Of a DNA stretch of 64,000 nucleotides, positions 1-64,000 are shown piece by piece. Below the pieces are notes generated by a model that was not told the origin of the DNA, made no database searches, and saw only the letters and a list, made by a program, of their open reading frames with translations. Numbering within the stretch: position 1 is the first letter of the stretch; each line of letters starts with the position of its first letter. This stretch comes from Streptosporangiaceae bacterium (GTDB lineage Bacteria; Actinomycetota; Actinomycetes; Streptosporangiales; Streptosporangiaceae), in the NCBI GenBank assembly GCA_030041195.1, contig JASHOI010000006.1, positions 1 to 64,000 of the forward strand. Direction: 5' to 3'. A program made the position numbers and the translations under genes.

Positions 1-39
1 GGTTGTTATAGGTACCGTCGATATTTATTCCGGCAGTTC

Positions 40-205
40 CTCTGCGGCGGGCCTGCGCGCGGTAGACCGGGCGTGAGATAGGCGCCTGCAGTGGGGTCGT
101 AGTGGCGATAGTTTGTGGCAGTGGAGGCCGGTTTCGGGAGCGGCGTATCGCCCCAGAGCGCTCAGAGGCGTTGAGTCGGTGCGGGTGGTGCTGTCGCAGG
201 CTACT
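40..205 (-). pseudogene. Decayed Rhs core C-terminal remnant
   Basis: Read on the minus strand this stretch resembles the end of the Rhs core of the intact gene at 1032-5606. The segment near 152-121 translates to RYAAPETGLH, where the intact core has QYADPETGLHY. After a one-base frameshift, the segment near 107-69 gives RHYDPTAGAYLTP, where the core has RYYDPATGAYLTP. Base-level similarity to 1490-1620 is plain to the eye. The frame is broken and the conserved end is not followed by an open tip, so this is a relic of a displaced core/tip module, as is common downstream of active rhs genes. Boundaries are approximate. Confidence 0.65.
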
Positions 206-246
206 CCGGTACATGGCCATCCGTCATGAGCTGCCAGATGGCCGTC

Positions 247-639
247 CTAGATAATGCTCATCTTCACCGGCCTTCCGCGTGTTGCCTCGGGATCTGTCAG
301 AGATTGCGCGACATCCGCTAGTACGGATGTTGCAATATCAAATTCGCGCGGCGCTTCGTCCCTGAACAAAGAGGAGTCCGGCCACAAGACCACTACACGG
401 TCCGCACCCAGAGATCGAATACCCTCCCACAAAAAGTCGGCAAGAGCTTCCCAACTACGGGAACTCATCAGAGGTGGATCCAGAGGGAGAGCGCTCCGGA
501 CCGCATCGAAAAATGCTTCACGACCAACTCGGTGGTCGGTTCAGATGACGTACGCAGGAATATTACAACCAACAGCTTTCTGCTTGATTTCATCTGCTTG
601 CCTAGGGTCTATGATGGTTAGACTGAAATCGGATTCCAT
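247..639 (-). pseudogene. Barstar-like immunity protein, interrupted by an in-frame TGA
   Basis: From ATG at 639, preceded by GGAAGG at good spacing, the minus strand reads 130 codons to the stop at 247, with a single internal TGA at 541-543 (codon 33). Without that stop the product is one continuous small acidic protein. The C-terminal half (SWEALADFLWEG, VVVLWPDSSLF, EFDIATSVLADVA) resembles barstar, the barnase inhibitor family, where an NWDAL-type helix and a hydrophobic strand are typical. The TGA could be a one-base change of TGG (Trp), which would fit the hydrophobic context. Only the part from 468 onwards forms an ORF with its own ATG. Base composition is lower in GC than the Rhs core. 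It is probably an orphan immunity gene from an earlier toxin tip. The barstar assignment comes from motif resemblance only. Confidence 0.6.
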
Positions 640-753
640 AGCGGATCGCCTTCCGGCGGTGATCTGCTCTTAGCCTTTACGGATCCGCGCCCCGATGTCC
701 GAGCTTTGAAATAGGTTGCATGTTGTGTCGCTCAACACCTTCGATCCGGCGGG

Positions 754-1035
754 TTAGCCGTCAAGACTCCTTTCGCGCTCTGCGTCAGTCAAAGGCCGAA
801 CTCGTATCTGATGATTGTATTCGGCCAGTTGCACGACGACAACGTCTAGGCCGTCTCCCGCATGGTATCTATCAAGATCATTGCCGATGTGCAGTCGATC
901 CATAAAGCCCTTGAAGGGTAGGCCGAGATCGAGCAATAGGCCCCATCTGTCCACTCGGAGGATAGTGGCGCGCATCCTCTGGCCAACAGCCACTAGATAA
1001 GGTATTTCTGACCAGTCTTCACTGTTATCCGTCAT
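754..1035 (-). CDS. S1/OB-fold protein, candidate cognate immunity protein of the Rhs toxin
   Basis: A 93-residue protein whose ATG overlaps the Rhs stop codon (ATGA), so it is translationally coupled to the toxin gene. Most of it fits an S1 RNA-binding domain: GQRMRATILRV, then WGLLLDLG, GFMDRLHIG, a GD-like turn (GDGLDVVVV), and a final strand IRVRP. Position immediately after a toxin tip is the normal place for the immunity gene of a polymorphic toxin, so I infer that it neutralises the C-terminal domain of the 1524-residue protein. S1-like folds are not a common immunity family, and a role in translation or RNA binding is the alternative. Its GC content is visibly lower than the Rhs core, as expected for a module exchanged horizontally together with the tip. 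Confidence 0.75.
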   Translation of the reverse strand: MTDNSEDWSEIPYLVAVGQRMRATILRVDRWGLLLDLGLPFKGFMDRLHIGNDLDRYHAGDGLDVVVVQLAEYNHQIRVRPLTDAERERSLDG

Positions 1036-4000
1036 GGTCTATACCAGAATCTGGGGAACCGGTTTAGATAAGGAAGGAGGTCGCGAGGTACTCCAATTTG
1101 CAGGCGCGGACCTCCGTCATATGAAGAGACATGTTGTTTAAAGATCTTTTCAAACACGTCGTTCGGGACTCGAGTTTCGATAATGCCCGGATCATACCCA
1201 GACAACCGAGCATATTCCTGGGCGATGGATGGATCGTTGACACCAAAGTAGGCCCGCCCATCCGGATAAGTGCTCCCACCTCCAGGGAAGTTAGAAGGAT
1301 TATATCCGTTCTCAAAATCTGAAGCGGACTGCCCAGCCGGCGATGCCCTAGTTAGCGACGTGTAGCCGCCCCCGGCATCCTCTAGGTTGGGGCTGCAGTC
1401 CGCGCCCATGAGGCCAAAGGGGTCGAGCTGGGTAGTGGGGTTGGGGACGTAGGCGTGGGGGTTGGGGGCGGGGGTCAGGCCGAGCGGGTCGGGGGTGAGG
1501 TAGGCGCCGGTGGCGGGGTCGTAGTAGCGGTGGTTGTTGTAGTGCAGGCCGGTTTCGGGGTCGGCGTACTGGCCGGGGAAGCGCAGCGGGGTCGAGGCTC
1601 CGCCGGTTGCCCACGTGGTGCTGCCCCATAGCGTGTGCTGCTGATGGCCGGCCAGGGTCCCGTCGGGGCCGATCAGCTCGGACGGGGTGCCGATCAGGTC
1701 GGTGATGATCGCGTAGAACCGCTGGTCAACCTCGTCCTGGGGAGCATCGCGCAGCCAGGTGCGCTCGGCCTGCGCCAGGGGGGTGAACGAGCCGGGCTCG
1801 TAGTCCCATGTTGTGATCTGCAGCGGCCCGCCGGGACGCTGGCTGGCCTGCTCGATGAGGACGGGGCCGTCCCAGGTGAAGGTCGTCGCCTCAAGCAGGG
1901 TGGTGCCGTCCTCGGCGTAGTGCTCCTTGGCGATGCGGCGGCCGAGAGGGTCGTAGCGATACCGCCATTGATGCCCGTCGGGGGTGACGACCTGGGCGAG
2001 CCGATCGTAGGCGTCCCACGTGTAGGCCCAGCTTCTGATCTTGCCGGACAGGCTCTTGGACCGGCGAGCCGTGATCCGGCCCTGCGCGTCGTGGGTGTAG
2101 CTGTAGTGCCCCGCGTGGCGGATCAGCGTGCCCGAGTAGCCAAGAGTTCCGGCGGCGTCATCCCCGGCAGCCGGGACGCTTGCGCCGGTCAGGTTCCCGG
2201 TGGCGTCGTAGCGGTAGCGTTCGGCCCATGCCTGGCCGTGGACGGCGGTGATCCGGCCTGCCGGATCCATGTCGAAGCGCCGGTCGCCGGTCAGGTGGTC
2301 GGCGATCGCGAGCACGTCGCTCGCCTGGCTGTAGGTGTATGCCCGGTACTGAACTGGCCCGCCCGGCCGGGCCTGGCCGGCGGTGTTAAACAGAGACTGC
2401 GCGGTCAGCCGGTTGTCGGCGTCCCAGCGCTGGGTGAGCGTGGCCGCGCCGCCGATGCGGCGGCTGATCTCACGCCCGGCGGTGTCGTGCTCGAAGACGA
2501 GCACCTGGTCGCCGGCGCGCAGTGACCCGGGACGCCCGGCTGGATCAAAGACCCAGGCGCTGTCCACCCCGGCCGGGGTCCGGCGCCCGAGACGCTGTCC
2601 GGCCATGTCGTAGCTGCTGACCACGGGCAGGCCGTTGCAGGTCTCGCTCAGGACCCTGCCGAGCGGATCGTAGGTGTACTCCAGCCTGGCGTCGGCATTG
2701 ACGGCGAGCAGCAGCCGCCCAGCAGGGTCGTAGTCAAACGCGGTCAGCCCGGCATCGGAGACCTGCTGCGTGACGTTGCCCGCCACGTCGCGACGGTAGC
2801 GGACGGTCTGCCCGGCGCCATTCGTTCGCGCCGCCAGACGCCCGGCGCCGTCGCGCTCATACAGCAGTGTCCGGCCGTTGAAGTCCGTCTCCGATATCAG
2901 CCGCCCAGCCGCGTCGTACTCATACCGCCAGGTCAGGCCGTCGGGGTTGATGACGGCGGTCAGGCGTGCCCCGGTGTCATACCGAAACTCCATGCGGGCC
3001 CCGTCGGGTCCGGTCCGGGCCGACGGCAGGTCGAGGTGGCTGTATTCGGTGTGGGTGACCCGGCCGTCGGCGTCGGTGTAGGAGGTCAGGTTGCCTTCAC
3101 CGTCGTAGGACCATAGTTCGGTGCCGCCGGTTGCGGAGGTACGCCAGGCGAGCTTGCCCTCGATCGTCCAGCCGAGCCGGGTCACGCCGCCGACGGGGTC
3201 CGTCACGGCTGCGACCCGCCCGAACGCGTCACGTTCAAGGCGGGTAACGCCACCAGCGGGGTCGGTCAGGACAACAGGAAGGCCGGCAGCGTCGCATTCG
3301 ACCTGGGTCACGGCGCCGAGCGGGTCGATTATCGCGGTCAGGCCGCCGCGCTCGTCATGCTCGTAGCGCGTCACTCCCCCGGCAGGATCGTTCTCGCTGA
3401 TCCGGTTGCCGTTCGAGTCGTAGGCGTACCGCCACACGGCCCCGTCCGGGGCGGTGACCGTGACCGGCTGGCTCCACTGGTCGTAGTCGAGGCTGCCGGC
3501 GGAGCCGTCGGGGTACCGCACCGCGAGCAAGTTGCCCAGTTCGTCGTATTCGTACCCGGTGGTGGTGCCGAGCTGGTCGGTGCGCGCGGTCAGCCGTCCG
3601 TGGGAGTCCCACTGCGACAGCGTCGTGTTGCCCAGCGGGTCGGTCCCGGCGATCACCCGCCCGCACTCGTTGATCGCGTACCTGGACGCGTTCCCGGCGG
3701 CGTCGGTCACCGTGGTGATCCGCCGCTCGGTGTCGTAGGCAAAGGTCGCGGACAGCATCCCGTCCGGCCCCGCCGCCCATTCGACCCGGCCCTCGGCGTC
3801 GTAGCCGTAGCGGTAGGTCACGTCGTTGCGGTCGCGCCACGAGGTCATCCGCCCGGCGTCGTCGTAGCTGAACCGCAGCGGCAGCCCGGAGGAGTTGAAC
3901 ACCTCGGTCAGGTGCCCGCCGGAGTACCCGTAGCGCACCAGCTCGATCTCGCCGCCACCGTCGGCCGCGCCGGTCAGGTACAGGCCGCGGACCAGGCCAT

Positions 4001-5606
4001 CGTCGCCGGTGTCGATGCGGATCCGGTACCCGCCCGAGTGCAGCATCCCCGACGGGCGTCCGTCGTCGGCGTAGACGAACAGCAGCCGGTGGCCGGTGCG
4101 GTTCCCGATCCAGGAGATCGGCCAGATGCCGGTCCCGGCGTGGGTCTCGAACACCCACACCCGGCCGGCCGCCGGGTCCGCGACCAGGTAGCCGCCGGAT
4201 TCGGTTCGCCGCAGCGGCCACCGGGGCCCGGCCTGCGGCCAGGCGATTCCGCCGACCGTGTCCGGGTGCGGGTAGCGCAGCTTCACCCCGTTGACCGCCA
4301 CGAACGTCACGCCCTCGGAGGTGACCTCAAGCCGCTGATCCAGGGTCGACGCCCACGACGGGCCGAACCACTGCCCGATCCGGTAGGACGAGATGTGGGT
4401 GCGCTCGATCGCCAGCGGCAGCAACCCGGGAAGCGCGACATCGGTCTGAGTCAGCAGCACCTCCCCGGTGGCGACGTCCACCGGGTCGCCCTCGGTCACC
4501 TTCGCCGCTGGATCGATCGCGTCCGGGTCGTCACCCCCCTCCGCCAGCAGCAGCAGGTTGAAGGTCAGGTTCCCGCCCGCCTGGAACGGGTCGCTCCGCC
4601 AGCCCGTGCCGAGGACCGTGTTGATCAGCGCCGACGGGTGCAGGCTCATGTCGACGAGCGCGGCCTGGAGGCCGTCCAGGCCGGTCAGGTACTCGCCGGG
4701 GTGCAGGATGTTGTACGGATCCGTCGGGTCGATCGACCGGACGAAGCCCAGGAACCCGGACGCCGCTTCGACGAACCCGCCCGCGAAATGGGTCGCTCCG
4801 AGGTTGCCGATGTTCCAGGCGTCGGACAGGTCGTCGCCGAGCTGGGACAGGAACGACGGGCTCGCCGGCGCCAGGTTGGTCGCCCGCGCGAGCGTAGCCT
4901 CCGCCTGGCCGGCGGCGGCGTCCCGCCGGGCGCGGGCGCTGGACAGCACGGCCTGCGCCTCCGCGCGATCGGCGGCACCCGGGTCCACGAACGGCCCCGG
5001 CTCGACCGGCCTGGTCCCCGGGTTCTTGCCCGCCTGCAGCGCGGCGTTGTAGGCGGCCGCCTGGGTGTTGTAGGACGACACCGCGGCGTTATAGGCGGCC
5101 TCGGCGTGCGCGGTCGCTTGCTGGCCCCTGCTGTACAGGGTGATCGCGTCCCGGGCCTGGCCCTGCGCCCAGGTCAGCGTGTCGGCGTAGCCCTCGAGCG
5201 CTGCCGAGGATTCGCCGCACGCGGTGCCCGCGTCCGACCACCGTTTCGGCTGTGGGGCGTACTTCGCCCGGAACGCGTCCGCCGCCGCGCCCTGCCAGTG
5301 CTCGACATTGACCCCGGCCAGTCCGCTGGCGACCTGATCGAACGCGGTGGAAAACGCCTTCAGCCTGGTCGCCGCGTCACCGACCTGCTGCGGGTCACCG
5401 AGGATCAGCTGGGTCGGATCGTCGGTCTGCCCTAACTGCAGTTCCGGCTGCGCGCCGCCGATGAACGAGGCCACCTGGCTGTCGAACCCGTCGATGTCGT
5501 TCGCCAGCCCGGTCGCCCCCACGTCGCGCAGCACCGACGCGACACCGCGCGACGGGGCCGTGAGCACATCGGCGACGTCGTGCCGCAGCGAACTCCACCA
5601 GCTCAC
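1032..5606 (-). CDS. Rhs/YD-repeat polymorphic toxin with T7SS-type N-terminus and ADP-ribosyltransferase-like tip
   Basis: 1524 residues from GTG at 5606, preceded by GGGGAGG. Residues about 1-260 form an alpha-helical WXG100-like region with a WQG motif near residue 105 and an Ala-rich coiled section, the type that targets Rhs proteins to the ESX/T7SS in actinobacteria. A DUF6531-like segment follows (DPVDVATGEV, near 375), then dozens of YD repeats (RYGYDAEGR, YDxxGR forms), ending in the Rhs core signature near 1340-1395 (DPETGLHYNNHRYYDP, then LDPFGLMG). The last 127 residues are the variable tip. They contain YTSLTRASPAG, GRAYFG, AQEYARL and ETRVPNDVF, a layout reminiscent of ADP-ribosyltransferase toxins such as the TreTu type, though this is only a resemblance. 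GC falls sharply at the core/tip junction near 1400, consistent with tip exchange. The stop overlaps the downstream candidate immunity gene. Confidence 0.9.
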   Translation of the reverse strand: MSWWSSLRHDVADVLTAPSRGVASVLRDVGATGLANDIDGFDSQVASFIGGAQPELQLGQTDDPTQLILGDPQQVGDAATRLKAFSTAFDQVASGLAGVNVEHWQGAAADAFRAKYAPQPKRWSDAGTACGESSAALEGYADTLTWAQGQARDAITLYSRGQQATAHAEAAYNAAVSSYNTQAAAYNAALQAGKNPGTRPVEPGPFVDPGAADRAEAQAVLSSARARRDAAAGQAEATLARATNLAPASPSFLSQLGDDLSDAWNIGNLGATHFAGGFVEAASGFLGFVRSIDPTDPYNILHPGEYLTGLDGLQAALVDMSLHPSALINTVLGTGWRSDPFQAGGNLTFNLLLLAEGGDDPDAIDPAAKVTEGDPVDVATGEVLLTQTDVALPGLLPLAIERTHISSYRIGQWFGPSWASTLDQRLEVTSEGVTFVAVNGVKLRYPHPDTVGGIAWPQAGPRWPLRRTESGGYLVADPAAGRVWVFETHAGTGIWPISWIGNRTGHRLLFVYADDGRPSGMLHSGGYRIRIDTGDDGLVRGLYLTGAADGGGEIELVRYGYSGGHLTEVFNSSGLPLRFSYDDAGRMTSWRDRNDVTYRYGYDAEGRVEWAAGPDGMLSATFAYDTERRITTVTDAAGNASRYAINECGRVIAGTDPLGNTTLSQWDSHGRLTARTDQLGTTTGYEYDELGNLLAVRYPDGSAGSLDYDQWSQPVTVTAPDGAVWRYAYDSNGNRISENDPAGGVTRYEHDERGGLTAIIDPLGAVTQVECDAAGLPVVLTDPAGGVTRLERDAFGRVAAVTDPVGGVTRLGWTIEGKLAWRTSATGGTELWSYDGEGNLTSYTDADGRVTHTEYSHLDLPSARTGPDGARMEFRYDTGARLTAVINPDGLTWRYEYDAAGRLISETDFNGRTLLYERDGAGRLAARTNGAGQTVRYRRDVAGNVTQQVSDAGLTAFDYDPAGRLLLAVNADARLEYTYDPLGRVLSETCNGLPVVSSYDMAGQRLGRRTPAGVDSAWVFDPAGRPGSLRAGDQVLVFEHDTAGREISRRIGGAATLTQRWDADNRLTAQSLFNTAGQARPGGPVQYRAYTYSQASDVLAIADHLTGDRRFDMDPAGRITAVHGQAWAERYRYDATGNLTGASVPAAGDDAAGTLGYSGTLIRHAGHYSYTHDAQGRITARRSKSLSGKIRSWAYTWDAYDRLAQVVTPDGHQWRYRYDPLGRRIAKEHYAEDGTTLLEATTFTWDGPVLIEQASQRPGGPLQITTWDYEPGSFTPLAQAERTWLRDAPQDEVDQRFYAIITDLIGTPSELIGPDGTLAGHQQHTLWGSTTWATGGASTPLRFPGQYADPETGLHYNNHRYYDPATGAYLTPDPLGLTPAPNPHAYVPNPTTQLDPFGLMGADCSPNLEDAGGGYTSLTRASPAGQSASDFENGYNPSNFPGGGSTYPDGRAYFGVNDPSIAQEYARLSGYDPGIIETRVPNDVFEKIFKQHVSSYDGGPRLQIGVPRDLLPYLNRFPRFWYRP

Positions 5607-5661
5607 CGCCGTACCTCCCCGTCTACCCAGGCCCCGTTCTCACCGGTCCGCCTCCGGCCGG

Positions 5662-6204
5662 TCAGCCCAGATGCTTGCTGGCGGTTTTCGCCGCCTGCAG
5701 CCACCAGGGGCCGCCCTTGATGTCCTTGACCTCGCTGGAGTTGATCTGATCCATCTCCTGCCGTTCCTGCGACGTCAGCGTCATCGACGGCTTCCACGCC
5801 GAGAAGATCTGGCCGTAGGACTCGTTTTCCACCTGCTGGCTGGACAGATGCGGGTCACCCAGCGCCGCGTTGACCGCCACCTTGATGACGCCGGACAGGT
5901 AGCGCTCGGTGTCGGCGTACACCCCCGCGGCCAGTCCCAGGCGCTGCGCGAACTGGTTCCCGTCCTGCACCAGCGTGCGGACACCCCATGACCACCGGCC
6001 GGTGAATCCGGAGAACGCGCTCATCAGCGAGGGAACCCCGAGGCCTTCGGCGTCCGTGTCCAGCAGGGCGAACCCGCGGCCCTCTTCGCCGGTCTCCACG
6101 ATCCCGAGGTCTGACAGCTGTGAGATCACCCCGTTGATCCCCTCAGCGGCCTCGGCGAGCAGGCCATAGTTGGCCTCGAAGCCGCCGCCAGCGCCACCTG
6201 TCAT
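5662..6204 (-). CDS. WXG100-like partner protein of the Rhs toxin
   Basis: A 180-residue soluble, mostly helical protein ending 55 bases before the Rhs gene on the same strand. It opens with a Gly-rich stretch (MTGGAGGGFEANYG) followed by helical residues typical of small ESX-associated proteins (LLAEAAEGINGVISQL), and has a WSWG turn near residue 90. Proteins of this size and placement usually act as secretion partner or chaperone for LXG/WXG-type Rhs effectors. I chose ATG 6204 over an in-frame GTG at 6213 because of the CGGGTG stretch about nine bases upstream. No enzyme motif is visible. The operon order is partner, toxin, immunity. Confidence 0.75.
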   Translation of the reverse strand: MTGGAGGGFEANYGLLAEAAEGINGVISQLSDLGIVETGEEGRGFALLDTDAEGLGVPSLMSAFSGFTGRWSWGVRTLVQDGNQFAQRLGLAAGVYADTERYLSGVIKVAVNAALGDPHLSSQQVENESYGQIFSAWKPSMTLTSQERQEMDQINSSEVKDIKGGPWWLQAAKTASKHLG

Positions 6205-6310
6205 CACGATCACCCGTATCAGCGCAAGACCGCCATACAGTGCGTTAACGACATTAGACCCTCGGTGGTTCAGGAACGGCCCGATCCTGGCCGCGGGTAA
6301 AGTTGGGTCA

Positions 6311-6359
6311 CGGCGATGGGGCTCGCCGACTTCGCCTTAGTGGCTGATGGCTCCTGCTG
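6311..6359 (+). promoter_or_regulatory. Fluoride riboswitch (crcB motif) before MutS-like pair 1
   Basis: First hairpin GGCG/CGCC closes the loop ATGGGGCT. A second hairpin is followed by TGATGG and the pseudoknot strand GCTCC, which pairs with GGGGC of the loop. The core residues match the fluoride aptamer. A TAAAGT -10-like hexamer lies at 6298-6303, and the gene start is 35 bases downstream with GGAGGG between. Confidence 0.9.
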
Positions 6360-6393
6360 ACTGCCCAGCGGCCAGTAAGCAGGAGGGAACGCG

Positions 6394-8004
6394 ATGACGC
6401 TGCCAGCGCAAGGGGACCTCCGCCCGGAACCGGGCGGTTCACCACCGCAAGTCGGGCATGCCCACCCGTGTTTGCTGTTCGAACAGGCATCTGCGGCCCG
6501 GCAGTCCGGCCGACAGGAGAACGAGCAGGATCGCTCCTTCGCGCGGGATCTGAACTTCGACCAGATCGTGGCGGCCATCGCCGGCAAGCGTGAGCAGCAT
6601 GAGCTGATCACCAAAGTTCTGTTCGGGCACCTTCGCGACGCCGACACCGTGCGCTACCGCCAGGAGGTCTTTCAGGATCTAGAGGATCCCGCCCTGTTCG
6701 GCCATGTCGCGGGATTCGGCGAGAGCATGAGCCAGGTGCGGGCGCACCTGGACCAGCTGGCGAAGATGCAGTACCGATACCACCGGGAAGGCTGGTTCCT
6801 GGACGCGGCGTCCATCTACTGCGACGCCGCACGGTCCCTGTCCGAACAGCTTGCCTCGGCACAGATCACTTCTCGTGGCCTGCTGGCCCTCCGGGACTAC
6901 CTGGCTTCCTACGTGGCCTCGGCCGGGTTCACCGCGCTCGCGAGCGATACCCGGGACCGCAAGGAGGCCCTGCGGCGGATTCGTTACTGCACCCGTATCC
7001 GGGGCAGCCGGGTCGATGTGAGCCGCTACCAGGACGAAGCCGATTACAGCGAAGAAGTACTCGAGACGTTCGAGCGCTTCAAGCAGGGCGCGGTGGCGGA
7101 TTACCGGGTGCGCTACCGGGCGTGGCCCGGGATGAACCACGTCGCCGGACAGATCCTTGAGCTGGTGGCCCGGCTGTTCCCGGAGGAGTTCACCGCGCTG
7201 GACCAGTACTGCGGCCGGCACGCCGCGTTCCTCGACGAGGGAATCCGGCACGCCGACCAAGAGCTCCAGTTCTACATCGCCTACCTCGACCACATCGCGC
7301 CGCTTCGCGCCGCCGGGCTGGACTTCTGCTATCCCGAGGTCTCGGTCAGCTCGAAGGATGTCGTGGCCCTCGGCACCTTCGACTTGGCCCTGGCGGGCAA
7401 GCTCGTCGCGGGCCGCAAACCGGTGGTCACCAACGACTTCCGCCTGCGGGGCCGCGAGCGCATCTTCGTCGTGACCGGGCCCAACCAGGGCGGCAAGACC
7501 ACCTTTGCCCGGACCTTCGGCCAGATCCACTGCCTGGGCAGCGTCGGCTGCCCAGTCCCGGGCAGCTCCGCCCGCGTTTTCCTCTTCGACAGCCTCTTCA
7601 CTCATTTCGCGAGGGAAGAGGACCTGACCAGGATGAGCGGCAAGCTGGAAGACGACCTGCTGAGGATCGGCGAGATCCTGCGTTCGGCGACACCCGAGAG
7701 CATCGTGATCCTCAACGAGATCTTCAGCTCCACCACCCTGCACGATGCCCGTTTCCTGGGATCCAAGCTGATACAGAAGGTCATCCAGCTTGACGCGCTG
7801 TGCGTGTACGTCACTTTCGTGGATGAGCTCGCGTCGATCGCGGACTCCGTCGTCAGCATGATGACCACGATCGTCCCCGAGAACCCGGCCGAGCGCACCT
7901 ACAAGGTGATCAGAAAACCAGCCGACGGCCTCGCGTACGCGCTGGCGATCGCCGAGAAGTACGGGCTCACCTACGAGCAGCTGCGCGGGAGGCTGGCGTC
8001 GTGA
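6394..8004 (+). CDS. MutS-like ATPase, subunit A of pair 1
   Basis: 536 residues from ATG 6394 (GGAGGG seven bases upstream). The C-terminal third is a MutS-type ABC ATPase: Walker A GPNQGGKTT near residue 361 (MutS has GPNMGGKS) and Walker B IVILNEIF near 438, with Asn where MutS has Asp, followed by SSTTLHDA in place of the MutS GTST motif. The N-terminal part is helical and resembles the MutS core/lever (FDQIVAAIAG, YRQEVFQDL). The mismatch-reading domain I and connector domain are absent, so canonical mismatch repair is unlikely. The gene overlaps the next by four bases (GTGA). MutS-like genes are a known class downstream of fluoride riboswitches; their biochemical role is not established. 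Confidence 0.88.
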   Translation: MTLPAQGDLRPEPGGSPPQVGHAHPCLLFEQASAARQSGRQENEQDRSFARDLNFDQIVAAIAGKREQHELITKVLFGHLRDADTVRYRQEVFQDLEDPALFGHVAGFGESMSQVRAHLDQLAKMQYRYHREGWFLDAASIYCDAARSLSEQLASAQITSRGLLALRDYLASYVASAGFTALASDTRDRKEALRRIRYCTRIRGSRVDVSRYQDEADYSEEVLETFERFKQGAVADYRVRYRAWPGMNHVAGQILELVARLFPEEFTALDQYCGRHAAFLDEGIRHADQELQFYIAYLDHIAPLRAAGLDFCYPEVSVSSKDVVALGTFDLALAGKLVAGRKPVVTNDFRLRGRERIFVVTGPNQGGKTTFARTFGQIHCLGSVGCPVPGSSARVFLFDSLFTHFAREEDLTRMSGKLEDDLLRIGEILRSATPESIVILNEIFSSTTLHDARFLGSKLIQKVIQLDALCVYVTFVDELASIADSVVSMMTTIVPENPAERTYKVIRKPADGLAYALAIAEKYGLTYEQLRGRLAS

Positions 8005-9545
8005 AGGTCTACCTCCTGCACCGGGATCAGGACTTTGACTTCGCGGCTGACCTGCCCGCTTGGCACGAAGATCTGACCCAGGACCTGGAACTGACCACGC
8101 TGCTCAACGCGATGGCCGGCCGGGATGCGTTCCTTTTCGACGTGTCCAGGAAGGTGCTGCTGGCCTGGCTCACCGACCCGGACGCCATCCGCTACCGGCA
8201 GCGGGTCCTCGCCGACTGCCTCGCAGAACCCGAGGTAATCCGGGCAATGTACGCGGTGGCGGTGGCTGCGCTGCAGGACAAGCGGAGCTTCTTCGGCAGT
8301 TACGGCGGCTCGTACCAGAGCCCGTCGTCGAACCTGTCCGGCGCGGTCAGCTACCTCGAGGCCTACACGGCCCGCCTCAAGCAGCTACGCCAGCTCGCGG
8401 ACGACCACGCCGCGAAGTTCCGCTCCGACGGGCTGCGGACGCTATGCGCCACGCTGCAGCGGGAACTGAGCGACGAGTACTTCGACCAGATCGGCTACCA
8501 CCTGAGAAAGCTGCGCTTTCATTCGGGCGTGCTGATCAGCGGCGAGCTCGGACGGGACAACAGCGGGATCAACTTTGTGCTCCGCGCTCCCGGCGACGCC
8601 CGGCCGTGGTGGAGGGAACGGCTAGGGATCGGCCAGCGGTCGTCCTACTCCTTCACGATCCCGCCCCGCGATGAGGCGGGCGGGCAGATCCTGGACGACC
8701 TCACCAGCCGGGGTCTGAACTTGGTGGCCAACGCAGCCGCCCAGTCGGCCGACCACATCGGCAGCTATTTCACCATGCTGCGGGCGGAACTGGGCTTCTA
8801 CGTCGGATGCCTCAATCTCGCTGATCTGCTGGCCGCCAAAGAGATCCCGGTATCGGTTCCCACGCCCGAGGAACTGTCGCCGCCGGCGCTCACCTGCACG
8901 GAATTGCGTGATCCTTGCCTTTGCCTGCGGTCCGAAGGCACGGTCGTGGGCAACGACGTCAAAGCCGACGGGAAATCGCTGGTCATCATCACTGGCGCCA
9001 ACTCCGGCGGGAAATCCACGTTCTTGCGCAGCGTCGGCCTGGCCCAGCTGATGATGCAGTGCGGGCTGTTCGTCACCGCAGAGTCCTACCAGGCGAATGT
9101 CAGCAGCGGGATCTTCACGCACTTTATCCGGGAGGAAGATCCCAGCATGACCAGCGGCCGGCTCGACGAAGAGCTGAAGCGCATGAGCACGGTCGCCGAC
9201 GAGATCGGGCCGCACGGCCTGATGCTATTCAACGAGTCCTTCGCCGGCACCAACGAGCGTGAGGGATCCGAAATCGGCTATCAGATCGTCCGCGCCCTGC
9301 TGGAGGACGAGATCACGGTTTTCTTCGTCTCCCACCGGTTCGAATTCGCCGACCGGTTTCATCGCGAGCAGCCCGGCTCCACTCTCTTTCTCAGAGCCGA
9401 ACGCCAGTCCGACGGGCGCCGGAACTACAAGCTGGCGGTCAAAGAGCCCCTCCCGACCAGCTTCGGGGAAGACCTCTATTACCAGCTTGGCGGGTGGCTG
9501 GACGAGGACAAGGCCCCGGCGGCAGCGACCCAAGCAGGGGGCTGA
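8001..9545 (+). CDS. MutS-like ATPase, subunit B of pair 1
   Basis: 514 residues from GTG 8001, inside the stop region of subunit A. The N-terminus MKVYLLHRDQDF is shared with the other B subunits in the window. The ATPase domain has Walker A GANSGGKSTFLRS near residue 331, followed by LMMQCGLFV, and Walker B LMLFNESF near 406 with NE instead of DE, then AGTNEREGSEIG, which replaces the MutS signature loop. Both subunits of the pair therefore share the Asp-to-Asn change, yet they differ in all flanking motifs, which suggests an obligate heterodimer with composite ATP sites. A HRFEFA segment near 448 takes the position of the usual switch histidine. There is no DNA-clamp mismatch domain. Function in fluoride stress is unknown. 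Confidence 0.88.
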   Translation: MKVYLLHRDQDFDFAADLPAWHEDLTQDLELTTLLNAMAGRDAFLFDVSRKVLLAWLTDPDAIRYRQRVLADCLAEPEVIRAMYAVAVAALQDKRSFFGSYGGSYQSPSSNLSGAVSYLEAYTARLKQLRQLADDHAAKFRSDGLRTLCATLQRELSDEYFDQIGYHLRKLRFHSGVLISGELGRDNSGINFVLRAPGDARPWWRERLGIGQRSSYSFTIPPRDEAGGQILDDLTSRGLNLVANAAAQSADHIGSYFTMLRAELGFYVGCLNLADLLAAKEIPVSVPTPEELSPPALTCTELRDPCLCLRSEGTVVGNDVKADGKSLVIITGANSGGKSTFLRSVGLAQLMMQCGLFVTAESYQANVSSGIFTHFIREEDPSMTSGRLDEELKRMSTVADEIGPHGLMLFNESFAGTNEREGSEIGYQIVRALLEDEITVFFVSHRFEFADRFHREQPGSTLFLRAERQSDGRRNYKLAVKEPLPTSFGEDLYYQLGGWLDEDKAPAAATQAGG

Positions 9546-9607
9546 ACGGTCATCAGGGCCAAGCTGCGCTGTGCCCGGCCGCTCGGCGACGGCTGACCCC
9601 CGGCGCC

Positions 9608-12028
9608 CTACTCGGGCTCCGCGGGCAGGGCGAGGGCGGGCTGCCCGGCGAGCAGCCGGAGCGCGTCAAGGGAGGCGCTGGCCTCGTCTGCGGTGATCAG
9701 GCCGCGGCGCAGCGCTTCCCTTTTGAGGGCAAAGGCCCTCATGTTGTCTGATGCCCGTTGCAGCTGTGCGGCAGCCGCGCTGGTCATGGCCTGGCCAGCG
9801 GGTAGTGACGAGCACGCTTGCAGGACCAGGGCCAGGTGCCGCAGGCACAGCCGCGGCGGATCGGCGGCGGGTGCCTGCGCGGCTAGTTCCCCTGCTGCCT
9901 GCCGCTCGGTCCCGGCGAGCACGGCGCACGCCGGGCAGGTCTGGGTCCGCGCTATGGCCGCGACGTGCTCGGCGAGCTCACTGGGATCGCGGCTACTGGC
10001 ATCGGCTTCACGCAGCGCGCCCGCGAGCTGGCTGGCCAGCCGGGCGTTCCCAGCGGAGATACCCACCGGAGAAGCCAGGTGGGCGTACTGCCAGGTGTGC
10101 AGCGGGCAGAACCCGCCGGTCTCGGCGTGCCGGGCCTGGTCGGCCTCGCTGGTCGCCAAGAGGAATTGCCGACGGATCAGGTATTCGCTCTGCGCCGCCT
10201 CCAGCTGGCCGCAGATCACGCATGGGCCGCCGGTGGCGGGCAGCGCCGCGGCCTGCGGCTCAGGTTCCAGATCACATGCCGGGCTGGTGGCGTCCGGTAC
10301 CCAGGCGGCCACAGATCGCTCGAAGGCGGCAAGCCGTCCGGTGAGATCGGCCAGGATCGCCACGTCATCGTCGCGTGGCGGAGCCGACAGGTAACGGCGG
10401 AACTGGGCGGCCTCCGCGGTGGCCTGCCGTCGTGCCTGCTCACCGAGCCGCCGTGCCCAGTCCGCGGCGGCGTCCGCGAACGCGGCTGCCGCACGCCCGG
10501 CGAAGCCGGCTACCGCGGCGCTGATTGCGGCGGAGATGACGAGGGCCGCCTCATCGCCGGTGATGCCGCGGCCGCGGCGCCGCCGGTTCCTGGCAGGCGG
10601 GTCTGGCACGGCCCAGTCCACCCAGGGAACGGCGAGCTGCGGTATCTCCTCGCCGGCCCAGCCTGCCGGCGCGCCGTCATAGACCGGCAGGCCCGTGGCG
10701 GCGGCGCCCAGCTCTCGCGGAAAACGGGCCAGATCCAGCAGGACACCGATGTCCTGGGCCGCGGCCGCGATTAGCGCCTCGCGCAGCTCGGCCGCCCGCC
10801 GCTCCAGCCAGGCACCGGCGGCCTGCCGTCCGGCCAGGCGCAAGGCATCCAGCGCGGCGGGTACCGGATCGCTGTCCGGTCCGGTGAATGCACCCTCTGG
10901 TTCCATGGCCGCGGGCGCGAGCAGCTCGGCGAGCTCGGCTTCCCAGCCGGTGCCGCGATCAGCGAGAACATTGGCGACGGCGGTGTCAGTGGTGACAGCG
11001 AGCCGGTCCGCCACGGCGCCGAGGTGATCCTGCAATTCCCTCACCCGCGACTCGAAGCCGGCCACGATGCTGTCACATTCCGGGCCGCCGCCAGCAGCGG
11101 CCTGCCCGGCCTGCAGGTCGCGCTGCTGCCGCGCGACCAGGCTGGCCGCCGCGGCCGCGACATTGCCGAGCGCGACCCGCCCCCGCTCGGCGGTCAGGAA
11201 CGAGGTCAGCGCGTCGCGCAGCGGGCCGATCCCGCTGTCAGCCAGCTGCCGGACGTCGCCGTTCATCGCACCGTCCAGCGCCTGCAGCGCGCAGATCCCG
11301 AAGACCTGCGGCTCGGCGGGCAGGCTGACACGCGCCCAGCGCTGCACGTACCTGGTCACCTCCGCCGCATCGGCGTCGGTCACCAGATCACGCTTGTTGA
11401 TGACCACGAACAGCTTGCCGGACTGCCCGGCTGCGGTGGTCAGGAAGTCCGTCTCGGTCTCGGTCAGCGCCGAGTCAAATCCGGTGACGAACACGACGGC
11501 GTCGGCCTGGGGCAGATAGCGCAACGTGGTGGCGGTGTTCGCGGCGATCGCCGACCCGACGCCGGGGGTGTCGATGAATTCAAAGCCCAGCCGCAGCAAC
11601 TCGGCCGGGATCTCCACCTCGACCGAAGTGACCTGCATCCGGGTCCGCTCGGCGCTCGTCTGCGCCACGAACCGGGGCACGTCGGCCACCGGCACCTCTA
11701 CGGGCAGCGCCGCGGCGTGGCTGCGGACCAGCGCGCGAGCCCGGGTTCCATACCGGACGGTGGTGACCACCGATGTCATCGGCAGCGCACCCGTCGGCAG
11801 GCAGGGCTCGCCCAGCAGCGCGTTCATCAACGTGGTTTTGCCGCGGCTGAACTGACCGATCACCGCCAGCTGGAACCGGCCGGCCGCCAGCCGGGTCAGC
11901 AGCGTCCTGATCTGCTGCTCACGCTGCTCGTCCCGGTGAGAGTGCGCGATAGGCAGAACGGCACGGATCATGTCCGCCAGCTCGAGCCGCCGCTGCTGGT
12001 AGCCGGTCAGCCCATCCATCTTTCCCAT
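9608..12028 (-). CDS. Dynamin-like GTPase with C-terminal zinc-ribbon modules
   Basis: 806 residues from ATG 12028, preceded by GGGGTGG; a second possible ATG lies at 12019. G1 is GQFSRGKTT at residues 58-66, G3 is DTPGVGS and G4 is NKRD, the hallmarks of bacterial dynamin-like GTPases. Long helices follow. The C-terminus carries two CxxC...CxxH modules: CVIC...FCPLH and CPAC...LCLRH, probably zinc-binding. The protein at 52540-54975 is a clear paralogue with the same layout. The CxxC/CxxH modules also make up the protein at 22931-24193. Bacterial dynamins remodel or stabilise membranes; how that serves fluoride tolerance is inference. Its transcript starts with a fluoride riboswitch about 200 bases upstream. 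Confidence 0.87.
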   Translation of the reverse strand: MGKMDGLTGYQQRRLELADMIRAVLPIAHSHRDEQREQQIRTLLTRLAAGRFQLAVIGQFSRGKTTLMNALLGEPCLPTGALPMTSVVTTVRYGTRARALVRSHAAALPVEVPVADVPRFVAQTSAERTRMQVTSVEVEIPAELLRLGFEFIDTPGVGSAIAANTATTLRYLPQADAVVFVTGFDSALTETETDFLTTAAGQSGKLFVVINKRDLVTDADAAEVTRYVQRWARVSLPAEPQVFGICALQALDGAMNGDVRQLADSGIGPLRDALTSFLTAERGRVALGNVAAAAASLVARQQRDLQAGQAAAGGGPECDSIVAGFESRVRELQDHLGAVADRLAVTTDTAVANVLADRGTGWEAELAELLAPAAMEPEGAFTGPDSDPVPAALDALRLAGRQAAGAWLERRAAELREALIAAAAQDIGVLLDLARFPRELGAAATGLPVYDGAPAGWAGEEIPQLAVPWVDWAVPDPPARNRRRRGRGITGDEAALVISAAISAAVAGFAGRAAAAFADAAADWARRLGEQARRQATAEAAQFRRYLSAPPRDDDVAILADLTGRLAAFERSVAAWVPDATSPACDLEPEPQAAALPATGGPCVICGQLEAAQSEYLIRRQFLLATSEADQARHAETGGFCPLHTWQYAHLASPVGISAGNARLASQLAGALREADASSRDPSELAEHVAAIARTQTCPACAVLAGTERQAAGELAAQAPAADPPRLCLRHLALVLQACSSLPAGQAMTSAAAAQLQRASDNMRAFALKREALRRGLITADEASASLDALRLLAGQPALALPAEPE

Positions 12029-12226
12029 TGCCACCCCGGCTGCCTGGCAGCCACCCGCCAGGACGCGGCGGCCAGGAACCGCACCGCGGCGAGCCGGGCA
12101 GCCACGACGAACGCGGTCAGCGCGCCTGCGGGCGATCTCAGGGACGAAGATGCGTGCTGCGCCGAGCACGGCGAGCCGCAACCAGGCCAGTCACCAGCCA
12201 CCATCAGCTTCCACCGATCCTTAACC

Positions 12227-12278
12227 GGTAGAAGCCATCAGCCACAGCGGCGGTTCTGGCGGGCTTTCATCGCCGGGA
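12227..12278 (-). promoter_or_regulatory. Fluoride riboswitch before dynamin-like gene
   Basis: On the minus strand: hairpin GGCG/CGCC with loop ATGAAAGCC, a second stem, then TGATGG and CTTCTACC. Loop AAGCC pairs with GGCTT. The loop is one base longer than in its neighbours. About 200 bases of leader separate it from the ATG at 12028. Confidence 0.88.
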
Positions 12279-12490
12279 AAATTGTACCTATCACCTCACC
12301 TGTCGGGGGCAGGCGGTCAGGTGTGCATGACGTCCTCGGCGGTGGCTGCCGAACTGACGAGGTCGCGCGACCTTCCGCCCGCGTGGGCCGAGGAGCAGGC
12401 TCAGCAGATTGCCGTCCGTCGAGTCGGCTGATTCTCGTCGATTCGGCTACCCAGCGGGCGGCGCAACTCGCGCAGCATCGAATGCCGCGG

Positions 12491-13243
12491 CTACCGGAGC
12501 CCCGGCGACATGCCAGACAGCGGTGCCCAGCCCAGCAAGACCTCGCCATCAGCGATCGCAGAGCCGAGGCAGCGGGAACGGGAACTGAGCTGCCAGGGAT
12601 CACGGTCGCAGGTAATACCGATCAGGATGCCGCGACGGACGGTGACCAGGCCGGCGAGAGGCCGCGGCCGGACGAGTGCTGACCAGGCTTGCTCGCCGAT
12701 CATCACGATCACCGAGATACCGGTCTCGCAGGCTCGCATCCAGGCCTTGCCGACGGCCCGCAGCGGATACGCGCGCGCCAGCGCGCTTGACTCAGCGAAA
12801 CCGAGCCGGCGGTAGTACTCCACGTCGGCGTTGACGGCCTCGCCCGGGCCGACAGGGCGGACACGGGCCGTTTCCAACGACGGGTGGACGAGCAGAAGCG
12901 GCATCGAAAGCTCTTGCGCTCTGGGTACCCGCAGCCAGCGCAGCCGTCGCCACGTCGCCATCCGCAGCGACGCGCAGGTGGTCACGGCAGCCCATGTTCC
13001 CTGGCAGTGCAGATCCTCAGCCCCGACCTCGAGCCACGCCGAGGTGGCGCACTCGGCGTGATAGGCGACGAGCGTGACGATCTCCTGGTCGTCGCGGTAG
13101 GCACGAACGCTCAGCGGCCCGCTCCCCAGCGCGCCTCCGCAGGTCAGGCACTGGCCTCCCGGACCGAAGCGGTGAGCCAGTGCCGTCACCGTTGGCTCGC
13201 CAAGGCGGTATCTGATCACGTCAGCAATATCGAAAACAACCAC
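12491..13243 (-). CDS. Hypothetical protein with CxxC motif, fluoride-riboswitch controlled
   Basis: 250 residues from GTG 13243, with a strong GGGAGGG four bases upstream. I do not recognise the family. A CLTCGG motif near residue 33 and a further YHAECAT segment near 62 could form a small zinc site. The rest is a mixed alpha/beta soluble protein with no signal peptide or membrane helix, rich in Arg, Trp and Leu in the middle. The gene stands alone between the dynamin-like unit and a divergent operon for complex A. A fluoride riboswitch lies about 180 bases upstream on the same strand, which supports it being a real gene and part of the same response. Confidence 0.75.
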   Translation of the reverse strand: MVVFDIADVIRYRLGEPTVTALAHRFGPGGQCLTCGGALGSGPLSVRAYRDDQEIVTLVAYHAECATSAWLEVGAEDLHCQGTWAAVTTCASLRMATWRRLRWLRVPRAQELSMPLLLVHPSLETARVRPVGPGEAVNADVEYYRRLGFAESSALARAYPLRAVGKAWMRACETGISVIVMIGEQAWSALVRPRPLAGLVTVRRGILIGITCDRDPWQLSSRSRCLGSAIADGEVLLGWAPLSGMSPGLR

Positions 13244-13420
13244 GGGGCCCTCCCAGTAGGGCCGGCCTTACGGCTGGGGCACAGTCGGCGGCCGCTATCG
13301 GCCGCGGGCACAGACGAGCCACACGCGGTCATCACAGGGACACGGCGATCGTATGGCCTCATGCCAGGCACGCCAGCCGCTTGCACCCACCGTCCGTACC
13401 TCCAGGTCAGGCCGGGCATC

Positions 13421-13470
13421 GGTAGAGGCCATTAGCGGGCATCTCGCGGTTGCGGCGAGCCTCATCGCCA
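13421..13470 (-). promoter_or_regulatory. Fluoride riboswitch before the 250-residue CxxC protein
   Basis: Minus strand: hairpin GGCG/CGCC with loop ATGAGGCT, second stem, TAATGG, then CCTCTACC. Loop GAGGC pairs with GCCTC. It lies back to back with the plus-strand element at 13586, so both promoters must fit in about 115 bases. Confidence 0.93.
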
Positions 13471-13585
13471 CTGTCATTGTTGTCCGCTGCGCCGACCGCG
13501 GGCAACATAACCCGCGGAACGGGCCGCCCATGATCCGGATTCTCGGTCGCGCCGACAGGGCGGGCAGTACACTAAACGGTAGTAA

Positions 13586-13645
13586 TGCGATGAGGCTCGC
13601 ATGGGCCTAGCCACGTGGTGCCGGCAAGGCTGATGGCCTCTACAC
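13586..13645 (+). promoter_or_regulatory. Fluoride riboswitch before complex A operon
   Basis: Hairpin TGCG/CGCA with loop ATGAGGCT, an extended second stem, TGATGG and CCTCTAC. Loop GAGGC pairs with GCCTC. The first operon gene starts 21 bases downstream. Confidence 0.93.
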
Positions 13646-13666
13646 CAACGGTGGAAGAGGCCTGCC

Positions 13667-14617
13667 GTGACAGCTATCGCTTTGCAGGTTCTCCAGAGCG
13701 CTGCGGTCTTGTTCCTCGCCCCTGTTTATGCCGGTTTCCTGGCCCGGGCCGAGGCCATACTCCAGTCGAAACGCGGGCCAAGCGTCTTGCAGCCCTATCG
13801 CGACCTGGCCAAGCTGCTTCGCAAGGACAGCGCGGTTTCAGAGGACGCCACGTGGATCTTCCGCGCAGCGCCGTTTGCCGCGTTCTCCTGTTACCTGACG
13901 GTCTCCGTGATCGTTCCGATCATCACCAATGAGCCACTGCCGCTCGCATTCCTCGCGGACCTGATCGGCGGGGCCTTCGTACTGATGCTGGCGAGCTTTT
14001 CGATCACGCTGGCGGCGCTGGATACGGCCAGCCCGGCGGGTGGGCTGGGTGCCAGCCGCACAACCTGGGTTGGCAGCCTGGCGGAGCCCTCGCTGATCCT
14101 GGTGTTTTTCACCGTCGCCGCGCTGTCTAACTCCGACAACCCTTATCTCGAGAACCACGCAGTCGCAGGCTCGCTGACGGCGTACACGCTGCCTACGCAC
14201 CTCCTCGGCCTGGCTGCGTTCTTCATGGTCGTCCTGGCAGAGAACGGGCGGATCCCGATCGAAAGCCCCGGCGTGAGCACGGAGATCTCGATGATCGAGG
14301 AGAGCCGGGTGCTGGAGTATTCGGGCCGCGAGTACGCCCTGGTCAAGTGGGGGAGCTGGATGAAGCTCTTCCTGCTGTCCTCGATCTTCATGAACGTGTT
14401 CGTGCTGCCCTGGGGGCTCGGGAACGCGGACTCGATCCTGGGCGGGCTGCAGGGAGTGGGTGCCCTGGCCGGCAAACTGGTGGTCTGCGGGATCCTCATC
14501 GTGATCATCGATACCTCGTTCGCCAAGCTGCGGTTCTTCCGGATCGCCGAATACCTCGGCGGCTCGTTCCTGCTGGCGCTGATCGGCATCATCACCGGCT
14601 ACGTGATCAGGAGGTGA
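13667..14617 (+). CDS. HyfC/NuoH-family membrane subunit, complex A
   Basis: 316 residues from GTG 13667 (GGAAGAGG upstream). A multi-spanning membrane protein of the NuoH/HyfC/HycD family, which forms the junction between the peripheral arm and the antiporter-like arm in complex I and group 4 hydrogenases. Diagnostic segments are the N-terminal RGPSVLQPYRDLAKLLRK, the central ENGRIPIESPG loop, the EYSGRE motif, and KLRFFRIAEYLGG near the C-terminus, which match HyfC rather than NuoH. First gene of a tightly spaced operon HyfC-HyfE-HyfF-HyfB. This operon contains no peripheral-arm partner, so its coupling role here is unclear. Confidence 0.9.
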   Translation: MTAIALQVLQSAAVLFLAPVYAGFLARAEAILQSKRGPSVLQPYRDLAKLLRKDSAVSEDATWIFRAAPFAAFSCYLTVSVIVPIITNEPLPLAFLADLIGGAFVLMLASFSITLAALDTASPAGGLGASRTTWVGSLAEPSLILVFFTVAALSNSDNPYLENHAVAGSLTAYTLPTHLLGLAAFFMVVLAENGRIPIESPGVSTEISMIEESRVLEYSGREYALVKWGSWMKLFLLSSIFMNVFVLPWGLGNADSILGGLQGVGALAGKLVVCGILIVIIDTSFAKLRFFRIAEYLGGSFLLALIGIITGYVIRR

Positions 14618-14621
14618 TCGG

Positions 14622-15290
14622 ATGACATCGGCGACCTCTGTGGAAATGATCCTGCTCAACCTGGCATCGGTGCTAATCCTGCTGTGCGCTTTTGCTTGCC
14701 TCGGGTCGAAGCTGTTCGACCGCTATGTGGGCTATTACGCGGTCCAGTCCGTGCTGCTGTCCGTGGTCGCCGGGATCGTCGCCTACGACCTGGATTCCGC
14801 GCCACTATGGGCGCTTGCCGTGCTGACCCTGCTAATCAAGGGCGTGGGCATCCCGGTCTCGACGCGCCGTTACCTGCTGGCCAGGCTCAGCCTCAAACGG
14901 GATGCCGCGATCGCGCTGGGCCTGTCCACGACGCTGATAATCGGGGCCGTGCTGACCGGGCTCGCCTACTTCGCGATGCGCCCCTCCACCCTGCCCGGCC
15001 GCCTGCTGGACACCGCGGCGGTGCCGCTCGCGATGGCCGTGGTGCTGCTCGGCGGCCTGTGCATGGTGGTGCGGCGACACACGATCGCGCAGCTGCTCGG
15101 CTGGCTGATCGTCGAGAACGGGGTTTTCCTCGGCGCGATCACGCTCGTCGCCACGTTCCCGTTCATCGTCGAGGCCGGGATCTTCCTGGACCTGGTCGCC
15201 GGGGTGCTGATCATGCTCACGCTCGTCTCCGGGCTCGCGCAGCGGCTGGCGTCGGCGAGCGCGGGCGATCTGCGGAGGCTGAGCGGGTGA
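14622..15290 (+). CDS. HyfE-like (NuoK-type) membrane subunit, complex A
   Basis: 222 residues from ATG 14622, with AGGAGG just upstream inside the end of the previous gene. About six hydrophobic helices. The segments RRHTIAQLLGWLIVENG and ATFPFIVEAGIFLDLVAGV match HyfE, the enlarged NuoK-like subunit of group 4 hydrogenases, including the intramembrane Glu of the proton path (ENG and VEAG). It overlaps the next start by four bases. The copies in complexes B and C have the same conserved block. Confidence 0.88.
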   Translation: MTSATSVEMILLNLASVLILLCAFACLGSKLFDRYVGYYAVQSVLLSVVAGIVAYDLDSAPLWALAVLTLLIKGVGIPVSTRRYLLARLSLKRDAAIALGLSTTLIIGAVLTGLAYFAMRPSTLPGRLLDTAAVPLAMAVVLLGGLCMVVRRHTIAQLLGWLIVENGVFLGAITLVATFPFIVEAGIFLDLVAGVLIMLTLVSGLAQRLASASAGDLRRLSG

Positions 15291-16759
15291 CACTCACGCT
15301 GTCCGTGCTCGCCTGGGCGCTGCCGCTGGCCGGCGCGATCGTGCCCTGGGCCGGTGCCAGCGCGCGGGGGACCGGGACCGCGACCGCGGCGGGCGGGGCC
15401 GGCTCGCTCGCCGCCGCGATCGCACTCGCCGTGCGCATCGTCTCCGGACACCCGCTCAAGCTGCTCGGCGGGTTCATCTACGTCGACTCGCTGTCGGCGT
15501 TCTTCGTAGCCACCGTGGCGCTCGTGGTCACGCTGGCCGGCCTCGGCTCGTATTCCTACCTGCGGGCCGAGGAAGAGCGCGGCGAGCTGAGCCCGTTGCA
15601 GGTGCGCCTGTACGGCACATTCTTCGCTGTGTTCGCTTCGCTCATGCTCGCGGCCCTGCAGACCGGCAATCTAGGGCTGCTGTGGGTTCTGATCGAGGCC
15701 TCGACCCTGGCGAGCGCGGTGCTGGTGGCGCTGGAAGCGCGCCCTACCTCCCTGGAAGCGGCGTGGAAGTACATCATCATCAGCTCGTTCGGCGTGACGA
15801 TCGCGCTGGTGGGAACCCTGTTCGTCTACTACTCGGCGATCTTCCTGCACATCTCGCCGGACCAGCGGCTCACCTGGCCCACGCTGTTCGCGCACGCGAG
15901 CCTCCTGCAGGCGCCAAGCCTGCGGCTGGCGTTCCTGCTGGTGCTGGTCGGCTACGGCACGAAGGTCGGCCTGGCGCCGATGCACACCTGGCTGCCGGAC
16001 GCGCACTCCGAGGCGCCGAGCCCGGCGAGCGCGATGCTGTCCGCGGCACTGCTGAACACGGGCATGTACGCGATCATCCGGTTCCAGGCGCTGACCGCTG
16101 CCGAGCTTGGCCGCTACGCCAACGACGTGCTGCTCATCTTCGGCTTCGCCTCGCTGCTGGTCGGGGCGCTGTTCATGATCGAGTGCGAGAACTTCAAGCG
16201 CCTGTTCGCGTATTCCTCGATCGAGCACATGGGGATTATCGCGGTCGCGCTGGGGTTCGGCGGAGCGCTTGGATACTACGGCGCGTTGCTGCAGATACTC
16301 ACGCACGCGATCGGGAAGTCCGTGCTTTTCCTGACGAGCGGCGACATCGTGCTGCGGTACCGGACCCGGAACGTCGCCGCCGTGCGCGGCCTGCTACCGG
16401 TTGCTCCGGTCACCGGCTTGGCGCTGCTGCTCGGATCGCTGGCCATCCTCGGCTCGCCACCGTTCGGCGTCTTCCTCTCCGAGTTCACGATCGTGCGCGC
16501 AGGCTTCGCCAGCAAGGCGGCCTGGCTTGGCTTCCTGCTGCTGGCGCTGCTCGTGGTCGCGTTCGTGGCGTTCTCGCGCACCGCCGTGGGCATGGTCTTC
16601 GGGACGCCGCCGCGCGAAACGGCGAGCGTGGCGGCCCCGTCACGGTGGGTGGGTGGTTCCCCGCTGGTTGCCGGTCTCGGGCTGCTTCTCCTGCTCGGAC
16701 TGTGGATACCAGACGGGCTCAATGAGCTGATCCTGCACGCGATGAGGGCGATAGCATGA
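15287..16759 (+). CDS. HyfF-like (NuoL/M/N, MrpD-type) antiporter subunit, complex A
   Basis: 490 residues from GTG 15287, which overlaps the HyfE stop; the open frame extends much further upstream, but only as a shadow of HyfE. A Proton_antipo_M-type polytopic protein. Key residues of the proton channel are visible: WVLIEASTLAS (TM5 Glu), WKYIIISSFG (Lys), YGTKVGLAPMHTWLPDAHSEAPSP (Lys and the conserved loop), and YSSIEHMGI. This is the HyfF/HycC-like arrangement. Its stop overlaps a 32-codon mini-ORF. It probably translocates H+ or Na+. Confidence 0.9.
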   Translation: MTLTLSVLAWALPLAGAIVPWAGASARGTGTATAAGGAGSLAAAIALAVRIVSGHPLKLLGGFIYVDSLSAFFVATVALVVTLAGLGSYSYLRAEEERGELSPLQVRLYGTFFAVFASLMLAALQTGNLGLLWVLIEASTLASAVLVALEARPTSLEAAWKYIIISSFGVTIALVGTLFVYYSAIFLHISPDQRLTWPTLFAHASLLQAPSLRLAFLLVLVGYGTKVGLAPMHTWLPDAHSEAPSPASAMLSAALLNTGMYAIIRFQALTAAELGRYANDVLLIFGFASLLVGALFMIECENFKRLFAYSSIEHMGIIAVALGFGGALGYYGALLQILTHAIGKSVLFLTSGDIVLRYRTRNVAAVRGLLPVAPVTGLALLLGSLAILGSPPFGVFLSEFTIVRAGFASKAAWLGFLLLALLVVAFVAFSRTAVGMVFGTPPRETASVAAPSRWVGGSPLVAGLGLLLLLGLWIPDGLNELILHAMRAIA

Positions 16760-16854
16760 GTTACCAGGTGATCACCGTGCGGTCAGCGGTCGCCCGGCCG
16801 CACGCGAACGAGGCCCTTGCAGGTCCTGCGGGTCGCCTGGAGGACGTGCGGTGA
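16756..16854 (+). CDS. 32-residue coupled mini-ORF at the place of the missing peripheral arm
   Basis: ATG 16756 overlaps the HyfF stop and the TGA at 16852-16854 overlaps the GTG of HyfB, so the frame is coupled at both ends. The peptide is MSYQVITVRSA followed by an Arg/Ala/Gly-rich tail with no recognisable domain. In complexes B and C this exact position holds HycE-like, ferredoxin and HycG-like genes. It may be a deletion scar that keeps ribosomes moving to HyfB, or a real small subunit. Confidence 0.4.
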   Translation: MSYQVITVRSAVARPHANEALAGPAGRLEDVR

Positions 16855-18875
16855 CCGCGGCAGCCGCGATTCTGCTGATATGTGCCGCCGCCCTGTGGCT
16901 GGCCGCGGCGGGCCTGGGAACCCTGGCCCGAACCCGGCCGGCGCTGGTGGCCAGCACAGCCGTCTCGGCCCTCGGCGGAACGGCTGCGCTGGTGGGCGGC
17001 GTCCTGGTGGCGCTGCACGGCCACGGTGCCAGCCGGACGATCGGCGCGGGAAACCTGGTTGGCGCGGTCACGCTCCAGCTCAGCCCGCTGTCCGCCGCGT
17101 TCATTGCGCTGCTCGGCGTGGTCGCGCTGGCGATCGGCCTGTACGCACCGCGCTATCACGGTCCCGGCAACGGCTCGGCATTCTTCCTCTGCGCGTACAA
17201 CCTGGCGCTGCTTGCGTCGCTCGGCGTGCTCGTGGCCGACAACGTGATCGTCTTTCTCGTCGCCTGGGAGTCGATGACCGTGTTCAGCTACCTGCTGATC
17301 ATGCGTCACCACCGGCGGCCCGGCGTGATGGCGGGGGCCTTCCTTTTCCTTGCGCTCGGGGAACTCGGGTTCGCGCTGGTCGTCGCGGCATTCGCGATCT
17401 TGTCGGTGAAGACCGGCACGCTGAACCTCACGGTGATGGCCGCGCGCAGCCACACGGTCTCCAGCGCCTGGCGGAGCGGGGTGTTTGTGCTCGCTCTGGC
17501 CGGGTTCGGCTTCAAGGCGGGAGTCGTGCCGCTGCACATCTGGCTGCCCGAGGCCCACCCGGTCGCGCCTGCCGACGGGTCCGGCTTCCTGTCCGGGCTG
17601 ATTATCAAGCTCGGCGTCTACGGGGTGATGCTGTTCGCCTTCCAGTTGCTCGCCCACGGGCCGATGTGGTGGGGCGTGCTCACGACCGTGATCGGTGCCA
17701 CGACCGCGGTGATTGGCGTGCTCTACGCGGTGATCGAGGATGACTTCAAGCGGCTGCTCGCCTTCCACAGCGTGGAGAACATCGGGATCATCGTGACCGC
17801 GACCGGGGCGGCGATGATGTTCCAGGCCGGGCATCAGCCAGCGCTCGGCGCCTACATGCTGGTGGCGGCGCTTTATCACGTCGTCAATCACGGCGTCTAT
17901 AAGACCCTGCTGTTCCTGGAGGCGGGAGTGGTCGAGCACGCCACCGGGACCAGAGATCTCGACCGGCTCGGCGGGCTGGCCCGGCTCATGCCGCGAACCT
18001 CGGTCATCACCCTGATCGGCACGCTCGGGATAGCGGGCCTGCCGCCGCTGAACGGATTCGTCAGCGAATGGCTGATCTTCCAGGGGCTGTTTCAGGGATT
18101 CCGGATCCAGCCGCTGGCCGGGGTGGTGCTCGTGCTGGCCGGCGCCGCGCTGGCGTTGTCTGGCGGGCTCGCGGTGATGGCGTTTGCGCATGCGTACGGG
18201 ATCGGGTTCCTCGGCATGCCGCGCACCCCGGCCGCGGCCCGTGCTCGGGAAACCGGGCAGCCGATGGCCGGGCCCGCCCTGCTCGCGATCGTGTGTATAG
18301 CGCTGAGCGTCGGCGCGCCCGCGGTCCTGATCGCGCTCGGCCAGGTGGCACGGGCCGTGACCACGGTGCAGCTGCGCCCGGTGCTGCTGCCGGGAAAGCT
18401 GACGATCATCCCGGCGCACGTCAACTTCGCCGCGTTCTCGCCCACCTATCTCGCGGTGTGCCTGGTTGCGATGTCAGCCGTCCCGCTGCTGATCTACCTG
18501 GCCGGCCGGAGCAGTGCGCGCTCACGGCCAGTGCCGGTGTGGGACGGGGGCATACTCAATTTCCGGCCGCGCATGCAGTACACCGGCGCCGCGTTCGCCA
18601 ACCCCATCAAGGTCACTTTCGGCAGGCTCTACCAGCTGGAGTTTCATGTCGAGCGTGCATCGGATGACCCGGCAGGCCGGTCCGGCCCGGTACGCTTCGA
18701 CTTTCACGTGCTGCCGCTGTTCCAGCGGTACCTGTACGACCCCGTGGTGGCCACGGTCAGGTGGCTGTCCAGATTTGTGCGGCCGCTGCAGTCCGGCGAC
18801 GTCAACCTCTACCTGCTGTACATCTTCCTCGTTGTCGTAATCGCCTTCGTGATCCACCTGATCCAGAGCTACTGA
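16851..18875 (+). CDS. HyfB-like (NuoL-type) antiporter subunit, complex A
   Basis: 674 residues from GTG 16851. A large Proton_antipo_M-type membrane protein with FLVAWESMTVFSYLL, FGFKAGVVPLHIWLPEAHP, AFHSVENIGIIV and YHVVNHGVYKTLLFL, the channel residues of HyfB/HycC. The C-terminal extension (WDGGILNFRPRMQYT, then a final TM helix after LQSGDVNLYL) is shared with the copies in complexes B and C and matches the HyfB extension. Last gene of the operon; a MutS-like pair with its own riboswitch follows 66 bases on. With HyfC, HyfE and HyfF it could form an Mrp-like ion-translocating module. Confidence 0.9.
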   Translation: MTAAAAILLICAAALWLAAAGLGTLARTRPALVASTAVSALGGTAALVGGVLVALHGHGASRTIGAGNLVGAVTLQLSPLSAAFIALLGVVALAIGLYAPRYHGPGNGSAFFLCAYNLALLASLGVLVADNVIVFLVAWESMTVFSYLLIMRHHRRPGVMAGAFLFLALGELGFALVVAAFAILSVKTGTLNLTVMAARSHTVSSAWRSGVFVLALAGFGFKAGVVPLHIWLPEAHPVAPADGSGFLSGLIIKLGVYGVMLFAFQLLAHGPMWWGVLTTVIGATTAVIGVLYAVIEDDFKRLLAFHSVENIGIIVTATGAAMMFQAGHQPALGAYMLVAALYHVVNHGVYKTLLFLEAGVVEHATGTRDLDRLGGLARLMPRTSVITLIGTLGIAGLPPLNGFVSEWLIFQGLFQGFRIQPLAGVVLVLAGAALALSGGLAVMAFAHAYGIGFLGMPRTPAAARARETGQPMAGPALLAIVCIALSVGAPAVLIALGQVARAVTTVQLRPVLLPGKLTIIPAHVNFAAFSPTYLAVCLVAMSAVPLLIYLAGRSSARSRPVPVWDGGILNFRPRMQYTGAAFANPIKVTFGRLYQLEFHVERASDDPAGRSGPVRFDFHVLPLFQRYLYDPVVATVRWLSRFVRPLQSGDVNLYLLYIFLVVVIAFVIHLIQSY

Positions 18876-18940
18876 GAGTCCGCTGTCCCTGCCGGCGCGG
18901 GCGTTCCCGGTCCATCAGCACGTCAGAGGTAGAATGAGAC

Positions 18941-18990
18941 AGGCGATGAAGCCCGCCCGGAACTGCCGATAACGGCTAACGGCTTCTACC
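18941..18990 (+). promoter_or_regulatory. Fluoride riboswitch with one core change, before MutS-like pair 2
   Basis: Hairpin GGCG/CGCC with loop ATGAAGCC, second stem CTGCCG/CGGC, then TAACGG and CTTCTACC. Loop GAAGCC pairs with GGCTTC. The segment reads TAACGG where canonical copies read TAATGG or TGATGG, so position 41 (T. petrophila numbering) is C, as in the variant class. A TAGAAT -10 box lies at 18930-18935. Confidence 0.88.
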
Positions 18991-19015
18991 GTGCTCGTAC
19001 CGGTGGAGGCTGGCG

Positions 19016-20635
19016 ATGACTGCGCACGTGCCAGAACCCGGCCTGTCCTTGCCAGCCGATGGCGAGCCCGGCGGTGCCGGGGCGGAACTGGAGGACGCCG
19101 CGCCGGGTTTCGAAAGCATCCTGTTCGGGCAGCCAGGGGCGGGCTCAGACATCGGCGGGCTGGTGGAGCCGGAGTTCTTTGCGGACCTGAATCTCGACCA
19201 GTTGCTGCGGTCGCTGACCGCGGGTCGCGGACAGTACGAGCTGGAGCCGTTTTTCTACGCTCCCCTGCATGAGGTCGACGCCGTCCACTATCGGCACGAA
19301 GTGTTGCGCGATCTGGAACGGCGCGAGGTACTCGAGCCGGTCAGCAGGTTTGCGGAGACGATACGGCGGATGCGCCAGTATCTGGTACAGGCAGAGAAGC
19401 TTCACTACCAGCTGCAGAAAGAGGCCTGGTTCCTCGACGCGGCCGCGACCTATTGCCAGGCGGTGCACGCGCTGGCGCAGGAACTGGCAGAGCGCGAGGC
19501 GGCTTCGCGCGGCCTGCGGAGACTGAGCCGATACCTCACCGGGTACGTCGGCTCGCAGCGGTTCACCTCGCTGGCGGCGGACACACAGGCGCTGAAAGAC
19601 GCGCTGGCCGGAATCCGGTATGCCATCCGGATTAACGGGCCGCGCGTCACGGTTAGCCGCTACGAAGGTGAGCCGGATTACAGCGCCGAGGTGGAGGAAA
19701 TCTTCGCGAGGTTCAAGCAAGGAGCGGTGAAGAGCTATCTGGTCCGGCTTCCTGAGCATGCTGAGATGGACCACGTCGAGGCGCAGATCGCCGATCTGGT
19801 GGCGAAGCTGTACCCGGACGTCTCGAAGAGGCTTGCCGATTACTGCGATCGTTACCGTGATTACCTCGACCCGGTGATCGCGCGGTTCGACCGCGAGGTG
19901 CAGTTTTATCTTGCCTACCTGAATCTGATCGGCCGCCTGAAAGATGCTGGCCTGCCGTTTTGCTACCCGCAGGTCTCCGCCCAGTCCAAGCAGATCGCGG
20001 TCGAAGATGCCTTCGATATCGCGTTGGCTGTCAAGCTGGTGCCCGATGACGGCACTGTCGTCACCAACGAATTCCACCTGGAGGGGCCGGAGCGGGTGTT
20101 GGTGGTCAGCGGCCCGAACAATGGCGGCAAGACGACGTTCGCGCGCTCCTTTGGCCAGCTGCACTACCTGGCAAGTCTGGGGCTCCTGGTCCCCGGCCGG
20201 AGCGCGCGTCTGTTGCTGCCCGACCGGGTCTATACCCACTTCGAGAAAGAGGAGGACATCGAGACTCTTCGAGGCAAGTTCGAGGACGAACTCGTCCGGG
20301 TGCACGAGATCCTCGAACTGGCGACGGAGAACAGCGTCATCGTGATGAACGAGAGCTTCAGTTCGACCACGCTGAACGACGCGCTGTTCGTCGGCACCGA
20401 GGTGGTGCGCCGGATCCTCGATCTTGGCTGCCTGGGCGTCTACGTCACGTTCGTTGACGAGATCGCCTCGCTGAGTGAGGCGACCGTAAGTATGGTCAGC
20501 CAGATTGTGGCAGACAACCCAGCCGAACGGACCTTCAAGGTGTTGCGCAAGCCGGCCGACGGACTCGCATATGCCTGGGCAATCGCCGAGAAGTACGGGC
20601 TCACCTACGAGCGCCTGCTGGAACGGATCGAGTGA
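19016..20635 (+). CDS. MutS-like ATPase, subunit A of pair 2
   Basis: 539 residues, ATG 19016 after GGTGGAGG. Closely similar to the A subunits at 6394 and 28127: an N-terminal cap (FESILFGQP), a LNLDQLL segment, and a long helical body without mismatch domain. Walker A GPNNGGKTTFARS lies near residue 365. Walker B VIVMNESF near 440 again carries NE, and the next loop is SSTTLNDA. The end EKYGLTYERL is conserved in all three A subunits. The stop runs directly into the start of subunit B. The three pairs are diverged, not recent duplicates. Confidence 0.88.
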   Translation: MTAHVPEPGLSLPADGEPGGAGAELEDAAPGFESILFGQPGAGSDIGGLVEPEFFADLNLDQLLRSLTAGRGQYELEPFFYAPLHEVDAVHYRHEVLRDLERREVLEPVSRFAETIRRMRQYLVQAEKLHYQLQKEAWFLDAAATYCQAVHALAQELAEREAASRGLRRLSRYLTGYVGSQRFTSLAADTQALKDALAGIRYAIRINGPRVTVSRYEGEPDYSAEVEEIFARFKQGAVKSYLVRLPEHAEMDHVEAQIADLVAKLYPDVSKRLADYCDRYRDYLDPVIARFDREVQFYLAYLNLIGRLKDAGLPFCYPQVSAQSKQIAVEDAFDIALAVKLVPDDGTVVTNEFHLEGPERVLVVSGPNNGGKTTFARSFGQLHYLASLGLLVPGRSARLLLPDRVYTHFEKEEDIETLRGKFEDELVRVHEILELATENSVIVMNESFSSTTLNDALFVGTEVVRRILDLGCLGVYVTFVDEIASLSEATVSMVSQIVADNPAERTFKVLRKPADGLAYAWAIAEKYGLTYERLLERIE

Positions 20636-22266
20636 TGAAGGTCTTTTTGTTGCACAGAGACCGCGATTTCTCCGTCAAGCCGGAGCTGCGGGACGCGATC
20701 TTCGACGCGATGGTGAGCGGCGACTTGTTCGCGATCACGAACGCCAGACGGAACCTGAAGCGCAGGCAGGATTCCGACACAGCGCTGGCGCCGAGAGGAA
20801 ACGATGCGGTGCTGACGCAAGACCTGGAGCTCGGCACGCTCTGGAAGGCAATGGCAGCGGGCGACGAGTTCGTTTTCGAGATGGCCAAAAGAGCGGTCCT
20901 TTCGCCTCTGTCTGACCCAGACGCAATCACCTACCGGCAACACGTGCTCGCGGACTGTATCGAGCACCCCCAGGTCGTTCGCCAGCTCTACCAGCTAGCC
21001 GTCGACGGGCTGGAGAATGAGCGCAAAGTCGGTGGCCTTTGGCCCGCCGCAGGCCCAGACCGTATCCTCCATCGCTCGGTGCAGGTTCTGGAACTCCACG
21101 TCGATGTGCTGAAACGACTGCAAGACATCGCTCGTGAGCAGGCGGCGAATTTCCGGTCGGAAGGCTTCACGCGCTTCTTCGCGATGCTCAGGGACGAGCT
21201 GGCCGACGACTATCTGCAGCAGGTCGGCCACCATCTGCGCGAGCTGGAGTTCAAGCGCGGCGTTTTTGAGAGTGCGGAACTCAGTGCTGGCTTCAAGGGC
21301 AGCCGCTACATGGTCCGGACACCCCGCGAGCAGCACTGGACCGAGCGGCTGCCGTTCGGCAACCGATCGGGGAGCTACAGCTTCACAATCCCTGCCCGCG
21401 ACGAGAGCGGTTTCCAGGCGCTGGAGGAGATCCGGGGGAAAGGTATCAACCGCGTTGCGAACACGGTCGCACAATCGGCAGATCACGTCAGAAGCTTCTT
21501 CAGCGTGCTGCGCCTTGAGCTCTCCTTCTACCTGGGCTGCCTCAACCTGCACGACGAGCTCGCCGCAAAGCAGGAACCGATCTGCTTCCCAGAGCCGCTC
21601 GCTGCCGGCCAGCTCACCCTCACCGCGGAAGCGGTCTATGACGTCTCCCTGACGTTCCATCTCGAAACCCCGGTTGTCGGCAACGAGGTGAACGCCGATG
21701 GCAAGTCGCTGATAATGATCACCGGTGCCAACCAGGGCGGCAAGTCCACTCTGCTCCGCAGTATCGGACTTGCCTACCTGATGATGCAGGCGGGCATGTT
21801 CGTCGGCGCCCGGTCGTTCCGCGCCAGCGTCTGTAATGGCGTTTTCACTCACTACAAACGCGAAGAGGACACCGCGATGGAAAGCGGGAAGCTCGACGAG
21901 GAACTGAGCAGAATGAGTAAGATCGCCGGGCAGATCACACCCCACTCGGTTCTGCTGTGCAACGAATCGTTCGCCTCGACCAACGAGCGTGAAGGCTCGG
22001 AGATCGCCCGGCAGGTCGTGAGGGCCATGCTCCGCAAGCAGATCAGGGTTTTCTTTGTCACCCACATGTACGACCTTGCGCACAGCTTCTACGCGCAACA
22101 CCTCGGCAACGCCCTTTTCCTGCGGGCCGAGCGGCAACCAGACGGGCGTCGGACCTTCAAACTGGTCGAGGGCGAGCCGCTGCCGACCAGCTACGGCAAG
22201 GACTCTTATTACCGCATCTTCGGCACTGCCGAACCGGCATCGGCCGCCACCGGGACAGGACCGTGA
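20635..22266 (+). CDS. MutS-like ATPase, subunit B of pair 2
   Basis: 543 residues from ATG 20635; a GTG codon immediately upstream also fits, but the other B subunits begin at the MKxxLL position. Compared with pairs 1 and 3 this copy has an insertion of about 30 residues after the first strand (LRDAIFDAMVSGDLFAI, then a KRRQDSD loop). Walker A GANQGGKSTLLRS near residue 363, Walker B VLLCNESF near 438, then ASTNEREGSEIA. A THMYDLAHSFY segment follows in the switch position. Probably partners the upstream A subunit. Confidence 0.88.
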   Translation: MKVFLLHRDRDFSVKPELRDAIFDAMVSGDLFAITNARRNLKRRQDSDTALAPRGNDAVLTQDLELGTLWKAMAAGDEFVFEMAKRAVLSPLSDPDAITYRQHVLADCIEHPQVVRQLYQLAVDGLENERKVGGLWPAAGPDRILHRSVQVLELHVDVLKRLQDIAREQAANFRSEGFTRFFAMLRDELADDYLQQVGHHLRELEFKRGVFESAELSAGFKGSRYMVRTPREQHWTERLPFGNRSGSYSFTIPARDESGFQALEEIRGKGINRVANTVAQSADHVRSFFSVLRLELSFYLGCLNLHDELAAKQEPICFPEPLAAGQLTLTAEAVYDVSLTFHLETPVVGNEVNADGKSLIMITGANQGGKSTLLRSIGLAYLMMQAGMFVGARSFRASVCNGVFTHYKREEDTAMESGKLDEELSRMSKIAGQITPHSVLLCNESFASTNEREGSEIARQVVRAMLRKQIRVFFVTHMYDLAHSFYAQHLGNALFLRAERQPDGRRTFKLVEGEPLPTSYGKDSYYRIFGTAEPASAATGTGP

Positions 22267-22282
22267 AATCCGCGACGGCTCC

Positions 22283-22741
22283 TTACCGGTCAGGCGGCGC
22301 GTTTTGCTCGACCCACTGCCGGAAGCCGGGATGCAGCCGCAGGCCCCTCATCTGGTCAAGCGTGAACCATCCAGTCGCGTCGGTCTCCCTCGCGGCGTAG
22401 GCGGGGAACGGCTCGCCGACATCGGCTCGCACGATGTGGAACGTCCAGCCGCCGCCGCAGTCCTGCACGTCAACCCCGGTGACCCGGTATGGCGGCAGCG
22501 GCCAGATCTCCTCAGCCGCCTCGCGGCGGGCCGCCGCCTCCACCGGCTCGCCGTCATGTATGGCGCCGCCCGGGATGCCCCACGTGCCGCCCTCATCGAC
22601 CCAGCGGGACCGCTCGGCCAGCAGGTACACCGGTTCTCCCCGCCGGGGCAGGTAACGCAGCAGCAGGCCAGCACCGCCGTTGGCACCCCAGTGGACGTGT
22701 CCCTGGCTGCAGAACGTCCAGCGGTCCGAGCTGGATGGCAT
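22283..22741 (-). CDS. Nudix hydrolase
   Basis: 152 residues from ATG 22741, with GGAGTG seven bases upstream; a GTG at 22750 is less well placed. The Nudix box is visible as GGAIHDGEPVEAAARREAAEE near residues 60-80, ending in AAEEI where the canonical REUXEE helix lies, preceded by WGIP. The N-terminus (SDRWTFCSQGHVHWGANG) resembles Nudix proteins with a short zinc-like leader. Substrate cannot be told. It is convergent with the end of MutS-like pair 2 and divergent from the zinc-ribbon protein; no riboswitch is visible on its own strand. Confidence 0.85.
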   Translation of the reverse strand: MPSSSDRWTFCSQGHVHWGANGGAGLLLRYLPRRGEPVYLLAERSRWVDEGGTWGIPGGAIHDGEPVEAAARREAAEEIWPLPPYRVTGVDVQDCGGGWTFHIVRADVGEPFPAYAARETDATGWFTLDQMRGLRLHPGFRQWVEQNAPPDR

Positions 22742-22852
22742 GAGCGGCACTCCTGCGCTGTGGCGACGGATCTCCAGGTTCTGGCAAGCAAATCAGCCAC
22801 TGCCGGGATCTCCAAGCGAACCATCTCTGCACCACCTATCGTGGACCCGTTC

Positions 22853-22904
22853 GCCGTGATGAGGCCCGCGTGTGCCGGCGCGCCCGGTTGATGGCTTCTG
22901 CCCT
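22853..22904 (+). promoter_or_regulatory. Fluoride riboswitch before the zinc-ribbon repeat protein
   Basis: Hairpin CGTG/CGCG (one G-T pair) with loop ATGAGGCC, second stem CCGG/CCGG, then TTGATGG and CTTCTGCC. Loop GAGGCC pairs with GGCTTC through one wobble. The gene starts 26 bases further. Confidence 0.85.
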
Positions 22905-22930
22905 GCCACCTAGGGACCTGGAGCCGCATC

Positions 22931-24193
22931 ATGCCCAGCGCCGCCCCCCTCCCGGCCGGCCCGTCACACCTCGCCCTGTTCGGTGCCGAAGACCTGCTGC
23001 GGCCGGACGGCTGCCCGGTGTGCTGCTACGTCGCCGAGGCGGGTGACCGGTTCCTCGGCTGGTTCGCGCTCGAAGGCCACGCTGACGCGGACATGATCAC
23101 CCGACTATGCGGCTCGCTCGGCTTCTGCCCGGTGCATACCAGGGGCATGCTCGTTCAACCTGGCGCCGCGGGCCGGATGACGGCCGTTTACACGTATCTG
23201 CTCCGGACGGCAGCCCGCTATGTGGCCGAGGGAACGTCCCCGTCCGGTTCCTGTCTGCCCTGTGCCCGCGACGCCGAGGCGAGCGATCGGGCGCTGGAGA
23301 CGTTGCTGACTGGCCTGCGGGAAGCGGATCTCCGCGACCGGTACCGCGACAGCCACGGCCTTTGCCTGCCGCACCTGCGCGCCGCGGTGCCGCACGCAGG
23401 GAACAGACTGGCTATCTGGCTGGCTGGGGACATGCGCTCCCGACTGGCCGCCGGACCGCCGAGTCTCGCGCTACTCGCCGGGGACCGCGACCCGGACGCG
23501 GACGTCCGCGCCCGGCTGCGCGCCTCGCTCCCCGTAGCCTCGCCCGCTGCGCTGGAAGGCGATGTCTGCGCGGCCTGCCGCGCGACGAGCCTGCGTGAAC
23601 GAGACGCGATCGACCACTTGGCGGCCGCGACCGGGCCACCGCCGTGCTTGTGCCCGGCACACCTGCGCGACGCGTGCGCCAACCCCGCTGCGGCAACGCT
23701 GCTCGCTCGTCAGAACGAACGTGCCGAGGCGTGGCTGGCAAGCCCGTCGGCGGGCTCTGGCGGCGCTTTCCGGAGGCTGGCCGTCCGGCGTCACCGGCCA
23801 CACGGCGATGAGGGGCGGGACCGCTGCCCGGGGTGCCTGGCCTCCGGCCCCACGGCCTGGGCGCCGGGTGCTCGGCACGCGGTGAGCAGGCCAGGGCAGC
23901 AACCCGTGCTTTGCTTGCGGCACGTGCTGGCGCTGCGACGCAGCGACCCGCCGACCGCCGCCCCCTTTGTGCTGGTCGCTGCCCGCCGCACGGATTCCGT
24001 GCTGCGAGAGCTCGAGGAATCGTTCCGGAAGCGGGCCTGGGCGCACCGGGATGAGCCGCGGGGCCGGGAAATGACCGCCTGGCAGCGTGCGGCGGCCTTC
24101 GTCGACGGCCGGGTGTACGGCGGCGGGCCGCCCGTCCCGCTCAGCCAATTCCGTAATCCCGGAGCTTGGCAGGGGTACGGGCCGCTCGGCTAA
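22931..24193 (+). CDS. Protein of four CxxC...CxxH zinc-ribbon-like repeats
   Basis: 420 residues from ATG 22931. Four modules can be read: CPVC (C28, C31) with GFCPVH; CLPC with GLCLPH; CAAC with CLCPAH; and CPGC with VLCLRH. Each pairs a CxxC with a CxxH about 30-60 residues later, a plausible zinc site. The same module occurs twice at the C-terminus of the dynamin-like GTPases at 9608-12028 and 52540-54975, including the FCP(L/V)H and LCLRH wording. There is no GTPase domain here and no membrane segment. I infer an adaptor or partner of the dynamins; a DUF6062-like family is the closest general description I can offer. Confidence 0.8.
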   Translation: MPSAAPLPAGPSHLALFGAEDLLRPDGCPVCCYVAEAGDRFLGWFALEGHADADMITRLCGSLGFCPVHTRGMLVQPGAAGRMTAVYTYLLRTAARYVAEGTSPSGSCLPCARDAEASDRALETLLTGLREADLRDRYRDSHGLCLPHLRAAVPHAGNRLAIWLAGDMRSRLAAGPPSLALLAGDRDPDADVRARLRASLPVASPAALEGDVCAACRATSLRERDAIDHLAAATGPPPCLCPAHLRDACANPAAATLLARQNERAEAWLASPSAGSGGAFRRLAVRRHRPHGDEGRDRCPGCLASGPTAWAPGARHAVSRPGQQPVLCLRHVLALRRSDPPTAAPFVLVAARRTDSVLRELEESFRKRAWAHRDEPRGREMTAWQRAAAFVDGRVYGGGPPVPLSQFRNPGAWQGYGPLG

Positions 24194-24202
24194 CAGCCAG
24201 CG

Positions 24203-24646
24203 TCATCTGGCTGATGCTTCGAGCAGCGCTCCGCAGAGGTCCAGTATGTCGAGCATGCCCACTAGCCTGCCGTTATCGCCGACGACGGGCAGGTGCCGGA
24301 AATGCCCGGCAATCATGGCTCTGACTGCTTCGCGCAAGTTCGTCCCGGCTCTCACCACGGTCGGGTTGCTGGTCATCAAAGCAAGTATCCGGATGTCGTT
24401 GAGGTCCTTGTGCTCGGCCACTGCATGAACGATGTCCGTGTCTGTGATGAGGCCGACCGGTCTTCTGGACTCTTGGTCATCTATCACCACCAGAGCGGTC
24501 ACGCCCGCGTGCTTCATCAGATAGGCGGCCGCGGCCATGTGGTCATTCGGGTCGGCCACCGTGAGTGCGGGCCGCATCGCCTCCCCGGCGGTCGTGGGCA
24601 CGCGGATCGACCCAGCGGACGTCTCCTGCTTCGCAGCCTCCGTCAT
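24203..24646 (-). CDS. Two-CBS-domain protein
   Basis: 147 residues, ATG 24646 after GGAGTGGATC. Two CBS repeats are clear: AGEAMRPALTVADP...GVTALVVIDDQ...VGLITDTDIVHAV, then ALMTSNPTVVRAGTNLREAVRAM...HLPVVGDNGRLVGMLDILDL. CBS pairs bind adenosine nucleotides and usually sense energy state. Stand-alone CBS proteins of this size are common in actinobacteria. It is convergent with the preceding zinc-ribbon protein, and no riboswitch is visible upstream. Confidence 0.88.
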   Translation of the reverse strand: MTEAAKQETSAGSIRVPTTAGEAMRPALTVADPNDHMAAAAYLMKHAGVTALVVIDDQESRRPVGLITDTDIVHAVAEHKDLNDIRILALMTSNPTVVRAGTNLREAVRAMIAGHFRHLPVVGDNGRLVGMLDILDLCGALLEASAR

Positions 24647-24709
24647 GATCCACTCCGTTCTTTGCGGTTCGCCGACGTCCCAGCCCTGATCTTGATCACC
24701 TAGCGGCAG

Positions 24710-25660
24710 TCACCCGCGAGTATCAGCCCGCGTGTCGGCCAGTGCGGGATACCGAGGGCTGGTGAGAGCCGGGTAATAGTCCGCCGCCGCAAGCTGCCCC
24801 GCAGAGAAGAACAACGCCCAGGCACTGCCCTTCCTGGCGCGTACGTCGCCTAGAGCCAGGCTGCCCTCGTCCGCCAGATCGGTGATCAAGTGCCTGATCA
24901 CTGTGGCGGGCGCGCACACGGCCGCGATCGGCCCCGCCCCGGCCAGCTCTTGTATTCGGGCCAGCCCATCCCGGGGACGCAAAGCATATGGCTCCTCCGC
25001 GACCGACGGTTCGGGCTCGACGGGCAGCTGGAGATCTTCCCCGAGCGGGGTCATCGTTGCCATGAACCTCAGCTGCGGCGCGGCAAGCAGCCGGGATGGC
25101 ATGAAGGCTGGCAACGCCAGCCGCAAGGCCTCAGCCTGTTCGCGCCCACGAGTGGTTAGCGGGCGGTCAAAGTCACGCCCCGCCCAGCGCCGCACGGGTA
25201 CCGCGTGACCGTTGCGTACCAGCAGCACAGCCGCGATACCGGCGGAGCGCGTCTCCAGCGCCTCCAGGGCATCGAGCGCGTACGTGTCGTTGTGGTGGTC
25301 TAGCCGAGGCCGGGCTTCGGCGAGCGGCAGCCAGGCGATCGAGTCCACTTCCTGCGTCGGGGCAAACCGGTCAGATGAACCCTGCATTGCCCAGTACTCG
25401 ACGGCCTTCGGGCCGTGGGCCGTGCCGTAATGCCCGACGTCCAGCCGCCGGCCCGCTATTGGCCGGATTCCGGTTTCCTCCAATACCTCTCGGCAGGCGG
25501 CTGCCAGCGGATGCTCGCCTGACCGCAATTTTCCCTTCGGCAACGACCAATCGCCATACCGTGGCCGATGCACCAGGGCCACCTCAATGACACCAGTCTC
25601 CTGGCGTCGCCACAGCACCCCGCCGGCGGCCCGGATCATATGGACAGCTTTCTCGGGCAT
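24710..25660 (-). CDS. Nudix hydrolase fused to a degenerate histidine-phosphatase domain (MutT1-like)
   Basis: 316 residues from ATG 25660 (GGGGAG upstream). Residues about 8-135 are a Nudix domain with WSLPKGKLRSGEHPLAAACREVLEETG split across the standard box. Residues about 145-310 look like the SixA/phosphoglycerate-mutase-type domain found in mycobacterial MutT1: LLVRNGHAVPVRRW, then RPLTTRGREQAEAL. The catalytic RHG/RHA of that family reads RNG here, so the phosphohistidine is lost and the second domain is probably not a phosphatase. Likely substrates of the Nudix domain are 8-oxo-dGTP, diadenosine polyphosphates or similar; unproven. Confidence 0.87.
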   Translation of the reverse strand: MPEKAVHMIRAAGGVLWRRQETGVIEVALVHRPRYGDWSLPKGKLRSGEHPLAAACREVLEETGIRPIAGRRLDVGHYGTAHGPKAVEYWAMQGSSDRFAPTQEVDSIAWLPLAEARPRLDHHNDTYALDALEALETRSAGIAAVLLVRNGHAVPVRRWAGRDFDRPLTTRGREQAEALRLALPAFMPSRLLAAPQLRFMATMTPLGEDLQLPVEPEPSVAEEPYALRPRDGLARIQELAGAGPIAAVCAPATVIRHLITDLADEGSLALGDVRARKGSAWALFFSAGQLAAADYYPALTSPRYPALADTRADTRG

Positions 25661-26005
25661 TGGCGATCATCTCCCCGCATGAAGGCTGCGGCCGAAACCG
25701 TGCAGGATCAGATCAGCTGAAAACCAATTGCCCGCAGAGGGCCCGGCCCGGTGCCCTATGGCTTGCTGAAGCCGACCCGCGTGGGCAAACGCTGCAAATC
25801 TGCAGCACCAAGCACGAAATCGGACCGACATACCGGTCCTCCTCCCCGATCAGGGAAGCAGGACCCATCGGCCATCTGGCAAAGACGCCACGCCGTCGCC
25901 TGCAGCGCGCATCAGCGGGATCCACCGCCACGTGGCACACGGCCACACACCAAGAATAGTCCCAGGCCGAGGCCACAGCCAGTATGGTGCCCGGGCCCTG
26001 TGCCG
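25661..26005. other. Intergenic region without recognised content
   Basis: About 345 bases between the Nudix fusion and the VIT-like membrane gene, both on the minus strand. No riboswitch-like hairpin pair, convincing ORF or tandem repeat is seen. It must hold the promoter of the Nudix fusion near 25700. Confidence 0.5.
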
Positions 26006-26548
26006 CTATGTAATGTCAAGGACTTCACCCAGTGCCGCCACCACCAGGCCCATCACCACCATCGCGATGATCCAACGGCGGCGTCGGCCGCCGACGGCGG
26101 TGGCCAAAGCGCCGCCGAGACCGCCCAGCGCGCCGACGGCCACGATGATGGCAGACCAACTGTAGGCGGCAACGGCAGCACCGCCCAGCAGCGGGATGAG
26201 CGCGCCGACGAAGCTCGCTGCACTGGCAACGGCGGCGGCCGCAGCCGCCTCGCGGGCGACCTGCCGACCGAGCTGCCCCGCGGCCAGTCGTCCCGATCGG
26301 GTGAAGCTCAGTTCGCGCTCCGCCCTGGCCAACTCCGCACGAAGCTGGCCGTATTCGGCCACGAAAACGGTGAAGACCGAGGAGATAAGCGCAGCCACGG
26401 CTACCCGCAGCGCAAGGGAAATCGTTAGTCCTCTACCGTGAATGACGGCAGAGGATGCCAAGGTGAGAGCGGTGATGATTCCGTCAGCGATCCCCAAGGA
26501 CAATGGCAGCAGGTAACGTCGCAGCCACGAGCGCACGCTGTGGGTCAT
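26006..26548 (-). CDS. VIT1/CCC1-like small membrane protein
   Basis: 180 residues from ATG 26548; the frame is open further upstream, but that part overlaps the DUF211 gene. Five or so hydrophobic segments. The opening LSLGIADGIITALTLASSAV is typical of VIT1/CCC1-type Fe/Mn transporters, where the first helix carries an Asp-Gly pair, and a charged coiled middle (AELARAERELSFTRSGRLA) sits where that family has its cytoplasmic metal-binding helices. Shorter and more degenerate than true VIT1. It follows the DUF211 gene by ten bases, so the two are co-transcribed. Transport function is inferred. Confidence 0.7.
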   Translation of the reverse strand: MTHSVRSWLRRYLLPLSLGIADGIITALTLASSAVIHGRGLTISLALRVAVAALISSVFTVFVAEYGQLRAELARAERELSFTRSGRLAAGQLGRQVAREAAAAAAVASAASFVGALIPLLGGAAVAAYSWSAIIVAVGALGGLGGALATAVGGRRRRWIIAMVVMGLVVAALGEVLDIT

Positions 26549-26558
26549 GTCGGACGTG

Positions 26559-26843
26559 TCAGCGTGCTCGTAGGACGCGCTCGATAATGCGGTCGCCCAC
26601 AACGATCTCATCGATGCTGTGCACAGCGGCTCCCGCGTTCTCGATGGCGGTGACGAGTGCGGGGATGTTGATGTTTTCGCCTTCGATGGTCACATCGGTG
26701 CCGACCGTCTCGATGTCGATATCGGTGACGGTGATATTGACTGCATGAACGCCAGAGACGCCATCTATGGCTTTGGCCAGATCCAGGATGTCTGGTCGCT
26801 GTACAGCCTTGTCGACATCGAGCAGCAGACGGCGCACGTTCAT
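26559..26843 (-). CDS. DUF211 family protein
   Basis: 94 residues from ATG 26843, with AGGAAGG eight bases upstream; the ATG at 26909 lacks such a site. The pattern VRRLLLDVDK, GVSGVHAVNITVTDID, VTIEGENINIPALVTAIENAGAAVHSIDEIVVG is the DUF211 fold, a ferredoxin-like small protein found mostly in archaea and actinobacteria and often next to membrane proteins. Function is not known. The coupled VIT-like gene suggests a regulatory subunit for it. It is divergent from the pyrophosphatase and its riboswitch. Confidence 0.85.
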   Translation of the reverse strand: MNVRRLLLDVDKAVQRPDILDLAKAIDGVSGVHAVNITVTDIDIETVGTDVTIEGENINIPALVTAIENAGAAVHSIDEIVVGDRIIERVLRAR

Positions 26844-26991
26844 CGAAATCGCCTTCCTAGGACAGATCAGGATATCATTACGTATTAACACAAGAATCCG
26901 CGGTATCATTCCTCCTCATCAGAGAAACGGCGTCATAAACCGCATCGTCCAGGCAGCTGCAACTTCTTCCCCCGCGTGTAACATGAAGATG

Positions 26992-27042
26992 CTGGCGATG
27001 AGGCCCGCCTCGGCTGCACAGATCGTGCTGATGGCTTCTGCG
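26992..27042 (+). promoter_or_regulatory. Fluoride riboswitch before inorganic pyrophosphatase
   Basis: Hairpin GGCG/CGCC with loop ATGAGGCC, second stem around GCAC/GTGC, TGATGG, then CTTCTGC. Loop GAGGCC pairs with GGCTTC. A TAACAT -10 box lies at 26979-26984. Confidence 0.93.
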
Positions 27043-27069
27043 AAGGAAACCGCGCGGAGGCGAGCAGTC

Positions 27070-27573
27070 GTGGAAATCGAGATCGTCGTGGAAGTTCCCC
27101 AAGGCTCCCGCAACAAGTACGAGATGGATCACGCCACTGGCCGGATCCGGCTGGACCGTATGCTGTTTACCTCCACCCGGTACCCGCTCGACTATGGGTT
27201 CATCCCCGACACTCTTGCTGAGGATGGGGACCCGCTCGATGCCTTGATCATGCTCGGCGAGGCCACTTTCCCTGGATGCACGGTCACCGCCCGGCCAGTG
27301 GGCGTGTTCTGGATGAGCGACGAGCACGGCCCCGATGCCAAGATCCTGGCTGTACCCGCCGGGGATCCGCGGTATAACGACCTGCACGAGATCGATGACG
27401 TGCCCGGGCACCTGCGCCGCGAGATCACCCAGTTCTTCGACATCTACAAGGATCTCGAGCCCAACAAGAGCACAGATGTGCGGGGCTGGCAGGGCCGCGC
27501 GGCAGCCGAGCAAGTCATCGCGGACGCCGTAGATCGCGCTCGCAGCCAGACGAAGCCCGCCGGCCACGGGTAG
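27070..27573 (+). CDS. ppa: Family I inorganic pyrophosphatase
   Basis: 167 residues from GTG 27070, preceded by GGAGG at nine bases; the longer open frame upstream covers the riboswitch and is not coding. Family I signatures are complete: EVPQGSRNKYEMD, LDYGFIPDTL, the metal-binding DGDPLDALIM, and YKDLEPNK near the C-terminus. The enzyme hydrolyses PPi to phosphate with Mg2+ in the cytoplasm. Family I pyrophosphatases are classic targets of fluoride, which replaces the nucleophilic water at the metal centre. Control by a fluoride riboswitch therefore fits a dosage response. Length is normal for actinobacteria. Confidence 0.96.
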   Translation: MEIEIVVEVPQGSRNKYEMDHATGRIRLDRMLFTSTRYPLDYGFIPDTLAEDGDPLDALIMLGEATFPGCTVTARPVGVFWMSDEHGPDAKILAVPAGDPRYNDLHEIDDVPGHLRREITQFFDIYKDLEPNKSTDVRGWQGRAAAEQVIADAVDRARSQTKPAGHG

Positions 27574-27598
27574 CCGCGACACGCCTCACCGTGTGCGG
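27574..27598 (+). terminator. Putative hairpin terminator after ppa
   Basis: Directly after the stop codon, CCGCGACACG and CGTGTGCGG form a stem with one bulge around a CCTCAC loop. There is no T tract. Confidence 0.4.
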
Positions 27599-27723
27599 GG
27601 CTGACGAGGGCGGAAGACGCAGCGATCGGCTGGCTCGAGCCGGTGACCAGCATCGAACAGCCGCCCTAACCCCGCAAGGCTCGACAGCGCCTGGCGTAAG
27701 ATTGCTATTGCGGCCGTGAGCCG

Positions 27724-27796
27724 TCGGCGGTGGATCCCGCCGGGACGCGCCTGTGTGGTGCGCGTCTGCACGCCAGCCGGCCGATGGATCCTGCTC
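27724..27796 (+). promoter_or_regulatory. Fluoride riboswitch with G6-C38 core pair, before MutS-like pair 3
   Basis: Hairpin GGCG/CGCC with loop GTGGATCC, then an extra GACGCGC/GCGCGTC hairpin, then CGATGG and ATCCTGC. Loop GGATCC pairs with the later GGATCC. The A6-U38 pair of the aptamer is replaced by G-C, while U7 and U41 are canonical, so it is intermediate between the two classes. Confidence 0.75.
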
Positions 27797-27825
27797 CAGC
27801 GAAAGCGATGGTGAAGGAGCAGGCC

Positions 27826-28122
27826 ATGTCGGCTCCCATTTCCAGGCCTGTGACACAGCCGCAGCAGTTTGGCAGGCTGTGGTGGCTGCCCTCGGGGGGG
27901 ATCAGCAACGGCATCGACGACGACGCCTGGGCGCCGATCCTCGAGGTGACTGCTGATCAAGTGCCGCCGTTGCTCGCGGCGCTGAGGAAGGCTGGCGTCC
28001 CGGCCTATGCCGCTCACAGCCGCGCCATGGAGACGAGCTATCAACTCTGGGTGGGCAGCAGCGCCCACGCCCGGGCGGAGGAAACGCTGGTCAGGGTGCT
28101 CGGCCAGCGAGCGTGCGGGTAA
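27826..28122 (+). CDS. Small hypothetical protein leading MutS-like pair 3
   Basis: 98 residues from ATG 27826 with AAGGAG seven bases upstream; the frame upstream overlaps the riboswitch. The order of elements (VTADQVPPLLAALRKAGVPAYAAH, then YQLWVGSSAHARAEETLVRVL) suggests an alpha/beta domain of the DUF2007-like ferredoxin-fold kind that compares a value and a gradient of residues; I do not assign a function. It ends four bases before the MutS-like A subunit, so the three genes form one operon. Pairs 1 and 2 have no such leader gene. Confidence 0.75.
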   Translation: MSAPISRPVTQPQQFGRLWWLPSGGISNGIDDDAWAPILEVTADQVPPLLAALRKAGVPAYAAHSRAMETSYQLWVGSSAHARAEETLVRVLGQRACG

Positions 28123-28126
28123 CTAG

Positions 28127-29653
28127 ATGCCTTTCCACAGCATCCTCTTTGACGAGCCCGACGCAGCCATCGAACACGACCAGCCCGTTTACTTCACCGA
28201 CCTGAACATGGACCAGGTCGTCGCGGCGATCACGGCGGGTCGCGGCGAATACGATCTGGCACCGTTCTTCTATACCCGGCTGCGAACCGTCAGTGAGATC
28301 GCATACCGGCAGGAGATAATGCGCGATTTGGAGGACGAGGCGCTATCGGCCTCCATCGCAACGTTCGCACGCCAGATGAGGACGATGCGTCAGCACCTGC
28401 ACCAGGCCAAGAGCATGCATTACCAGCGGCAAAAGCAGAACTGGTTCCTGGACGCAGCAGCCATCTACTGCGACGCGGTGACGACGCTGGCCGGCGACCT
28501 GGCCCAGGCCAACCTGCGGTCACGTGGCTTCCTCGCATTCCGGGACCACCTCGCCGGCTACGCCAGATCCGAGGCCTTCACAAAGCTGGCCGCGGATGCG
28601 AACAGCCTGCTCGGCCAGCTTGCTGCGATTCAGTACTGCCTCGATATCCGGGACAGCCGGATCCGGGTGACCAAATATAGCGAAGAGGCCGATTACAGCG
28701 CTGAGGTCGTCGACACGTTCGCCAAATTCAAGCAGGGCGCGGTCAAAAGTTACGGCGGCAAGTTCCCTGACCTGGCAGAAATGGACCACGTCGAAGCCGG
28801 GATTCTGGAGCTGGTTGCGAAGCTGCACCCAGAGGTGTTCGCCAGCCTCGGCGAATTCGGCGACACCCACAGCCGGTTTCTCGACCGGACCGTGACGGCC
28901 TTCGACCGCGAGGTGCAGTTCTACGCCGCATACCGAGAGTTTGCCGGGCAACTTGAGCAGGCCGGGCTCGGGTTCTGCTATCCGCGGGTCTCCGCCGAGT
29001 CAAAGGAAATCAGTGCCAGCGAGACGTTCGACGTTGCGCTCGCCAACAAGCTCGTCTACGAACACCAGCCCGTGGTATGCAACGACTTCTTCCTGCGCGG
29101 TCCAGAGCGGATCCTGGTCGTGTCCGGCCCGAACCAGGGTGGCAAGACCACGTTTGCCCGGACGTTCGGGCAGCTGCACCACCTGGCCAGCCTCGGGCTC
29201 CTGGTCCCGGGCACCCAGGCGGAGCTGTTCCTGTTCGATCACCTGTTCACCCACTTCGAGCGCGGCGAAAACCTGCAAGACCTGCGCGGCAAGCTTGAAG
29301 ACGACCTCACCAGGATCCACGGCATCCTCGGCCAGGCCACGGCCAGCAGCATCGTGATCATGAACGAGATATTCACTTCCACGACGCTGCAGGACGCGGT
29401 GTTCCTCGGCACACGGGTGCTAGAGCAAATCATCGACCTGGACCTGCTGTGCGTGTGCGTGACGTTCGTCGACGAGCTCGCATCGCTCGGCCCGGCCACG
29501 GTCAGCATGACGAGCACGGTGGTTCCGGACGACCCGGCAGAACGCACCTACCGGGTCGTGAGGAGGCCTGCCGACGGCCTCGCCTACGCGCTCGCGATCG
29601 CGGAGAAATACCGGCTCACCTACCGGGCGCTCAGGGAGCGGGTCAGGCCATGA
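28127..29653 (+). CDS. MutS-like ATPase, subunit A of pair 3
   Basis: 508 residues, ATG 28127. The shortest A subunit, lacking the extra N-terminal 30 residues of the other two and starting directly at the shared FHSILFDEP segment. Walker A GPNQGGKTTFARTFGQ near residue 332, Walker B IVIMNEIF near 408, then TSTTLQDA. The helical body contains WFLDAAAIYCDAV and DSRIRVTKYSEEADYSAEV, both also present in pairs 1 and 2. The stop overlaps the start of subunit B by four bases (ATGA). Confidence 0.88.
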   Translation: MPFHSILFDEPDAAIEHDQPVYFTDLNMDQVVAAITAGRGEYDLAPFFYTRLRTVSEIAYRQEIMRDLEDEALSASIATFARQMRTMRQHLHQAKSMHYQRQKQNWFLDAAAIYCDAVTTLAGDLAQANLRSRGFLAFRDHLAGYARSEAFTKLAADANSLLGQLAAIQYCLDIRDSRIRVTKYSEEADYSAEVVDTFAKFKQGAVKSYGGKFPDLAEMDHVEAGILELVAKLHPEVFASLGEFGDTHSRFLDRTVTAFDREVQFYAAYREFAGQLEQAGLGFCYPRVSAESKEISASETFDVALANKLVYEHQPVVCNDFFLRGPERILVVSGPNQGGKTTFARTFGQLHHLASLGLLVPGTQAELFLFDHLFTHFERGENLQDLRGKLEDDLTRIHGILGQATASSIVIMNEIFTSTTLQDAVFLGTRVLEQIIDLDLLCVCVTFVDELASLGPATVSMTSTVVPDDPAERTYRVVRRPADGLAYALAIAEKYRLTYRALRERVRP

Positions 29654-31179
29654 AGGCGTTCCTGATGTACCCGGATCAAGACTTCGACGCCGAAGCCGAC
29701 ATGCCGCCCGGCGCCCAGGCCCTGATCGAGGACCTCGGGCTGCAGACCCTCTTCGGCGCCATGTCCGGCGACGACGAGTTCCTTTACGCGGTAGCCGAGC
29801 GCGCGGTGCTCACCAGCCTCGATCAGCCGGACGCGGTGCGCTACCGCCAGCACGCCCTGCGGGACTGCCTCGACCAGGCGCAAACGGTCCGGGAGATGTA
29901 CCAGATCGCGGTCGAGGCGGTGCTCGGGAGCAAGAAGATCTACCGCGGCATCTTCAGCCAATCTCCCGACGCGACGCTGCGCTGGGCAATGGAGATGCTG
30001 CAGCTGTTCACCGGCCTGCTCCGCAAGCTGCGCGAACTCGCCGACACCAGCGCCGCCAGCTTCCGCTCGCAGGCCTTCTGCACCCTGTTCCAGACCTTGG
30101 CCGCTGAGCTGGGCGACGACTTCTTCGCCGCGGTCGACGAACACCTGAGCCAGCTGCGGTTCCGCGGTGGGGTCTTGGTCAGTGCCAGGCTCGGCAAGGG
30201 CAGCAAAGCGGTCCGCTATGTGCTCCGCAGGCCAGGCGAGCGGCGCCAGCGCTGGCTCAGCCGGATCACGGGGATGGACCCCGACGGCTTCACGATGCGG
30301 ATCGCTGACCGGGATGAAAGCGGGCACCGGACGCTGGCGGAACTTCGCGGCCGGGGCATCAACCTTGCCGCCAGCGCGCTGGCTCAGTCGGCCGATCACA
30401 TGCTGAGCTTCTTCACCATGCTCCGCTGTGAGCTCGGCTTCTACGTCGGCTGCCTGAACGCGCGCGACCGGCTGGCCGAGGCCGGCGAGCCAGTCTGCTT
30501 CCCTGAGCCGGTTGCGGCCGGAGGGCCGACGCGGCTGTCCTTCCATGGTCTGTACGACGTCTGCCTGAGCCTGAGGCTGGACCAAGGTCGGGCCGTGGGC
30601 AACGACGCGGGCGCGGACGGCAAAACGCTGGTGATCATCACGGGCGCGAACCAGGGCGGGAAGTCGACGTTCCTGCGCAGCGTCGGCCTGGCACAGCTGA
30701 TGATGCAGTGTGGCATGTTCGTGGGGGCCGAGTCTTTTACCGGCACGGTGTGCACCGGGCTGTTTACCCACTACCGGCGGGAAGAGGACGCCGAGATGGA
30801 GAGCGGGAAACTCGACGAGGAGCTCGCGAGGATGAGCGAAATCGCCGACCGGGTGACTCCGGGCAGCGTCGTGCTGTTCAACGAGTCGTTCGCGGCAACC
30901 AACGAGCGCGAGGGCTCGGAGATCGCGCGGCAGATCGTGCGCGCGCTGCTGGAGTCCGGCGTGCGCGTGTTCCTGGTCACGCACTTCTTCGACCTCGCGC
31001 ACAGCCTGTATCAGCAGGGTTCGGGCCGATCGTTGTTCTTGCGCGCGCAGCGGCGCGACGACGGGCAGCGGACGTTCCGGCTGGTCGAGGGTGAGCCCGA
31101 GCCCACAAGCTACGGTCTGGACCTGTACCAGCGCATCTTCGGCACGGCCGGCCAGGCTCAGAGCGCGGCGACCAGGTAG
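29650..31179 (+). CDS. MutS-like ATPase, subunit B of pair 3
   Basis: 509 residues from ATG 29650; the open frame further upstream is a shadow of subunit A. N-terminus MKAFLMYPDQDF as in the other B subunits. Walker A GANQGGKSTFLRS near residue 331, Walker B VVLFNESF near 406, then AATNEREGSEIA and LVTHFFDLAHS. The 3' end overlaps the end of the convergent HyfB gene of complex B by 22 bases, an unusually tight tail-to-tail arrangement, so antisense effects on both mRNAs are possible. Confidence 0.88.
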   Translation: MKAFLMYPDQDFDAEADMPPGAQALIEDLGLQTLFGAMSGDDEFLYAVAERAVLTSLDQPDAVRYRQHALRDCLDQAQTVREMYQIAVEAVLGSKKIYRGIFSQSPDATLRWAMEMLQLFTGLLRKLRELADTSAASFRSQAFCTLFQTLAAELGDDFFAAVDEHLSQLRFRGGVLVSARLGKGSKAVRYVLRRPGERRQRWLSRITGMDPDGFTMRIADRDESGHRTLAELRGRGINLAASALAQSADHMLSFFTMLRCELGFYVGCLNARDRLAEAGEPVCFPEPVAAGGPTRLSFHGLYDVCLSLRLDQGRAVGNDAGADGKTLVIITGANQGGKSTFLRSVGLAQLMMQCGMFVGAESFTGTVCTGLFTHYRREEDAEMESGKLDEELARMSEIADRVTPGSVVLFNESFAATNEREGSEIARQIVRALLESGVRVFLVTHFFDLAHSLYQQGSGRSLFLRAQRRDDGQRTFRLVEGEPEPTSYGLDLYQRIFGTAGQAQSAATR

Positions 31180-33173
31180 GCGACGAGCACGGCCGCAAAC
31201 ACGTAGAACAAATAAAGGTTCACGTCGCCGGACTGGATCGGCCTGACCACGTCGGCCAGCCACTCGAACGCCCGGATCACCGGCCGGTACAGGTACCGCT
31301 CGAAGATCGGGGTGGCCGCGGACTCATAATGCACCGGCCCGGAACTGCCCGCCGGTTCGTCGGACGCCCGGTGCACCGACACCGCCGGGCGGTACAGCGC
31401 GTCGAACATGACCCGCGTCGGCGCCGAGAACGTCATCGACGAGTACTGCATGCGGGGCTTGAACGCCAGGATCCCGCCGTCCCACACGGGCTCGATGCGG
31501 CTGGCGCCGCGCGGCCGCCCGGCCAGGTAGATCAGCACCGGCACCGCGCACACCGCGAGCAGGAACACCGCGAGCCAAGTCGGCGAGAACCCGGAGAAGT
31601 TCGTGTGCGCGGGGATCACGGTGAGGTTGCCCGGCAGCAGCACCGGCCGCAGCGTCACGCCGGTGACCGTGCGCATGGCCCGGGCCAGCCCGGCGAGCAT
31701 GACCGGGGCACCGACGGCCAGCGCCACGCACGCCACCGCCAGCAGCGCGGGCCCGGCCTGTGGCTGGCGGGCCTCACCGGCCGCGGCGGCCTGCCTGGTG
31801 CGTGGCATGCCGAGGAACGGGATGCCGTAGCCGCGTACGAACGCGTAGATCGCCAGGCCGCCGGTCAGGCCCAGGGCACCGGCTGCGAGCACGATCAGGA
31901 TCGCGACCAGGTGGTTACCGGTGCGGAACCCCTGGAACAGTCCCTGGAAGATCAGCCATTCGCTCACGAACCCGTTGAGCGGCGGCAGCGCGGCTATGCC
32001 CAGCGTGCCGAGGAACGTGATCACCGACGAGCGCGGCATCCGGTGCGCGAGCCCGCCGAGGCGGTCCATGTCCCTGGTCCCGGTGGCGTGCTCGATCACC
32101 CCGGCCTCCTGGAACAGCAGCGTCTTGTAACTGCCGTGGTTGGCCACGTGGTAGAGCCCGGCGAGCAGCAGGAACGCCCACAGCAGCCGCTGGCCGTAGG
32201 CCAGGAACGTCATCGCGGCGCCGAACGCGGTGACGATGATGCCGATGTTCTCGATCGTGGAGAACGCCAGGAACCGCTTGATGTCCCGCTCACCGAGCGC
32301 GTACAGGATCCCGATCGCCGCGGTGAGCGCACCAACGCCCATCGTGAGAATGCCCCGCCACGCTGGCCCGTCGGGCAGCAGCACGAACCCGAACAGCGCG
32401 ATCCCGTACACCCCGAGCTTGGTGATCAGCCCGGACAGGAACGCCGAGCCGTCCGCCGGCGCCACCGGATGGGCCTCGGGCAGCCACACGTGCAGCGGCA
32501 CCAGGCCGGCCTTGAACCCGAAACCGGTGAGGGCCAGCAGGTAGGCGGCGATCCGCCAGTCGCCGCTCACCAGGTGCGCCCGGGCGGCGATGAGGTCGAG
32601 CTGCATGGTGTGGGTCTTGGCCGCGAGGATCACGAACGCCGCGATGATCGCCACGAACCCGACCTCGGACAGCGCCAGGAACCAGAACGCGCCGGCGGCC
32701 ACCTCGCTCCGGCGCGGCCGACGCAGGATCAGCAGGTAGCACAGCAGCGCCATGGTCTCCCAGGCGACCAGGAACGTCACCACGTTGCCCGCGACCAGCA
32801 CGGCGAGGCTGGCCAGCGCCGCGAGGTTGAACACGCCGAGGTACAGGCCGGTGGCGTGGCCGGGCTCGTGGTAACGGGGGGCGTACAAGGCCGTTGCCAC
32901 CGCGATCAGGCCGAGCAGCGCCATAAACACCCCGGCCAGGCTGGTGGCCTGCAGCTGCAGCGTGCCGACCACGACCGAGCCGCCGGCCGAGACCACCCGG
33001 CCGTTCCCGGACAGCAGCGCGGACACGCCGCCGGCCAGCGCGGCGGCACCGCCGAGCCCGGAAACCGCGCAGCAGACCCGGATCCCGGCCCTCGTTGATC
33101 CGCAGGTCAGGGCGATCAGCGTGGCCAGCCCCCACGCGGCAGCCGAACCGGCCAGCACCGGAAGCGGGCTCAC
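31158..33173 (-). CDS. HyfB-like (NuoL-type) antiporter subunit, complex B
   Basis: 671 residues, last gene of the complex B operon, start overlapping the HycG-like stop by four bases. Channel motifs are FLVAWETMALLCYLL, FGFKAGLVPLHVWLPEAHP, AFSTIENIGIIV and YHVANHGSYKTLLF. The C-terminal extension WDGGILAFKPRMQYSS plus a terminal helix after IQSGDVNLYLFY matches complex A closely. In this operon it would form the distal proton/ion channel of a complete seven-subunit complex. Confidence 0.9.
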   Translation of the reverse strand: MSPLPVLAGSAAAWGLATLIALTCGSTRAGIRVCCAVSGLGGAAALAGGVSALLSGNGRVVSAGGSVVVGTLQLQATSLAGVFMALLGLIAVATALYAPRYHEPGHATGLYLGVFNLAALASLAVLVAGNVVTFLVAWETMALLCYLLILRRPRRSEVAAGAFWFLALSEVGFVAIIAAFVILAAKTHTMQLDLIAARAHLVSGDWRIAAYLLALTGFGFKAGLVPLHVWLPEAHPVAPADGSAFLSGLITKLGVYGIALFGFVLLPDGPAWRGILTMGVGALTAAIGILYALGERDIKRFLAFSTIENIGIIVTAFGAAMTFLAYGQRLLWAFLLLAGLYHVANHGSYKTLLFQEAGVIEHATGTRDMDRLGGLAHRMPRSSVITFLGTLGIAALPPLNGFVSEWLIFQGLFQGFRTGNHLVAILIVLAAGALGLTGGLAIYAFVRGYGIPFLGMPRTRQAAAAGEARQPQAGPALLAVACVALAVGAPVMLAGLARAMRTVTGVTLRPVLLPGNLTVIPAHTNFSGFSPTWLAVFLLAVCAVPVLIYLAGRPRGASRIEPVWDGGILAFKPRMQYSSMTFSAPTRVMFDALYRPAVSVHRASDEPAGSSGPVHYESAATPIFERYLYRPVIRAFEWLADVVRPIQSGDVNLYLFYVFAAVLVAYLVAAL

Positions 33174-33691
33174 CGGGGCGTCCCGTTCAAGGCAAAGTCA
33201 AGATCTTTTACCTTGTCGGCGAGCCTGCCCACCGCGACCAGCAGGCCCTGCAGCAGCGCCAGCGGGCTGGGCGGGCAGCCGGGGATCCAGACGTCGACCG
33301 GGAACGTGCCGCCGACGCCGCCGTGGGTGAACGGGTCCGGCTGGTACACGCCGCCGAGCGCGCAGGCGCCGGTCGCCACGACGAGCTTGGGGTCGGGCAT
33401 CGCTTCGTAGGTCTTGCGCGCGGCAGTCTCGAACGCGCGGACCATCGGCCCGGTCACCATGAGCAGGTCCGCGTGACGAGGCGCCGGGGTGAAGAAGAAG
33501 CCGAGCCGGTGCAGGTCGTAGTGCGGCGCGGCGAGCAGCCGGATCTCCTGCTCGCATGACGCGCACGACCCGGTGTCCAGGGTGCGGATGTGCAGGCTGC
33601 GCCCGAACAGGCGGGCCACGGTGCGGCGGAGCTCTTCAGAAGTTGCCTGAACGGGTAGCTCCGTGCCGCCCTGGCCGGTGATGTCGGTCAT
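33170..33691 (-). CDS. HycG/NuoB-like small subunit with intact cluster ligands, complex B
   Basis: 173 residues from ATG 33691, overlapping the ferredoxin stop (ATGA); a longer frame upstream is a shadow. The four ligands of the proximal 4Fe-4S cluster are present: C43 and C46 (GSCASCE), C110 (TGACAL) and C139 (IPGCPPSP). In group 4 hydrogenases this cluster passes electrons to the NiFe site in HycE. Because the partner large subunit here lacks the NiFe cysteines, the cluster probably serves a different redox or structural role. Compare the cluster-less homologue at 41791-42612. Confidence 0.9.
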   Translation of the reverse strand: MTDITGQGGTELPVQATSEELRRTVARLFGRSLHIRTLDTGSCASCEQEIRLLAAPHYDLHRLGFFFTPAPRHADLLMVTGPMVRAFETAARKTYEAMPDPKLVVATGACALGGVYQPDPFTHGGVGGTFPVDVWIPGCPPSPLALLQGLLVAVGRLADKVKDLDFALNGTPR

Positions 33692-34026
33692 GCCGGCCTC
33701 CCGCCGAGCGGGATCCGCTTGACCAGGTGCGCCCGGTTTGTCGTGGCCAGCTCGAACTCGCCGCTGGCGGCCGCGGCCTCGGGCGCCTCGGCGCGGCACC
33801 GGCCGCAGGCCGTGCACGCGCCGACGTCGAAGACCAGCACGTCGCCGTCGCGGGCGAGCGCGTGGCTCGGGCAGATCACCGCCAGACGGTCGGCCAGGTC
33901 CCGCGTCAGCACATCCGGCCGGAACGCGGGCGGGGTCGGCAGCAACTGCGCGGAAGGGTCGGGCCTTGCCGGGTAGCGCGTGGTGACCACGCCCCGGCGC
34001 AACCCCCGCAGGGTCCACAGTGGCAT
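33688..34026 (-). CDS. Single-cluster ferredoxin-like subunit, complex B
   Basis: 112 residues. Starts MPLWTLRGLRRGVVTTRYP, matching the N-terminus of the ferredoxin part in complex C (WALRGLRNGVVTTRWP). C52 (CPSHA) together with C71, C74 and C77 (CTACGRC) supply one 4Fe-4S cluster; the remaining four cysteines of a two-cluster ferredoxin are missing. It corresponds to HyfH/HycF/NuoI but with half the clusters. Twelve bases separate it from the HycE-like gene. Confidence 0.87.
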   Translation of the reverse strand: MPLWTLRGLRRGVVTTRYPARPDPSAQLLPTPPAFRPDVLTRDLADRLAVICPSHALARDGDVLVFDVGACTACGRCRAEAPEAAAASGEFELATTNRAHLVKRIPLGGRPA

Positions 34027-34038
34027 CGCGAGCTCCCT

Positions 34039-35604
34039 TCAGCGTGCCATGCCGGCCACGGTCAGCCAGAAGCTGGCCTCGATGATCGGGATGTCGGTGA
34101 ACACATTCTGCGACCGGCAGGCGTCGTCGAAGCCGCGCCAGTTCCGCACCGCTGCCGGGCGCAGCCGCGCCCTGGCGATCCGCCCGCCCTCGTCGAGCGC
34201 CACCCAGGCCAGCGACTCCCCTCGGCTGGACTCGGCCCAGCCGAGGCCGGAGCTGGCGGCCTGGCCCGGTCCAGCCCCCGGGGGTAGGTCCCGACCCGGG
34301 CCAGCGCCAGTCCGCCCGATCTCCCCGATCAGGCGAACCGACTCGGCTGCCTCGGTGAGCATCACGCGGAACCGGGCAAGCACGTCGCCGGCGTCCGCTA
34401 CCGCGACAGCCAGCGGGAACTCGCCGTAGGGCCACGCGGGGTGATCCGCGCGGGTGTCGGCCGCCAGCCCGGCGGCCCGGGCGACCGGGCCGACGAGACC
34501 GAGACGGCGGGCCGCCTCCTCGGTCACGATCCCGGTGGCCTCGAGACGATCGAGGAACGAGTTCGTGGACAGCAGCGCCTCGGCGGCGCGCTTCAGCTCG
34601 CCGTACGCACCGGGCAGGTCGCTGCGCAGCGCCGCCGCGTCCAGGTCCGCTTTGGCCCCGCCGATGTCAACGACGCCAAACAAATACCGGTGGCCGAACA
34701 CCGCGGCGTTGACGCGCAGCAGCCGCTCCAGCGCGATCTCCGCGGCGGCCTGACCGATCACCAGGCCGGTGGACTGACACAGCGCCGCGGTGGCGGCGGC
34801 GTGGTTATACAGGCGCTCCAGCTCCAGCGCGATCGCCCGGGCTGCCATCGCCTGCGGCGGCGGCTCGAGCCCGAGCGCCGCCTCGGCTGCCGCGGCAAAC
34901 GCCCATGAGTTCCCCACCGCGCCAAGGCCCTCGGTCCGCTCCACGTTGAACAGTGCCTCGCCCGGGGTCATGCCGCGCAGCCGCCACTCCACTCCGCGGT
35001 GCTTGTGCCAGGTGAACAGGTACAGGTCGACGAGCTCCTCGCCGCTGGTCACCAGGCCGTAGTACAGCGACTCCACCGCGACCTGACGAACCGGCCCGAA
35101 CGGGAACTCGAAGGCGTGGCCGCCGACGTGGTGCGGCGCGTGCACGTCCCCGGGCGGCTCCGAGGCCGCCCGGCCGAGCCTGGGCCAGTCCGGCCCGGCC
35201 CACGGTGGCAAGGCCACCCGATTCAGCGGCCTGCCATTGGCCGGCCTGATACCGAACTGCTCATAGATCTCGCATTCCTCCGCGAATGCGCCCGGCACGA
35301 CATCGGACAGCGACGGATAACTCTCGCCGTCGATCAGGGACTCGGTGACCAGGTACCTGCGGTCGGCGTCAAGGCCCCAGACCAGCCGCAGCGTGACCGG
35401 ACCGTCGGTTTCCTGGGTAGCGGCGAACACGTCCGCCAGCCGTGCGCCCGGGTGCGCGGCGACCCGGCGCACCGCGGCGGACAGGCCCGCAACGGGCACA
35501 CCGACCGTGATCACCGGCTCGTCACCGGCGCCATCCTTGCCGAACACGGCCAGGAGATCTCGCAGGCGGGGCTCATCCGCCAGGCCGGGCTGCGTAGTGG
35601 TCAC
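34039..35604 (-). CDS. HycE-like (NuoCD-type) large subunit lacking NiFe ligands, complex B
   Basis: 521 residues from GTG 35604, overlapping the HyfF stop; extra frame upstream is a shadow. The N-terminal NuoC-like part includes YPSLSDVVPGAFAEECEIYEQFGI; the NuoD/HycE-like part begins near residue 160. In true HycE the first NiFe motif is RxCxxC; the equivalent segment here is FNVERTEGLGAVGNSW, without cysteine. The C-terminal CxxC motif is also missing: the protein ends in NVFTDIPIIEASFWLTVAGMAR. It therefore cannot bind the NiFe cofactor. A Gly/Pro-rich insertion (TGAGPGRDLPPGAGPGQ) occurs near residue 445. Confidence 0.88.
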   Translation of the reverse strand: MTTTQPGLADEPRLRDLLAVFGKDGAGDEPVITVGVPVAGLSAAVRRVAAHPGARLADVFAATQETDGPVTLRLVWGLDADRRYLVTESLIDGESYPSLSDVVPGAFAEECEIYEQFGIRPANGRPLNRVALPPWAGPDWPRLGRAASEPPGDVHAPHHVGGHAFEFPFGPVRQVAVESLYYGLVTSGEELVDLYLFTWHKHRGVEWRLRGMTPGEALFNVERTEGLGAVGNSWAFAAAAEAALGLEPPPQAMAARAIALELERLYNHAAATAALCQSTGLVIGQAAAEIALERLLRVNAAVFGHRYLFGVVDIGGAKADLDAAALRSDLPGAYGELKRAAEALLSTNSFLDRLEATGIVTEEAARRLGLVGPVARAAGLAADTRADHPAWPYGEFPLAVAVADAGDVLARFRVMLTEAAESVRLIGEIGRTGAGPGRDLPPGAGPGQAASSGLGWAESSRGESLAWVALDEGGRIARARLRPAAVRNWRGFDDACRSQNVFTDIPIIEASFWLTVAGMAR

Positions 35605-37268
35605 GACATCACCGCCACGCAGTGCCGGATCACGGTGTCCAGGCCCGCGGGAATCCACAGCCCAAGCACAAGCAGCACCACAAGCCCGGCGAACAGCGGA
35701 GCCACGGCCGCGAAGGCCACCGCGCGCCCCCGGTACGGCGCCGCGAGGACGCCCTCCCGTTGCGGCTCTCCGGGGGAATCCCCGTGCGCATTCCCGAGCG
35801 GGCCCGCGGGCGGATCCTTGACTGCTACCCGCGCCGTGCCAGCACCTCCCAGCGCCACCTGAACCTCCCCGCCGCGGGCCGCGCCGGCCAGCGATGGTGA
35901 ATCTGATGCACTCGAGAGATGTGGCTCATGTTCACGTTCATCCGGCGAGCGTCCGGTCACCATGCCGGTCGTAGTCCTGGCAAAAGCGACGAACGCCACC
36001 GCCAGCAGCGCGAGCAGCAGCAACGGGAACACCGGGCTGGACGTGGCGAAGCCTGCGCGGACGATCGTGAGCTCGGACAGGAACACGCCGAACGGCGGCG
36101 ATCCGAGCACGGCGAACGAGCCGAGCAGCAGCGCGCCGCCGGTCACCGGAGCCGCGGCCAGCAGCCCGCGCACACCGGCCGCCTCCTTGGTCCTGTACCG
36201 CAGGACGACGTCACCGCTGGTCAGGAACAGCACGGCCTTGGCAATCGCGTGGTTGAGCGTCTGCAACAGCGCGCCATAGAGCCCGAGCAGACCCCCAAAC
36301 CCCAGCGCGACCGCGATGATCCCCATGTGCTCGACGGACGAGTACGCGAACAGCCGCTTGAAGTTCCCCCGCCTGATCATGAACAGCACCCCGATCACGA
36401 TCGACAGGAAGCCGAACGTCAGCAGGACCGCGCGGGGGAAGGTGCCGCCGAGCCGGGCGTGAGTGATCGCGAGGAACCGGATGATCGCGTACATGCCGGT
36501 GTTGAGCAGCGCGGCCGACAGCATCGCGCTGGCCGGGCTCGGGGCCTCGGCGTGCGCGTCCGGCAGCCAGGTGTGCATGGGGGCCAGGCCCACCTTCGTG
36601 CCGTAGCCCACCACGGCGAGCAGGAACGCCAGCCGCAGGCTCCCCGGGGCCAGCGCGTGCGCGTGGCTGAACAGGTACGGCCAGGCCAGCCGGTACTCGG
36701 CGGCCAGGTGCAGGCCACTGGCCGAGTAATACAGGAACAGCGTCCCCGCCAGCGCGATCGTGACCCCGAACGAGCTGATGATCACGTACTTCCAGGCGGC
36801 CTCGAGCGAGGCCGCTCGGGCCTCCAGGCCGACCAGCGCGGCGCTGGCCAGCGTGCTGGCCTCGATCAGCACGAACAGCGCGCCCAGGTTCCCGGTCTCC
36901 AGCGCCGCGAGCATCAGCGCGGCGAACAGACCGAAGAAGATGTAGTACAGCCGGATCTGGAAGGCCGACAGGTGCCCGGCATCCTCCTCGGCCGTCAGGT
37001 AGGCGACCGAGCCCACGCTGGCGAGCAGGGTCACCGCGGTGACCGTCAGCAGGAAGAAGCAGCTGAGCGAGTCCAGATAGAGATAGCCGGCCCAGCCGCG
37101 CAGCGGTGCGTGGTGCAGTTCCGCGGTCAGCAGCCAGACCGCGCAGGCGAGCGAGACCAGGGCGCCGGCTGACGCCGCCCACCCCGCCAGGCGGCCTCGC
37201 GCGCCGCACGCTGCGGCAGCGGTTCCGGCCAGCGGGCCGGCCGCGGCCACGATCATCACGACGATCAC
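35601..37268 (-). CDS. HyfF-like antiporter subunit with a soluble insertion, complex B
   Basis: 555 residues, ATG 37268. Same channel motifs as complex A: FVLIEASTLASAALV, WKYVIISSFG, YGTKVGLAPMHTWLPDAHAEAPSP, YSSVEHMGI. Relative to complex A (490 residues) it carries a hydrophilic insertion of about 75 residues before the last helix, rich in Glu, Gly and Pro (DEREHEPHLSSAS, then PPAGPLGNAHGD), with no recognisable domain. The 3' end overlaps the HycE-like gene. Confidence 0.9.
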   Translation of the reverse strand: MIVVMIVAAAGPLAGTAAAACGARGRLAGWAASAGALVSLACAVWLLTAELHHAPLRGWAGYLYLDSLSCFFLLTVTAVTLLASVGSVAYLTAEEDAGHLSAFQIRLYYIFFGLFAALMLAALETGNLGALFVLIEASTLASAALVGLEARAASLEAAWKYVIISSFGVTIALAGTLFLYYSASGLHLAAEYRLAWPYLFSHAHALAPGSLRLAFLLAVVGYGTKVGLAPMHTWLPDAHAEAPSPASAMLSAALLNTGMYAIIRFLAITHARLGGTFPRAVLLTFGFLSIVIGVLFMIRRGNFKRLFAYSSVEHMGIIAVALGFGGLLGLYGALLQTLNHAIAKAVLFLTSGDVVLRYRTKEAAGVRGLLAAAPVTGGALLLGSFAVLGSPPFGVFLSELTIVRAGFATSSPVFPLLLLALLAVAFVAFARTTTGMVTGRSPDEREHEPHLSSASDSPSLAGAARGGEVQVALGGAGTARVAVKDPPAGPLGNAHGDSPGEPQREGVLAAPYRGRAVAFAAVAPLFAGLVVLLVLGLWIPAGLDTVIRHCVAVMS

Positions 37269-37290
37269 GGGACGTGCCTCCTGCTCGTGC

Positions 37291-37965
37291 TCATCCCTGC
37301 AACTCCCGTAGTTCCCCAGCGCTTGCGCTCGCGAGCCTGCGCGTCAGCCCGGACACGAAGACCACCATGATCAGCACCCCGGCGACCAGGTCGAGGAAGA
37401 TTCCGGCCTCGACGATGAACGGGAACGTCGCGACCAGCGTGATCGCGCCGAGGAACACCCCGTTCTCCACGATCAGCCAGCCGATGAGCTGGGCCACGGT
37501 GTGCCGCCGGACGACCATGGACAGCCCGCCGAGCAGGATGACCGCGGTGGACAGGGGGACTACCGCCGCGGCGACCAGGCCGTGCGGCAGCAGTTGCGGC
37601 CGGGTCACCAGGTAGGCGAACGCGGTCAGGGCGCCGCCGGCGATCAACGAGGTCGACAGCCCTGTGGACAGCGCTGCGTCTCGCTTGAGTTCCAGACGCT
37701 GGATGAGCAGCCGGCGCGCGGACACCGGGATCCCGATGCCCTTGATCGCGAGGGTGGCCACGGCCAGGACCCAGAGCTCGATGCTTCCGAAAGCGTAGGC
37801 GGCAACAGCCGCGGCAAACGACAGCACCACCGACTGGGCACCGTAGTAGGCCAGGTACCTGTTGAACAGCTTGGAGCCCAGGCAGGCGAAGGACAGCAGC
37901 AGGATCAGCACGCCGGACAGGTCGAGCAGCACGCCTGCGGCGCTGGTCGCGGACAAGCTCTGCAT
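37291..37965 (-). CDS. HyfE-like membrane subunit, complex B
   Basis: 224 residues, following HyfC by four bases. The conserved HyfE block RRHTVAQLIGWLIVENGVF and TFPFIVEAGIFLDLVAGVLI is nearly identical to complex A, pointing to common origin of the two. About six membrane helices. The 22-base gap to HyfF holds a purine-rich ribosome binding site. Confidence 0.88.
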   Translation of the reverse strand: MQSLSATSAAGVLLDLSGVLILLLSFACLGSKLFNRYLAYYGAQSVVLSFAAAVAAYAFGSIELWVLAVATLAIKGIGIPVSARRLLIQRLELKRDAALSTGLSTSLIAGGALTAFAYLVTRPQLLPHGLVAAAVVPLSTAVILLGGLSMVVRRHTVAQLIGWLIVENGVFLGAITLVATFPFIVEAGIFLDLVAGVLIMVVFVSGLTRRLASASAGELRELQG

Positions 37966-37969
37966 CGGC

Positions 37970-38923
37970 TCACGCCCCGATCACATAGGACGTGGCGACG
38001 CCGACCAGCGCCAGCAGAAAAGAGGCACCGAGGAACTCGGCGATGCGGAAGAAACGCAGTTTGGCGAACGACGTGTCGATCACCACGATCGCCAGACCGC
38101 ATACGGCGAGCTTGCCGAGCAGGACCGGGATCGCGAGCAGCGCCGACGGCAGATCCGCCGAGGTGCCGAGGCCCCAGGGAATGACGAACACGTTCATGAA
38201 GATCGAGGACATCACGAAGAGCTTCATCCAGCTCGCCCACTTCATCAGCGCGTACCCGCGGCCCGAGTACTCGAGCACCCGGTTCTCCTCGATCATCGAG
38301 ATCTCGGTGGTGCCGCCGGGGTTGTCGATCGGAATCCGCCCGTTATCCACCAGGACAATCATGAAAAACGCGACGAGGCCGAGCACGTGGGTGGGCAGCA
38401 CCAGCGCGTACGGCGAGGAAGCGATCGCATGGTTCATCAGGTATGGGTTGTCGGATGCGGAGACAGCACCGACGGTGAAGAAGACCAGGATCAGCGCTGG
38501 CTCGGCCATGCTGCCAACCCAGCTGGCCCGGCTCGCCCCGAGGCCACCGGCCGGGCTCGCGGTATCCAGCCCGGCCAGCGAGGTCATGAAGCTGGCCAGA
38601 GTCAGCACGAACGCACCGCCGATCAGGTCGGCGAGGAACGCGAGCGGCAGCGGCGTGTTCGTGATGATTGGCACGATCACGGACACCGTCAGGTAACAAG
38701 CGAAGGCAACGAACGGAGTAATCCGGAAGATCCACGATGCCTGGTCGCTGGTCACGCTGCCCTTTCGCAGCAGCTTGGCCAGGTCCCGGTAGGGCTGCAG
38801 CACGCTCGGGCCGCGCCGGGACGCGAGCATCGCCTCGGCCCGGGTGAGCACCCCCGCGTACAGCGGTGCGAAGCACAGGACCACGAGACTCTGCAGGACC
38901 TGAATCAGGACCGGAACAGACAA
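37970..38923 (-). CDS. HyfC/NuoH-family membrane subunit, complex B
   Basis: 317 residues, first gene of the complex B operon. RGPSVLQPYRDLAKLLRKG at the N-terminus, VDNGRIPIDNPGGTTE in the loop facing the peripheral arm, EYSGRGYALMKW, and KLRFFRIAEFLG near the end. Here the loop reads IDNPG as in bona fide HyfC (complex A has IESPG). In this operon the peripheral arm is present, so the interface should be used. Confidence 0.9.
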   Translation of the reverse strand: MSVPVLIQVLQSLVVLCFAPLYAGVLTRAEAMLASRRGPSVLQPYRDLAKLLRKGSVTSDQASWIFRITPFVAFACYLTVSVIVPIITNTPLPLAFLADLIGGAFVLTLASFMTSLAGLDTASPAGGLGASRASWVGSMAEPALILVFFTVGAVSASDNPYLMNHAIASSPYALVLPTHVLGLVAFFMIVLVDNGRIPIDNPGGTTEISMIEENRVLEYSGRGYALMKWASWMKLFVMSSIFMNVFVIPWGLGTSADLPSALLAIPVLLGKLAVCGLAIVVIDTSFAKLRFFRIAEFLGASFLLALVGVATSYVIGA

Positions 38924-38962
38924 ATGCCCTCCACCTGTCGGCGACGCTCAGGGCGTCCGTGC

Positions 38963-39024
38963 AGGTAGAGGCCATTAGCCCGGGCCGCAAAACATGGCAC
39001 AGGCGTTGCGCGAGCCTCATCGCG
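38963..39024 (-). promoter_or_regulatory. Fluoride riboswitch before complex B operon
   Basis: Minus strand: hairpin CGCG/CGCG with loop ATGAGGCT, long second stem, TAATGG, CCTCTACC. Loop GAGGC pairs with GCCTC. The HyfC start lies 40 bases downstream. Confidence 0.92.
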
Positions 39025-39096
39025 TTACTTCTTCAGGATACACGGGACAACTCGGGACCTGGCAATCTTGACGCGCCCGGGCTGGCCGGCAGAGCG

Positions 39097-39531
39097 TCAC
39101 TCGGCGCTGAGCAGCAGCACCGGGACGGCGCTATCCTTGGCCGCCGCCTCGGCGACCCGGCCCAGCCGCGTGCGCCGCGCCGCACCGTCGCCGTGCCTGC
39201 CGAGCACCAGCAAGTCGAAGCCGTGTTCGGCCGCGTACGTGCACACGGCCCGGCCGACCTGCCGGTCCTCCACGATGTGCAGGCTCATCCGGACTCCGTC
39301 GGCCGCCGACTCACGCATCCGCTCGAACCGGTCCTCGGCGCGTCGCCTGATGGCGAACTCGCTCGCTCGCTGTCCCGCTGCCTCGCTCCCCCGCGCGTCC
39401 GGCACAACGGTCAGCGCCACCACATGGCCCGCGCCGCCGCGAACGATCGCCGCCGCCGCGCTGAGCGCCTCCGTGGCATCGGCCGAAGCGTCCCAGCCGA
39501 CCAGCACCCGGCGAAACGGGCCCGCAGTCAC
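39097..39531 (-). CDS. Universal stress protein (UspA family)
   Basis: 144 residues. The UspA fold is recognisable from FRRVLVGWDASADATEALSAA at the start and VLGRHGDGAARRTRLGRVAE near the end, which contains the G-x2-G-x9-G nucleotide-binding spacing of ATP-binding USPs. The short C-terminal strand VPVLLLSAE completes the domain. Single-domain form. It has its own fluoride riboswitch and promoter, between the two Ehr-type operons. The exact role is unknown; USPs are commonly induced by stress and bind ATP. Confidence 0.92.
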   Translation of the reverse strand: MTAGPFRRVLVGWDASADATEALSAAAAIVRGGAGHVVALTVVPDARGSEAAGQRASEFAIRRRAEDRFERMRESAADGVRMSLHIVEDRQVGRAVCTYAAEHGFDLLVLGRHGDGAARRTRLGRVAEAAAKDSAVPVLLLSAE

Positions 39532-39600
39532 GGGGTCACCTCGGCCTCGCCGCCAATCTCGCCATCATGACCTCCTCCAGCACAGTGCGGATGTCACTGA

Positions 39601-39652
39601 GTAGAGGCCATCAGCGAGCTGTCATCCCGCGGTTACGGCGAGCCTCATCGCC
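39601..39652 (-). promoter_or_regulatory. Fluoride riboswitch before the universal stress gene
   Basis: Minus strand: hairpin GGCG/CGCC with loop ATGAGGCT, second stem, TGATGG, then CCTCTAC. Core identical to the solved aptamer. The gene starts 70 bases later. Confidence 0.94.
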
Positions 39653-39658
39653 ACGGCC

Positions 39659-39687
39659 ATTGTGAGCGGCGGAGGGGACGGTCACAA
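39659..39687 (-). promoter_or_regulatory. Predicted promoter of the universal stress gene
   Basis: Minus strand: TTGTGA (39687-39682) and CACAAT (39664-39659) separated by 17 bases, ending seven bases before the riboswitch. The spacing matches a vegetative sigma promoter. Confidence 0.45.
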
Positions 39688-39730
39688 GTGGTTGCCGGGG
39701 ATCAACTCGCGTCCAGCCTCGCGGGACAGC

Positions 39731-41794
39731 TCAGGCTAGCGCGATGACCACGGCAAGTACCGCAACGAGCGCGATCAGCATGTAGGCGAGGTATGCGTCC
39801 AGGCGACCGGACTGAAGCCGCGTGGCCACCCGCCCGAGCCCGAGCAGTGGCCTCAGCAGCGGCCGGTACAGGTACTGTTCGGCCGGCTCGATCACGTCCG
39901 ACGCGTAGCCGACGTGCGCGGCCGTGTCTTGCCCAAACCCATCGGCCACCGCCGTGGCGCTCGCGCTGCCGCCGGGAGAAAGCCGCCGGACCTCGGTTCT
40001 GGTATGCAGCACGGTAGCCAGCACCCGCCGCGTCGGGCTGGCAAAGCCGAACACCGTATAACGAGCCGACCCGGTCACGCCGGCGGTCGCCGAGCGCCAC
40101 GCGGGCACCCGCCGGACCCGCAGCAGCCTGCGGCCCGACAGGCCCGCGGCGAGCAGCAGCACGATCACGAACAGGGCCGGCATCGCGATCCACAGCCAGG
40201 ACGGCGAGAGGATCGAGAACCCGGCAAACACCGGCTGCAGCACCCAGGGCGACTTCAGCGCGCCGCTGGTCAGCGACGCGGGCACGATCGGTGATAGGCC
40301 GGCGGCGATGACCCGGATCTCCAGCGGCGTCAGCGCCGCCAAGACCAGGCAGGCCGCGCCGAGCCCCGCGATCGCGGCCCGGCCGCCGAGGCGATAGTCC
40401 CGCAGGCCCAGGTCGGCGGCGCCCGGCCGCGACTGTCCGAGCACGACCATGCCGACCAGCCGGACGAACGTAACCCCGGCGAAGCCCGCGGTGAGCGCCA
40501 CCGCCGCGCCCACGACCGCGAGCACCAGCCGGAACCCGAGTCCCGGCACCCGGAACTGCTGCATCAGCGCCTCGAGCAGGAACCATTCGGAGACGAACCC
40601 GGAGGTCGGCGGCAGACCAGCCAGCGTCAGCCCGCCGACCGCGAGACCGACGCCACGCCATCGCGACAGCCGCGCAACACCGCGCACCGCGTCGAGATCG
40701 TCGGTGCCGAACACCGACTCGATGCCCGCGGCGGCGGTGAACAGCAGCGACTTCGCGGCGGTGTGCGCGATCATCTGCAGGGTCGCCGCCAGCATGCCCG
40801 CCGCGATCAGGAGCCGGTCGCCCACGGCCGCGCCGACCATCGCCACACCGAACCCGGCCAGGATCAGCCCGGCGTTCTCCACACTCGAGTACGCGATCAC
40901 CCGCAGCAGGCCGATCTGCACGGCCGCGTGCGCGATGCCCAGCAGCGCGGTCAGCGCGGCGAGGATGAGAACCAGTCCGATCAGCCAGGCCGGCGGCGCG
41001 CCGAGCACGGCCAGCGTGCGCCACAGCCCGTAGAAGCCCACGTTGACCGCTACGCCCGCCATCACGGCCCGGGCGGGCCCGGGCGCTGCCGCGTAACCAC
41101 GCGGCAGCCAGATCTGGAACGGGACCAGGCCGACCTTGATCACGAAGCCGAGCATCAGCAGCGCCTCCGCCGTGGTGCGGACCCCGCCGGGCGGCACGTG
41201 CGCGAAGCTGGCCACGGCCAGCGAGCCGGAACGGGCCGCCAGCAGCAGCAATCCGGCCAGCAGCGCCATGCCGCTGCTCTTGCCGAACGCGAGCGTCACC
41301 AGCGCGGCAGGCGGGCGGTCGTGCTTGCCGCGCTCGAACCCGGCCAGCAGATAGAACGCGAGCGTCAGCATCTCCCAGGAGAACAGCAGCGTGAACGCGT
41401 CCCGCGCGATAAGGAACACCGCCACGGCGGCGAGCGTGAGCGCATAGCTGGCGCCGAGCCCGCGGCGGGCGGTTCCACCCTGGTGCGCCCAGCCGGCGAA
41501 GCCGAGCGATATCCACGCCGCGGCACCGAACGCGAAGACCAGGAAGAGCCCGGAGAGCCGGTCGGCCACTAGCCCCAAGGTGCCGGATCCGAGCACGCCG
41601 GCCGGCCACACCCGGGCCTGATGGCCGGCCAGGGCCCCGGCACCGCCCACGACCAGGCATACCGATCCTGCCGCGCCAGTCAGGTAAGGCAGTGAGGCAG
41701 CCAGGCGCGACTTCGCCCCGGCCGCCAGGTCCAGGACGGCCGCAAGGGCGAATAGGGCAAGACCCGCGGCGAGCACGGCCGAGAACCCAGTCAC
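39731..41794 (-). CDS. HyfB-like (NuoL-type) antiporter subunit, complex C
   Basis: 687 residues from GTG 41794, overlapping the stop of the ferredoxin-HycG fusion. The most diverged of the three HyfB copies: FSWEMLTLAFYLLAGFERG, FVIKVGLVPFQIWLPRGYAAAPGP, AYSSVENAGLIL, HTAAKSLLFTAAAG. The usual PEAHP loop is RGYAAA here. The C-terminal extension ends with LQSGRLDAYLAYMLI. Channel lysine and glutamate positions (WEM, KVGL) are retained, so ion translocation is plausible. Confidence 0.88.
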   Translation of the reverse strand: MTGFSAVLAAGLALFALAAVLDLAAGAKSRLAASLPYLTGAAGSVCLVVGGAGALAGHQARVWPAGVLGSGTLGLVADRLSGLFLVFAFGAAAWISLGFAGWAHQGGTARRGLGASYALTLAAVAVFLIARDAFTLLFSWEMLTLAFYLLAGFERGKHDRPPAALVTLAFGKSSGMALLAGLLLLAARSGSLAVASFAHVPPGGVRTTAEALLMLGFVIKVGLVPFQIWLPRGYAAAPGPARAVMAGVAVNVGFYGLWRTLAVLGAPPAWLIGLVLILAALTALLGIAHAAVQIGLLRVIAYSSVENAGLILAGFGVAMVGAAVGDRLLIAAGMLAATLQMIAHTAAKSLLFTAAAGIESVFGTDDLDAVRGVARLSRWRGVGLAVGGLTLAGLPPTSGFVSEWFLLEALMQQFRVPGLGFRLVLAVVGAAVALTAGFAGVTFVRLVGMVVLGQSRPGAADLGLRDYRLGGRAAIAGLGAACLVLAALTPLEIRVIAAGLSPIVPASLTSGALKSPWVLQPVFAGFSILSPSWLWIAMPALFVIVLLLAAGLSGRRLLRVRRVPAWRSATAGVTGSARYTVFGFASPTRRVLATVLHTRTEVRRLSPGGSASATAVADGFGQDTAAHVGYASDVIEPAEQYLYRPLLRPLLGLGRVATRLQSGRLDAYLAYMLIALVAVLAVVIALA

Positions 41795-42612
41795 CGCTGT
41801 CCTCCCTTGCCGTACCCGAACTCGCGGGATGAGGCCGGCAGACGCCCGATCGCGAGAAGCAGCGCGTGCAGGATGCTGAACGGGGTCGGCGGCGAGCCTG
41901 GCAGCCAGACGTCCACCGGCACGGTCTCGCCGATCCCTCCGGTCACCGCATAGGACGGTGCCGCCAGACCGCCGCTCACCGCATCGGTGCCCACCGCGAT
42001 TACGATCTTCGGTTCGGGCATCGCGTCGTAGCTGCGGCGCAGCGGCTCGGTCATGCCCCGCGCGCCTGCGCCGGTAGCCAGCAGGATGTCCGCGTGCCTG
42101 GGGCTCGCCGTGAAGAAGATGCCGAGCCGGTGCAGGTCGTAGACCGGGTTCGCCAACGCGAGGATCTCCCATTCCTCGGTGCCGTCAGACCCGGCGTCGA
42201 CGTGCCGCAGGTGCACCGAACGGCGCAGCGCCGCGGTCCTGGCGCGCAGCCGGTCCTGCAGCTCGGCCAGCCGCTCCGGCGACTCGGGGAACTCGGGAAC
42301 CACCAGGCCGGACCGCGCCGCAGCCGCGGCCGCGGGCCCAGCCGACCAGCCGAACACGTCGGGCCGCGCCGCCACGCAACGGCCGCAGAGCACACACTTG
42401 CCCTGGTCGAGACGCACGGCACCGTTGCCCGCCGGATCCTCGGCGCGAGTGATCGCGCCGGTCGGACACAGGGCCTCGAGCGCTCCGCCGTCGGCAGCGG
42501 GATGAGCATCGAGCACGGTCGCGGGCCCGGGCACCGCGACCGCGTACGGATCGGGCCTGGACGGCCAGCGGGTGGTGACCACTCCGTTCCGGAGTCCTCG
42601 CAGCGCCCACAT
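41791..42612 (-). CDS. Ferredoxin fused to a cluster-less HycG/NuoB-like subunit, complex C
   Basis: 273 residues, a fusion of two proteins that are separate in complex B. Residues 1-100: one-cluster ferredoxin with C49 (CPTGA) and C73, C76, C79 (CVLCGRC). Residues about 125-273: HycG-like domain aligned to complex B through NPVYDLHRLGIFFT, PRHADILLATG and VPVDVWLPG. All four cluster cysteines are replaced: C43 to D143, C46 to E146, C110 to D210, C139 to S240 (numbers of complex B versus this protein). The fold is preserved without the cluster, so the subunit is structural. The start overlaps the HycE-like stop (ATGA). Confidence 0.88.
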   Translation of the reverse strand: MWALRGLRNGVVTTRWPSRPDPYAVAVPGPATVLDAHPAADGGALEALCPTGAITRAEDPAGNGAVRLDQGKCVLCGRCVAARPDVFGWSAGPAAAAAARSGLVVPEFPESPERLAELQDRLRARTAALRRSVHLRHVDAGSDGTEEWEILALANPVYDLHRLGIFFTASPRHADILLATGAGARGMTEPLRRSYDAMPEPKIVIAVGTDAVSGGLAAPSYAVTGGIGETVPVDVWLPGSPPTPFSILHALLLAIGRLPASSREFGYGKGGQR

Positions 42613-44114
42613 CAGCGGCTCACCCCGGCCACGGACAGCCCGAGGCTGGCCTCGATGAACGGGAAGTCGGTAAGGATGTCGCCGTGGAACATCTCGTGCA
42701 TCAGCACCAGGTTGTGAAACGACGCCGACCTGGGCCGGCAGCGAGCCAGGCGGCCGCCTTCCAGCCGCAGGTCGTAGAGCACCTCGCCCGCAGCGGCCTC
42801 GGCCCAGCCGACCGCCCGCCCCACCGCGGGGTCACAGCGCGCCCGCACCGGCCCGTCCGGCGCGTCGGCAAGCTCGTCGGCCACCTGGCGGAGCAGGTGC
42901 AAGGACTGGGCGACCTCGTCCCAGCGGACCCACAGCCGGTCCAGCGCGTCCCCGGCGCCCCGCGGGGCGGGCTCGCGCAATGCGAGCGACGGGTAGGCGT
43001 CGTACGGCCGGTGCTGGCGGGTGTCGTCCGAGTAACCCGACGCCTTGCCGATCGGGCCCAGCGCGCCATGCTCGCGGGCGCGCTCAGGGCTGAGGACGCC
43101 GGTGCGGCGCAGCCGGTCCAGGAACGACGCCGTGCCCATCAGCGCGGCGACGTCGCTGGTGATCGCCTTGTCCAGGCGGCTTATGTCGGCCAGCAGGTCG
43201 GCGGGCGATGCGAGCGGCAGGCGGCTGACGCCGCCCGGCACGACCACCCGGCGCCCGAACCTGTTTCCGCAGGCCCGGCTCACCAGGCGCATCACATGCT
43301 CCTTATGAGAGGCGAACCGGGCGGTGGCCACGGCGAGCCCGGCACCATCCGCGAGCCGGACCGCGACGTCCAGGTGAGAGGCCAGCCGTTCGAGTTCCGC
43401 GTGCAGCACCCGGACCAGCGCCGCAGCCCAGGGGACCTCGGCGCCGCAAATTCGCTCCAGAGCGTGGCAGTAGGCCAGCGTGTGCGCGACCGTCGCGGTG
43501 CCCTCGACACGCTCGGCCAGCAGCACGCCGTCCGCGGCGGTCATCTCCTCGAACCGCTTCTCCAGCCCCCGGTGCTTGTAGAACACGCGCATGTTCAGGT
43601 GCGGTATGTCCTCGCCCGGCGTCTCGACGAGGTACTCGATCGACTCCACCACGCCCGAACGCACCGGGCCGTGCGGGATCGTGAACAGCCCCGGGCCAAC
43701 CACGTGCAGCGGCAGCGCGTAGGGATCAGGCTCGATCACGGCCGGCCCGCCGGTCTCACCCGGCCTGGGCCGCAGCGCGCCCTCCGGCGGCTGCGGCAGC
43801 AGCAGCGGTTCGGGGCGCGGATGTCCCTGCGGGATCACGCCGAACATGTCGGCGATCTCGCGTTCGTACCAGAACGCGGCGCCGAGCCGCGGTGTCAGCG
43901 ACGGATAGCTGGTGGCCGTCGGGGGCAGCACGGCTTCTGCCACCATCACCCCATCGCCACCGACCAGGTGCGCGCAGAGCACCAGACCTTCCGGGCGGAC
44001 GGTACCGAAAAGGCCCGCGAACCTGTGACCGGCCGCCACCCGGGCGGCCACTTCATGCCACAGCGCGGTCACATGGCCGGACAGCCGGGCGACCGTCATC
44101 ACGTCCGAGTTCAC
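42612..44114 (-). CDS. HycE-like large subunit lacking NiFe ligands, complex C
   Basis: 500 residues from GTG 44114, overlapping the HyfF stop. NuoC-like part with YPSLTPRLGAAFWYEREIADMFGV, then FTIPHGPVRSGVVESIEYLVETPGEDIP and the HKHRGLE-type KHRGLEKRFEEM of the NuoD/HycE family. The first NiFe motif position reads ERVEGTATVAHTLAY, with no CxxC (the only nearby Cys is in YCHALERICG further on), and the C-terminus is LTDFPFIEASLGLSVAGVSR without CxxC. The NiFe site is therefore absent, as in complex B. Confidence 0.88.
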   Translation of the reverse strand: MNSDVMTVARLSGHVTALWHEVAARVAAGHRFAGLFGTVRPEGLVLCAHLVGGDGVMVAEAVLPPTATSYPSLTPRLGAAFWYEREIADMFGVIPQGHPRPEPLLLPQPPEGALRPRPGETGGPAVIEPDPYALPLHVVGPGLFTIPHGPVRSGVVESIEYLVETPGEDIPHLNMRVFYKHRGLEKRFEEMTAADGVLLAERVEGTATVAHTLAYCHALERICGAEVPWAAALVRVLHAELERLASHLDVAVRLADGAGLAVATARFASHKEHVMRLVSRACGNRFGRRVVVPGGVSRLPLASPADLLADISRLDKAITSDVAALMGTASFLDRLRRTGVLSPERAREHGALGPIGKASGYSDDTRQHRPYDAYPSLALREPAPRGAGDALDRLWVRWDEVAQSLHLLRQVADELADAPDGPVRARCDPAVGRAVGWAEAAAGEVLYDLRLEGGRLARCRPRSASFHNLVLMHEMFHGDILTDFPFIEASLGLSVAGVSR

Positions 44115-45598
44115 GCTCCCACCCCAAGCTGGTGAACCGCGCGGGAGAGCAGCCCGGTCAGCTCGGCCGGCGGGTGGAGCCCGAGCATGAGCAGCACGGC
44201 GACCCCGGCGACCACGGGCACCACCATCCACGCGCTGGGCTCGCCCCTGGTGAGCACCGCCCCGCTGCCGGTGGTCCCGGCCCGGCGAGGCGTCAGCAGC
44301 ATCCGGTTGCTCGCCAGTGTCAGGCCGAAGAACGCGATCGTCACGAGCACGATCAAGATGGCGGCAGCGGTATCGGACGAGGCGCTGAAGCCACCCTCCA
44401 CGATCTCGAATTCGCTGCGGAAGATGCCGAACGGTGGCATCGCGCACAGCGTGAGGACCGCGATGCCGAACAGCGGCCCGCTCCACGGCAGCAGGTCCAG
44501 GCCGCCGGTGATCGAAGACATGCTCTTGCTGCCGAACTTGTGCACGAGCACCCCGGCACCCATGAAAGCGTTGCCCTTGGCCGCGGCGTGAGCGAGCACA
44601 TGCAGCAGCACTCCTGCCAGCGCGATCGGTGCACCGAAGCTCACCCCGATCGCCAGGATGCCCATGTGCTCGACGCTGGAATACGCCAGCATGCGTTTCA
44701 CATTCTGCTGCTCGAGCAGGTAGAGCGCGGCGAGCAGCAGCGACGCGACCCCAAATACCAGCAGTACGTCACGGGGGAAACGCGGCCCGAGCACCACGGA
44801 CGCGACCTGGTAGTACCGCAGGATCGCGTAGAAGCTGACCGCGAGCAGCGATCCGGACAGCAGCGCCGATACCGGAGTCGGCGCCTCGGAGTGCGCGTCC
44901 GGCAGCCAGGTGTGCACGGGCACTAGGCCCATCTTCGTACCGAACCCGACCACCGCCAGCACGAACGCCAGCCGGACCGGGGTTTGGGGTAGCCGGGCGC
45001 CCGCGTGCAGCAGCGGAATGAACGAGAGGTCGTAGTGCTCGCCGAGCACCCGGGATCCGGCGTAGTAGGCGAAGATCGTCGCGAGCAGCGCGAGACCGAG
45101 GCCAGCCGAGGCGATGAGGATGTACTTCCAGGCCGCTTCGGCGGCCCCGTCGGTGTCCTCGATCGCCACCAGCAGGGCTGAGATCACGGTGGTGATCTCG
45201 ATTGCAATCCACAGCAGCGCCAGGTTGCTCATGAGCGGCGCTGCCAGCATCGTCCAGGCAAAGAGATTCAGCCCCGTGTAGAACCTCCTGGAGTACCGCG
45301 AGTAGCCGACCCCGCCCCGTCGCCTGCTGGGAGCCAGGTAGCCGATCGAGTACACGGCGACCGCGGCGTAAAGGAAGCTCGTGGCCAGCAGGAAAACGGT
45401 GCTGATCGCGTCCACCCGCAGGTATGACAGGTAGCTGAGGTCCCGGTGAGCGGCCGCCGGGACCAGTGCGAGGACCAGCCCGAAACAGACCACGCCGGTG
45501 GCTGCGGTGACGGCCTCGGTCACGACGGCCGGGGCACGCAACGACACCAGAGCCGCCGCGAATGGCAAGACGAGCAGCAACAAGATCACCACGAGCAT
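44111..45598 (-). CDS. HyfF-like antiporter subunit, complex C
   Basis: 495 residues. The signature segments differ slightly from complexes A and B: LLWIAIEITTVISALLVA, WKYILIASAGLG, FGTKMGLVPVHTWLPDAHSEAPTP, YSSVEHMGILAIG. Despite divergence, the conserved Glu (IEI), Lys (WKY, TKM) and His loop are in place. No soluble insertion is seen. The gene overlaps the HycE-like start. Confidence 0.89.
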   Translation of the reverse strand: MLVVILLLLVLPFAAALVSLRAPAVVTEAVTAATGVVCFGLVLALVPAAAHRDLSYLSYLRVDAISTVFLLATSFLYAAVAVYSIGYLAPSRRRGGVGYSRYSRRFYTGLNLFAWTMLAAPLMSNLALLWIAIEITTVISALLVAIEDTDGAAEAAWKYILIASAGLGLALLATIFAYYAGSRVLGEHYDLSFIPLLHAGARLPQTPVRLAFVLAVVGFGTKMGLVPVHTWLPDAHSEAPTPVSALLSGSLLAVSFYAILRYYQVASVVLGPRFPRDVLLVFGVASLLLAALYLLEQQNVKRMLAYSSVEHMGILAIGVSFGAPIALAGVLLHVLAHAAAKGNAFMGAGVLVHKFGSKSMSSITGGLDLLPWSGPLFGIAVLTLCAMPPFGIFRSEFEIVEGGFSASSDTAAAILIVLVTIAFFGLTLASNRMLLTPRRAGTTGSGAVLTRGEPSAWMVVPVVAGVAVLLMLGLHPPAELTGLLSRAVHQLGVGA

Positions 45599-45601
45599 CG
45601 C

Positions 45602-46315
45602 TCAGCCCCGCAGACTAGTCAGGTCGGCGGTGGACAGCGACTCGGCCCGCCCGTGGTGCACCCGGATCAGCAGCTCCAGCACAACGACGGCGACCAGCAG
45701 GTCGAACAGGAACGCCACTTCGAGGAACAGCGGCAGCCCGGCGGCGACCACGAGCGACGCCAGGGAGATCCCGTTCTCCAGCGACAAGAAGCCGATCGCC
45801 TGGGATGCCACGTCACGTCGCATGATCATCAGCACGAACGCCACCAGCACTACGGATACGGAGATCTCCAGGGCTGTGGGCGGCAGGGCGGAACTATGAA
45901 TATCCAGGGCCCGGGCCGAGAAGAAGCCGAACGCGGCGACGGCGATCGCCAGCAGCACGGTGTTGGCCAGGCCCAGCGAGCCGCTGCCGGCAATCTCGGT
46001 CCAGCCCAGGGCCGGCTCGTCCTTGCCCGCCCGGCCCATGCCACGCAGCAGCCTGCGCAGCACGACCGGGACGATCACGACCTTCAGCGCCGCCGAAAGC
46101 GCCGCGAGGACATACAGGTCCGGCAGGTGCCGCACGGCGCCAACCAGGATCGCGAGCACGGAGATGAGAGCGGCCTGAACCGCATAGAGGCGCACCTGAT
46201 CGCGAATCAGCGCCTGCCGGAACATGCCGAACTCGGCCAGCAGCACACCCAGCGCGATCACGCTGGATTCGCCCGAGTAAACGCTCGGCGCCGCCACCGC
46301 GGCCGTCGCCGACAT
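45602..46315 (-). CDS. HyfE-like membrane subunit, complex C
   Basis: 237 residues. Conserved HyfE features: the central MRRDVASQAIGFLSLENGISLASL and a C-terminal VAFLFDLLVAVVVLELLIRV. The Glu of LENG is retained, while the second block (PFIVEAG in complexes A and B) reads LPLFLEVAF, keeping a Glu. About six to seven helices. It shares its first base with the last base of the HyfC stop. Confidence 0.86.
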   Translation of the reverse strand: MSATAAVAAPSVYSGESSVIALGVLLAEFGMFRQALIRDQVRLYAVQAALISVLAILVGAVRHLPDLYVLAALSAALKVVIVPVVLRRLLRGMGRAGKDEPALGWTEIAGSGSLGLANTVLLAIAVAAFGFFSARALDIHSSALPPTALEISVSVVLVAFVLMIMRRDVASQAIGFLSLENGISLASLVVAAGLPLFLEVAFLFDLLVAVVVLELLIRVHHGRAESLSTADLTSLRG

Positions 46316-47277
46316 CAGCCACCCCCAAGGTAAAGCGTGAACACTCCGAGCACCGCGAGCAGGAAAGCCGCGGAAACGAATTCAGTGATCTTGAACAGGC
46401 GCAGCTTGGCGAACGAGTTGTCGATAACGGCCACAACGATCCCCAGCACGGCCGCCTTGCCGACCAGCGCGACGATCGCCAGCGCCACGGCAGGCCACCG
46501 CGTGGTGGCGGCCAGACCCCAGGGCGCGACGAAGATGTTGATCAGGATCGTGTAGAGGATCAGCTGCTTCATCCACGATCCCCACTTCAGCAGCGCGAAG
46601 TAGGGACCGGAGTGCTCGAACGGCCGCGCCTCCTCGATCATCCCGAACTCGTTCGTGCCGGTGTGCGTCTCCACCGGTATCCGGCCGGTCTCCGCCAGGA
46701 TCACCATGAACAGCGCGGCCGCGGCGAGCAGGTGGGCGGGCCGCACGATCTGGCTCGCCGACGAGCGCACGGTAGCGGCCAGCGCGTACGGCAGGTCGGT
46801 CCCGGTCACCAGCGCGACGACGAAGATCACGAACAGCACGACGGGCTCGGTGATCGCGCTGAACGTCTTCGCCCGGCTGGCGCCAAGCTGGGCGTACGGG
46901 CTCCCGGTCTCCGAGGCAGCGATCGCGACCAGGAAGCTGGCCAGGGCCAGAATGAGCCCGCCGCCGAGGATGTCGCCCATGTAGCCGAGCGGCAGCCCGA
47001 AGCTGGTCAGCACCGGGATCAGCAGCGGCACGGTCAAATAACACGCCGCCGCGCCCACCGGCGCGGCCAGGAACACCCAGCTGGCCCCCTCGGGTGCCAG
47101 CGCCTCCTTGCGGAGCAGCTTGGCCAGGTCGTAGTACGGCTGCAGCACCCGCGGGCCGGCGCGGCCTTGCAGCCGCGCCTCCACGCGCGCGATCACGCCC
47201 GAGATCCCAGGTGCCGCAAGCGCGATGGTCGCGACCTGCAAGAACTGAACAACCGGTATCGGAAGGGTTCCGCTCAC
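46315..47277 (-). CDS. HyfC/NuoH-family membrane subunit, complex C
   Basis: 320 residues, first gene of the complex C operon. RAGPRVLQPYYDLAKLLRKE, ETGRIPVETHTGTNE, EHSGPYFALLKWGSWMK and KLRLFKITEFVS mark it as HyfC. The loop residues PVETHTG differ from IDNPGG in complex B, consistent with an altered peripheral arm. A fluoride riboswitch lies about 120 bases upstream. Confidence 0.9.
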   Translation of the reverse strand: MSGTLPIPVVQFLQVATIALAAPGISGVIARVEARLQGRAGPRVLQPYYDLAKLLRKEALAPEGASWVFLAAPVGAAACYLTVPLLIPVLTSFGLPLGYMGDILGGGLILALASFLVAIAASETGSPYAQLGASRAKTFSAITEPVVLFVIFVVALVTGTDLPYALAATVRSSASQIVRPAHLLAAAALFMVILAETGRIPVETHTGTNEFGMIEEARPFEHSGPYFALLKWGSWMKQLILYTILINIFVAPWGLAATTRWPAVALAIVALVGKAAVLGIVVAVIDNSFAKLRLFKITEFVSAAFLLAVLGVFTLYLGGG

Positions 47278-47398
47278 CGGTCCGCACCCGCGACCTGGGA
47301 CAGGGGCACTATGCCCCCACTACTTTTGCCGGGCGGCTCCGGCGCCACGTCCGTCACTGCTTGCCTCCTGTAAGCCCGCCGGGTCTCCCAGGCGAGAT

Positions 47399-47450
47399 TG
47401 CAGAGGCCATTAGCGACACCTTCCGCGGTTACGGCGAGCCTCATCACCAG
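47399..47450 (-). promoter_or_regulatory. Fluoride riboswitch before complex C operon
   Basis: Minus strand: hairpin TGGTG-like stem with loop ATGAGGCT, second stem, TAATGG, CCTCTGC. Loop GAGGC pairs with GCCTC. A variant element runs in the opposite direction starting 60 bases away. Confidence 0.9.
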
Positions 47451-47510
47451 CCCCTCATTGTGGCGCAAGCCCTGCTGCTCCTGCAAATTCACTCGGCTAA
47501 GCTGCGGTAC

Positions 47511-47563
47511 CGGCGGAGGGGCCCGCCGTCGACCGCGGATGAGCCGCCAACGGTCCCTGCCAG
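47511..47563 (+). promoter_or_regulatory. Variant fluoride-riboswitch-like element (class 2), before MFS permease
   Basis: Hairpin CGGCG/CGCCG with loop GAGGGGCC, second stem GCGG/CCGC, then CAACGG and TCCCTGCC. Loop GGGGCC pairs with GGTCCC. Same architecture as the fluoride aptamer, but ATG is GAG and TGATGG is CAACGG. A TAAGCT -10-like hexamer lies at 47498-47503. Confidence 0.75.
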
Positions 47564-47581
47564 GGGCTGGAGGATGGTCAG

Positions 47582-48796
47582 GTGCCCGAGCCCGGTGGTT
47601 CTGGATCCAGCCGGGTGCCGTTGCCTCGGCGAGCGGCCCAAGCGTCCCCAGCTCTCAAGTTTGTGCTGATGGTCGGCGTCATGAGTTTCTTCGCTGACTT
47701 TACCTACGAAGGGTCGCGCTCGGTCATCGGCCCTTACCTGGGCGCGCTCGGCGCCGGGGCGCTGGCGATCAGCGTGATCAGCGGGCTGGGCGAGTTCCTC
47801 GGTTACGGACTGCGCCTGTTCTCTGGGCGCAGCGCCGACCGGACCGGACGGTACTGGCCGATCACGATCGGCGGTTATGCGGTCCAGATGGCAGCGGTAC
47901 CGCTGCTCGCGCTGGCCAGGAACTGGCAGCTGGCCGCGCTGCTGATCATCGCCGAGCGGATCGGCAAGGCCACCCGAAACCCGCCGCGGGACGCGATGCT
48001 GTCGCACGCAGCGCGGGAAATGGGGTACGGCTGGGGCTTTGGCGTACACGAGGCGCTGGATCAGTTCGGCGCGATGTTCGGCCCCCTGCTCGTCGCGGTG
48101 GTCTTGGCGGTGAGCGGGCACGACTACCGGCTGGCGTTCGCGGCCCTCGCGATCCCGGCCGCGATCACGCTGTCGCTGGTGCTGATCGCACGCAGATTCT
48201 TCCCGCGACCGCAGGATCTTGCGGCCGGCCCGGACGGAGTAACCACTGGGGGCCTACCGCGGGTGTTCTGGGTGTACCTGGCCGCAGCCGCTCTGGCCGC
48301 CTCGGGGTTCGCGGACTTCCCGCTGATCGCGTTCCACTGGCAGCAGGCCGCTACCATGCAGCCGCCGCTCATCCCTGTGTTCTACGCGGTCGCGATGGCG
48401 GTCAGTGGCGTCGGGTCTCTTATCTTCGGGCGCCTATTCGACCGGTCCGGAATCGGGGTGCTGATCCCGCTGACCGTGGCAACCGCCGGGTATGCACCGC
48501 TGGTATTCCTCGGCGGCCTGTGGGCCGGGCTGGCGGGCGTAGCGCTGTGGGGGCTCGGAATGGGAGTTCAGGAGTCGATCATTCCCGCCGCCGTTGCGCC
48601 GATGGTTTCGCCAGACCGCCGGGCGTCCGCGTACGGACTGTTCACCGGCGCCTACGGCACAGCCTGGGTGCTGGGCAGCATCGTAATTGGCCTGCTGTTC
48701 GACACCTCGCTCGGTGCGGTCACCGCTTTCGCCGTGGCCGCTCAACTCGCGGCGATCCCATTCCTCCTGATCGTCCGCTCGCGCACGACAGCCTAG
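47582..48796 (+). CDS. MFS permease under a variant element
   Basis: 404 residues from GTG 47582 with GGAGG eight bases upstream. About twelve hydrophobic helices in two halves. The MFS loop 2-3 signature is GRSADRTGRYWPITIGG, and helix 1 contains FFADFTYEGSRSVIGPYL. The segment RIGKATRNPPRDAMLS after helix 4 is characteristic of a family of actinobacterial and acidophile permeases sometimes called YajR-like or drug-like. Substrate unknown. Its placement behind a fluoride-type aptamer makes an ion or weak-acid efflux role worth testing. The 3' end overlaps a convergent Nudix gene by four bases. Confidence 0.87.
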   Translation: MPEPGGSGSSRVPLPRRAAQASPALKFVLMVGVMSFFADFTYEGSRSVIGPYLGALGAGALAISVISGLGEFLGYGLRLFSGRSADRTGRYWPITIGGYAVQMAAVPLLALARNWQLAALLIIAERIGKATRNPPRDAMLSHAAREMGYGWGFGVHEALDQFGAMFGPLLVAVVLAVSGHDYRLAFAALAIPAAITLSLVLIARRFFPRPQDLAAGPDGVTTGGLPRVFWVYLAAAALAASGFADFPLIAFHWQQAATMQPPLIPVFYAVAMAVSGVGSLIFGRLFDRSGIGVLIPLTVATAGYAPLVFLGGLWAGLAGVALWGLGMGVQESIIPAAVAPMVSPDRRASAYGLFTGAYGTAWVLGSIVIGLLFDTSLGAVTAFAVAAQLAAIPFLLIVRSRTTA

Positions 48797-49257
48797 GGCT
48801 CGCGCGCCGGCCGCCAAAGGTTGGCCAGGTAAGGGGCGTACAGTTCGCGGTGGCGGTCGAGCATCGCGCGCAGGTGGCCGGCCACGGGTGGCCGCAGGTC
48901 CAGCTCCTGTATCCGGTCAACCGGGACGAACACTGGCGCCAGGCCCTTCTCGAGCTGCTCAGGCATCTGGTCCGGTGCCGGATCGGCAGCCAAGAATACG
49001 ATGTCGACGGTGCGCGGGCCGGAGTCCGGACCGCTGGCTTCCAGTACGTACGCCACCCTGTCGGGGTTGACGTAAAGACCGGTCTCCTCGCGCACCTCAC
49101 GGCGTGCGCACGCCGCCATACTCTCGCCGGGCCGGGGAGTGCCGCCGGGCAGTACCCAGTCGCCAGCACCGCTGCCAACACGATGCACCAGCAGAACCGT
49201 TCGCTTGCGGAGGACAATGGCCGAGCAGCGCAGCTCTACGCCGTCAGGCATGTTCAT
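48793..49257 (-). CDS. Nudix hydrolase
   Basis: 154 residues from ATG 49257 with AAGGAG five bases upstream; the long frame further upstream is a shadow of the PAP2 gene. Nudix box GGTPRPGESMAACARREVREETG is split as GGTPRPGESM and REVREETG near residues 40-62. N-terminal strand VELRCSAIVLRKRTVLLVHR and a C-terminal helix region follow. Substrate unknown. It sits 28 bases after the PAP2 gene and is probably co-transcribed with it. Confidence 0.88.
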   Translation of the reverse strand: MNMPDGVELRCSAIVLRKRTVLLVHRVGSGAGDWVLPGGTPRPGESMAACARREVREETGLYVNPDRVAYVLEASGPDSGPRTVDIVFLAADPAPDQMPEQLEKGLAPVFVPVDRIQELDLRPPVAGHLRAMLDRHRELYAPYLANLWRPAREP

Positions 49258-49285
49258 GCAACTCCTTAGGTATCTGCCGGTCCGG

Positions 49286-49996
49286 CTATGCCCGGCCGGA
49301 CTTCGCTGGTGCCGCCGAGGCGACGTCCGCGAGCTGCAGCCAGCCTTCGGCAAACAGCCACGCGGACAGTACGTCACTGGGCCAGTGCACGCCGAGATAA
49401 ATCCTGCTCGAGCCCACGCATACGGCAACGAGAAGCGGAACGCCGTGCCTGCCTAGGCCGCTGGTTGTACATCTAACGCAAGCTCCTGCCGTCAGGACCG
49501 CCAGCGACGTGTGCTTCGAAGGCATGCTGAATCCCTCGGGCTCGGTCAGCCATATCGCGTCAGGCGGCCGGGGCCGGGCAATCGCCCGGGACAGGATGCG
49601 GCGGACGACCGCTCCGGTGACCACCGCAAGGCCCGGCACGCACGCCTGCTGCCAGCTGCCCCGCCGCATCGCCATGGCGGTGGCGGCGGCTATGGAGATG
49701 GCCACGAAACGTGGCTCACCGAGCGAGCTGACCGTCCGGGCGGTTCGCACCGCGGCCGGGTTGCGCCCATTCTCGGCCAGCCTGATCACTGCCTGGTCGA
49801 GCCTGCCGATCAGGCCGTGTCCCGGCCGGGCGACGATCGCGGCGAGGCCGGCGAACGCTAGCGCGCTTCCGCAGGCGTGCCTAACCACCGTGCGCTCGAG
49901 TCCGGCCACAGCCCCGCTCCTCTCGGCTAGCCAGCAGGACCCATTGGCCACCGGGGCAATGCGCACGCGCCAATGCGCGGCTTCGGCGGGATCCAT
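49286..49996 (-). CDS. PAP2-family membrane phosphatase
   Basis: 236 residues. The three PAP2 motifs are present: RAIARPRPPD (K/R-x6-RP form), PSKHTS (usually PSGH; Lys replaces Gly) and SRIYLGVHWPSD (SRxxxxxHxxxD). Several hydrophobic helices surround them. Enzymes of this family dephosphorylate lipid phosphates such as undecaprenyl pyrophosphate or phosphatidic acid at the membrane. ATG 49996 has no strong ribosome binding site, so the start is uncertain. No aptamer is seen on its strand. Confidence 0.85.
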   Translation of the reverse strand: MDPAEAAHWRVRIAPVANGSCWLAERSGAVAGLERTVVRHACGSALAFAGLAAIVARPGHGLIGRLDQAVIRLAENGRNPAAVRTARTVSSLGEPRFVAISIAAATAMAMRRGSWQQACVPGLAVVTGAVVRRILSRAIARPRPPDAIWLTEPEGFSMPSKHTSLAVLTAGACVRCTTSGLGRHGVPLLVAVCVGSSRIYLGVHWPSDVLSAWLFAEGWLQLADVASAAPAKSGRA

Positions 49997-50198
49997 CGCC
50001 GAGTGGGCTCGCCACTGCGATCATGATAGGCGAGGCCCGTCTCAGGCCGCACGCCCCGGTAGGTGGTGTCTGATGTTACGCGCCTACGCCCTGATCGATG
50101 ACCACCTGAGCTGTACGCATCCCGCCTGCGCTGGCAGCCGCCGACCCGCCCGCCGGCCTTGCGAGGTTGGATTATCCGCTCGGCTACGCTATGAGCAA

Positions 50199-50250
50199 CG
50201 GCGGAGGGGCCCGCCGTAGACTGCGGAGACGCCGCCAACGGTCCCTGCCA
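50199..50250 (+). promoter_or_regulatory. Variant fluoride-riboswitch-like element (class 2), before HTH protein
   Basis: Hairpin ACGGCG/CGCCGT with loop GAGGGGCC, second stem GCGG/CCGC, then CAACGG and TCCCTGCC; loop GGGGCC pairs with GGTCCC. A TACGCT -10-like hexamer at 50185-50190 is embedded in CTCGGCTACGCT, shared with the element at 47511 (CTCGGCTAAGCT). Confidence 0.75.
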
Positions 50251-50270
50251 GCAGGCAGGAGGTTAGTGGC

Positions 50271-51191
50271 GTGCGCCCGAGCCACGACGCGGGCTGCTGC
50301 CCGTATGCATGGGGACCGGTTGATTCACCGGGTTCGACGCGTGACCACCCAACCGGGACCGTACCGGTCGAGACGGCAGCGCTGATCAGCCATCTCTATG
50401 ACTGCCAGGGGCTCTCAACATATGAGATCGCGAAGCGCGTTGGACTCAGCCGGCAACGCGTCGGGCGATTGCTGAACAAGGCTGGGGTCGCGGTCAAACC
50501 ACGTGGCGCGGGCCGACAGCGAAAGCCTGACCCGCAGCAAGCCGCACTTACCGACCTCGCCGTCCGTCTCTACGAGAACTCGAATCTGTCGTCGCGTGAG
50601 ATTTCGGTGCTTACCGGAATGCCAGAGCGGACGGTTAGAGACCGGCTGCGCGATCGGGGCGTACGCATGCGCACGCGAGGACGGGCCAACAGGGAGGACC
50701 GGGCAGCGGCGCCTGCGGAGGCGCTCGTTGAGCTGTACATCCGAGCAGGGCTGAGTGCGGCAGAGGCAGGCCGACGATTGGGGGTACCCGGCAGGGTGGT
50801 CCTCCGTACCGCGCACGATCAGGGCCTGCCGGTGCGCATCGGCGGGCCAGAGCCACGTCACGGACCCAGCGAGATAGAGCTGATCGATGCGCTGTATGCC
50901 GATCCGATGGTGCGGCAGATACTTTCCAAGAACGGGATCCTCCCCCGGCCGGCCGGAGGCCCGATCTGGCAGCGTTTTCCGGTGCCCGTATATATAAGCC
51001 CGGAGCTGGCGAGAGAACTGTACGTACCCTGTGGGCTAGGCCTGCGGCACATCGAGCTCATAACCGGCCAGCCGGCTGAGACCGTCCGAGATCTCCTGCG
51101 TGCGCAAGGAATCTCATTGCGGCAACAGGGCGGCAGATCACCGTTCATGCGAAGATGGCGGAGCGCAAATCGTGGCGCTCAACAGGCCTGA
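50271..51191 (+). CDS. Multi-helix-turn-helix DNA-binding protein
   Basis: 306 residues from GTG 50271, AGGAGG eight bases upstream. At least three HTH units in tandem: YDCQGLSTYEIAKRVGLSRQ, then NLSSREISVLTGMPERTVRDRLRDRG, then AGLSAAEAGRRLGVPGRVV, and a fourth weaker one (LGLRHIELITGQPAETVRDLL) near the C-terminus. These resemble resolvase- or homeodomain-type HTH repeats that bind extended DNA sites. There is no sensor domain. It may be the regulator of the surrounding variant-class genes, but targets cannot be deduced. Confidence 0.82.
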   Translation: MRPSHDAGCCPYAWGPVDSPGSTRDHPTGTVPVETAALISHLYDCQGLSTYEIAKRVGLSRQRVGRLLNKAGVAVKPRGAGRQRKPDPQQAALTDLAVRLYENSNLSSREISVLTGMPERTVRDRLRDRGVRMRTRGRANREDRAAAPAEALVELYIRAGLSAAEAGRRLGVPGRVVLRTAHDQGLPVRIGGPEPRHGPSEIELIDALYADPMVRQILSKNGILPRPAGGPIWQRFPVPVYISPELARELYVPCGLGLRHIELITGQPAETVRDLLRAQGISLRQQGGRSPFMRRWRSANRGAQQA

Positions 51192-51297
51192 CCTTTCCGC
51201 CTGGAGGCTTGCAGAAGATACGCAGCAATGGCTCGCGCTCGGGAGTCGCACAGCCCGCCGGCCACGTCTGCAGCCAGGAACAGGTACTGTTGACGGT

Positions 51298-51345
51298 AGG
51301 CGGAGGGGCTCGCCGCAAACGCGCCAAGGCCAACGGTCCCTGTGT
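51298..51345 (+). promoter_or_regulatory. Variant fluoride-riboswitch-like element (class 2), before ABC-F fragment
   Basis: Hairpin GGCG/CGCC with loop GAGGGGCT, a minimal second stem GCC/GGC, then CAACGG and TCCCTGTG; loop and tail pair with two wobbles. A TACTGT -10-like hexamer lies close upstream. Confidence 0.7.
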
Positions 51346-51366
51346 GGCGAACAGGATGCGTGCGGC

Positions 51367-51666
51367 ATGAACCAGATCATCGCGGTCAATCACGCCCGGA
51401 AGTCTTTCGATGGCAGGGTCGCCCTTGACGATGTGACGCTTGCCTTCCTGCCCAGCGCGAAGATTGGCGCTGCCGGGCCCAATGGCACCGGCAAGTCGAC
51501 GTTGCCGCGGATGATGGCCGGCCGGGCCGCGCTCACGTGCCTGGCCAGCACACGCGGGCTGCGGTGGGCGCCTCTGGACCCGAGATCTGGCGTCATCCAG
51601 CTGGTCACTTACGATGGCGAGCACCTCGGCCACGTCCGCCGAGACAGCGCCTGCGCCACAGGCTAA
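51367..51666 (+). pseudogene. Truncated ABC-F (EttA-like) ATPase N-terminus
   Basis: About 99 residues from ATG 51367. The first 55 residues fit the start of an ABC-F ATPase: KSFDGRVALDDVTLAFLPSAK, then Walker A GPNGTGKST and LPRMMAG. In EttA the same segment continues to the Q-loop and Walker B, but here the sequence turns into an unrelated tail and stops. No second ABC domain is found. ABC-F proteins act on the ribosome. It is either a broken gene that kept its riboswitch or a short product with a nucleotide-binding loop only. A stop-interrupted continuation was not found downstream. Confidence 0.6.
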
Positions 51667-51710
51667 GGATCAGCAGAACGCCGCCCTGAGGAGCGGCCGT
51701 TCACAGGGTC

Positions 51711-51768
51711 CACGCGATGAGGCTCGCGCAGCACCTGGATCCATATCCGGGCTGATGGCTTCTACCCC
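51711..51768 (+). promoter_or_regulatory. Fluoride riboswitch before the second dynamin operon
   Basis: Hairpin CGCG/CGCG with loop ATGAGGCT, second stem GGAT/ATCC, TGATGG, CTTCTACCC. Loop GAGGC pairs with GCTTC through a wobble. It is followed by three genes ending in the dynamin at 54975. Confidence 0.9.
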
Positions 51769-51900
51769 TTACGGCGTCAGCGACGCCGTTCATGCAGGTG
51801 GAGGCCTCGATGCCCGTTCGATGTCCATGGCAGACGCCGCAGCGTGCTCCCGTTGCTGCCGGCTGCACCGATCCTGACGGCGCGTGGAGAGGAGACCGTC

Positions 51901-52068
51901 GTGTCGCAACATCAGCATCCATCGCCACTGCCGCCCGACCCAGAACCCCGAACGGGCTGCTCACCACTGCCGCCAGACCCTGAGCCGCACGACGGCTGCT
52001 CACCATTGCCGCCCGATCCGCATACCCAGCCGTCGACGATCCGCCCTACCGCGGTATCGAACCGATAG
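51901..52068 (+). CDS. Proline-rich tandem-repeat peptide
   Basis: 55 residues from GTG 51901, after GAGGAG. Contains about 2.7 copies of a 13-residue unit, SPLPPDPEPRTGC and SPLPPDPEPHDGC followed by a partial SPLPPDPHTQ. The DNA copies of the unit differ mostly at third codon positions (CCC/CCA, GAC/GAT, GAA/GAG), which supports translation in this frame. No signal peptide. The TAG stop lies within the ribosome binding region of the next gene. An overlapping frame with ATG 51810 also has a good ribosome site, so the choice is not certain. Confidence 0.55.
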   Translation: MSQHQHPSPLPPDPEPRTGCSPLPPDPEPHDGCSPLPPDPHTQPSTIRPTAVSNR

Positions 52069-52078
52069 AGGAGCGACG

Positions 52079-52522
52079 ATGAGCCTCAGCGCCCGGGAAC
52101 AGCGGGCCTTGGACTCGATCCGCGAAGAGCTCGCCAAGTCCGATCGGCAGCTGACAGCAATCCTGGCCGCCTTCACGCGGCTGGTATCGAACGAGGATAT
52201 GCCGACTCGCGAGACGATCCACCAGAGCCCGTGGCGTGCCATCGGTGGTTCATGGCGTCGCCGACGAGAGGGCCCCCGAAGCGCAGCGAACTACTGGGCT
52301 CGCCCACCGCGCAGGCGCCTGAGCTTCACGCAGGCCGTTTTGGTGGTGTACCTGCTGATAACTGCCGGACTGATCGTCGCTGGCGTAGTCCTCGGCCCCG
52401 GAACCAGCCACAGTGCATGCCCACCGCTGTTGGCCATGACTTGCGCAAGTCCCGTTTCCGCACACAGTTCACGCCCCGCAGTGCATCACAACCAGGCCAG
52501 GTCATGGACACGGGGAGGATAG
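52079..52522 (+). CDS. DUF3040-like membrane protein
   Basis: 147 residues from ATG 52079, GAGGAG six bases upstream. N-terminus SLSAREQRALDSIREELAKSD resembles DUF3040 (LSEHEQRLLEQIE-type helix). A basic linker (SWRRRREGPR) precedes a single helix of about 24 hydrophobic residues (VLVVYLLITAGLIVAGVVLG), giving a membrane-anchored protein with an N-terminal cytoplasmic part. DUF3040 proteins usually have two helices; one seems to be missing here. It lies 17 bases before the dynamin gene, so it may recruit or regulate it at the membrane. Confidence 0.72.
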   Translation: MSLSAREQRALDSIREELAKSDRQLTAILAAFTRLVSNEDMPTRETIHQSPWRAIGGSWRRRREGPRSAANYWARPPRRRLSFTQAVLVVYLLITAGLIVAGVVLGPGTSHSACPPLLAMTCASPVSAHSSRPAVHHNQARSWTRGG

Positions 52523-52539
52523 GAACACGGGGAGGACAG

Positions 52540-54975
52540 ATGGACGAACTGAAGGCCTACGCCGACCGCCGGCTCGAGCTCGGCGACCTGATCCGGGCTG
52601 CGCTGCACCTGGCTCAGGCCAGCAGGGATGAGCAGGCCGATAGCCAGGCCAGGGACCTGCTGGCGCGGCTAGCCGCCGGCACGTTCCGGCTCGCGGTGGT
52701 GGGCCAGTTCAGCCGTGGCAAGTCGACACTGATGAACGCCCTGCTCGGCGGGCCTTACCTGCCGATGGGCGCGCTGCCGATGACGTCGGTGATCACGACG
52801 GTCCGCTACGGCAGCCACCCCAAGGCGATCGTGCGCCGCCGCGGGCAGAGCCTGGGCACCGAGGTGGCGCTGGCTGCACTGGCTGAGTACGTCGCCCAGG
52901 CCAGCGCGACACGAGCCGAGCAGCAGGTTGCCTCGGTCGAAGTGGAGATCCCGGTGGAGATCCTCCGGTTGGGGTTCGAGTTCATCGACACCCCCGGCGT
53001 CGGGTCGGCCATCGAGACCAGCACCGCGACCACGCGGCGGTTCCTGCCACAGGCAGATGCAGTGATCTTCGTCACCGGCTTCGACTCCCCTCTGACCCAG
53101 GCCGAGGAGGGATTCCTTGCCGACGCTGCCGGGCACGCCGGCAAGCTGTTCCTGGTGCTCAACAAGCGCGACCTGCTCTCTGGGCAGGATGCCGACGCCG
53201 TCGTGGAGTTCGTCAGGCACCGGCTGGGTGACCAGCTGGGCATAGCCGAGCCGCGCCTGTTCGCGCTGTCCGCGCTGGAAGGGCTGGAAGCGGTGCTCCG
53301 CGATGATGGCGAGCGGCTGGCCGGCAGCGGCCTGCCGGAACTGGACACCGAACTACGGGAGTTCCTGACGGTCGGCAAGGCGCAGGTGTTCTTGCGAAGT
53401 ATCGCTGGACACGCGGCCGACCTGGTGGCCGGGCAGCAGCGCGGCCTGCGGCTGGGCCGACTGTCTCTCGACGGGAGTCTCGCCCCGGAGGCAGTGCTGG
53501 CCGCTTTCGACGCGCGCATGGCAGACCTGGACCGCCAGCGAAAAGCCATAGCGGGCACGATCGCCGACCGGATCGAGGCCCGCTTGCCGGGTCTGCTCGC
53601 CACCCGGCACTCTGACTGGCAGCTGGGGCTGCTGGATTTGCTCGGCCCGCTTGCCGAGAGCGCCCTGCCGACCGGAGAGATGGACGGCGCGGTCCGCGAT
53701 CTGGTGGAAAAAGCCGGGGACCGCCTGGAACGGGCCGGTCGCGAGGTGATCAGCGACTGGCTGAGCCGGCGGACGGGCGAGGTGCTGGAGACCGTCACCG
53801 GCATGGTGGCGTCCGAGGTAGGCGGACTGCTGGAAGTGGCCAGGTCCCCCGGCTTGGCAGGAGCCGAGATCGTCGGCCTGGCTACCGAGGATGACCGCCG
53901 GAAGCTGGCGGGCTGGTCGGCTGAAGACGTCCCTGACCTGGCGATCCAGCCGCCAGAGTGGACCGTCCACGTCGAGCAGCCACGGCGGTCACGGCGCAAG
54001 GCGGGCTTCGGCGACGCCGAAGCCCGCGATCGTCTGGATGCCGCACTTGCCGCCGCCGCGGACGCGTTCACCGATCGCGTGCGGGCGGCATACCAGGGCG
54101 CCGCCCGGGACTGGGCAAGGCGGCTGGACGAGCAGACCGCCATCCAAATGCGCCAGGCAGCAGACCGCTTCCGCTGGTGCGTGCAAAACGTGCCCAGCGA
54201 TGATGACCTGGCCGCTTTGGGCCGCCTGGCCGCCCGCCTCGCCGCCTTCCAGGCCGCACTCGAGATACCGGGTCCGCCCCGCGGGCAAGCTGAGACCGTG
54301 ACACCGGCCGACAGCCCTGACGCCACCGCGCAGGGCGGCTGCACCGTGTGTCAGCAGATGGAACAGGCCCTGACCAGTTACCTGTTCACCGCCCAGTTTC
54401 GGCTCGCTACCCGCGACGACGAGCAGGAACGGCACGCGCTGGGCCAGGGATTCTGCCCTCTGCACACCTGGCAATACGCAGCCGTCGCATCCCCAGTCGG
54501 CATCTCCGCCGGCTACGCGCCGCTGGCCGCTTCGGTCGCCGAAGCGCTGGAGTCGCTCAGTAGGCAAGACTCCCCGGCCGCAGACCTGGCACGCGACGTC
54601 GCCTCTCTCACCGCCGGCCGGGGACGGTGCCCGGTTTGCGCGGCGCTGGCCGCCAGCGAGCGCACCGCGATCGCCGAGCTATTCTCAACCGCCCTGCCAC
54701 AGACGATCACACTGTGCCTGCGTCACCTAGCGCTGACCCTGTCCGCGGACGCGGACCCGCCGACATGCCGGGTGCTGCTGCGGGCCGCCGCGACTGCGCT
54801 GCGGCGAGAAAGCGAGGACATGCGCTCATTCGCGCTCAAACGCGAGGCCTACCGCCGCGGCCTGGTGACCGCCGGGGAATCCCGCGCCCACCTCGACGCG
54901 CTGCGCCGGCTCGTGGGGCTGCCCGCACTCACCCAGCCATGGGCCGATCAGGAATCAGCCGCATGGCTAGCGTGA
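52540..54975 (+). CDS. Dynamin-like GTPase with C-terminal zinc-ribbon modules (second copy)
   Basis: 811 residues from ATG 52540 after GGGGAGGAC; longer in-frame starts overlap the upstream gene. G1 GQFSRGKST at residues 55-63, G3 DTPGVGS, G4 NKRD. Zinc-type modules near residues 600-637 (CTVC...FCPLH) and 696-725 (CPVC...LCLRH). Clear paralogue of the protein at 9608-12028, with strong similarity in G domain and C-terminus and weaker in the middle. Expected to bind membranes and hydrolyse GTP. A fluoride riboswitch is at the head of its operon. Confidence 0.88.
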   Translation: MDELKAYADRRLELGDLIRAALHLAQASRDEQADSQARDLLARLAAGTFRLAVVGQFSRGKSTLMNALLGGPYLPMGALPMTSVITTVRYGSHPKAIVRRRGQSLGTEVALAALAEYVAQASATRAEQQVASVEVEIPVEILRLGFEFIDTPGVGSAIETSTATTRRFLPQADAVIFVTGFDSPLTQAEEGFLADAAGHAGKLFLVLNKRDLLSGQDADAVVEFVRHRLGDQLGIAEPRLFALSALEGLEAVLRDDGERLAGSGLPELDTELREFLTVGKAQVFLRSIAGHAADLVAGQQRGLRLGRLSLDGSLAPEAVLAAFDARMADLDRQRKAIAGTIADRIEARLPGLLATRHSDWQLGLLDLLGPLAESALPTGEMDGAVRDLVEKAGDRLERAGREVISDWLSRRTGEVLETVTGMVASEVGGLLEVARSPGLAGAEIVGLATEDDRRKLAGWSAEDVPDLAIQPPEWTVHVEQPRRSRRKAGFGDAEARDRLDAALAAAADAFTDRVRAAYQGAARDWARRLDEQTAIQMRQAADRFRWCVQNVPSDDDLAALGRLAARLAAFQAALEIPGPPRGQAETVTPADSPDATAQGGCTVCQQMEQALTSYLFTAQFRLATRDDEQERHALGQGFCPLHTWQYAAVASPVGISAGYAPLAASVAEALESLSRQDSPAADLARDVASLTAGRGRCPVCAALAASERTAIAELFSTALPQTITLCLRHLALTLSADADPPTCRVLLRAAATALRRESEDMRSFALKREAYRRGLVTAGESRAHLDALRRLVGLPALTQPWADQESAAWLA

Positions 54976-55002
54976 ATCGGCAAAAGGCAGTCACGGCACG
55001 AG

Positions 55003-55018
55003 GGCGGCAGCTGCCGCC
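55003..55018. terminator. Perfect GC palindrome after the dynamin gene
   Basis: A 16-base perfect inverted repeat, GGCGGCAG followed by CTGCCGCC, 28 bases after the stop codon. No T tract. It may stop transcription into the enolase leader. Confidence 0.4.
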
Positions 55019-55050
55019 ACCAGGGTCTGGTACCTGACTACAATCGGTGT

Positions 55051-55118
55051 GCAGCCGGATGAGGCTCCGGCTGGAGCGAGCCCGCTCCAGAACTGCCGCC
55101 AGGCTAATGGCCTCTGGC
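55051..55118 (+). promoter_or_regulatory. Fluoride riboswitch before enolase
   Basis: Hairpin AGCCGG/CCGGCT with loop ATGAGGCT, an extra GGAGCGAG-CCCGCTCC hairpin, then AACTGCC, a short stem, TAATGG and CCTCTGGC. Loop GAGGC pairs with GCCTC. The insertion hairpin makes it longer than its neighbours. Confidence 0.86.
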
Positions 55119-55149
55119 AGATCACGATCACGGTGACTGGGAGGCGGGC

Positions 55150-55461
55150 ATGACCGGGCTGAAGCTCTGCCTGGCCGCATCGACGGTGGCCTGTCCCGGG
55201 ACGCGGAGAGCCTGGCACTGGCAGGCGGGCACGAAGCCGACGACACTGCGAGCACCGGTGCCATCTATGAGAGCGGCGCCTTCGGCGCTGCGCGGGCGCG
55301 GCGGCGGCGCTGGGCAAATCACGACGGCCTGGCGGCACCTGGGCCGGGCCCGCCCGTTAACGGGACGGAAGACCCTGGCGTCACGCCGACGCTGGTTCAG
55401 ACAATCAACGCTGGGAGGGCCGCCGCAGTCAGGCGGCTGCGGCCAGACCGGAGGAGCATGA
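55150..55461 (+). CDS. Possible 103-residue protein coupled to enolase
   Basis: ATG 55150 has GGGAGG about seven bases upstream and the TGA overlaps the ATGATG of the enolase gene, the geometry of translational coupling. The protein is basic and rich in Arg, Gly and Pro (ALRGRGGGAGQ, RRWFRQSTLGG), with no recognised fold. It may be a genuine small protein or only a leader that sets enolase translation. Codon usage is less biased than in its neighbours. Confidence 0.4.
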   Translation: MTGLKLCLAASTVACPGTRRAWHWQAGTKPTTLRAPVPSMRAAPSALRGRGGGAGQITTAWRHLGRARPLTGRKTLASRRRWFRQSTLGGPPQSGGCGQTGGA

Positions 55462-56729
55462 TGACGGTTTTCGATGTCACGGGCCTGTCCGCGCTGGAGA
55501 TCCTGGACTCGCGGGGACGGCCCACGCTGGCGGTCACGCTGCGGCTGGGTGACGGGAGCACCGCCACCGCCGGGGTGCCCTCGGGCGCGTCTACGGGGTC
55601 ACGAGAGGCCGTCGAGTGCCGTGACGGCGACCCTGCCCGGTATGACGGCATGGGGGTGCTGGGAGCCGCCGAAGCGGTGAACACCGAGATCGCCGGGCTG
55701 CTGCGAGGCCGGTCGTGGGCGTCGCTGGCCGAGGCGGATCAGGAAATGATCGGGCTGGACGGCACTGCGAACAAGAGCAGGCTGGGTGCGAACGCCATCG
55801 TAGGGGTCTCGATGGCACTGGCCCGCGCCCTGGCTAATTCTGCCGGCATCCCGCTGTGGCGATGGCTGAACCCGGACGGGGTGACCCCGTCGCTGCCAGT
55901 GCCGCACTTCAACGTGCTCAACGGCGGGGTACATGCCCCCAACTCGCTGAACTTCCAGGAGTTCATGATCGCGCCGCTCGGCGCGCCGTCCATGGCCGAG
56001 GCCGTCCGCGCCGGCGCCGAGGTATACGCCGCGTTGCGCCGCGAACTAGCCAGCCGCAGACTGTCGACCGGGCTCGGCGACGAGGGCGGCTTCGCCCCCG
56101 AGATCACGCAGCCCGAAGAGGTGCTCGGCCTGCTGGTGCAGGCCATCGGCGCTGCCGGATACAAGACCGGCGCCGAGGGTGTTTCAATCGCCCTGGACCC
56201 GGCAGCCTCGGAGTTCCGCCAGCCCGACGGCCGCTACAAGGTCGCCAGCGACCTGCTGTCCTCGGCCGAGATGATCGACCGGTATGCCGCCATCACCGGC
56301 CAGTTCCCTGTACATCTGATCGAGGACGGGCTGGGCGAGGACGACGACGACGGGTGGATCGCGCTGACCGCTCGCCTCGGCCACGCCACCGAACTGGTCG
56401 GCGACGACATCTTCTGCACCAACCCGGCCATCATCAGCCGGGCCATTGCCCGCGGGATCGGCAACTCGTCGCTTATCAAGCTGAACCAGATCGGCACCGT
56501 CACCGAAACCCTGGAATCGATGGCCATCTGCCGACAGGCCGGGTACCGGCAGTTCGTCTCCCACCGCTCCGGGGAAACCGACGACACCTTCATAGCCGAC
56601 CTGGCCACCGGAACCGGCTGCGGGCATCTGAAGTCTGGGGCACCCGCCCGCGGCGAGCGCGTCGCCAAATACAACCGGCTGATGGAGATCGCCGCCGCCC
56701 AGCCCGGTCTGCGCTATGGCATGCCGTAA
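55458..56729 (+). CDS. eno: Enolase (phosphopyruvate hydratase)
   Basis: 423 residues from ATG 55458; the next codon, 55461, is also ATG. Converts 2-phosphoglycerate to phosphoenolpyruvate with Mg2+. Signatures: LDSRGRPTL, GASTGSREAVE, HFNVLNGGVHAPN, GLGDEGGFAP, IEDGLGEDDDDGW, the lysine segment LIKLNQIGTVTE, and SHRSGETDDTFIADLA. Length is normal. Fluoride plus phosphate is a classic tight inhibitor of enolase, so its control by a fluoride riboswitch fits compensation for inhibited enzyme. This may be a second copy, because glycolytic enolase normally sits elsewhere. Confidence 0.96.
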   Translation: MMTVFDVTGLSALEILDSRGRPTLAVTLRLGDGSTATAGVPSGASTGSREAVECRDGDPARYDGMGVLGAAEAVNTEIAGLLRGRSWASLAEADQEMIGLDGTANKSRLGANAIVGVSMALARALANSAGIPLWRWLNPDGVTPSLPVPHFNVLNGGVHAPNSLNFQEFMIAPLGAPSMAEAVRAGAEVYAALRRELASRRLSTGLGDEGGFAPEITQPEEVLGLLVQAIGAAGYKTGAEGVSIALDPAASEFRQPDGRYKVASDLLSSAEMIDRYAAITGQFPVHLIEDGLGEDDDDGWIALTARLGHATELVGDDIFCTNPAIISRAIARGIGNSSLIKLNQIGTVTETLESMAICRQAGYRQFVSHRSGETDDTFIADLATGTGCGHLKSGAPARGERVAKYNRLMEIAAAQPGLRYGMP

Positions 56730-56871
56730 CCGCAACGAGGCAGCGACGGCTTCCGCCGGCGCCGGCTGCCCTGTCCACCGCCAGCGCGGAAGAGCAGGAC
56801 AGCCCAGGCTCAACCGTCATGGCCGCCGGTGAAGCCGCCGTGTCGGCCCGGAACCTCAAAGGGGGCCTCAG

Positions 56872-57156
56872 ATGACCCAGGATTATCTAATCGGGGAGCT
56901 GTCGATTCGGCTGGGCCAGCTCCAGGCGAATGCCACGCAGGACACGGAGGCAGAGGTTGCGGCGCTACGGAGGCAGATCGAGGCCGGGCCACCGCAGGGC
57001 CTGAGTGCCGCGGCGCTACAAGCCCTGGCGCTGGGGGACTACTTGTGCTGGCAGTCCCTGTGCCGCGGTGACATGGTGGCCTTCTCGCAGCAGGCGGAGA
57101 CCTTGGCGGAGCTTCGCCTGTTCGGCGTTTGCTCCAGGCTGCTCGCCGACGGCTAG
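56872..57156 (+). CDS. Small hypothetical helical protein after enolase
   Basis: 94 residues, ATG 56872 after AAAGGGGG. Mostly alpha-helical: LIGELSIRLGQLQANATQDTEAEVAALRRQIE reads as a coiled segment (split here below twenty: LIGELSIRLGQLQ, EVAALRRQIE), then ALQALALGDYLCWQSLC and AETLAELRLFGVCSRL. No recognised domain. The 142 bases between it and enolase show no aptamer. Followed closely by the ASCH gene, so probably co-transcribed. Confidence 0.6.
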   Translation: MTQDYLIGELSIRLGQLQANATQDTEAEVAALRRQIEAGPPQGLSAAALQALALGDYLCWQSLCRGDMVAFSQQAETLAELRLFGVCSRLLADG

Positions 57157-57173
57157 CGCAAGGGCCCACATCC

Positions 57174-57605
57174 ATGGCTGCCAGTGGTGGCGGAATGCCT
57201 GTCGTGAAAGCACTGACCCTGCGGCAGCCTTGGGCGTGGGCAGCAATTTACGGGGGCAAAGACGTCGAAAATCGCCGCTGGAGGACTAGGCACCGAGGAC
57301 CTCTGCTGATCCATGCCGGGATGGACGCCGATCCCGACGGTCCTGCATCGGTGCTCAAGACGATCGCCGATCCAGACGTATACGCTCATCCTCGGAGCGC
57401 CTGGGATGCGCGCGGGGCCATCATCGGCATGGTTTTTCTCGCCGATATTCTGACCGACTCGCCCAGCCAGTGGGCTATCCCGAGGTGGTACCACTGGGTC
57501 TTTGAGTTCCCCTCGCCGATAGAACCGCCCATCCCGCAACGCGGGCGTCAGGGTCTGTGGAAGCCTTCACCTGCTGTGATCGAGGCATTGCGGGACATTC
57601 TGTGA
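57174..57605 (+). CDS. ASCH-domain protein
   Basis: 143 residues from ATG 57174 (AAGGG upstream; ATG 57195 is an alternative). The ASCH fold, related to PUA-like RNA-binding domains, is indicated by VKALTLRQPWAWAAIYGGKDVENRRW (read as VKALTLRQPWAW and GGKDVENRRW), RGPLLIHAG, ARGAIIGMVFLADIL and a final helix after GRQGLWKPSP. ASCH proteins bind RNA or act as small hydrolases; specificity unknown. Same strand and close to the preceding small gene. Confidence 0.82.
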   Translation: MAASGGGMPVVKALTLRQPWAWAAIYGGKDVENRRWRTRHRGPLLIHAGMDADPDGPASVLKTIADPDVYAHPRSAWDARGAIIGMVFLADILTDSPSQWAIPRWYHWVFEFPSPIEPPIPQRGRQGLWKPSPAVIEALRDIL

Positions 57606-57650
57606 GGCGACGTTGACCGCGAGCCAGGCTCCTTGCCAAACTAACTGTCT

Positions 57651-57700
57651 GGCGAAGGGGCTCGCCCGGATTGCGGCAGACGCCGCTGACGGTCCCTGCA
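57651..57700 (+). promoter_or_regulatory. Variant fluoride-riboswitch-like element with A6-U38 pair
   Basis: Hairpin GGCG/CGCC with loop AAGGGGCT, second stem GCGGC/GCCGC, then TGACGG and TCCCTGC; loop GGGGC pairs with the GTCCC tract. It has A at position 6 and T at 38, where the other five class 2 copies have G and C, so the pair covaries. Positions 7 (A) and 41 (C) follow the variant class. Confidence 0.72.
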
Positions 57701-57726
57701 TCGTTCATCGATGTAAAGGACGGTCG

Positions 57727-57999
57727 ATGTCTCATGTGAGCGAGGACGAGGTCCTTCTGCTGTGGCGCTCGCTGCGGGCGTTCCGGTCGGGCAGGAAGCC
57801 AGCGTGCGCGCCACAGGGGCGCCCGCCACGCAGTGCCTGCCCACTTCAGGACACCTGCCCACGCTGGCAGGGACAGCCCGATGACCAGCTTGCGAGCATG
57901 GAGGAAAGTGCCGAGCAGACCGAGCTGAGACGATCAGGCTGGCCGTGTAGCAGGCTGCTGGATTTGCTGTCACCGGACCTCACCAGGATAGGCCCATAA
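57727..57999 (+). CDS. Small Cys-containing hypothetical protein under a variant element
   Basis: 90 residues from ATG 57727, AAAGGA six bases upstream. Cysteines occur as CAPQG, CPLQDTCP and a later C, possibly a small metal site; the N-terminus is helical and acidic (SEDEVLLLWRSLRAFR), the C-terminus mixed. No known family recognised. The good ribosome site and placement directly after an aptamer support it being expressed. A bidirectional hairpin terminator lies downstream. Confidence 0.62.
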   Translation: MSHVSEDEVLLLWRSLRAFRSGRKPACAPQGRPPRSACPLQDTCPRWQGQPDDQLASMEESAEQTELRRSGWPCSRLLDLLSPDLTRIGP

Positions 58000-58085
58000 T
58001 CTCCACGCAGTGGGGATTCGTGTCGGCGATCGCGAGCGCATCCGCACCGAGCGTGCCGAGATACAGCGGCCCCGGGAGGGCGCCA

Positions 58086-58120
58086 GCGCGGGCGAGCCCG
58101 GAGGTCGGGCCCGCCCGCGC
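58086..58120. terminator. Strong bidirectional hairpin between the 90-residue gene and satP
   Basis: A 15-base inverted repeat (GCGCGGGCGAGCCCG, five-base loop, CGGGCCCGCCCGCGC) with one mismatch. It lies 85 bases after the plus-strand gene and just after the satP stop, so it can end both transcripts. Confidence 0.6.
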
Positions 58121-58138
58121 CGTTCCGCCGACGGTGGC

Positions 58139-58771
58139 CTACTTGACCGGCGGTGGGCCGAACGGAAGGATCTTGCGGCCGAAGGTGGACTCGATGATGT
58201 CGCCGGCCGCGTGGTACCAGGCCAGCACCGCGAAGAGCAGCACGACAGCGCCGCCTGCCTTGGTCACGTTGGGCATGTTGTCCCAGGCACCGATTGACAG
58301 CAGGACCAGGCCGACGAAGATCAGCCAAATGATCACAGTGAGTACCAGGTCGGTGCGCAGCGAAGCGATCGCGAGGTAGAAGGTGATCACCGCGAATACG
58401 GCCAGGAACAGGCCGGTGGCCGAGGAGAGCTGCGCGGCGGGCACGCTGGTCGCGTAGAGCGTGTCGAACGCGGCGAGTATCACCCAGAACGGCCCGTAAG
58501 TGCCGAACACCGCGCCGCCGAATAGGTTGCCCCGCGAGAACTCCATAATTGCGACGATGATCTGCACCAAACCGCCGAAGAAGAACGCCGCAGGCAGCAC
58601 GATAGGGGTCCCGGCCGCGTTCAGCACGCCGGTCTGGTACATGCCGATCATGAACGATGTGGTGCCGAACGCCGTCACGGCCCACGGCGCCGGGTTGGCC
58701 ATTACCGCCGGGGCGGGCGGCGGAGCCGGGGCTGCCTCAGCCTCTTCCCCGATAGCACCTGATGTGGCCAT
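58139..58771 (-). CDS. SatP/YaaH (GPR1-FUN34) family acetate/succinate transporter
   Basis: 210 residues from ATG 58771, CAGGAG upstream. Six hydrophobic helices. The first carries NPAPWAVTAFGTTSFMIGMYQTGV, whose NPAPxG-type opening is the family signature (here split: NPAPWAVTAFG and TTSFMIGMYQ); GGLVQIIVAIMEFSRGNLFGG and YGPFWVILAAFDTLY follow, all typical. The family moves acetate or succinate, probably as acid or anion channels. It is under a variant riboswitch some 275 bases upstream, which makes small-anion or halo-acid transport a speculative idea. Confidence 0.88.
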   Translation of the reverse strand: MATSGAIGEEAEAAPAPPPAPAVMANPAPWAVTAFGTTSFMIGMYQTGVLNAAGTPIVLPAAFFFGGLVQIIVAIMEFSRGNLFGGAVFGTYGPFWVILAAFDTLYATSVPAAQLSSATGLFLAVFAVITFYLAIASLRTDLVLTVIIWLIFVGLVLLSIGAWDNMPNVTKAGGAVVLLFAVLAWYHAAGDIIESTFGRKILPFGPPPVK

Positions 58772-59046
58772 TGGGCATCACTCCTGTCCTGTCTCCGGCC
58801 GGCCGGGGTGGCCGGCGGGGTCCGCGGTGAACAGCGCTGCTGTGGTGTGGTGCGGGGATGCTGACGGGCGCGTAAACCCGCACGATCATGGCCGACCGGC
58901 CGGTGAGCAGCTTGACGCTGGCGCCCGTAACTGGGCGCGATACGCCACATGGCGTGGCGGTGGCGGCGTGACGTGCCGCCGACGGGGATACTGGCCGTGG
59001 CGAGATCACGGTCCAACATGGGGCACGCAGCCTCCTGTCCCGCGCT

Positions 59047-59096
59047 GGGCAGGGACCGTTGGCGGCGACCGCACTTAACGGCGAGCCCCTCCGCCG
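59047..59096 (-). promoter_or_regulatory. Variant fluoride-riboswitch-like element (class 2), before satP
   Basis: Minus strand: hairpin ACGGCG/CGCCGT with loop GAGGGGCT, second stem GCGG/CCGC, then CAACGG and TCCCTGCC. A TACGAT -10-like hexamer lies about 16 bases upstream on the minus strand. The leader to satP is about 275 bases and may hold a short peptide. Confidence 0.75.
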
Positions 59097-59634
59097 TCTC
59101 TGCTTCTGATCGTAGATCCGGCTTTGCGTCCGGTAAAGCGTGTGTCCCCTGAAGCCGCGCGTGGCGGTTGTTGCCAGCCGGGCGCGCCTCCCCGGTGCTG
59201 TCACAGTGGGAGGACCCGCCGGGCGACGGTGACGCGGCGCTCGATCCGGTCCTGCTGGCAACTCGCCACGCCGCTTCTGCTGCTGAGGGCTACCTTTCAG
59301 GCTCCGTCGCCCGGTAGACGCACGCGCTGAAGTCGTCGAGTGCTTCCTGGCACTTGGCCAGCGCGGCCGCGGCCGGCTCCGCCTGGGCGGAGCCGAAACC
59401 ATCCACCGCCCGGACTTTCTTGTGCCCTCTTGCCAGTCTTTCAGGTTCTTTGCCGCATTGGTTCAGCTCGGCCAGGGTGCAGCGGCCCGCGATCGCCTCG
59501 GCCCGAGTCTGGCCATGGCCGCGGCGCGAGTCAAGCAGGGTGTGTTCGCGCGCGCCGGGACGACGGGATGACCCGTGGTGAACATTCCGGATAATCGGAG
59601 AGAGAGCCGCTGCCGACCGAGGAGTCCTCCCGCG
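59097..59634. other. Intergenic region with hairpin and a possible gene remnant
   Basis: No intact gene is seen. On the minus strand, 59530 to the TAG at 59290 reads as a continuous frame ending in a plausible helical tail (AEAIAGRCTLAEL, ALAKCQEALDDFSACVY), but no start codon fits, so it may be the end of a lost gene. A 9-base perfect inverted repeat (GGCTCCGCC, two-base gap, GGCGGAGCC) lies at 59375-59394. Confidence 0.35.
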
Positions 59635-61293
59635 ATGACGATAGCCAGCCGTTTCTTCGAGCGGACGATGAAGCTGCCACCCGCGTCACACCGTGACGTG
59701 CAGGTCGAGCGCGACCTGAAGATTCCCATGCCCGACGGGGTGCACCTGCTCGCCGACCGCTACCTGCCACGCGGGGACGGGCGGCCGCCGCTCGTGCTGG
59801 TCCGCTCGCCGTACGGGCGGCGGAGCATCTGGGGGATCCTGTTCGGCCGGGTGCTGGCCGAGCGGGGCTTCCAGGTGGTCATCCAGAGCTGCCGCGGAAC
59901 GTTCGGCTCGGGCGGTACCTTCGACCCGTTCGGCCCCGATGAGCACGACGACGGCCTGGCCACGGTCGCGTGGCTGCGCGCACAGCCGTGGTACCCGGGT
60001 TCGTTCGCGACGACCGGGCCGAGCTACCTGGGCATGGTTCAATGGGCGATCGCCGCCGACGCAGGGCCCGAACTGAAGGCGATGTGCCCGCAGGTGACGA
60101 CCTCCGACTTCCGGGCTCCGTTCTACGGGGGCGAGGCGTTCTCCCTCCAGACGGCGCTGACCTGGGTCAACCAGGTCGCGGGCCAGGAACGGCGATTCGC
60201 GTTCGCCCGCCAGTCTCGGGAGGACCACCGGCTCCGGCCGCTGTTCGACCGGCTGCCGCTGGGCGATCTCGACCGGCTCGCCACCGGCGGCCACGTCGCG
60301 TACTACCAGGACTGGCTGGCCCACAGCGACCCGGGGGACGACTACTGGAAGGGCCGCCGGTTCAGCGACACCCTGGACCGGGTGGCCGCCCCGGTCAGCA
60401 TGGTCAGCGGCTGGAACGACTTCTTGCTGCCGTACCAGCTGCGTGACTACGCCGCGCTGCGCAGCGCCGGGCACGAGCCCTACCTGACCATCGGCCCGTG
60501 GCGGCACGCCGACCAGGAGGCGGTCGGCACCTGGGCCAGGGATTCGGTGGCCTGGCTGCGGGCTCATCTGCTCGGCGACCGGAGCCTCCTGCGGCCGGAC
60601 CCGGTCCGGATCTTCGTCACCGGCGCGGACGAATGGCGCGACCTGCCGGCGTGGCCGCCCGCCACCCGGCCGCAGCGCTGGCATCTTCAGCCAGACGGCG
60701 CGCTCGGCACCACGCCGCCGACCGCGAGCGAACCCGATCGCTACAGCTACCACCCGGGCGACCCCACGCCGAGCCTGGGCGGGCCGGTCGGCCTGCAGGG
60801 CACGGCGCGGATGGACAACCGCATGCTCGAGGCCCGCCCCGACGTGCTGACCTACACCAGCACGCCGCTGCCGGACGACCTCGAGGTGTTCGGCGAGGTC
60901 ACGGCCGACCTGTTCGTGCGCTCCAGCCTCGAGCACACCGACTTCTTCGCCCGGCTGTGCGACGTCGGCCCGAGCGGCGCGTCGATCAACATCTGTGACG
61001 CCCTGCTCCGGCTGGCGCCGGGCCGGCCGGCCCCCGAGCCGGACGGCGCGATCCGGGTGCGGTTCGTGCTCTGGCCCGCCGCGCACCGCTTCCGCCGCGG
61101 GCACCGGCTCCGGCTCCAGGTCTCCAGCGGCGCGCACCCCAGGTATGCGCGCAACCCCGGCAGCGGCGAGCCGCTCGCGACAGCGACCACGCTGGTCGCC
61201 GCGGACCAGCAGGTCCATCACGATCCCGAGCATCCGTCAGCGGTCATCCTGCCCGTCGCCAGCACCGTCCAGCCTGGCCAGGACCGCTCGTAG
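59635..61293 (+). CDS. CocE/NonD-type X-Pro dipeptidyl-peptidase-like hydrolase
   Basis: 552 residues from ATG 59635, GAGGAG upstream. An alpha/beta hydrolase of the CocE/NonD family: N-terminal IPMPDGVHLLADRYLPRG, the RSPYGRR loop, SCRGTFGSGG, and the nucleophile segment TTGPSYLGMVQW (GxSYxG, catalytic Ser). The C-terminal beta-sandwich (PDDLEVFGEVTADLFV, RLRLQVSSGAHPRY) is present. Such enzymes cleave acyl esters or Xaa-Pro peptides; substrate unknown. No aptamer upstream. The 3' end overlaps the convergent dynamin-like gene by 57 bases. Confidence 0.9.
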   Translation: MTIASRFFERTMKLPPASHRDVQVERDLKIPMPDGVHLLADRYLPRGDGRPPLVLVRSPYGRRSIWGILFGRVLAERGFQVVIQSCRGTFGSGGTFDPFGPDEHDDGLATVAWLRAQPWYPGSFATTGPSYLGMVQWAIAADAGPELKAMCPQVTTSDFRAPFYGGEAFSLQTALTWVNQVAGQERRFAFARQSREDHRLRPLFDRLPLGDLDRLATGGHVAYYQDWLAHSDPGDDYWKGRRFSDTLDRVAAPVSMVSGWNDFLLPYQLRDYAALRSAGHEPYLTIGPWRHADQEAVGTWARDSVAWLRAHLLGDRSLLRPDPVRIFVTGADEWRDLPAWPPATRPQRWHLQPDGALGTTPPTASEPDRYSYHPGDPTPSLGGPVGLQGTARMDNRMLEARPDVLTYTSTPLPDDLEVFGEVTADLFVRSSLEHTDFFARLCDVGPSGASINICDALLRLAPGRPAPEPDGAIRVRFVLWPAAHRFRRGHRLRLQVSSGAHPRYARNPGSGEPLATATTLVAADQQVHHDPEHPSAVILPVASTVQPGQDRS

Positions 61294-62964
61294 CGCCTGC
61301 TCCCGGCCGGCCAGCTCGGCAAGCTTGCCCTCGGCCTGGCCGGCCGTCTGCGCGCGGAGCCCGGCGGCCGTCCGCAGCGCCCTGTCCAGGCGGTCCGTGC
61401 TGCCGGAATAGCGGCGGCCCACGGCCAGGATCAGCTGCCTGGTGGCCTCCGCCAGGCGGTGCTGCAGATCCCCCCGGGCCCGGCCGATCTGCCGCTCGGC
61501 GAGGTCGCCAGCCTCGCCGAGCACGTGGTCCCGGGCCAGCCGCCGCCCGATTTCGCCGGGCACCCTGCGGCGCACCGCCCCCGCCAGCAGCTCCGCCTGA
61601 TCGACGTTCTCGCCGACCGAGTAGAAGAACCGCCGGTCCGGCGCCAGCCGGTCCTGCGCGCCCGCCGCGGCCAGCTCGAGCCCCAGCAGGTCGGCCGCTG
61701 CGTCACGAATCGCCTCAATTTCGGCCGTCAGGCCGCGTGTGAGCCGGCCGTCCAGGCTGGCGAGCCCGTCCTCTAGCTTTTCGCGCTGCGACTGGCGCCA
61801 CGCCTCGGCACCGCCGACAGCCAGCCGGACCAGCGCGGCCCTGCCCTGCCGCTGGATCTCGCCCGGCGACGCCGAAGCGAGCTCGCCGGCGAGCAGGCCG
61901 CTGATGGTTGTACGCAGCTCAGCGGCGAGCCGTGCGGTCTGCGCTTCAGCGGCCTCGTTCAGCGCGCCGAGCATCCGCTTGGACTCCGCGGCTGCCAGGT
62001 CGGCGGCCACGGTGCCCCGCTCCCGCACCGCAGCGAGCCGGGCGGCGAAGGCCGCGACCCGCCCGGCAGCGTCCGAGCTGCGCATTTCGGCCGCGCGCCG
62101 GGCCAGCGCTATCTCGTCGATCGCCGCACCGGCGATGCGGCGTAGCTGCCCGGCCGCGGATCGCCGCAGGTCCGCAGTCCGCCCGGTGCCGAGATACGCG
62201 GTGAAGTCAGCGAGAAAGCGGGCGAATCCGGTGTCGCCGGCGCCGGACAGCGCGGCCCTGGCCGACACGGGGTAGAGCTGCACCGGCTGGCCGGTGGCCT
62301 CGCGCACCACCCGCTCGGTGAACTCGGCGGCCTCCGCCAGCCCAGCCGCATCGGCGTAGTCCGCCTTGTTCAGCACGATGAATGTGGTCACCGAGAGCTC
62401 GTGGACGCGGCCGAGCAGGTCGCGCTCGGTCGCCGAGACCGGCGGGTCGGCAGTAAGCACGAAGATCGCGGCATCCATGGTGGGCAGCGCGCTGTCGGCT
62501 GCCGCGGTGTTGTGCGCGTGGACCGAACCGGTTCCCGGCGTGTCGACGATCTCCACGCCCCTGGCCAGGATCGGGGCATCCAGGTGGACCGTGATCGCGG
62601 CGACGCCGCGCGAGTTCCCGGGATTGCCGCGTTCGGTCCCGAACTCCTCGAGCGCCGGCAGAGGATGACGCTCGGTCCGGCCGCCGGCGAACGCCACGTC
62701 GAGCCGCTCGTCGGTCCCGTGCGTCACCGTGGTCGGCACCGCCGTCAGTGGTGTCACGCCCATCGGCAGGACGTCGCGGCCGAGCAGCGCGTTCACCAGC
62801 GTGCTCTTGCCCCGCTTCGCCTCCCCCACGACCAGCACCCGCAGCCGGGCGGCGGCGAGCCGGTCGCGCAGCGCGGCGAGCACGGCCGCGTCGGATTCAT
62901 CGGCCAGCGGGGTCAGCTCATCGAGCGCCAACGTCAGCGCGTCGGGCAGTTCGGGTGCGCGCAT
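61237..62964 (-). CDS. Dynamin-like GTPase without zinc-ribbon tail
   Basis: 575 residues from ATG 62964, GGAGG six bases upstream; the long frame above is a shadow of the leader. G1 GEAKRGKST at residues 47-55, G3 DTPGTGS, G4 NKADYAD, followed by a long helical region rich in Ala, Arg and Glu. It lacks the CxxC/CxxH modules of the other two dynamin-like proteins here. The switch loop GMGVTPLTAVPTT-type threonines (LPMGVTPLTAVPTTVTHG) fit the bacterial dynamin G2 region. A variant element ends 20 bases before the ATG, so its pseudoknot strand is next to the ribosome site, suggesting translational control. Confidence 0.86.
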   Translation of the reverse strand: MRAPELPDALTLALDELTPLADESDAAVLAALRDRLAAARLRVLVVGEAKRGKSTLVNALLGRDVLPMGVTPLTAVPTTVTHGTDERLDVAFAGGRTERHPLPALEEFGTERGNPGNSRGVAAITVHLDAPILARGVEIVDTPGTGSVHAHNTAAADSALPTMDAAIFVLTADPPVSATERDLLGRVHELSVTTFIVLNKADYADAAGLAEAAEFTERVVREATGQPVQLYPVSARAALSGAGDTGFARFLADFTAYLGTGRTADLRRSAAGQLRRIAGAAIDEIALARRAAEMRSSDAAGRVAAFAARLAAVRERGTVAADLAAAESKRMLGALNEAAEAQTARLAAELRTTISGLLAGELASASPGEIQRQGRAALVRLAVGGAEAWRQSQREKLEDGLASLDGRLTRGLTAEIEAIRDAAADLLGLELAAAGAQDRLAPDRRFFYSVGENVDQAELLAGAVRRRVPGEIGRRLARDHVLGEAGDLAERQIGRARGDLQHRLAEATRQLILAVGRRYSGSTDRLDRALRTAAGLRAQTAGQAEGKLAELAGREQALRAVLARLDGAGDGQDDR

Positions 62965-62983
62965 ACCGCCTCCTACCCTCCTC

Positions 62984-63036
62984 AGGCAGGGACCGTTGGC
63001 GGCAGTGCCGCAGTTGGATGGCGGGCCCCTCCGCCG
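62984..63036 (-). promoter_or_regulatory. Variant fluoride-riboswitch-like element (class 2), before dynamin-like gene
   Basis: Minus strand: hairpin GGCG/CGCC with loop GAGGGGCC, second stem GCGGC/GCCGC, then CAACGG and TCCCTGCC. Loop GGGGCC pairs with GGTCCC. The downstream ATG is 20 bases away. Confidence 0.76.
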
Positions 63037-63342
63037 GCGCCTCAGCCTCAGGCTAGCTCGGCGGCGGCACGCTCGAGTGCCTGCCACGGCCCGGCATGGG
63101 CCGGCCCGGCCGCTCCGCGCGCCTTTCCCCGCCCTTCCACGACCCTTCTCGCTGGCCTCGTGCCGCCCATACGCCGGCCATTCACTGAGGCATTGTGCTG
63201 CAATCACATAGGTCGCATAGCTTCGAATGTTTACGCTTCCCGGCGCCCGGCGATATAGCCCCTGCCATCAGCAATGGCTGCCAGCCAATTATGCGGTCAA
63301 TAACTGTTAATGGGCTGGCATCACGCACGGGGGGAATACTGC
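63037..63342. other. Intergenic region without recognised content
   Basis: About 305 bases between the element at 62984-63036 and the start of the last gene. It must contain both divergent promoters; a TAGCCT hexamer lies just upstream of the element on the minus strand. No hairpin pair or ORF worth reporting was seen. Confidence 0.5.
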
Positions 63343-64000
63343 ATGCTAGGGCAATGGAGTGATCGCCTGCGCCGGCGAATCTCGCACCGCGCAACGATCG
63401 CGCTAGTCATTACGCTGTCCGTTCTCGTGGGCGCCACGTCCTATGCTTTCGCCGGTTATCTGCACCCATCGGCGGCCGGCCCTTCGGCCTGCAAACGGCA
63501 GCCGATATCGGGCACGTCTGTCCTTTCCGGCTCGTCGGCCGAGCTTGCCGCCGAAGCCGCGAGCTCGCTGCTGGGATGCGCGTCGAGCGTGGTAGTCGCG
63601 AACGACAACCCGGCGTCCGTGGCTGCCGCCGTGCCGCTTGCCGAGCGGGCGCACGCGCCGCTGCTGCTGTCCTCGCCGCTGTCCGCGACGGCGGCCAGCA
63701 TCATTTCCTTCCGCGGCGGCCTGCCGGCCCGCAGCCAGGCGTCGGCCAGTTCCGCGAGCACCCTTGCCGTGCTGCGGGAGATCAACGACTTGCACCCGCG
63801 CAACGTGCTGGTCGTCGGGCTGAAGACCAGCGAGCTCTCGGCGGAAATGCCGGGGGCGCGGGTGACCTCGAACCCGGCCGGGCTGGCCGCGATGTCACCG
63901 CCCAAGCCGCTGTCCCACCTGGTCGTGCTCGTGTCCAAGAACAACCCCGCCGTCGCCATGGCGGCCACGGCGACCGCGGAGGCGGCCGGCGCCAGGGTGG
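63343..64000 (+). CDS. Secreted or anchored protein with cell-wall-binding-repeat-like domain, partial
   Basis: Open frame from ATG 63343 to the window edge, at least 219 residues. A basic start (QWSDRLRRRISHR) and a hydrophobic helix (ALVITLSVLVGATSYAFAG) form a signal anchor or signal peptide. The rest resembles cell wall binding repeat 2 proteins: VVVANDNPASVAAAVPLAERAHAPLLLSSP (read as VVVANDNPASVAAAV and APLLLSSP), then LHPRNVLVVGLK and later HLVVLVSKNN. The gene is cut by the window end, so length and tail are unknown. Confidence 0.7.
   Translation, partial: MLGQWSDRLRRRISHRATIALVITLSVLVGATSYAFAGYLHPSAAGPSACKRQPISGTSVLSGSSAELAAEAASSLLGCASSVVVANDNPASVAAAVPLAERAHAPLLLSSPLSATAASIISFRGGLPARSQASASSASTLAVLREINDLHPRNVLVVGLKTSELSAEMPGARVTSNPAGLAAMSPPKPLSHLVVLVSKNNPAVAMAATATAEAAGARV

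What the first reader, a model, noticed from the sequence alone, without database searches (positions are those of the whole stretch)
47511..63036. Variant class of the fluoride riboswitch with altered ligand-site residues
Six elements (47511, 50199, 51298, 57651, 59047 minus, 62984 minus) keep P1, P2 and the pseudoknot but change core positions. In T. petrophila numbering U7 becomes A and U41 becomes C in all six, while the 6-38 pair is G-C in five and A-U in one, a direct covariation. A40 and U48 are kept. The loop GGGGCC and tail GGTCCC covary away from GAGGCC/GGCCTC. Their genes (MFS, HTH, ABC-F fragment, small protein, SatP, dynamin-like) differ from the canonical set. This points to a related aptamer with changed affinity or a different ligand.
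Basis: partly seen in the sequence, partly recalled or inferred. Interest (0 to 1): 0.95.

Follow-up and report, generated by a model that had tools for sequence, protein, structure and literature searches.

The report
Fluoride riboswitches with a rewired core
Six predicted RNA switches in this bacterial DNA stretch carry a changed version of the fluoride-riboswitch core that the Rfam model does not detect, and because close copies in other bacteria sit in front of fluoride-exporter and other fluoride-defence genes they likely still sense fluoride.

Summary
Six elements keep the fluoride-aptamer fold but carry A7 and C41, with pair 6-38 as G-C in five and A-U in one. Rfam RF01734 misses all six even at E<=5. 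They are not a local oddity: one scan of 84,980 species genomes found 82 plausible copies in 50 assemblies, 49 labelled Actinomycetota. With positions 6 and 38 left free, 202 of 202 filtered elements pair there, 100 G-C and 102 A-U. Intermediates join the canonical core to the variant. "Different ligand" is not supported: elsewhere the variant precedes crcB, enolase, pyrophosphatase, MutS-like, NADHdh-family and Na+/H+ exchanger genes, and six Pfam families were found behind both cores. In five genomes without an RF01734 match the variant is the only match of our model and precedes crcB. Best reading: a new actinobacterial subtype of the fluoride riboswitch, likely sensing fluoride and predicted to turn translation on by freeing the ribosome-binding site. 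Altered affinity is untested. A third element form, also missed by Rfam, lies in the same window.

The parts
47512..47559 (+). Variant fluoride-type aptamer, core G6 A7 | C38 A39 A40 C41 G42, pseudoknot GGGGC/GUCCC
   Evidence: R1 67.2 bits; not hit by RF01734 at E<=5
47582..48796 (+). MFS transporter gene behind 47512
   Evidence: Pfam MFS_1 1.3e-21
50200..50247 (+). Variant aptamer, core GA|CAACG
   Evidence: 66.8 bits
50271..51191 (+). HTH DNA-binding protein gene behind 50200
   Evidence: Pfam HTH_23 and related
51299..51342 (+). Variant aptamer, core GA|CAACG, very short P2 (about 2 bp)
   Evidence: 52.7 bits
51367..51666 (+). Truncated ABC-F-like ATPase gene (99 aa)
   Evidence: Pfam ABC_tran 2e-4, below cut-off; longer relatives behind variants in L009 and L022
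57651..57698 (+). Variant aptamer, core AA|UGACG (A6-U38 form)
   Evidence: (49.7 bits)
57727..57999 (+). Small conserved protein (90 aa); related genes elsewhere carry AU|UGACG (L097) or GA|CAACG (L012) leaders
   Evidence: no Pfam match
59050..59095 (-). Variant aptamer, core GA|CAACG
   Evidence: 66.6 bits
58139..58771 (-). SatP/GPR1-FUN34-YaaH transporter gene, about 280 nt behind 59050-59095 with a small ORF (58705-59019) between
   Evidence: Pfam Gpr1_Fun34_YaaH 7.9e-37
62987..63035 (-). Variant aptamer, core GA|CAACG
   Evidence: 66.0 bits
61237..62964 (-). Dynamin-like GTPase gene behind 62987-63035
   Evidence: Pfam Dynamin_N 1.1e-24
47394..47457 (-). Canonical fluoride riboswitch, divergent partner of the variant at 47512
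   Evidence: RF01734 35.4 bits
26985..27047 (+). Canonical-core element before inorganic pyrophosphatase (27070-27573), for comparison
   Evidence: RF01734 29.2 bits, below the gathering score; Pfam Pyrophosphatase 3.1e-58
6303..6363 (+). Canonical element before a MutS_V ATPase gene, for comparison
   Evidence: RF01734 38.6 bits; Pfam MutS_V 6.6e-19

Best explanation
By fold and covariance-model homology these six elements are natural core variants of the fluoride riboswitch aptamer (G6-C38 or A6-U38, with A7, C41 and a G11.U44 pseudoknot wobble) that likely sense fluoride and are predicted to switch on translation of the gene behind them. Shown: the fold elements, the 6-38 covariation, the chain of intermediate cores, and the shared gene families. 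[quoted passage not shown] The 3' pseudoknot strand and tail would then no longer pair with the region around the Shine-Dalgarno sequence. The canonical A6-U38 is a reversed Watson-Crick pair (PMC11586693, PMC10687018, passages). G6-C38 would be the equivalent G:C trans (Levitt) pair, which would keep the geometry. According to PMC3902895 that pair is weak alone and is stabilised by a dication on the guanine, which would suit a site built around Mg2+. A7/C41 and U44 would be co-adapted changes that keep the pocket working, perhaps with a shifted affinity (untested).
For: Same core in 82 plausible copies in 50 assemblies. R1 finds canonical aptamers as the next best matches in the window. 6-38 is G-C 100, A-U 102, others 0 among 202 filtered elements; in a 136-row subset A-U 71, G-C 65, unpaired 0. 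Intermediates GU|CAACG, AU|UGACG, AA|UGACG and GA|CAAUG exist. Pfam families found behind both cores: CRCB, Pyrophosphatase, MutS_V, NADHdh, Na_H_Exchanger, Dynamin_N; enolase behind GA and GU cores. Published canonical regulon holds exporters, antiporters, pyrophosphatase, enolase, formate hydrogen lyase and mutS (PMC11139923 passages; PMC2864571 passages). RF01734 finds nothing at E<=0.01 in 12 of 49 variant-bearing genomes. Masking the pseudoknot strands raises the predicted unpaired chance of the Shine-Dalgarno from 0.26 to 0.42, against 0.27 for a control mask (71 variants, p 4e-8), in the same direction as canonical elements (0.15 to 0.40, n 56).
Against: No binding or expression data exist. 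The B. cereus U41A mutant does not respond to fluoride, and U41 is called highly conserved there (PMC11077080 passage); I found no tested aptamer with A7. RF01734 matched 0 of 6 window variants and 0 of 17 in eight further loci even at E<=5; it reaches a few A7 elements weakly below its cut-off, for example L054 at 21.4 bits and the GA|CAAUG element of L074 at 26.2 bits. The G:C trans pair is described as rather unstable in isolation (PMC3902895 abstract). Several window genes (MFS, HTH, SatP, small protein) have no role in fluoride defence that I could show. Masking lowered Shine-Dalgarno exposure by more than 0.05 in 9 of 71 variants and raised it by more than 0.05 in 45.
Confidence: 0.8

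Rival explanations
1. The variant senses a different ligand (another anion, metal or metabolite) that rises together with fluoride stress.
For: Residues 7 and 41 differ from the canonical core in 6 of 6. Window genes include MFS, SatP and HTH, which are not classic fluoride genes.
Against: The variant fronts crcB, enolase, pyrophosphatase and MutS-like genes elsewhere. Six gene families carry both cores. In five genomes the only R1 match fronts crcB and RF01734 finds nothing. Stepwise intermediates exist.
Confidence: 0.06
2. The variant is a ligand-blind structured leader, or one that answers mainly to Mg2+, that keeps the fold but lost fluoride sensing.
For: The Mg2+-docked fold is known to form without fluoride in B. 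cereus (PMC8752731 passages). U41A abolishes response there.
Against: Positions that the search pattern left open (38, 39) or half open (6, 9, 41, 44) are nearly fixed over 50 assemblies. Single R1 match before crcB in some genomes. A40 and U48 are kept in 6 of 6 window elements.
Confidence: 0.08
3. The elements are decayed or mobile repeat copies of canonical riboswitches without function.
For: Several copies lie in one window, and one gene behind them is truncated (51367-51666).
Against: Between elements the J and P2 sequences are diverse while the core is nearly fixed, in part because the pattern demanded it. Predicted coupling to the Shine-Dalgarno is kept. The same gene-leader pairings recur across genera. 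The pattern had no match in viral contigs.
Confidence: 0.03

Closest known systems
Fluoride riboswitch (crcB motif, Rfam RF01734; T. petrophila and B. cereus aptamers)
   Same: P1 with 8-nt loop, pseudoknot 8-12/43-47, P2, A40-U48, paired 6-38, G8, G42; same regulated gene families; leader competes with an expression platform
   Different: 6-38 mostly G-C, A7 in place of U7, C41 in place of U41, mostly C38-A39, pseudoknot nearly always GGGGC/GUCCC with a G.U wobble; window copies not detected by RF01734; predicted platform is the ribosome-binding site, as for canonical elements of these genomes, whereas the studied B. cereus switch works on a terminator (terminators were not tested here)
Levitt base pair of tRNA (G15-C48)
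   Same: A G:C trans Watson-Crick tertiary pair, metal-assisted (PMC3902895 abstract); that it also exchanges with A-U in tRNA is recalled
   Different: Only a geometric analogy for pair 6-38; no homology
Variant riboswitch classes with altered ligand (guanine-family variants, PMC9295807, search listing only)
   Same: Variants of a known riboswitch class, as named in that title; that the changes lie around the ligand site is recalled
   Different: There ligand specificity was shown to change (title); here the shared genes speak for the same ligand

Membership tests
Fluoride riboswitch | P1, 8-nt loop, pseudoknot and P2 in crcB-motif order | tested here: met
   6 of 6 for P1, loop and pseudoknot; P2 at least 4 bp in 5 of 6, about 2 bp in 51299
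Fluoride riboswitch | A40-U48 linchpin letters | tested here: met
   6 of 6
Fluoride riboswitch | Paired 6-38 (A6-U38 in known structures) | tested here: met
   Pairing kept with full covariation in the filtered set; the letters A-U are kept in only 1 of 6
Fluoride riboswitch | Conserved U7 and U41 | tested here: not met
   A7 and C41 in 6 of 6; C41 also occurs with U7 in intermediates
Fluoride riboswitch | RF01734 gathering score of 34 bits | tested here: not met
   0 of 6 in the window and 0 of 17 in eight loci at E<=5; so it is filed as a new subtype, not as an RF01734 member
Fluoride riboswitch | Control of fluoride-defence genes | tested here: met
   CRCB, enolase, pyrophosphatase, MutS_V, NADHdh, Na_H_Exchanger behind variants; not for all window genes
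Fluoride riboswitch | Selective fluoride binding with Mg2+ | not testable with these tools
   needs in-line probing, ITC or NMR
Fluoride riboswitch | Ligand state coupled to an expression platform | tested here: inconclusive
   Secondary-structure prediction supports Shine-Dalgarno release; no experiment

The most novel reading that the evidence does not exclude
Actinobacterial fluoride islands run a tiered fluoride response: the canonical A6-U38/U7/U41 aptamer and the Levitt-type G6-C38/A7/C41 aptamer, plus a third hairpin-inserted form, sense the same ion with different thresholds or kinetics and are assigned to different genes in one genome, so a single cell reads several fluoride levels with natural core mutants of one aptamer.
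Probability: 0.35. Interest if true: 0.78.

Novelty: new variant of a known kind. Interest (0 to 1): 0.6.

Why it matters
It gives a natural series of aptamers from the canonical to the rewired core, which makes the role of residues 6, 7, 38, 41 and 44 around a Mg2+/F- site directly testable. It shows that the curated model misses a branch of the family: in three large genomes of the Actinomycetota sample a GU-core element sits before crcB while RF01734 finds nothing at E<=1e-3 (12 candidates scored per genome), so fluoride regulons there are probably under-annotated. It also names new candidate fluoride-response genes, such as a dynamin-like GTPase that is found behind both cores.

Tried and rejected
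Different ligand judged from the window genes alone: rejected after the regulon comparison across genomes. Variants as repeats or mobile elements: not supported, and no match in viral contigs. Two of the 84 scan matches (L037, candidate division WS1; L040, Gammaproteobacteria) were dropped as chance by eye: GCCCC tails and none of the other shared letters. One kept copy (L025) lies in a MAG labelled Acidobacteria; mis-binning was not checked. L043 is a short row and L070 and L113 are long-branch rows in the dynamin tree; trees were quick ones, giving at least 1 (dynamin, 20 rows), 2 (MutS-like, 12 rows) and 1 (pyrophosphatase, 6 rows) changes of pair 6-38 by parsimony; the dynamin-like genes with A-U cores form one distant branch. 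The MFS set was too small for a tree (1 row passed the filter). The first anti-Shine-Dalgarno test (longest helix) was weak: 6.64 against a permuted mean of 6.06, maximum 6.36 of 200. Its position-49 partner counts are circular, because the helix was chosen for pairing, and I do not use them. In single folds of the six window elements the longest such helix did not always touch the Shine-Dalgarno. One search used 156 elements whose chosen gene start lies 12-80 nt behind the tail; others were left out. One search scored only 14 candidates per genome, so its 11 of 396 (query genome included) is a lower bound. The pair counts are not corrected for relatedness. The retrieval pattern fixed A7 and allowed R at 6 and 9 and Y at 41, 44 and 46; 38 and 39 were free. 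The finder forced P1, pseudoknot, G8, A40, G42, U48 and a P2 of at least 3 bp; 6 and 38 were free. In the counting I also required A or U at 7, C or U at 41, a purine at 39, P1 beginning GG or CG and an 8-nt loop, and left out elements of the third form and elements over 62 nt; the third form does show A-C and C-C at 6-38. Fisher values came after a filter on 6-38 and are not cited for that pair. A tRNA-like tail behind the L047 element was not confirmed by ARAGORN.

Papers: PMC2864571, PMC11139923, PMC11077080, PMC8752731, PMC10687018, PMC11586693, PMC13273304 and PMC4666395 were seen as passages; PMC3902895 as abstract, section list and passages; PMC9295807 and others as search listings. Baker et al. 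2012 is not held, so I cannot say whether its alignment holds such variants. Searches for a described variant; none of the listed titles or abstract openings describes this core, and most lists were capped (30 of 62, 15 of 18, 4 of 4, 12 of 24, 15 of 16, 10 of 1,398).
Full report
What is there. Each has P1 (GGCG/CGCC), an 8-nt loop whose last six bases read GGGGC[C/U], a P2 stem (only about 2 bp in 51299), and a tail ..ACGGUCCCU.. that closes a pseudoknot GGGGC/GUCCC. In T. petrophila numbering they have A7 and C41 in 6 of 6, G6-C38 in five and A6-U38 in one, and A40 and U48 in all six. The pattern matched 6 times in the window and 0 times in 100 shuffles. Rfam RF01734 reports six canonical fluoride riboswitches at gathering level in the same window and four more below it, but none of the six variants even at E<=5.

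Are they related to the fluoride aptamer? A covariance model (R1) built from 88 variants, the window's six included, with P1 and P2 only, ranks the six first (49.7-67.2 bits). It places four canonical fluoride aptamers of the window next (22.5-26.8 bits, E 1.7e-5 to 2.4e-4), above the best match that is no known element at 16.6 bits.

Are they elsewhere? One scan of 84,980 species genomes found 84 matches in 72 stretches. I dropped two as chance by eye (L037, L040). The remaining 82 lie in 70 stretches of 50 assemblies by accession prefix; 69 stretches (49 assemblies) are labelled Actinomycetota (Streptosporangiaceae MAGs, Streptacidiphilus, Actinacidiphila, Streptantibioticus, Streptomyces, Propionicimonas, Cellulomonas, Sciscionella and others) and one Acidobacteriota (L025). 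Positions that the pattern left open or half open are almost fixed: of 88 (82 plus the window's six), C38 in 86, A39 in 85 (both free), C41 in 87, G9 in 88, U44 in 88 (two letters allowed). No match was found in viral contigs. In an even sample of 396 Actinomycetota genomes, RF01734 matches 90 at E<=1e-3 (69 over cut-off) and a broad GUCCC-type pattern matches 6, the query genome included, with 0 for the reversed-pattern control. So the form is rare and nearly clade-bound.

The 6-38 pair. A finder that fixed only P1, pseudoknot, G8, A40, G42, U48 and a P2 of at least 3 bp, and left 6, 7, 38, 39 and 41 free, gave 190 hits in 592,826 nt against 24 in a mononucleotide shuffle. Over all loci, 202 distinct elements that passed a further filter (A/U at 7, C/U at 41, purine at 39, P1 beginning GG or CG, 8-nt loop, at most 62 nt, third form left out) have 6-38 as G-C 100 and A-U 102, with no other combination. 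On a 136-row subset the pair is A-U 71, G-C 65, unpaired 0; P1, pseudoknot and 40-48 in that count are forced by the finder and prove nothing. Before that filter the hit list also held A-C 2, C-C 2 and C-G 3; the A-C and C-C cells are third-form elements. Published structures have A6-U38 as a reversed Watson-Crick pair (PMC11586693 and PMC10687018, passages), and a G:C trans pair is the Levitt pair (PMC3902895, abstract). The exchange of A-U for G-C is what a kept tertiary pair would show. That it is a Levitt pair here is inference.

Intermediates. By core (6 7 | 38-42) the finder saw AU|UGAUG 54, GA|CAACG 52, GU|CAACG 16, AU|UGACG 16, GU|CGAUG 9, AU|UAAUG 5, GU|CAAUG 3, AU|UAACG 2, AA|UGACG 2, GA|CAAUG 2 and single or background types; most GU|CGAUG and two of three GU|CAAUG belong to the third form. 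In 225 elements A7 goes with C41 in 86 and with U41 in 3; U7 goes with U41 in 93 and C41 in 43; C41 goes with U44 in 123 and U41 with C44 in 89, with 12 crossed cases (6 of each kind) and one G44. The A7 number is inflated by the way loci were fetched. The chain canonical -> AU|UGACG or GU -> GA is populated at each step. Quick gene trees need at least 1 (dynamin-like), 2 (MutS-like) and 1 (pyrophosphatase) changes of the 6-38 type.

Genes. In the window the variants precede MFS_1, HTH, an ABC-F fragment, an unnamed 90-aa protein, SatP (via a small ORF) and a dynamin-like GTPase. Elsewhere they precede CRCB (L062, L055, L023, L048, L052, L066, L025), enolase (L056), pyrophosphatase (L068), MutS_V (L030), NADHdh (L071), Na_H_Exchanger (L045), DUF2180 (L045) and NUDIX (L015). 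Canonical-core elements precede CRCB (L125, L129, L131, L138), Dynamin_N (L141, L142) and Na_H_Exchanger (L139), and pyrophosphatase, MutS_V and NADHdh in the window. So six Pfam families stand behind both cores. Pfam was run on 46 chosen proteins in all, not on every gene. These families fit the published regulon of the canonical switch: exporters, antiporters, pyrophosphatase, enolase, formate hydrogen lyase and mutS (PMC11139923 and PMC2864571, passages); a dynamin-like gene is not named in the passages I saw. There is a bias by gene: 16 of 16 members of the crcB cluster had G6-C38 cores (L044 is an uncertain member) and 18 of 19 of the NADHdh-like cluster had A6-U38 cores, though crcB stands behind canonical cores in other genomes.

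Genomes with only the variant. Of 49 variant-bearing genomes, 37 also have RF01734 matches at E<=0.01 and 12 have none. One of the 37 (G036) has no other RF01734 match than its own GA element at 21.4 bits. In five of the twelve the variant is the single R1 match and the gene behind it is a Pfam-confirmed crcB (L025, L048, L055, L062, L066). In three large genomes of the 396-genome sample (G177, G220, G231) a GU|CAACG element precedes a crcB-like gene (Pfam-confirmed in L116, read by eye in L115 and L117) and RF01734 finds nothing at E<=1e-3.

Mechanism. With the pseudoknot strands masked, as a stand-in for the bound state, the mean predicted unpaired chance of the Shine-Dalgarno rises from 0.26 to 0.42 in 71 variants, while a control mask gives 0.27 (Wilcoxon p 4e-8); it rises by more than 0.05 in 45 and falls by more than 0.05 in 9. 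U7 intermediates (0.26 to 0.52, n 29) and canonical elements (0.15 to 0.40, n 56) behave alike. This supports translational ON control. It is a prediction without pseudoknot energies and with gene starts chosen by a simple rule; terminators were not tested.

Limits. The window's own genome is not held, so its taxon is unknown; shared gene-leader pairs suggest a Streptosporangiaceae-like soil actinobacterium (inference). No binding data exist. Counts are not corrected for relatedness. Only one genome-collection scan was allowed, and it fixed A7.

Verdict. A real subtype of the fluoride riboswitch, not described in the listings, most likely still a fluoride sensor. The different-ligand reading is unlikely; altered affinity is open and is the interesting question.

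Noticed in passing
window 25857-25929 (-), 27726-27795 (+), 49933-50000 (-): A third element form: GGCGNUGGANCCCGCC, an inserted hairpin, then GGCC[A/G]AUGGNUCCUG; 17 distinct copies in the loci, the window's three included. Pseudoknot pair 10-71 of alignment A3 shows five standard pair types (UG, CG, AU, GC, UA) with 3 of 17 unpaired, while the other five pseudoknot pairs never vary. Precedes PAP2 phosphatase (Pfam in the window), a small 'GNGL' protein that by eye also stands behind a GA (L028) and a canonical (L015) element, and a MutS-like gene (L021). The window's three are not hit by RF01734 at E<=5; one copy in L024 reaches it at 23.8 bits.
   Followed up: partly
window 6303-63035: About 20 fluoride-type elements of three core forms in one 64-kb window (ten by RF01734 at E<=5, two more by the finder, six variants, three of the third form); mixed islands also in Streptacidiphilus sp. 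4-A2 (G005:C4:6707643-6747824) and others.
   Followed up: partly
window 47394-47457 (-) and 47512-47559 (+): A canonical and a variant element stand back to back about 55 nt apart, ahead of a NADHdh-family gene and an MFS gene in opposite directions.
   Followed up: no
window 51367-51666: The ABC-F-like gene is cut to 99 aa here, while the copy in L009 runs 533 aa to the contig end; the leader is intact.
   Followed up: no
window 58705-59019 (-): The small ORF between the 59050-59095 element and SatP begins MLDRDL, like the start of the HTH protein behind the variant in L008 (MLMLDRDL), as if the leader and first codons of one gene had been moved in front of another.
   Followed up: no
L115, L116, L117 (genomes G231, G177, G220): GU|CAACG core before crcB-like genes in three 7-10 Mb actinobacterial genomes without an RF01734 match at E<=1e-3: a probably under-annotated crcB leader.
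   Followed up: partly
L047:6850-6947 (-): The sequence right behind a variant element looks by eye like the 3' end of a tRNA gene; ARAGORN finds no tRNA gene in L047.
   Followed up: partly
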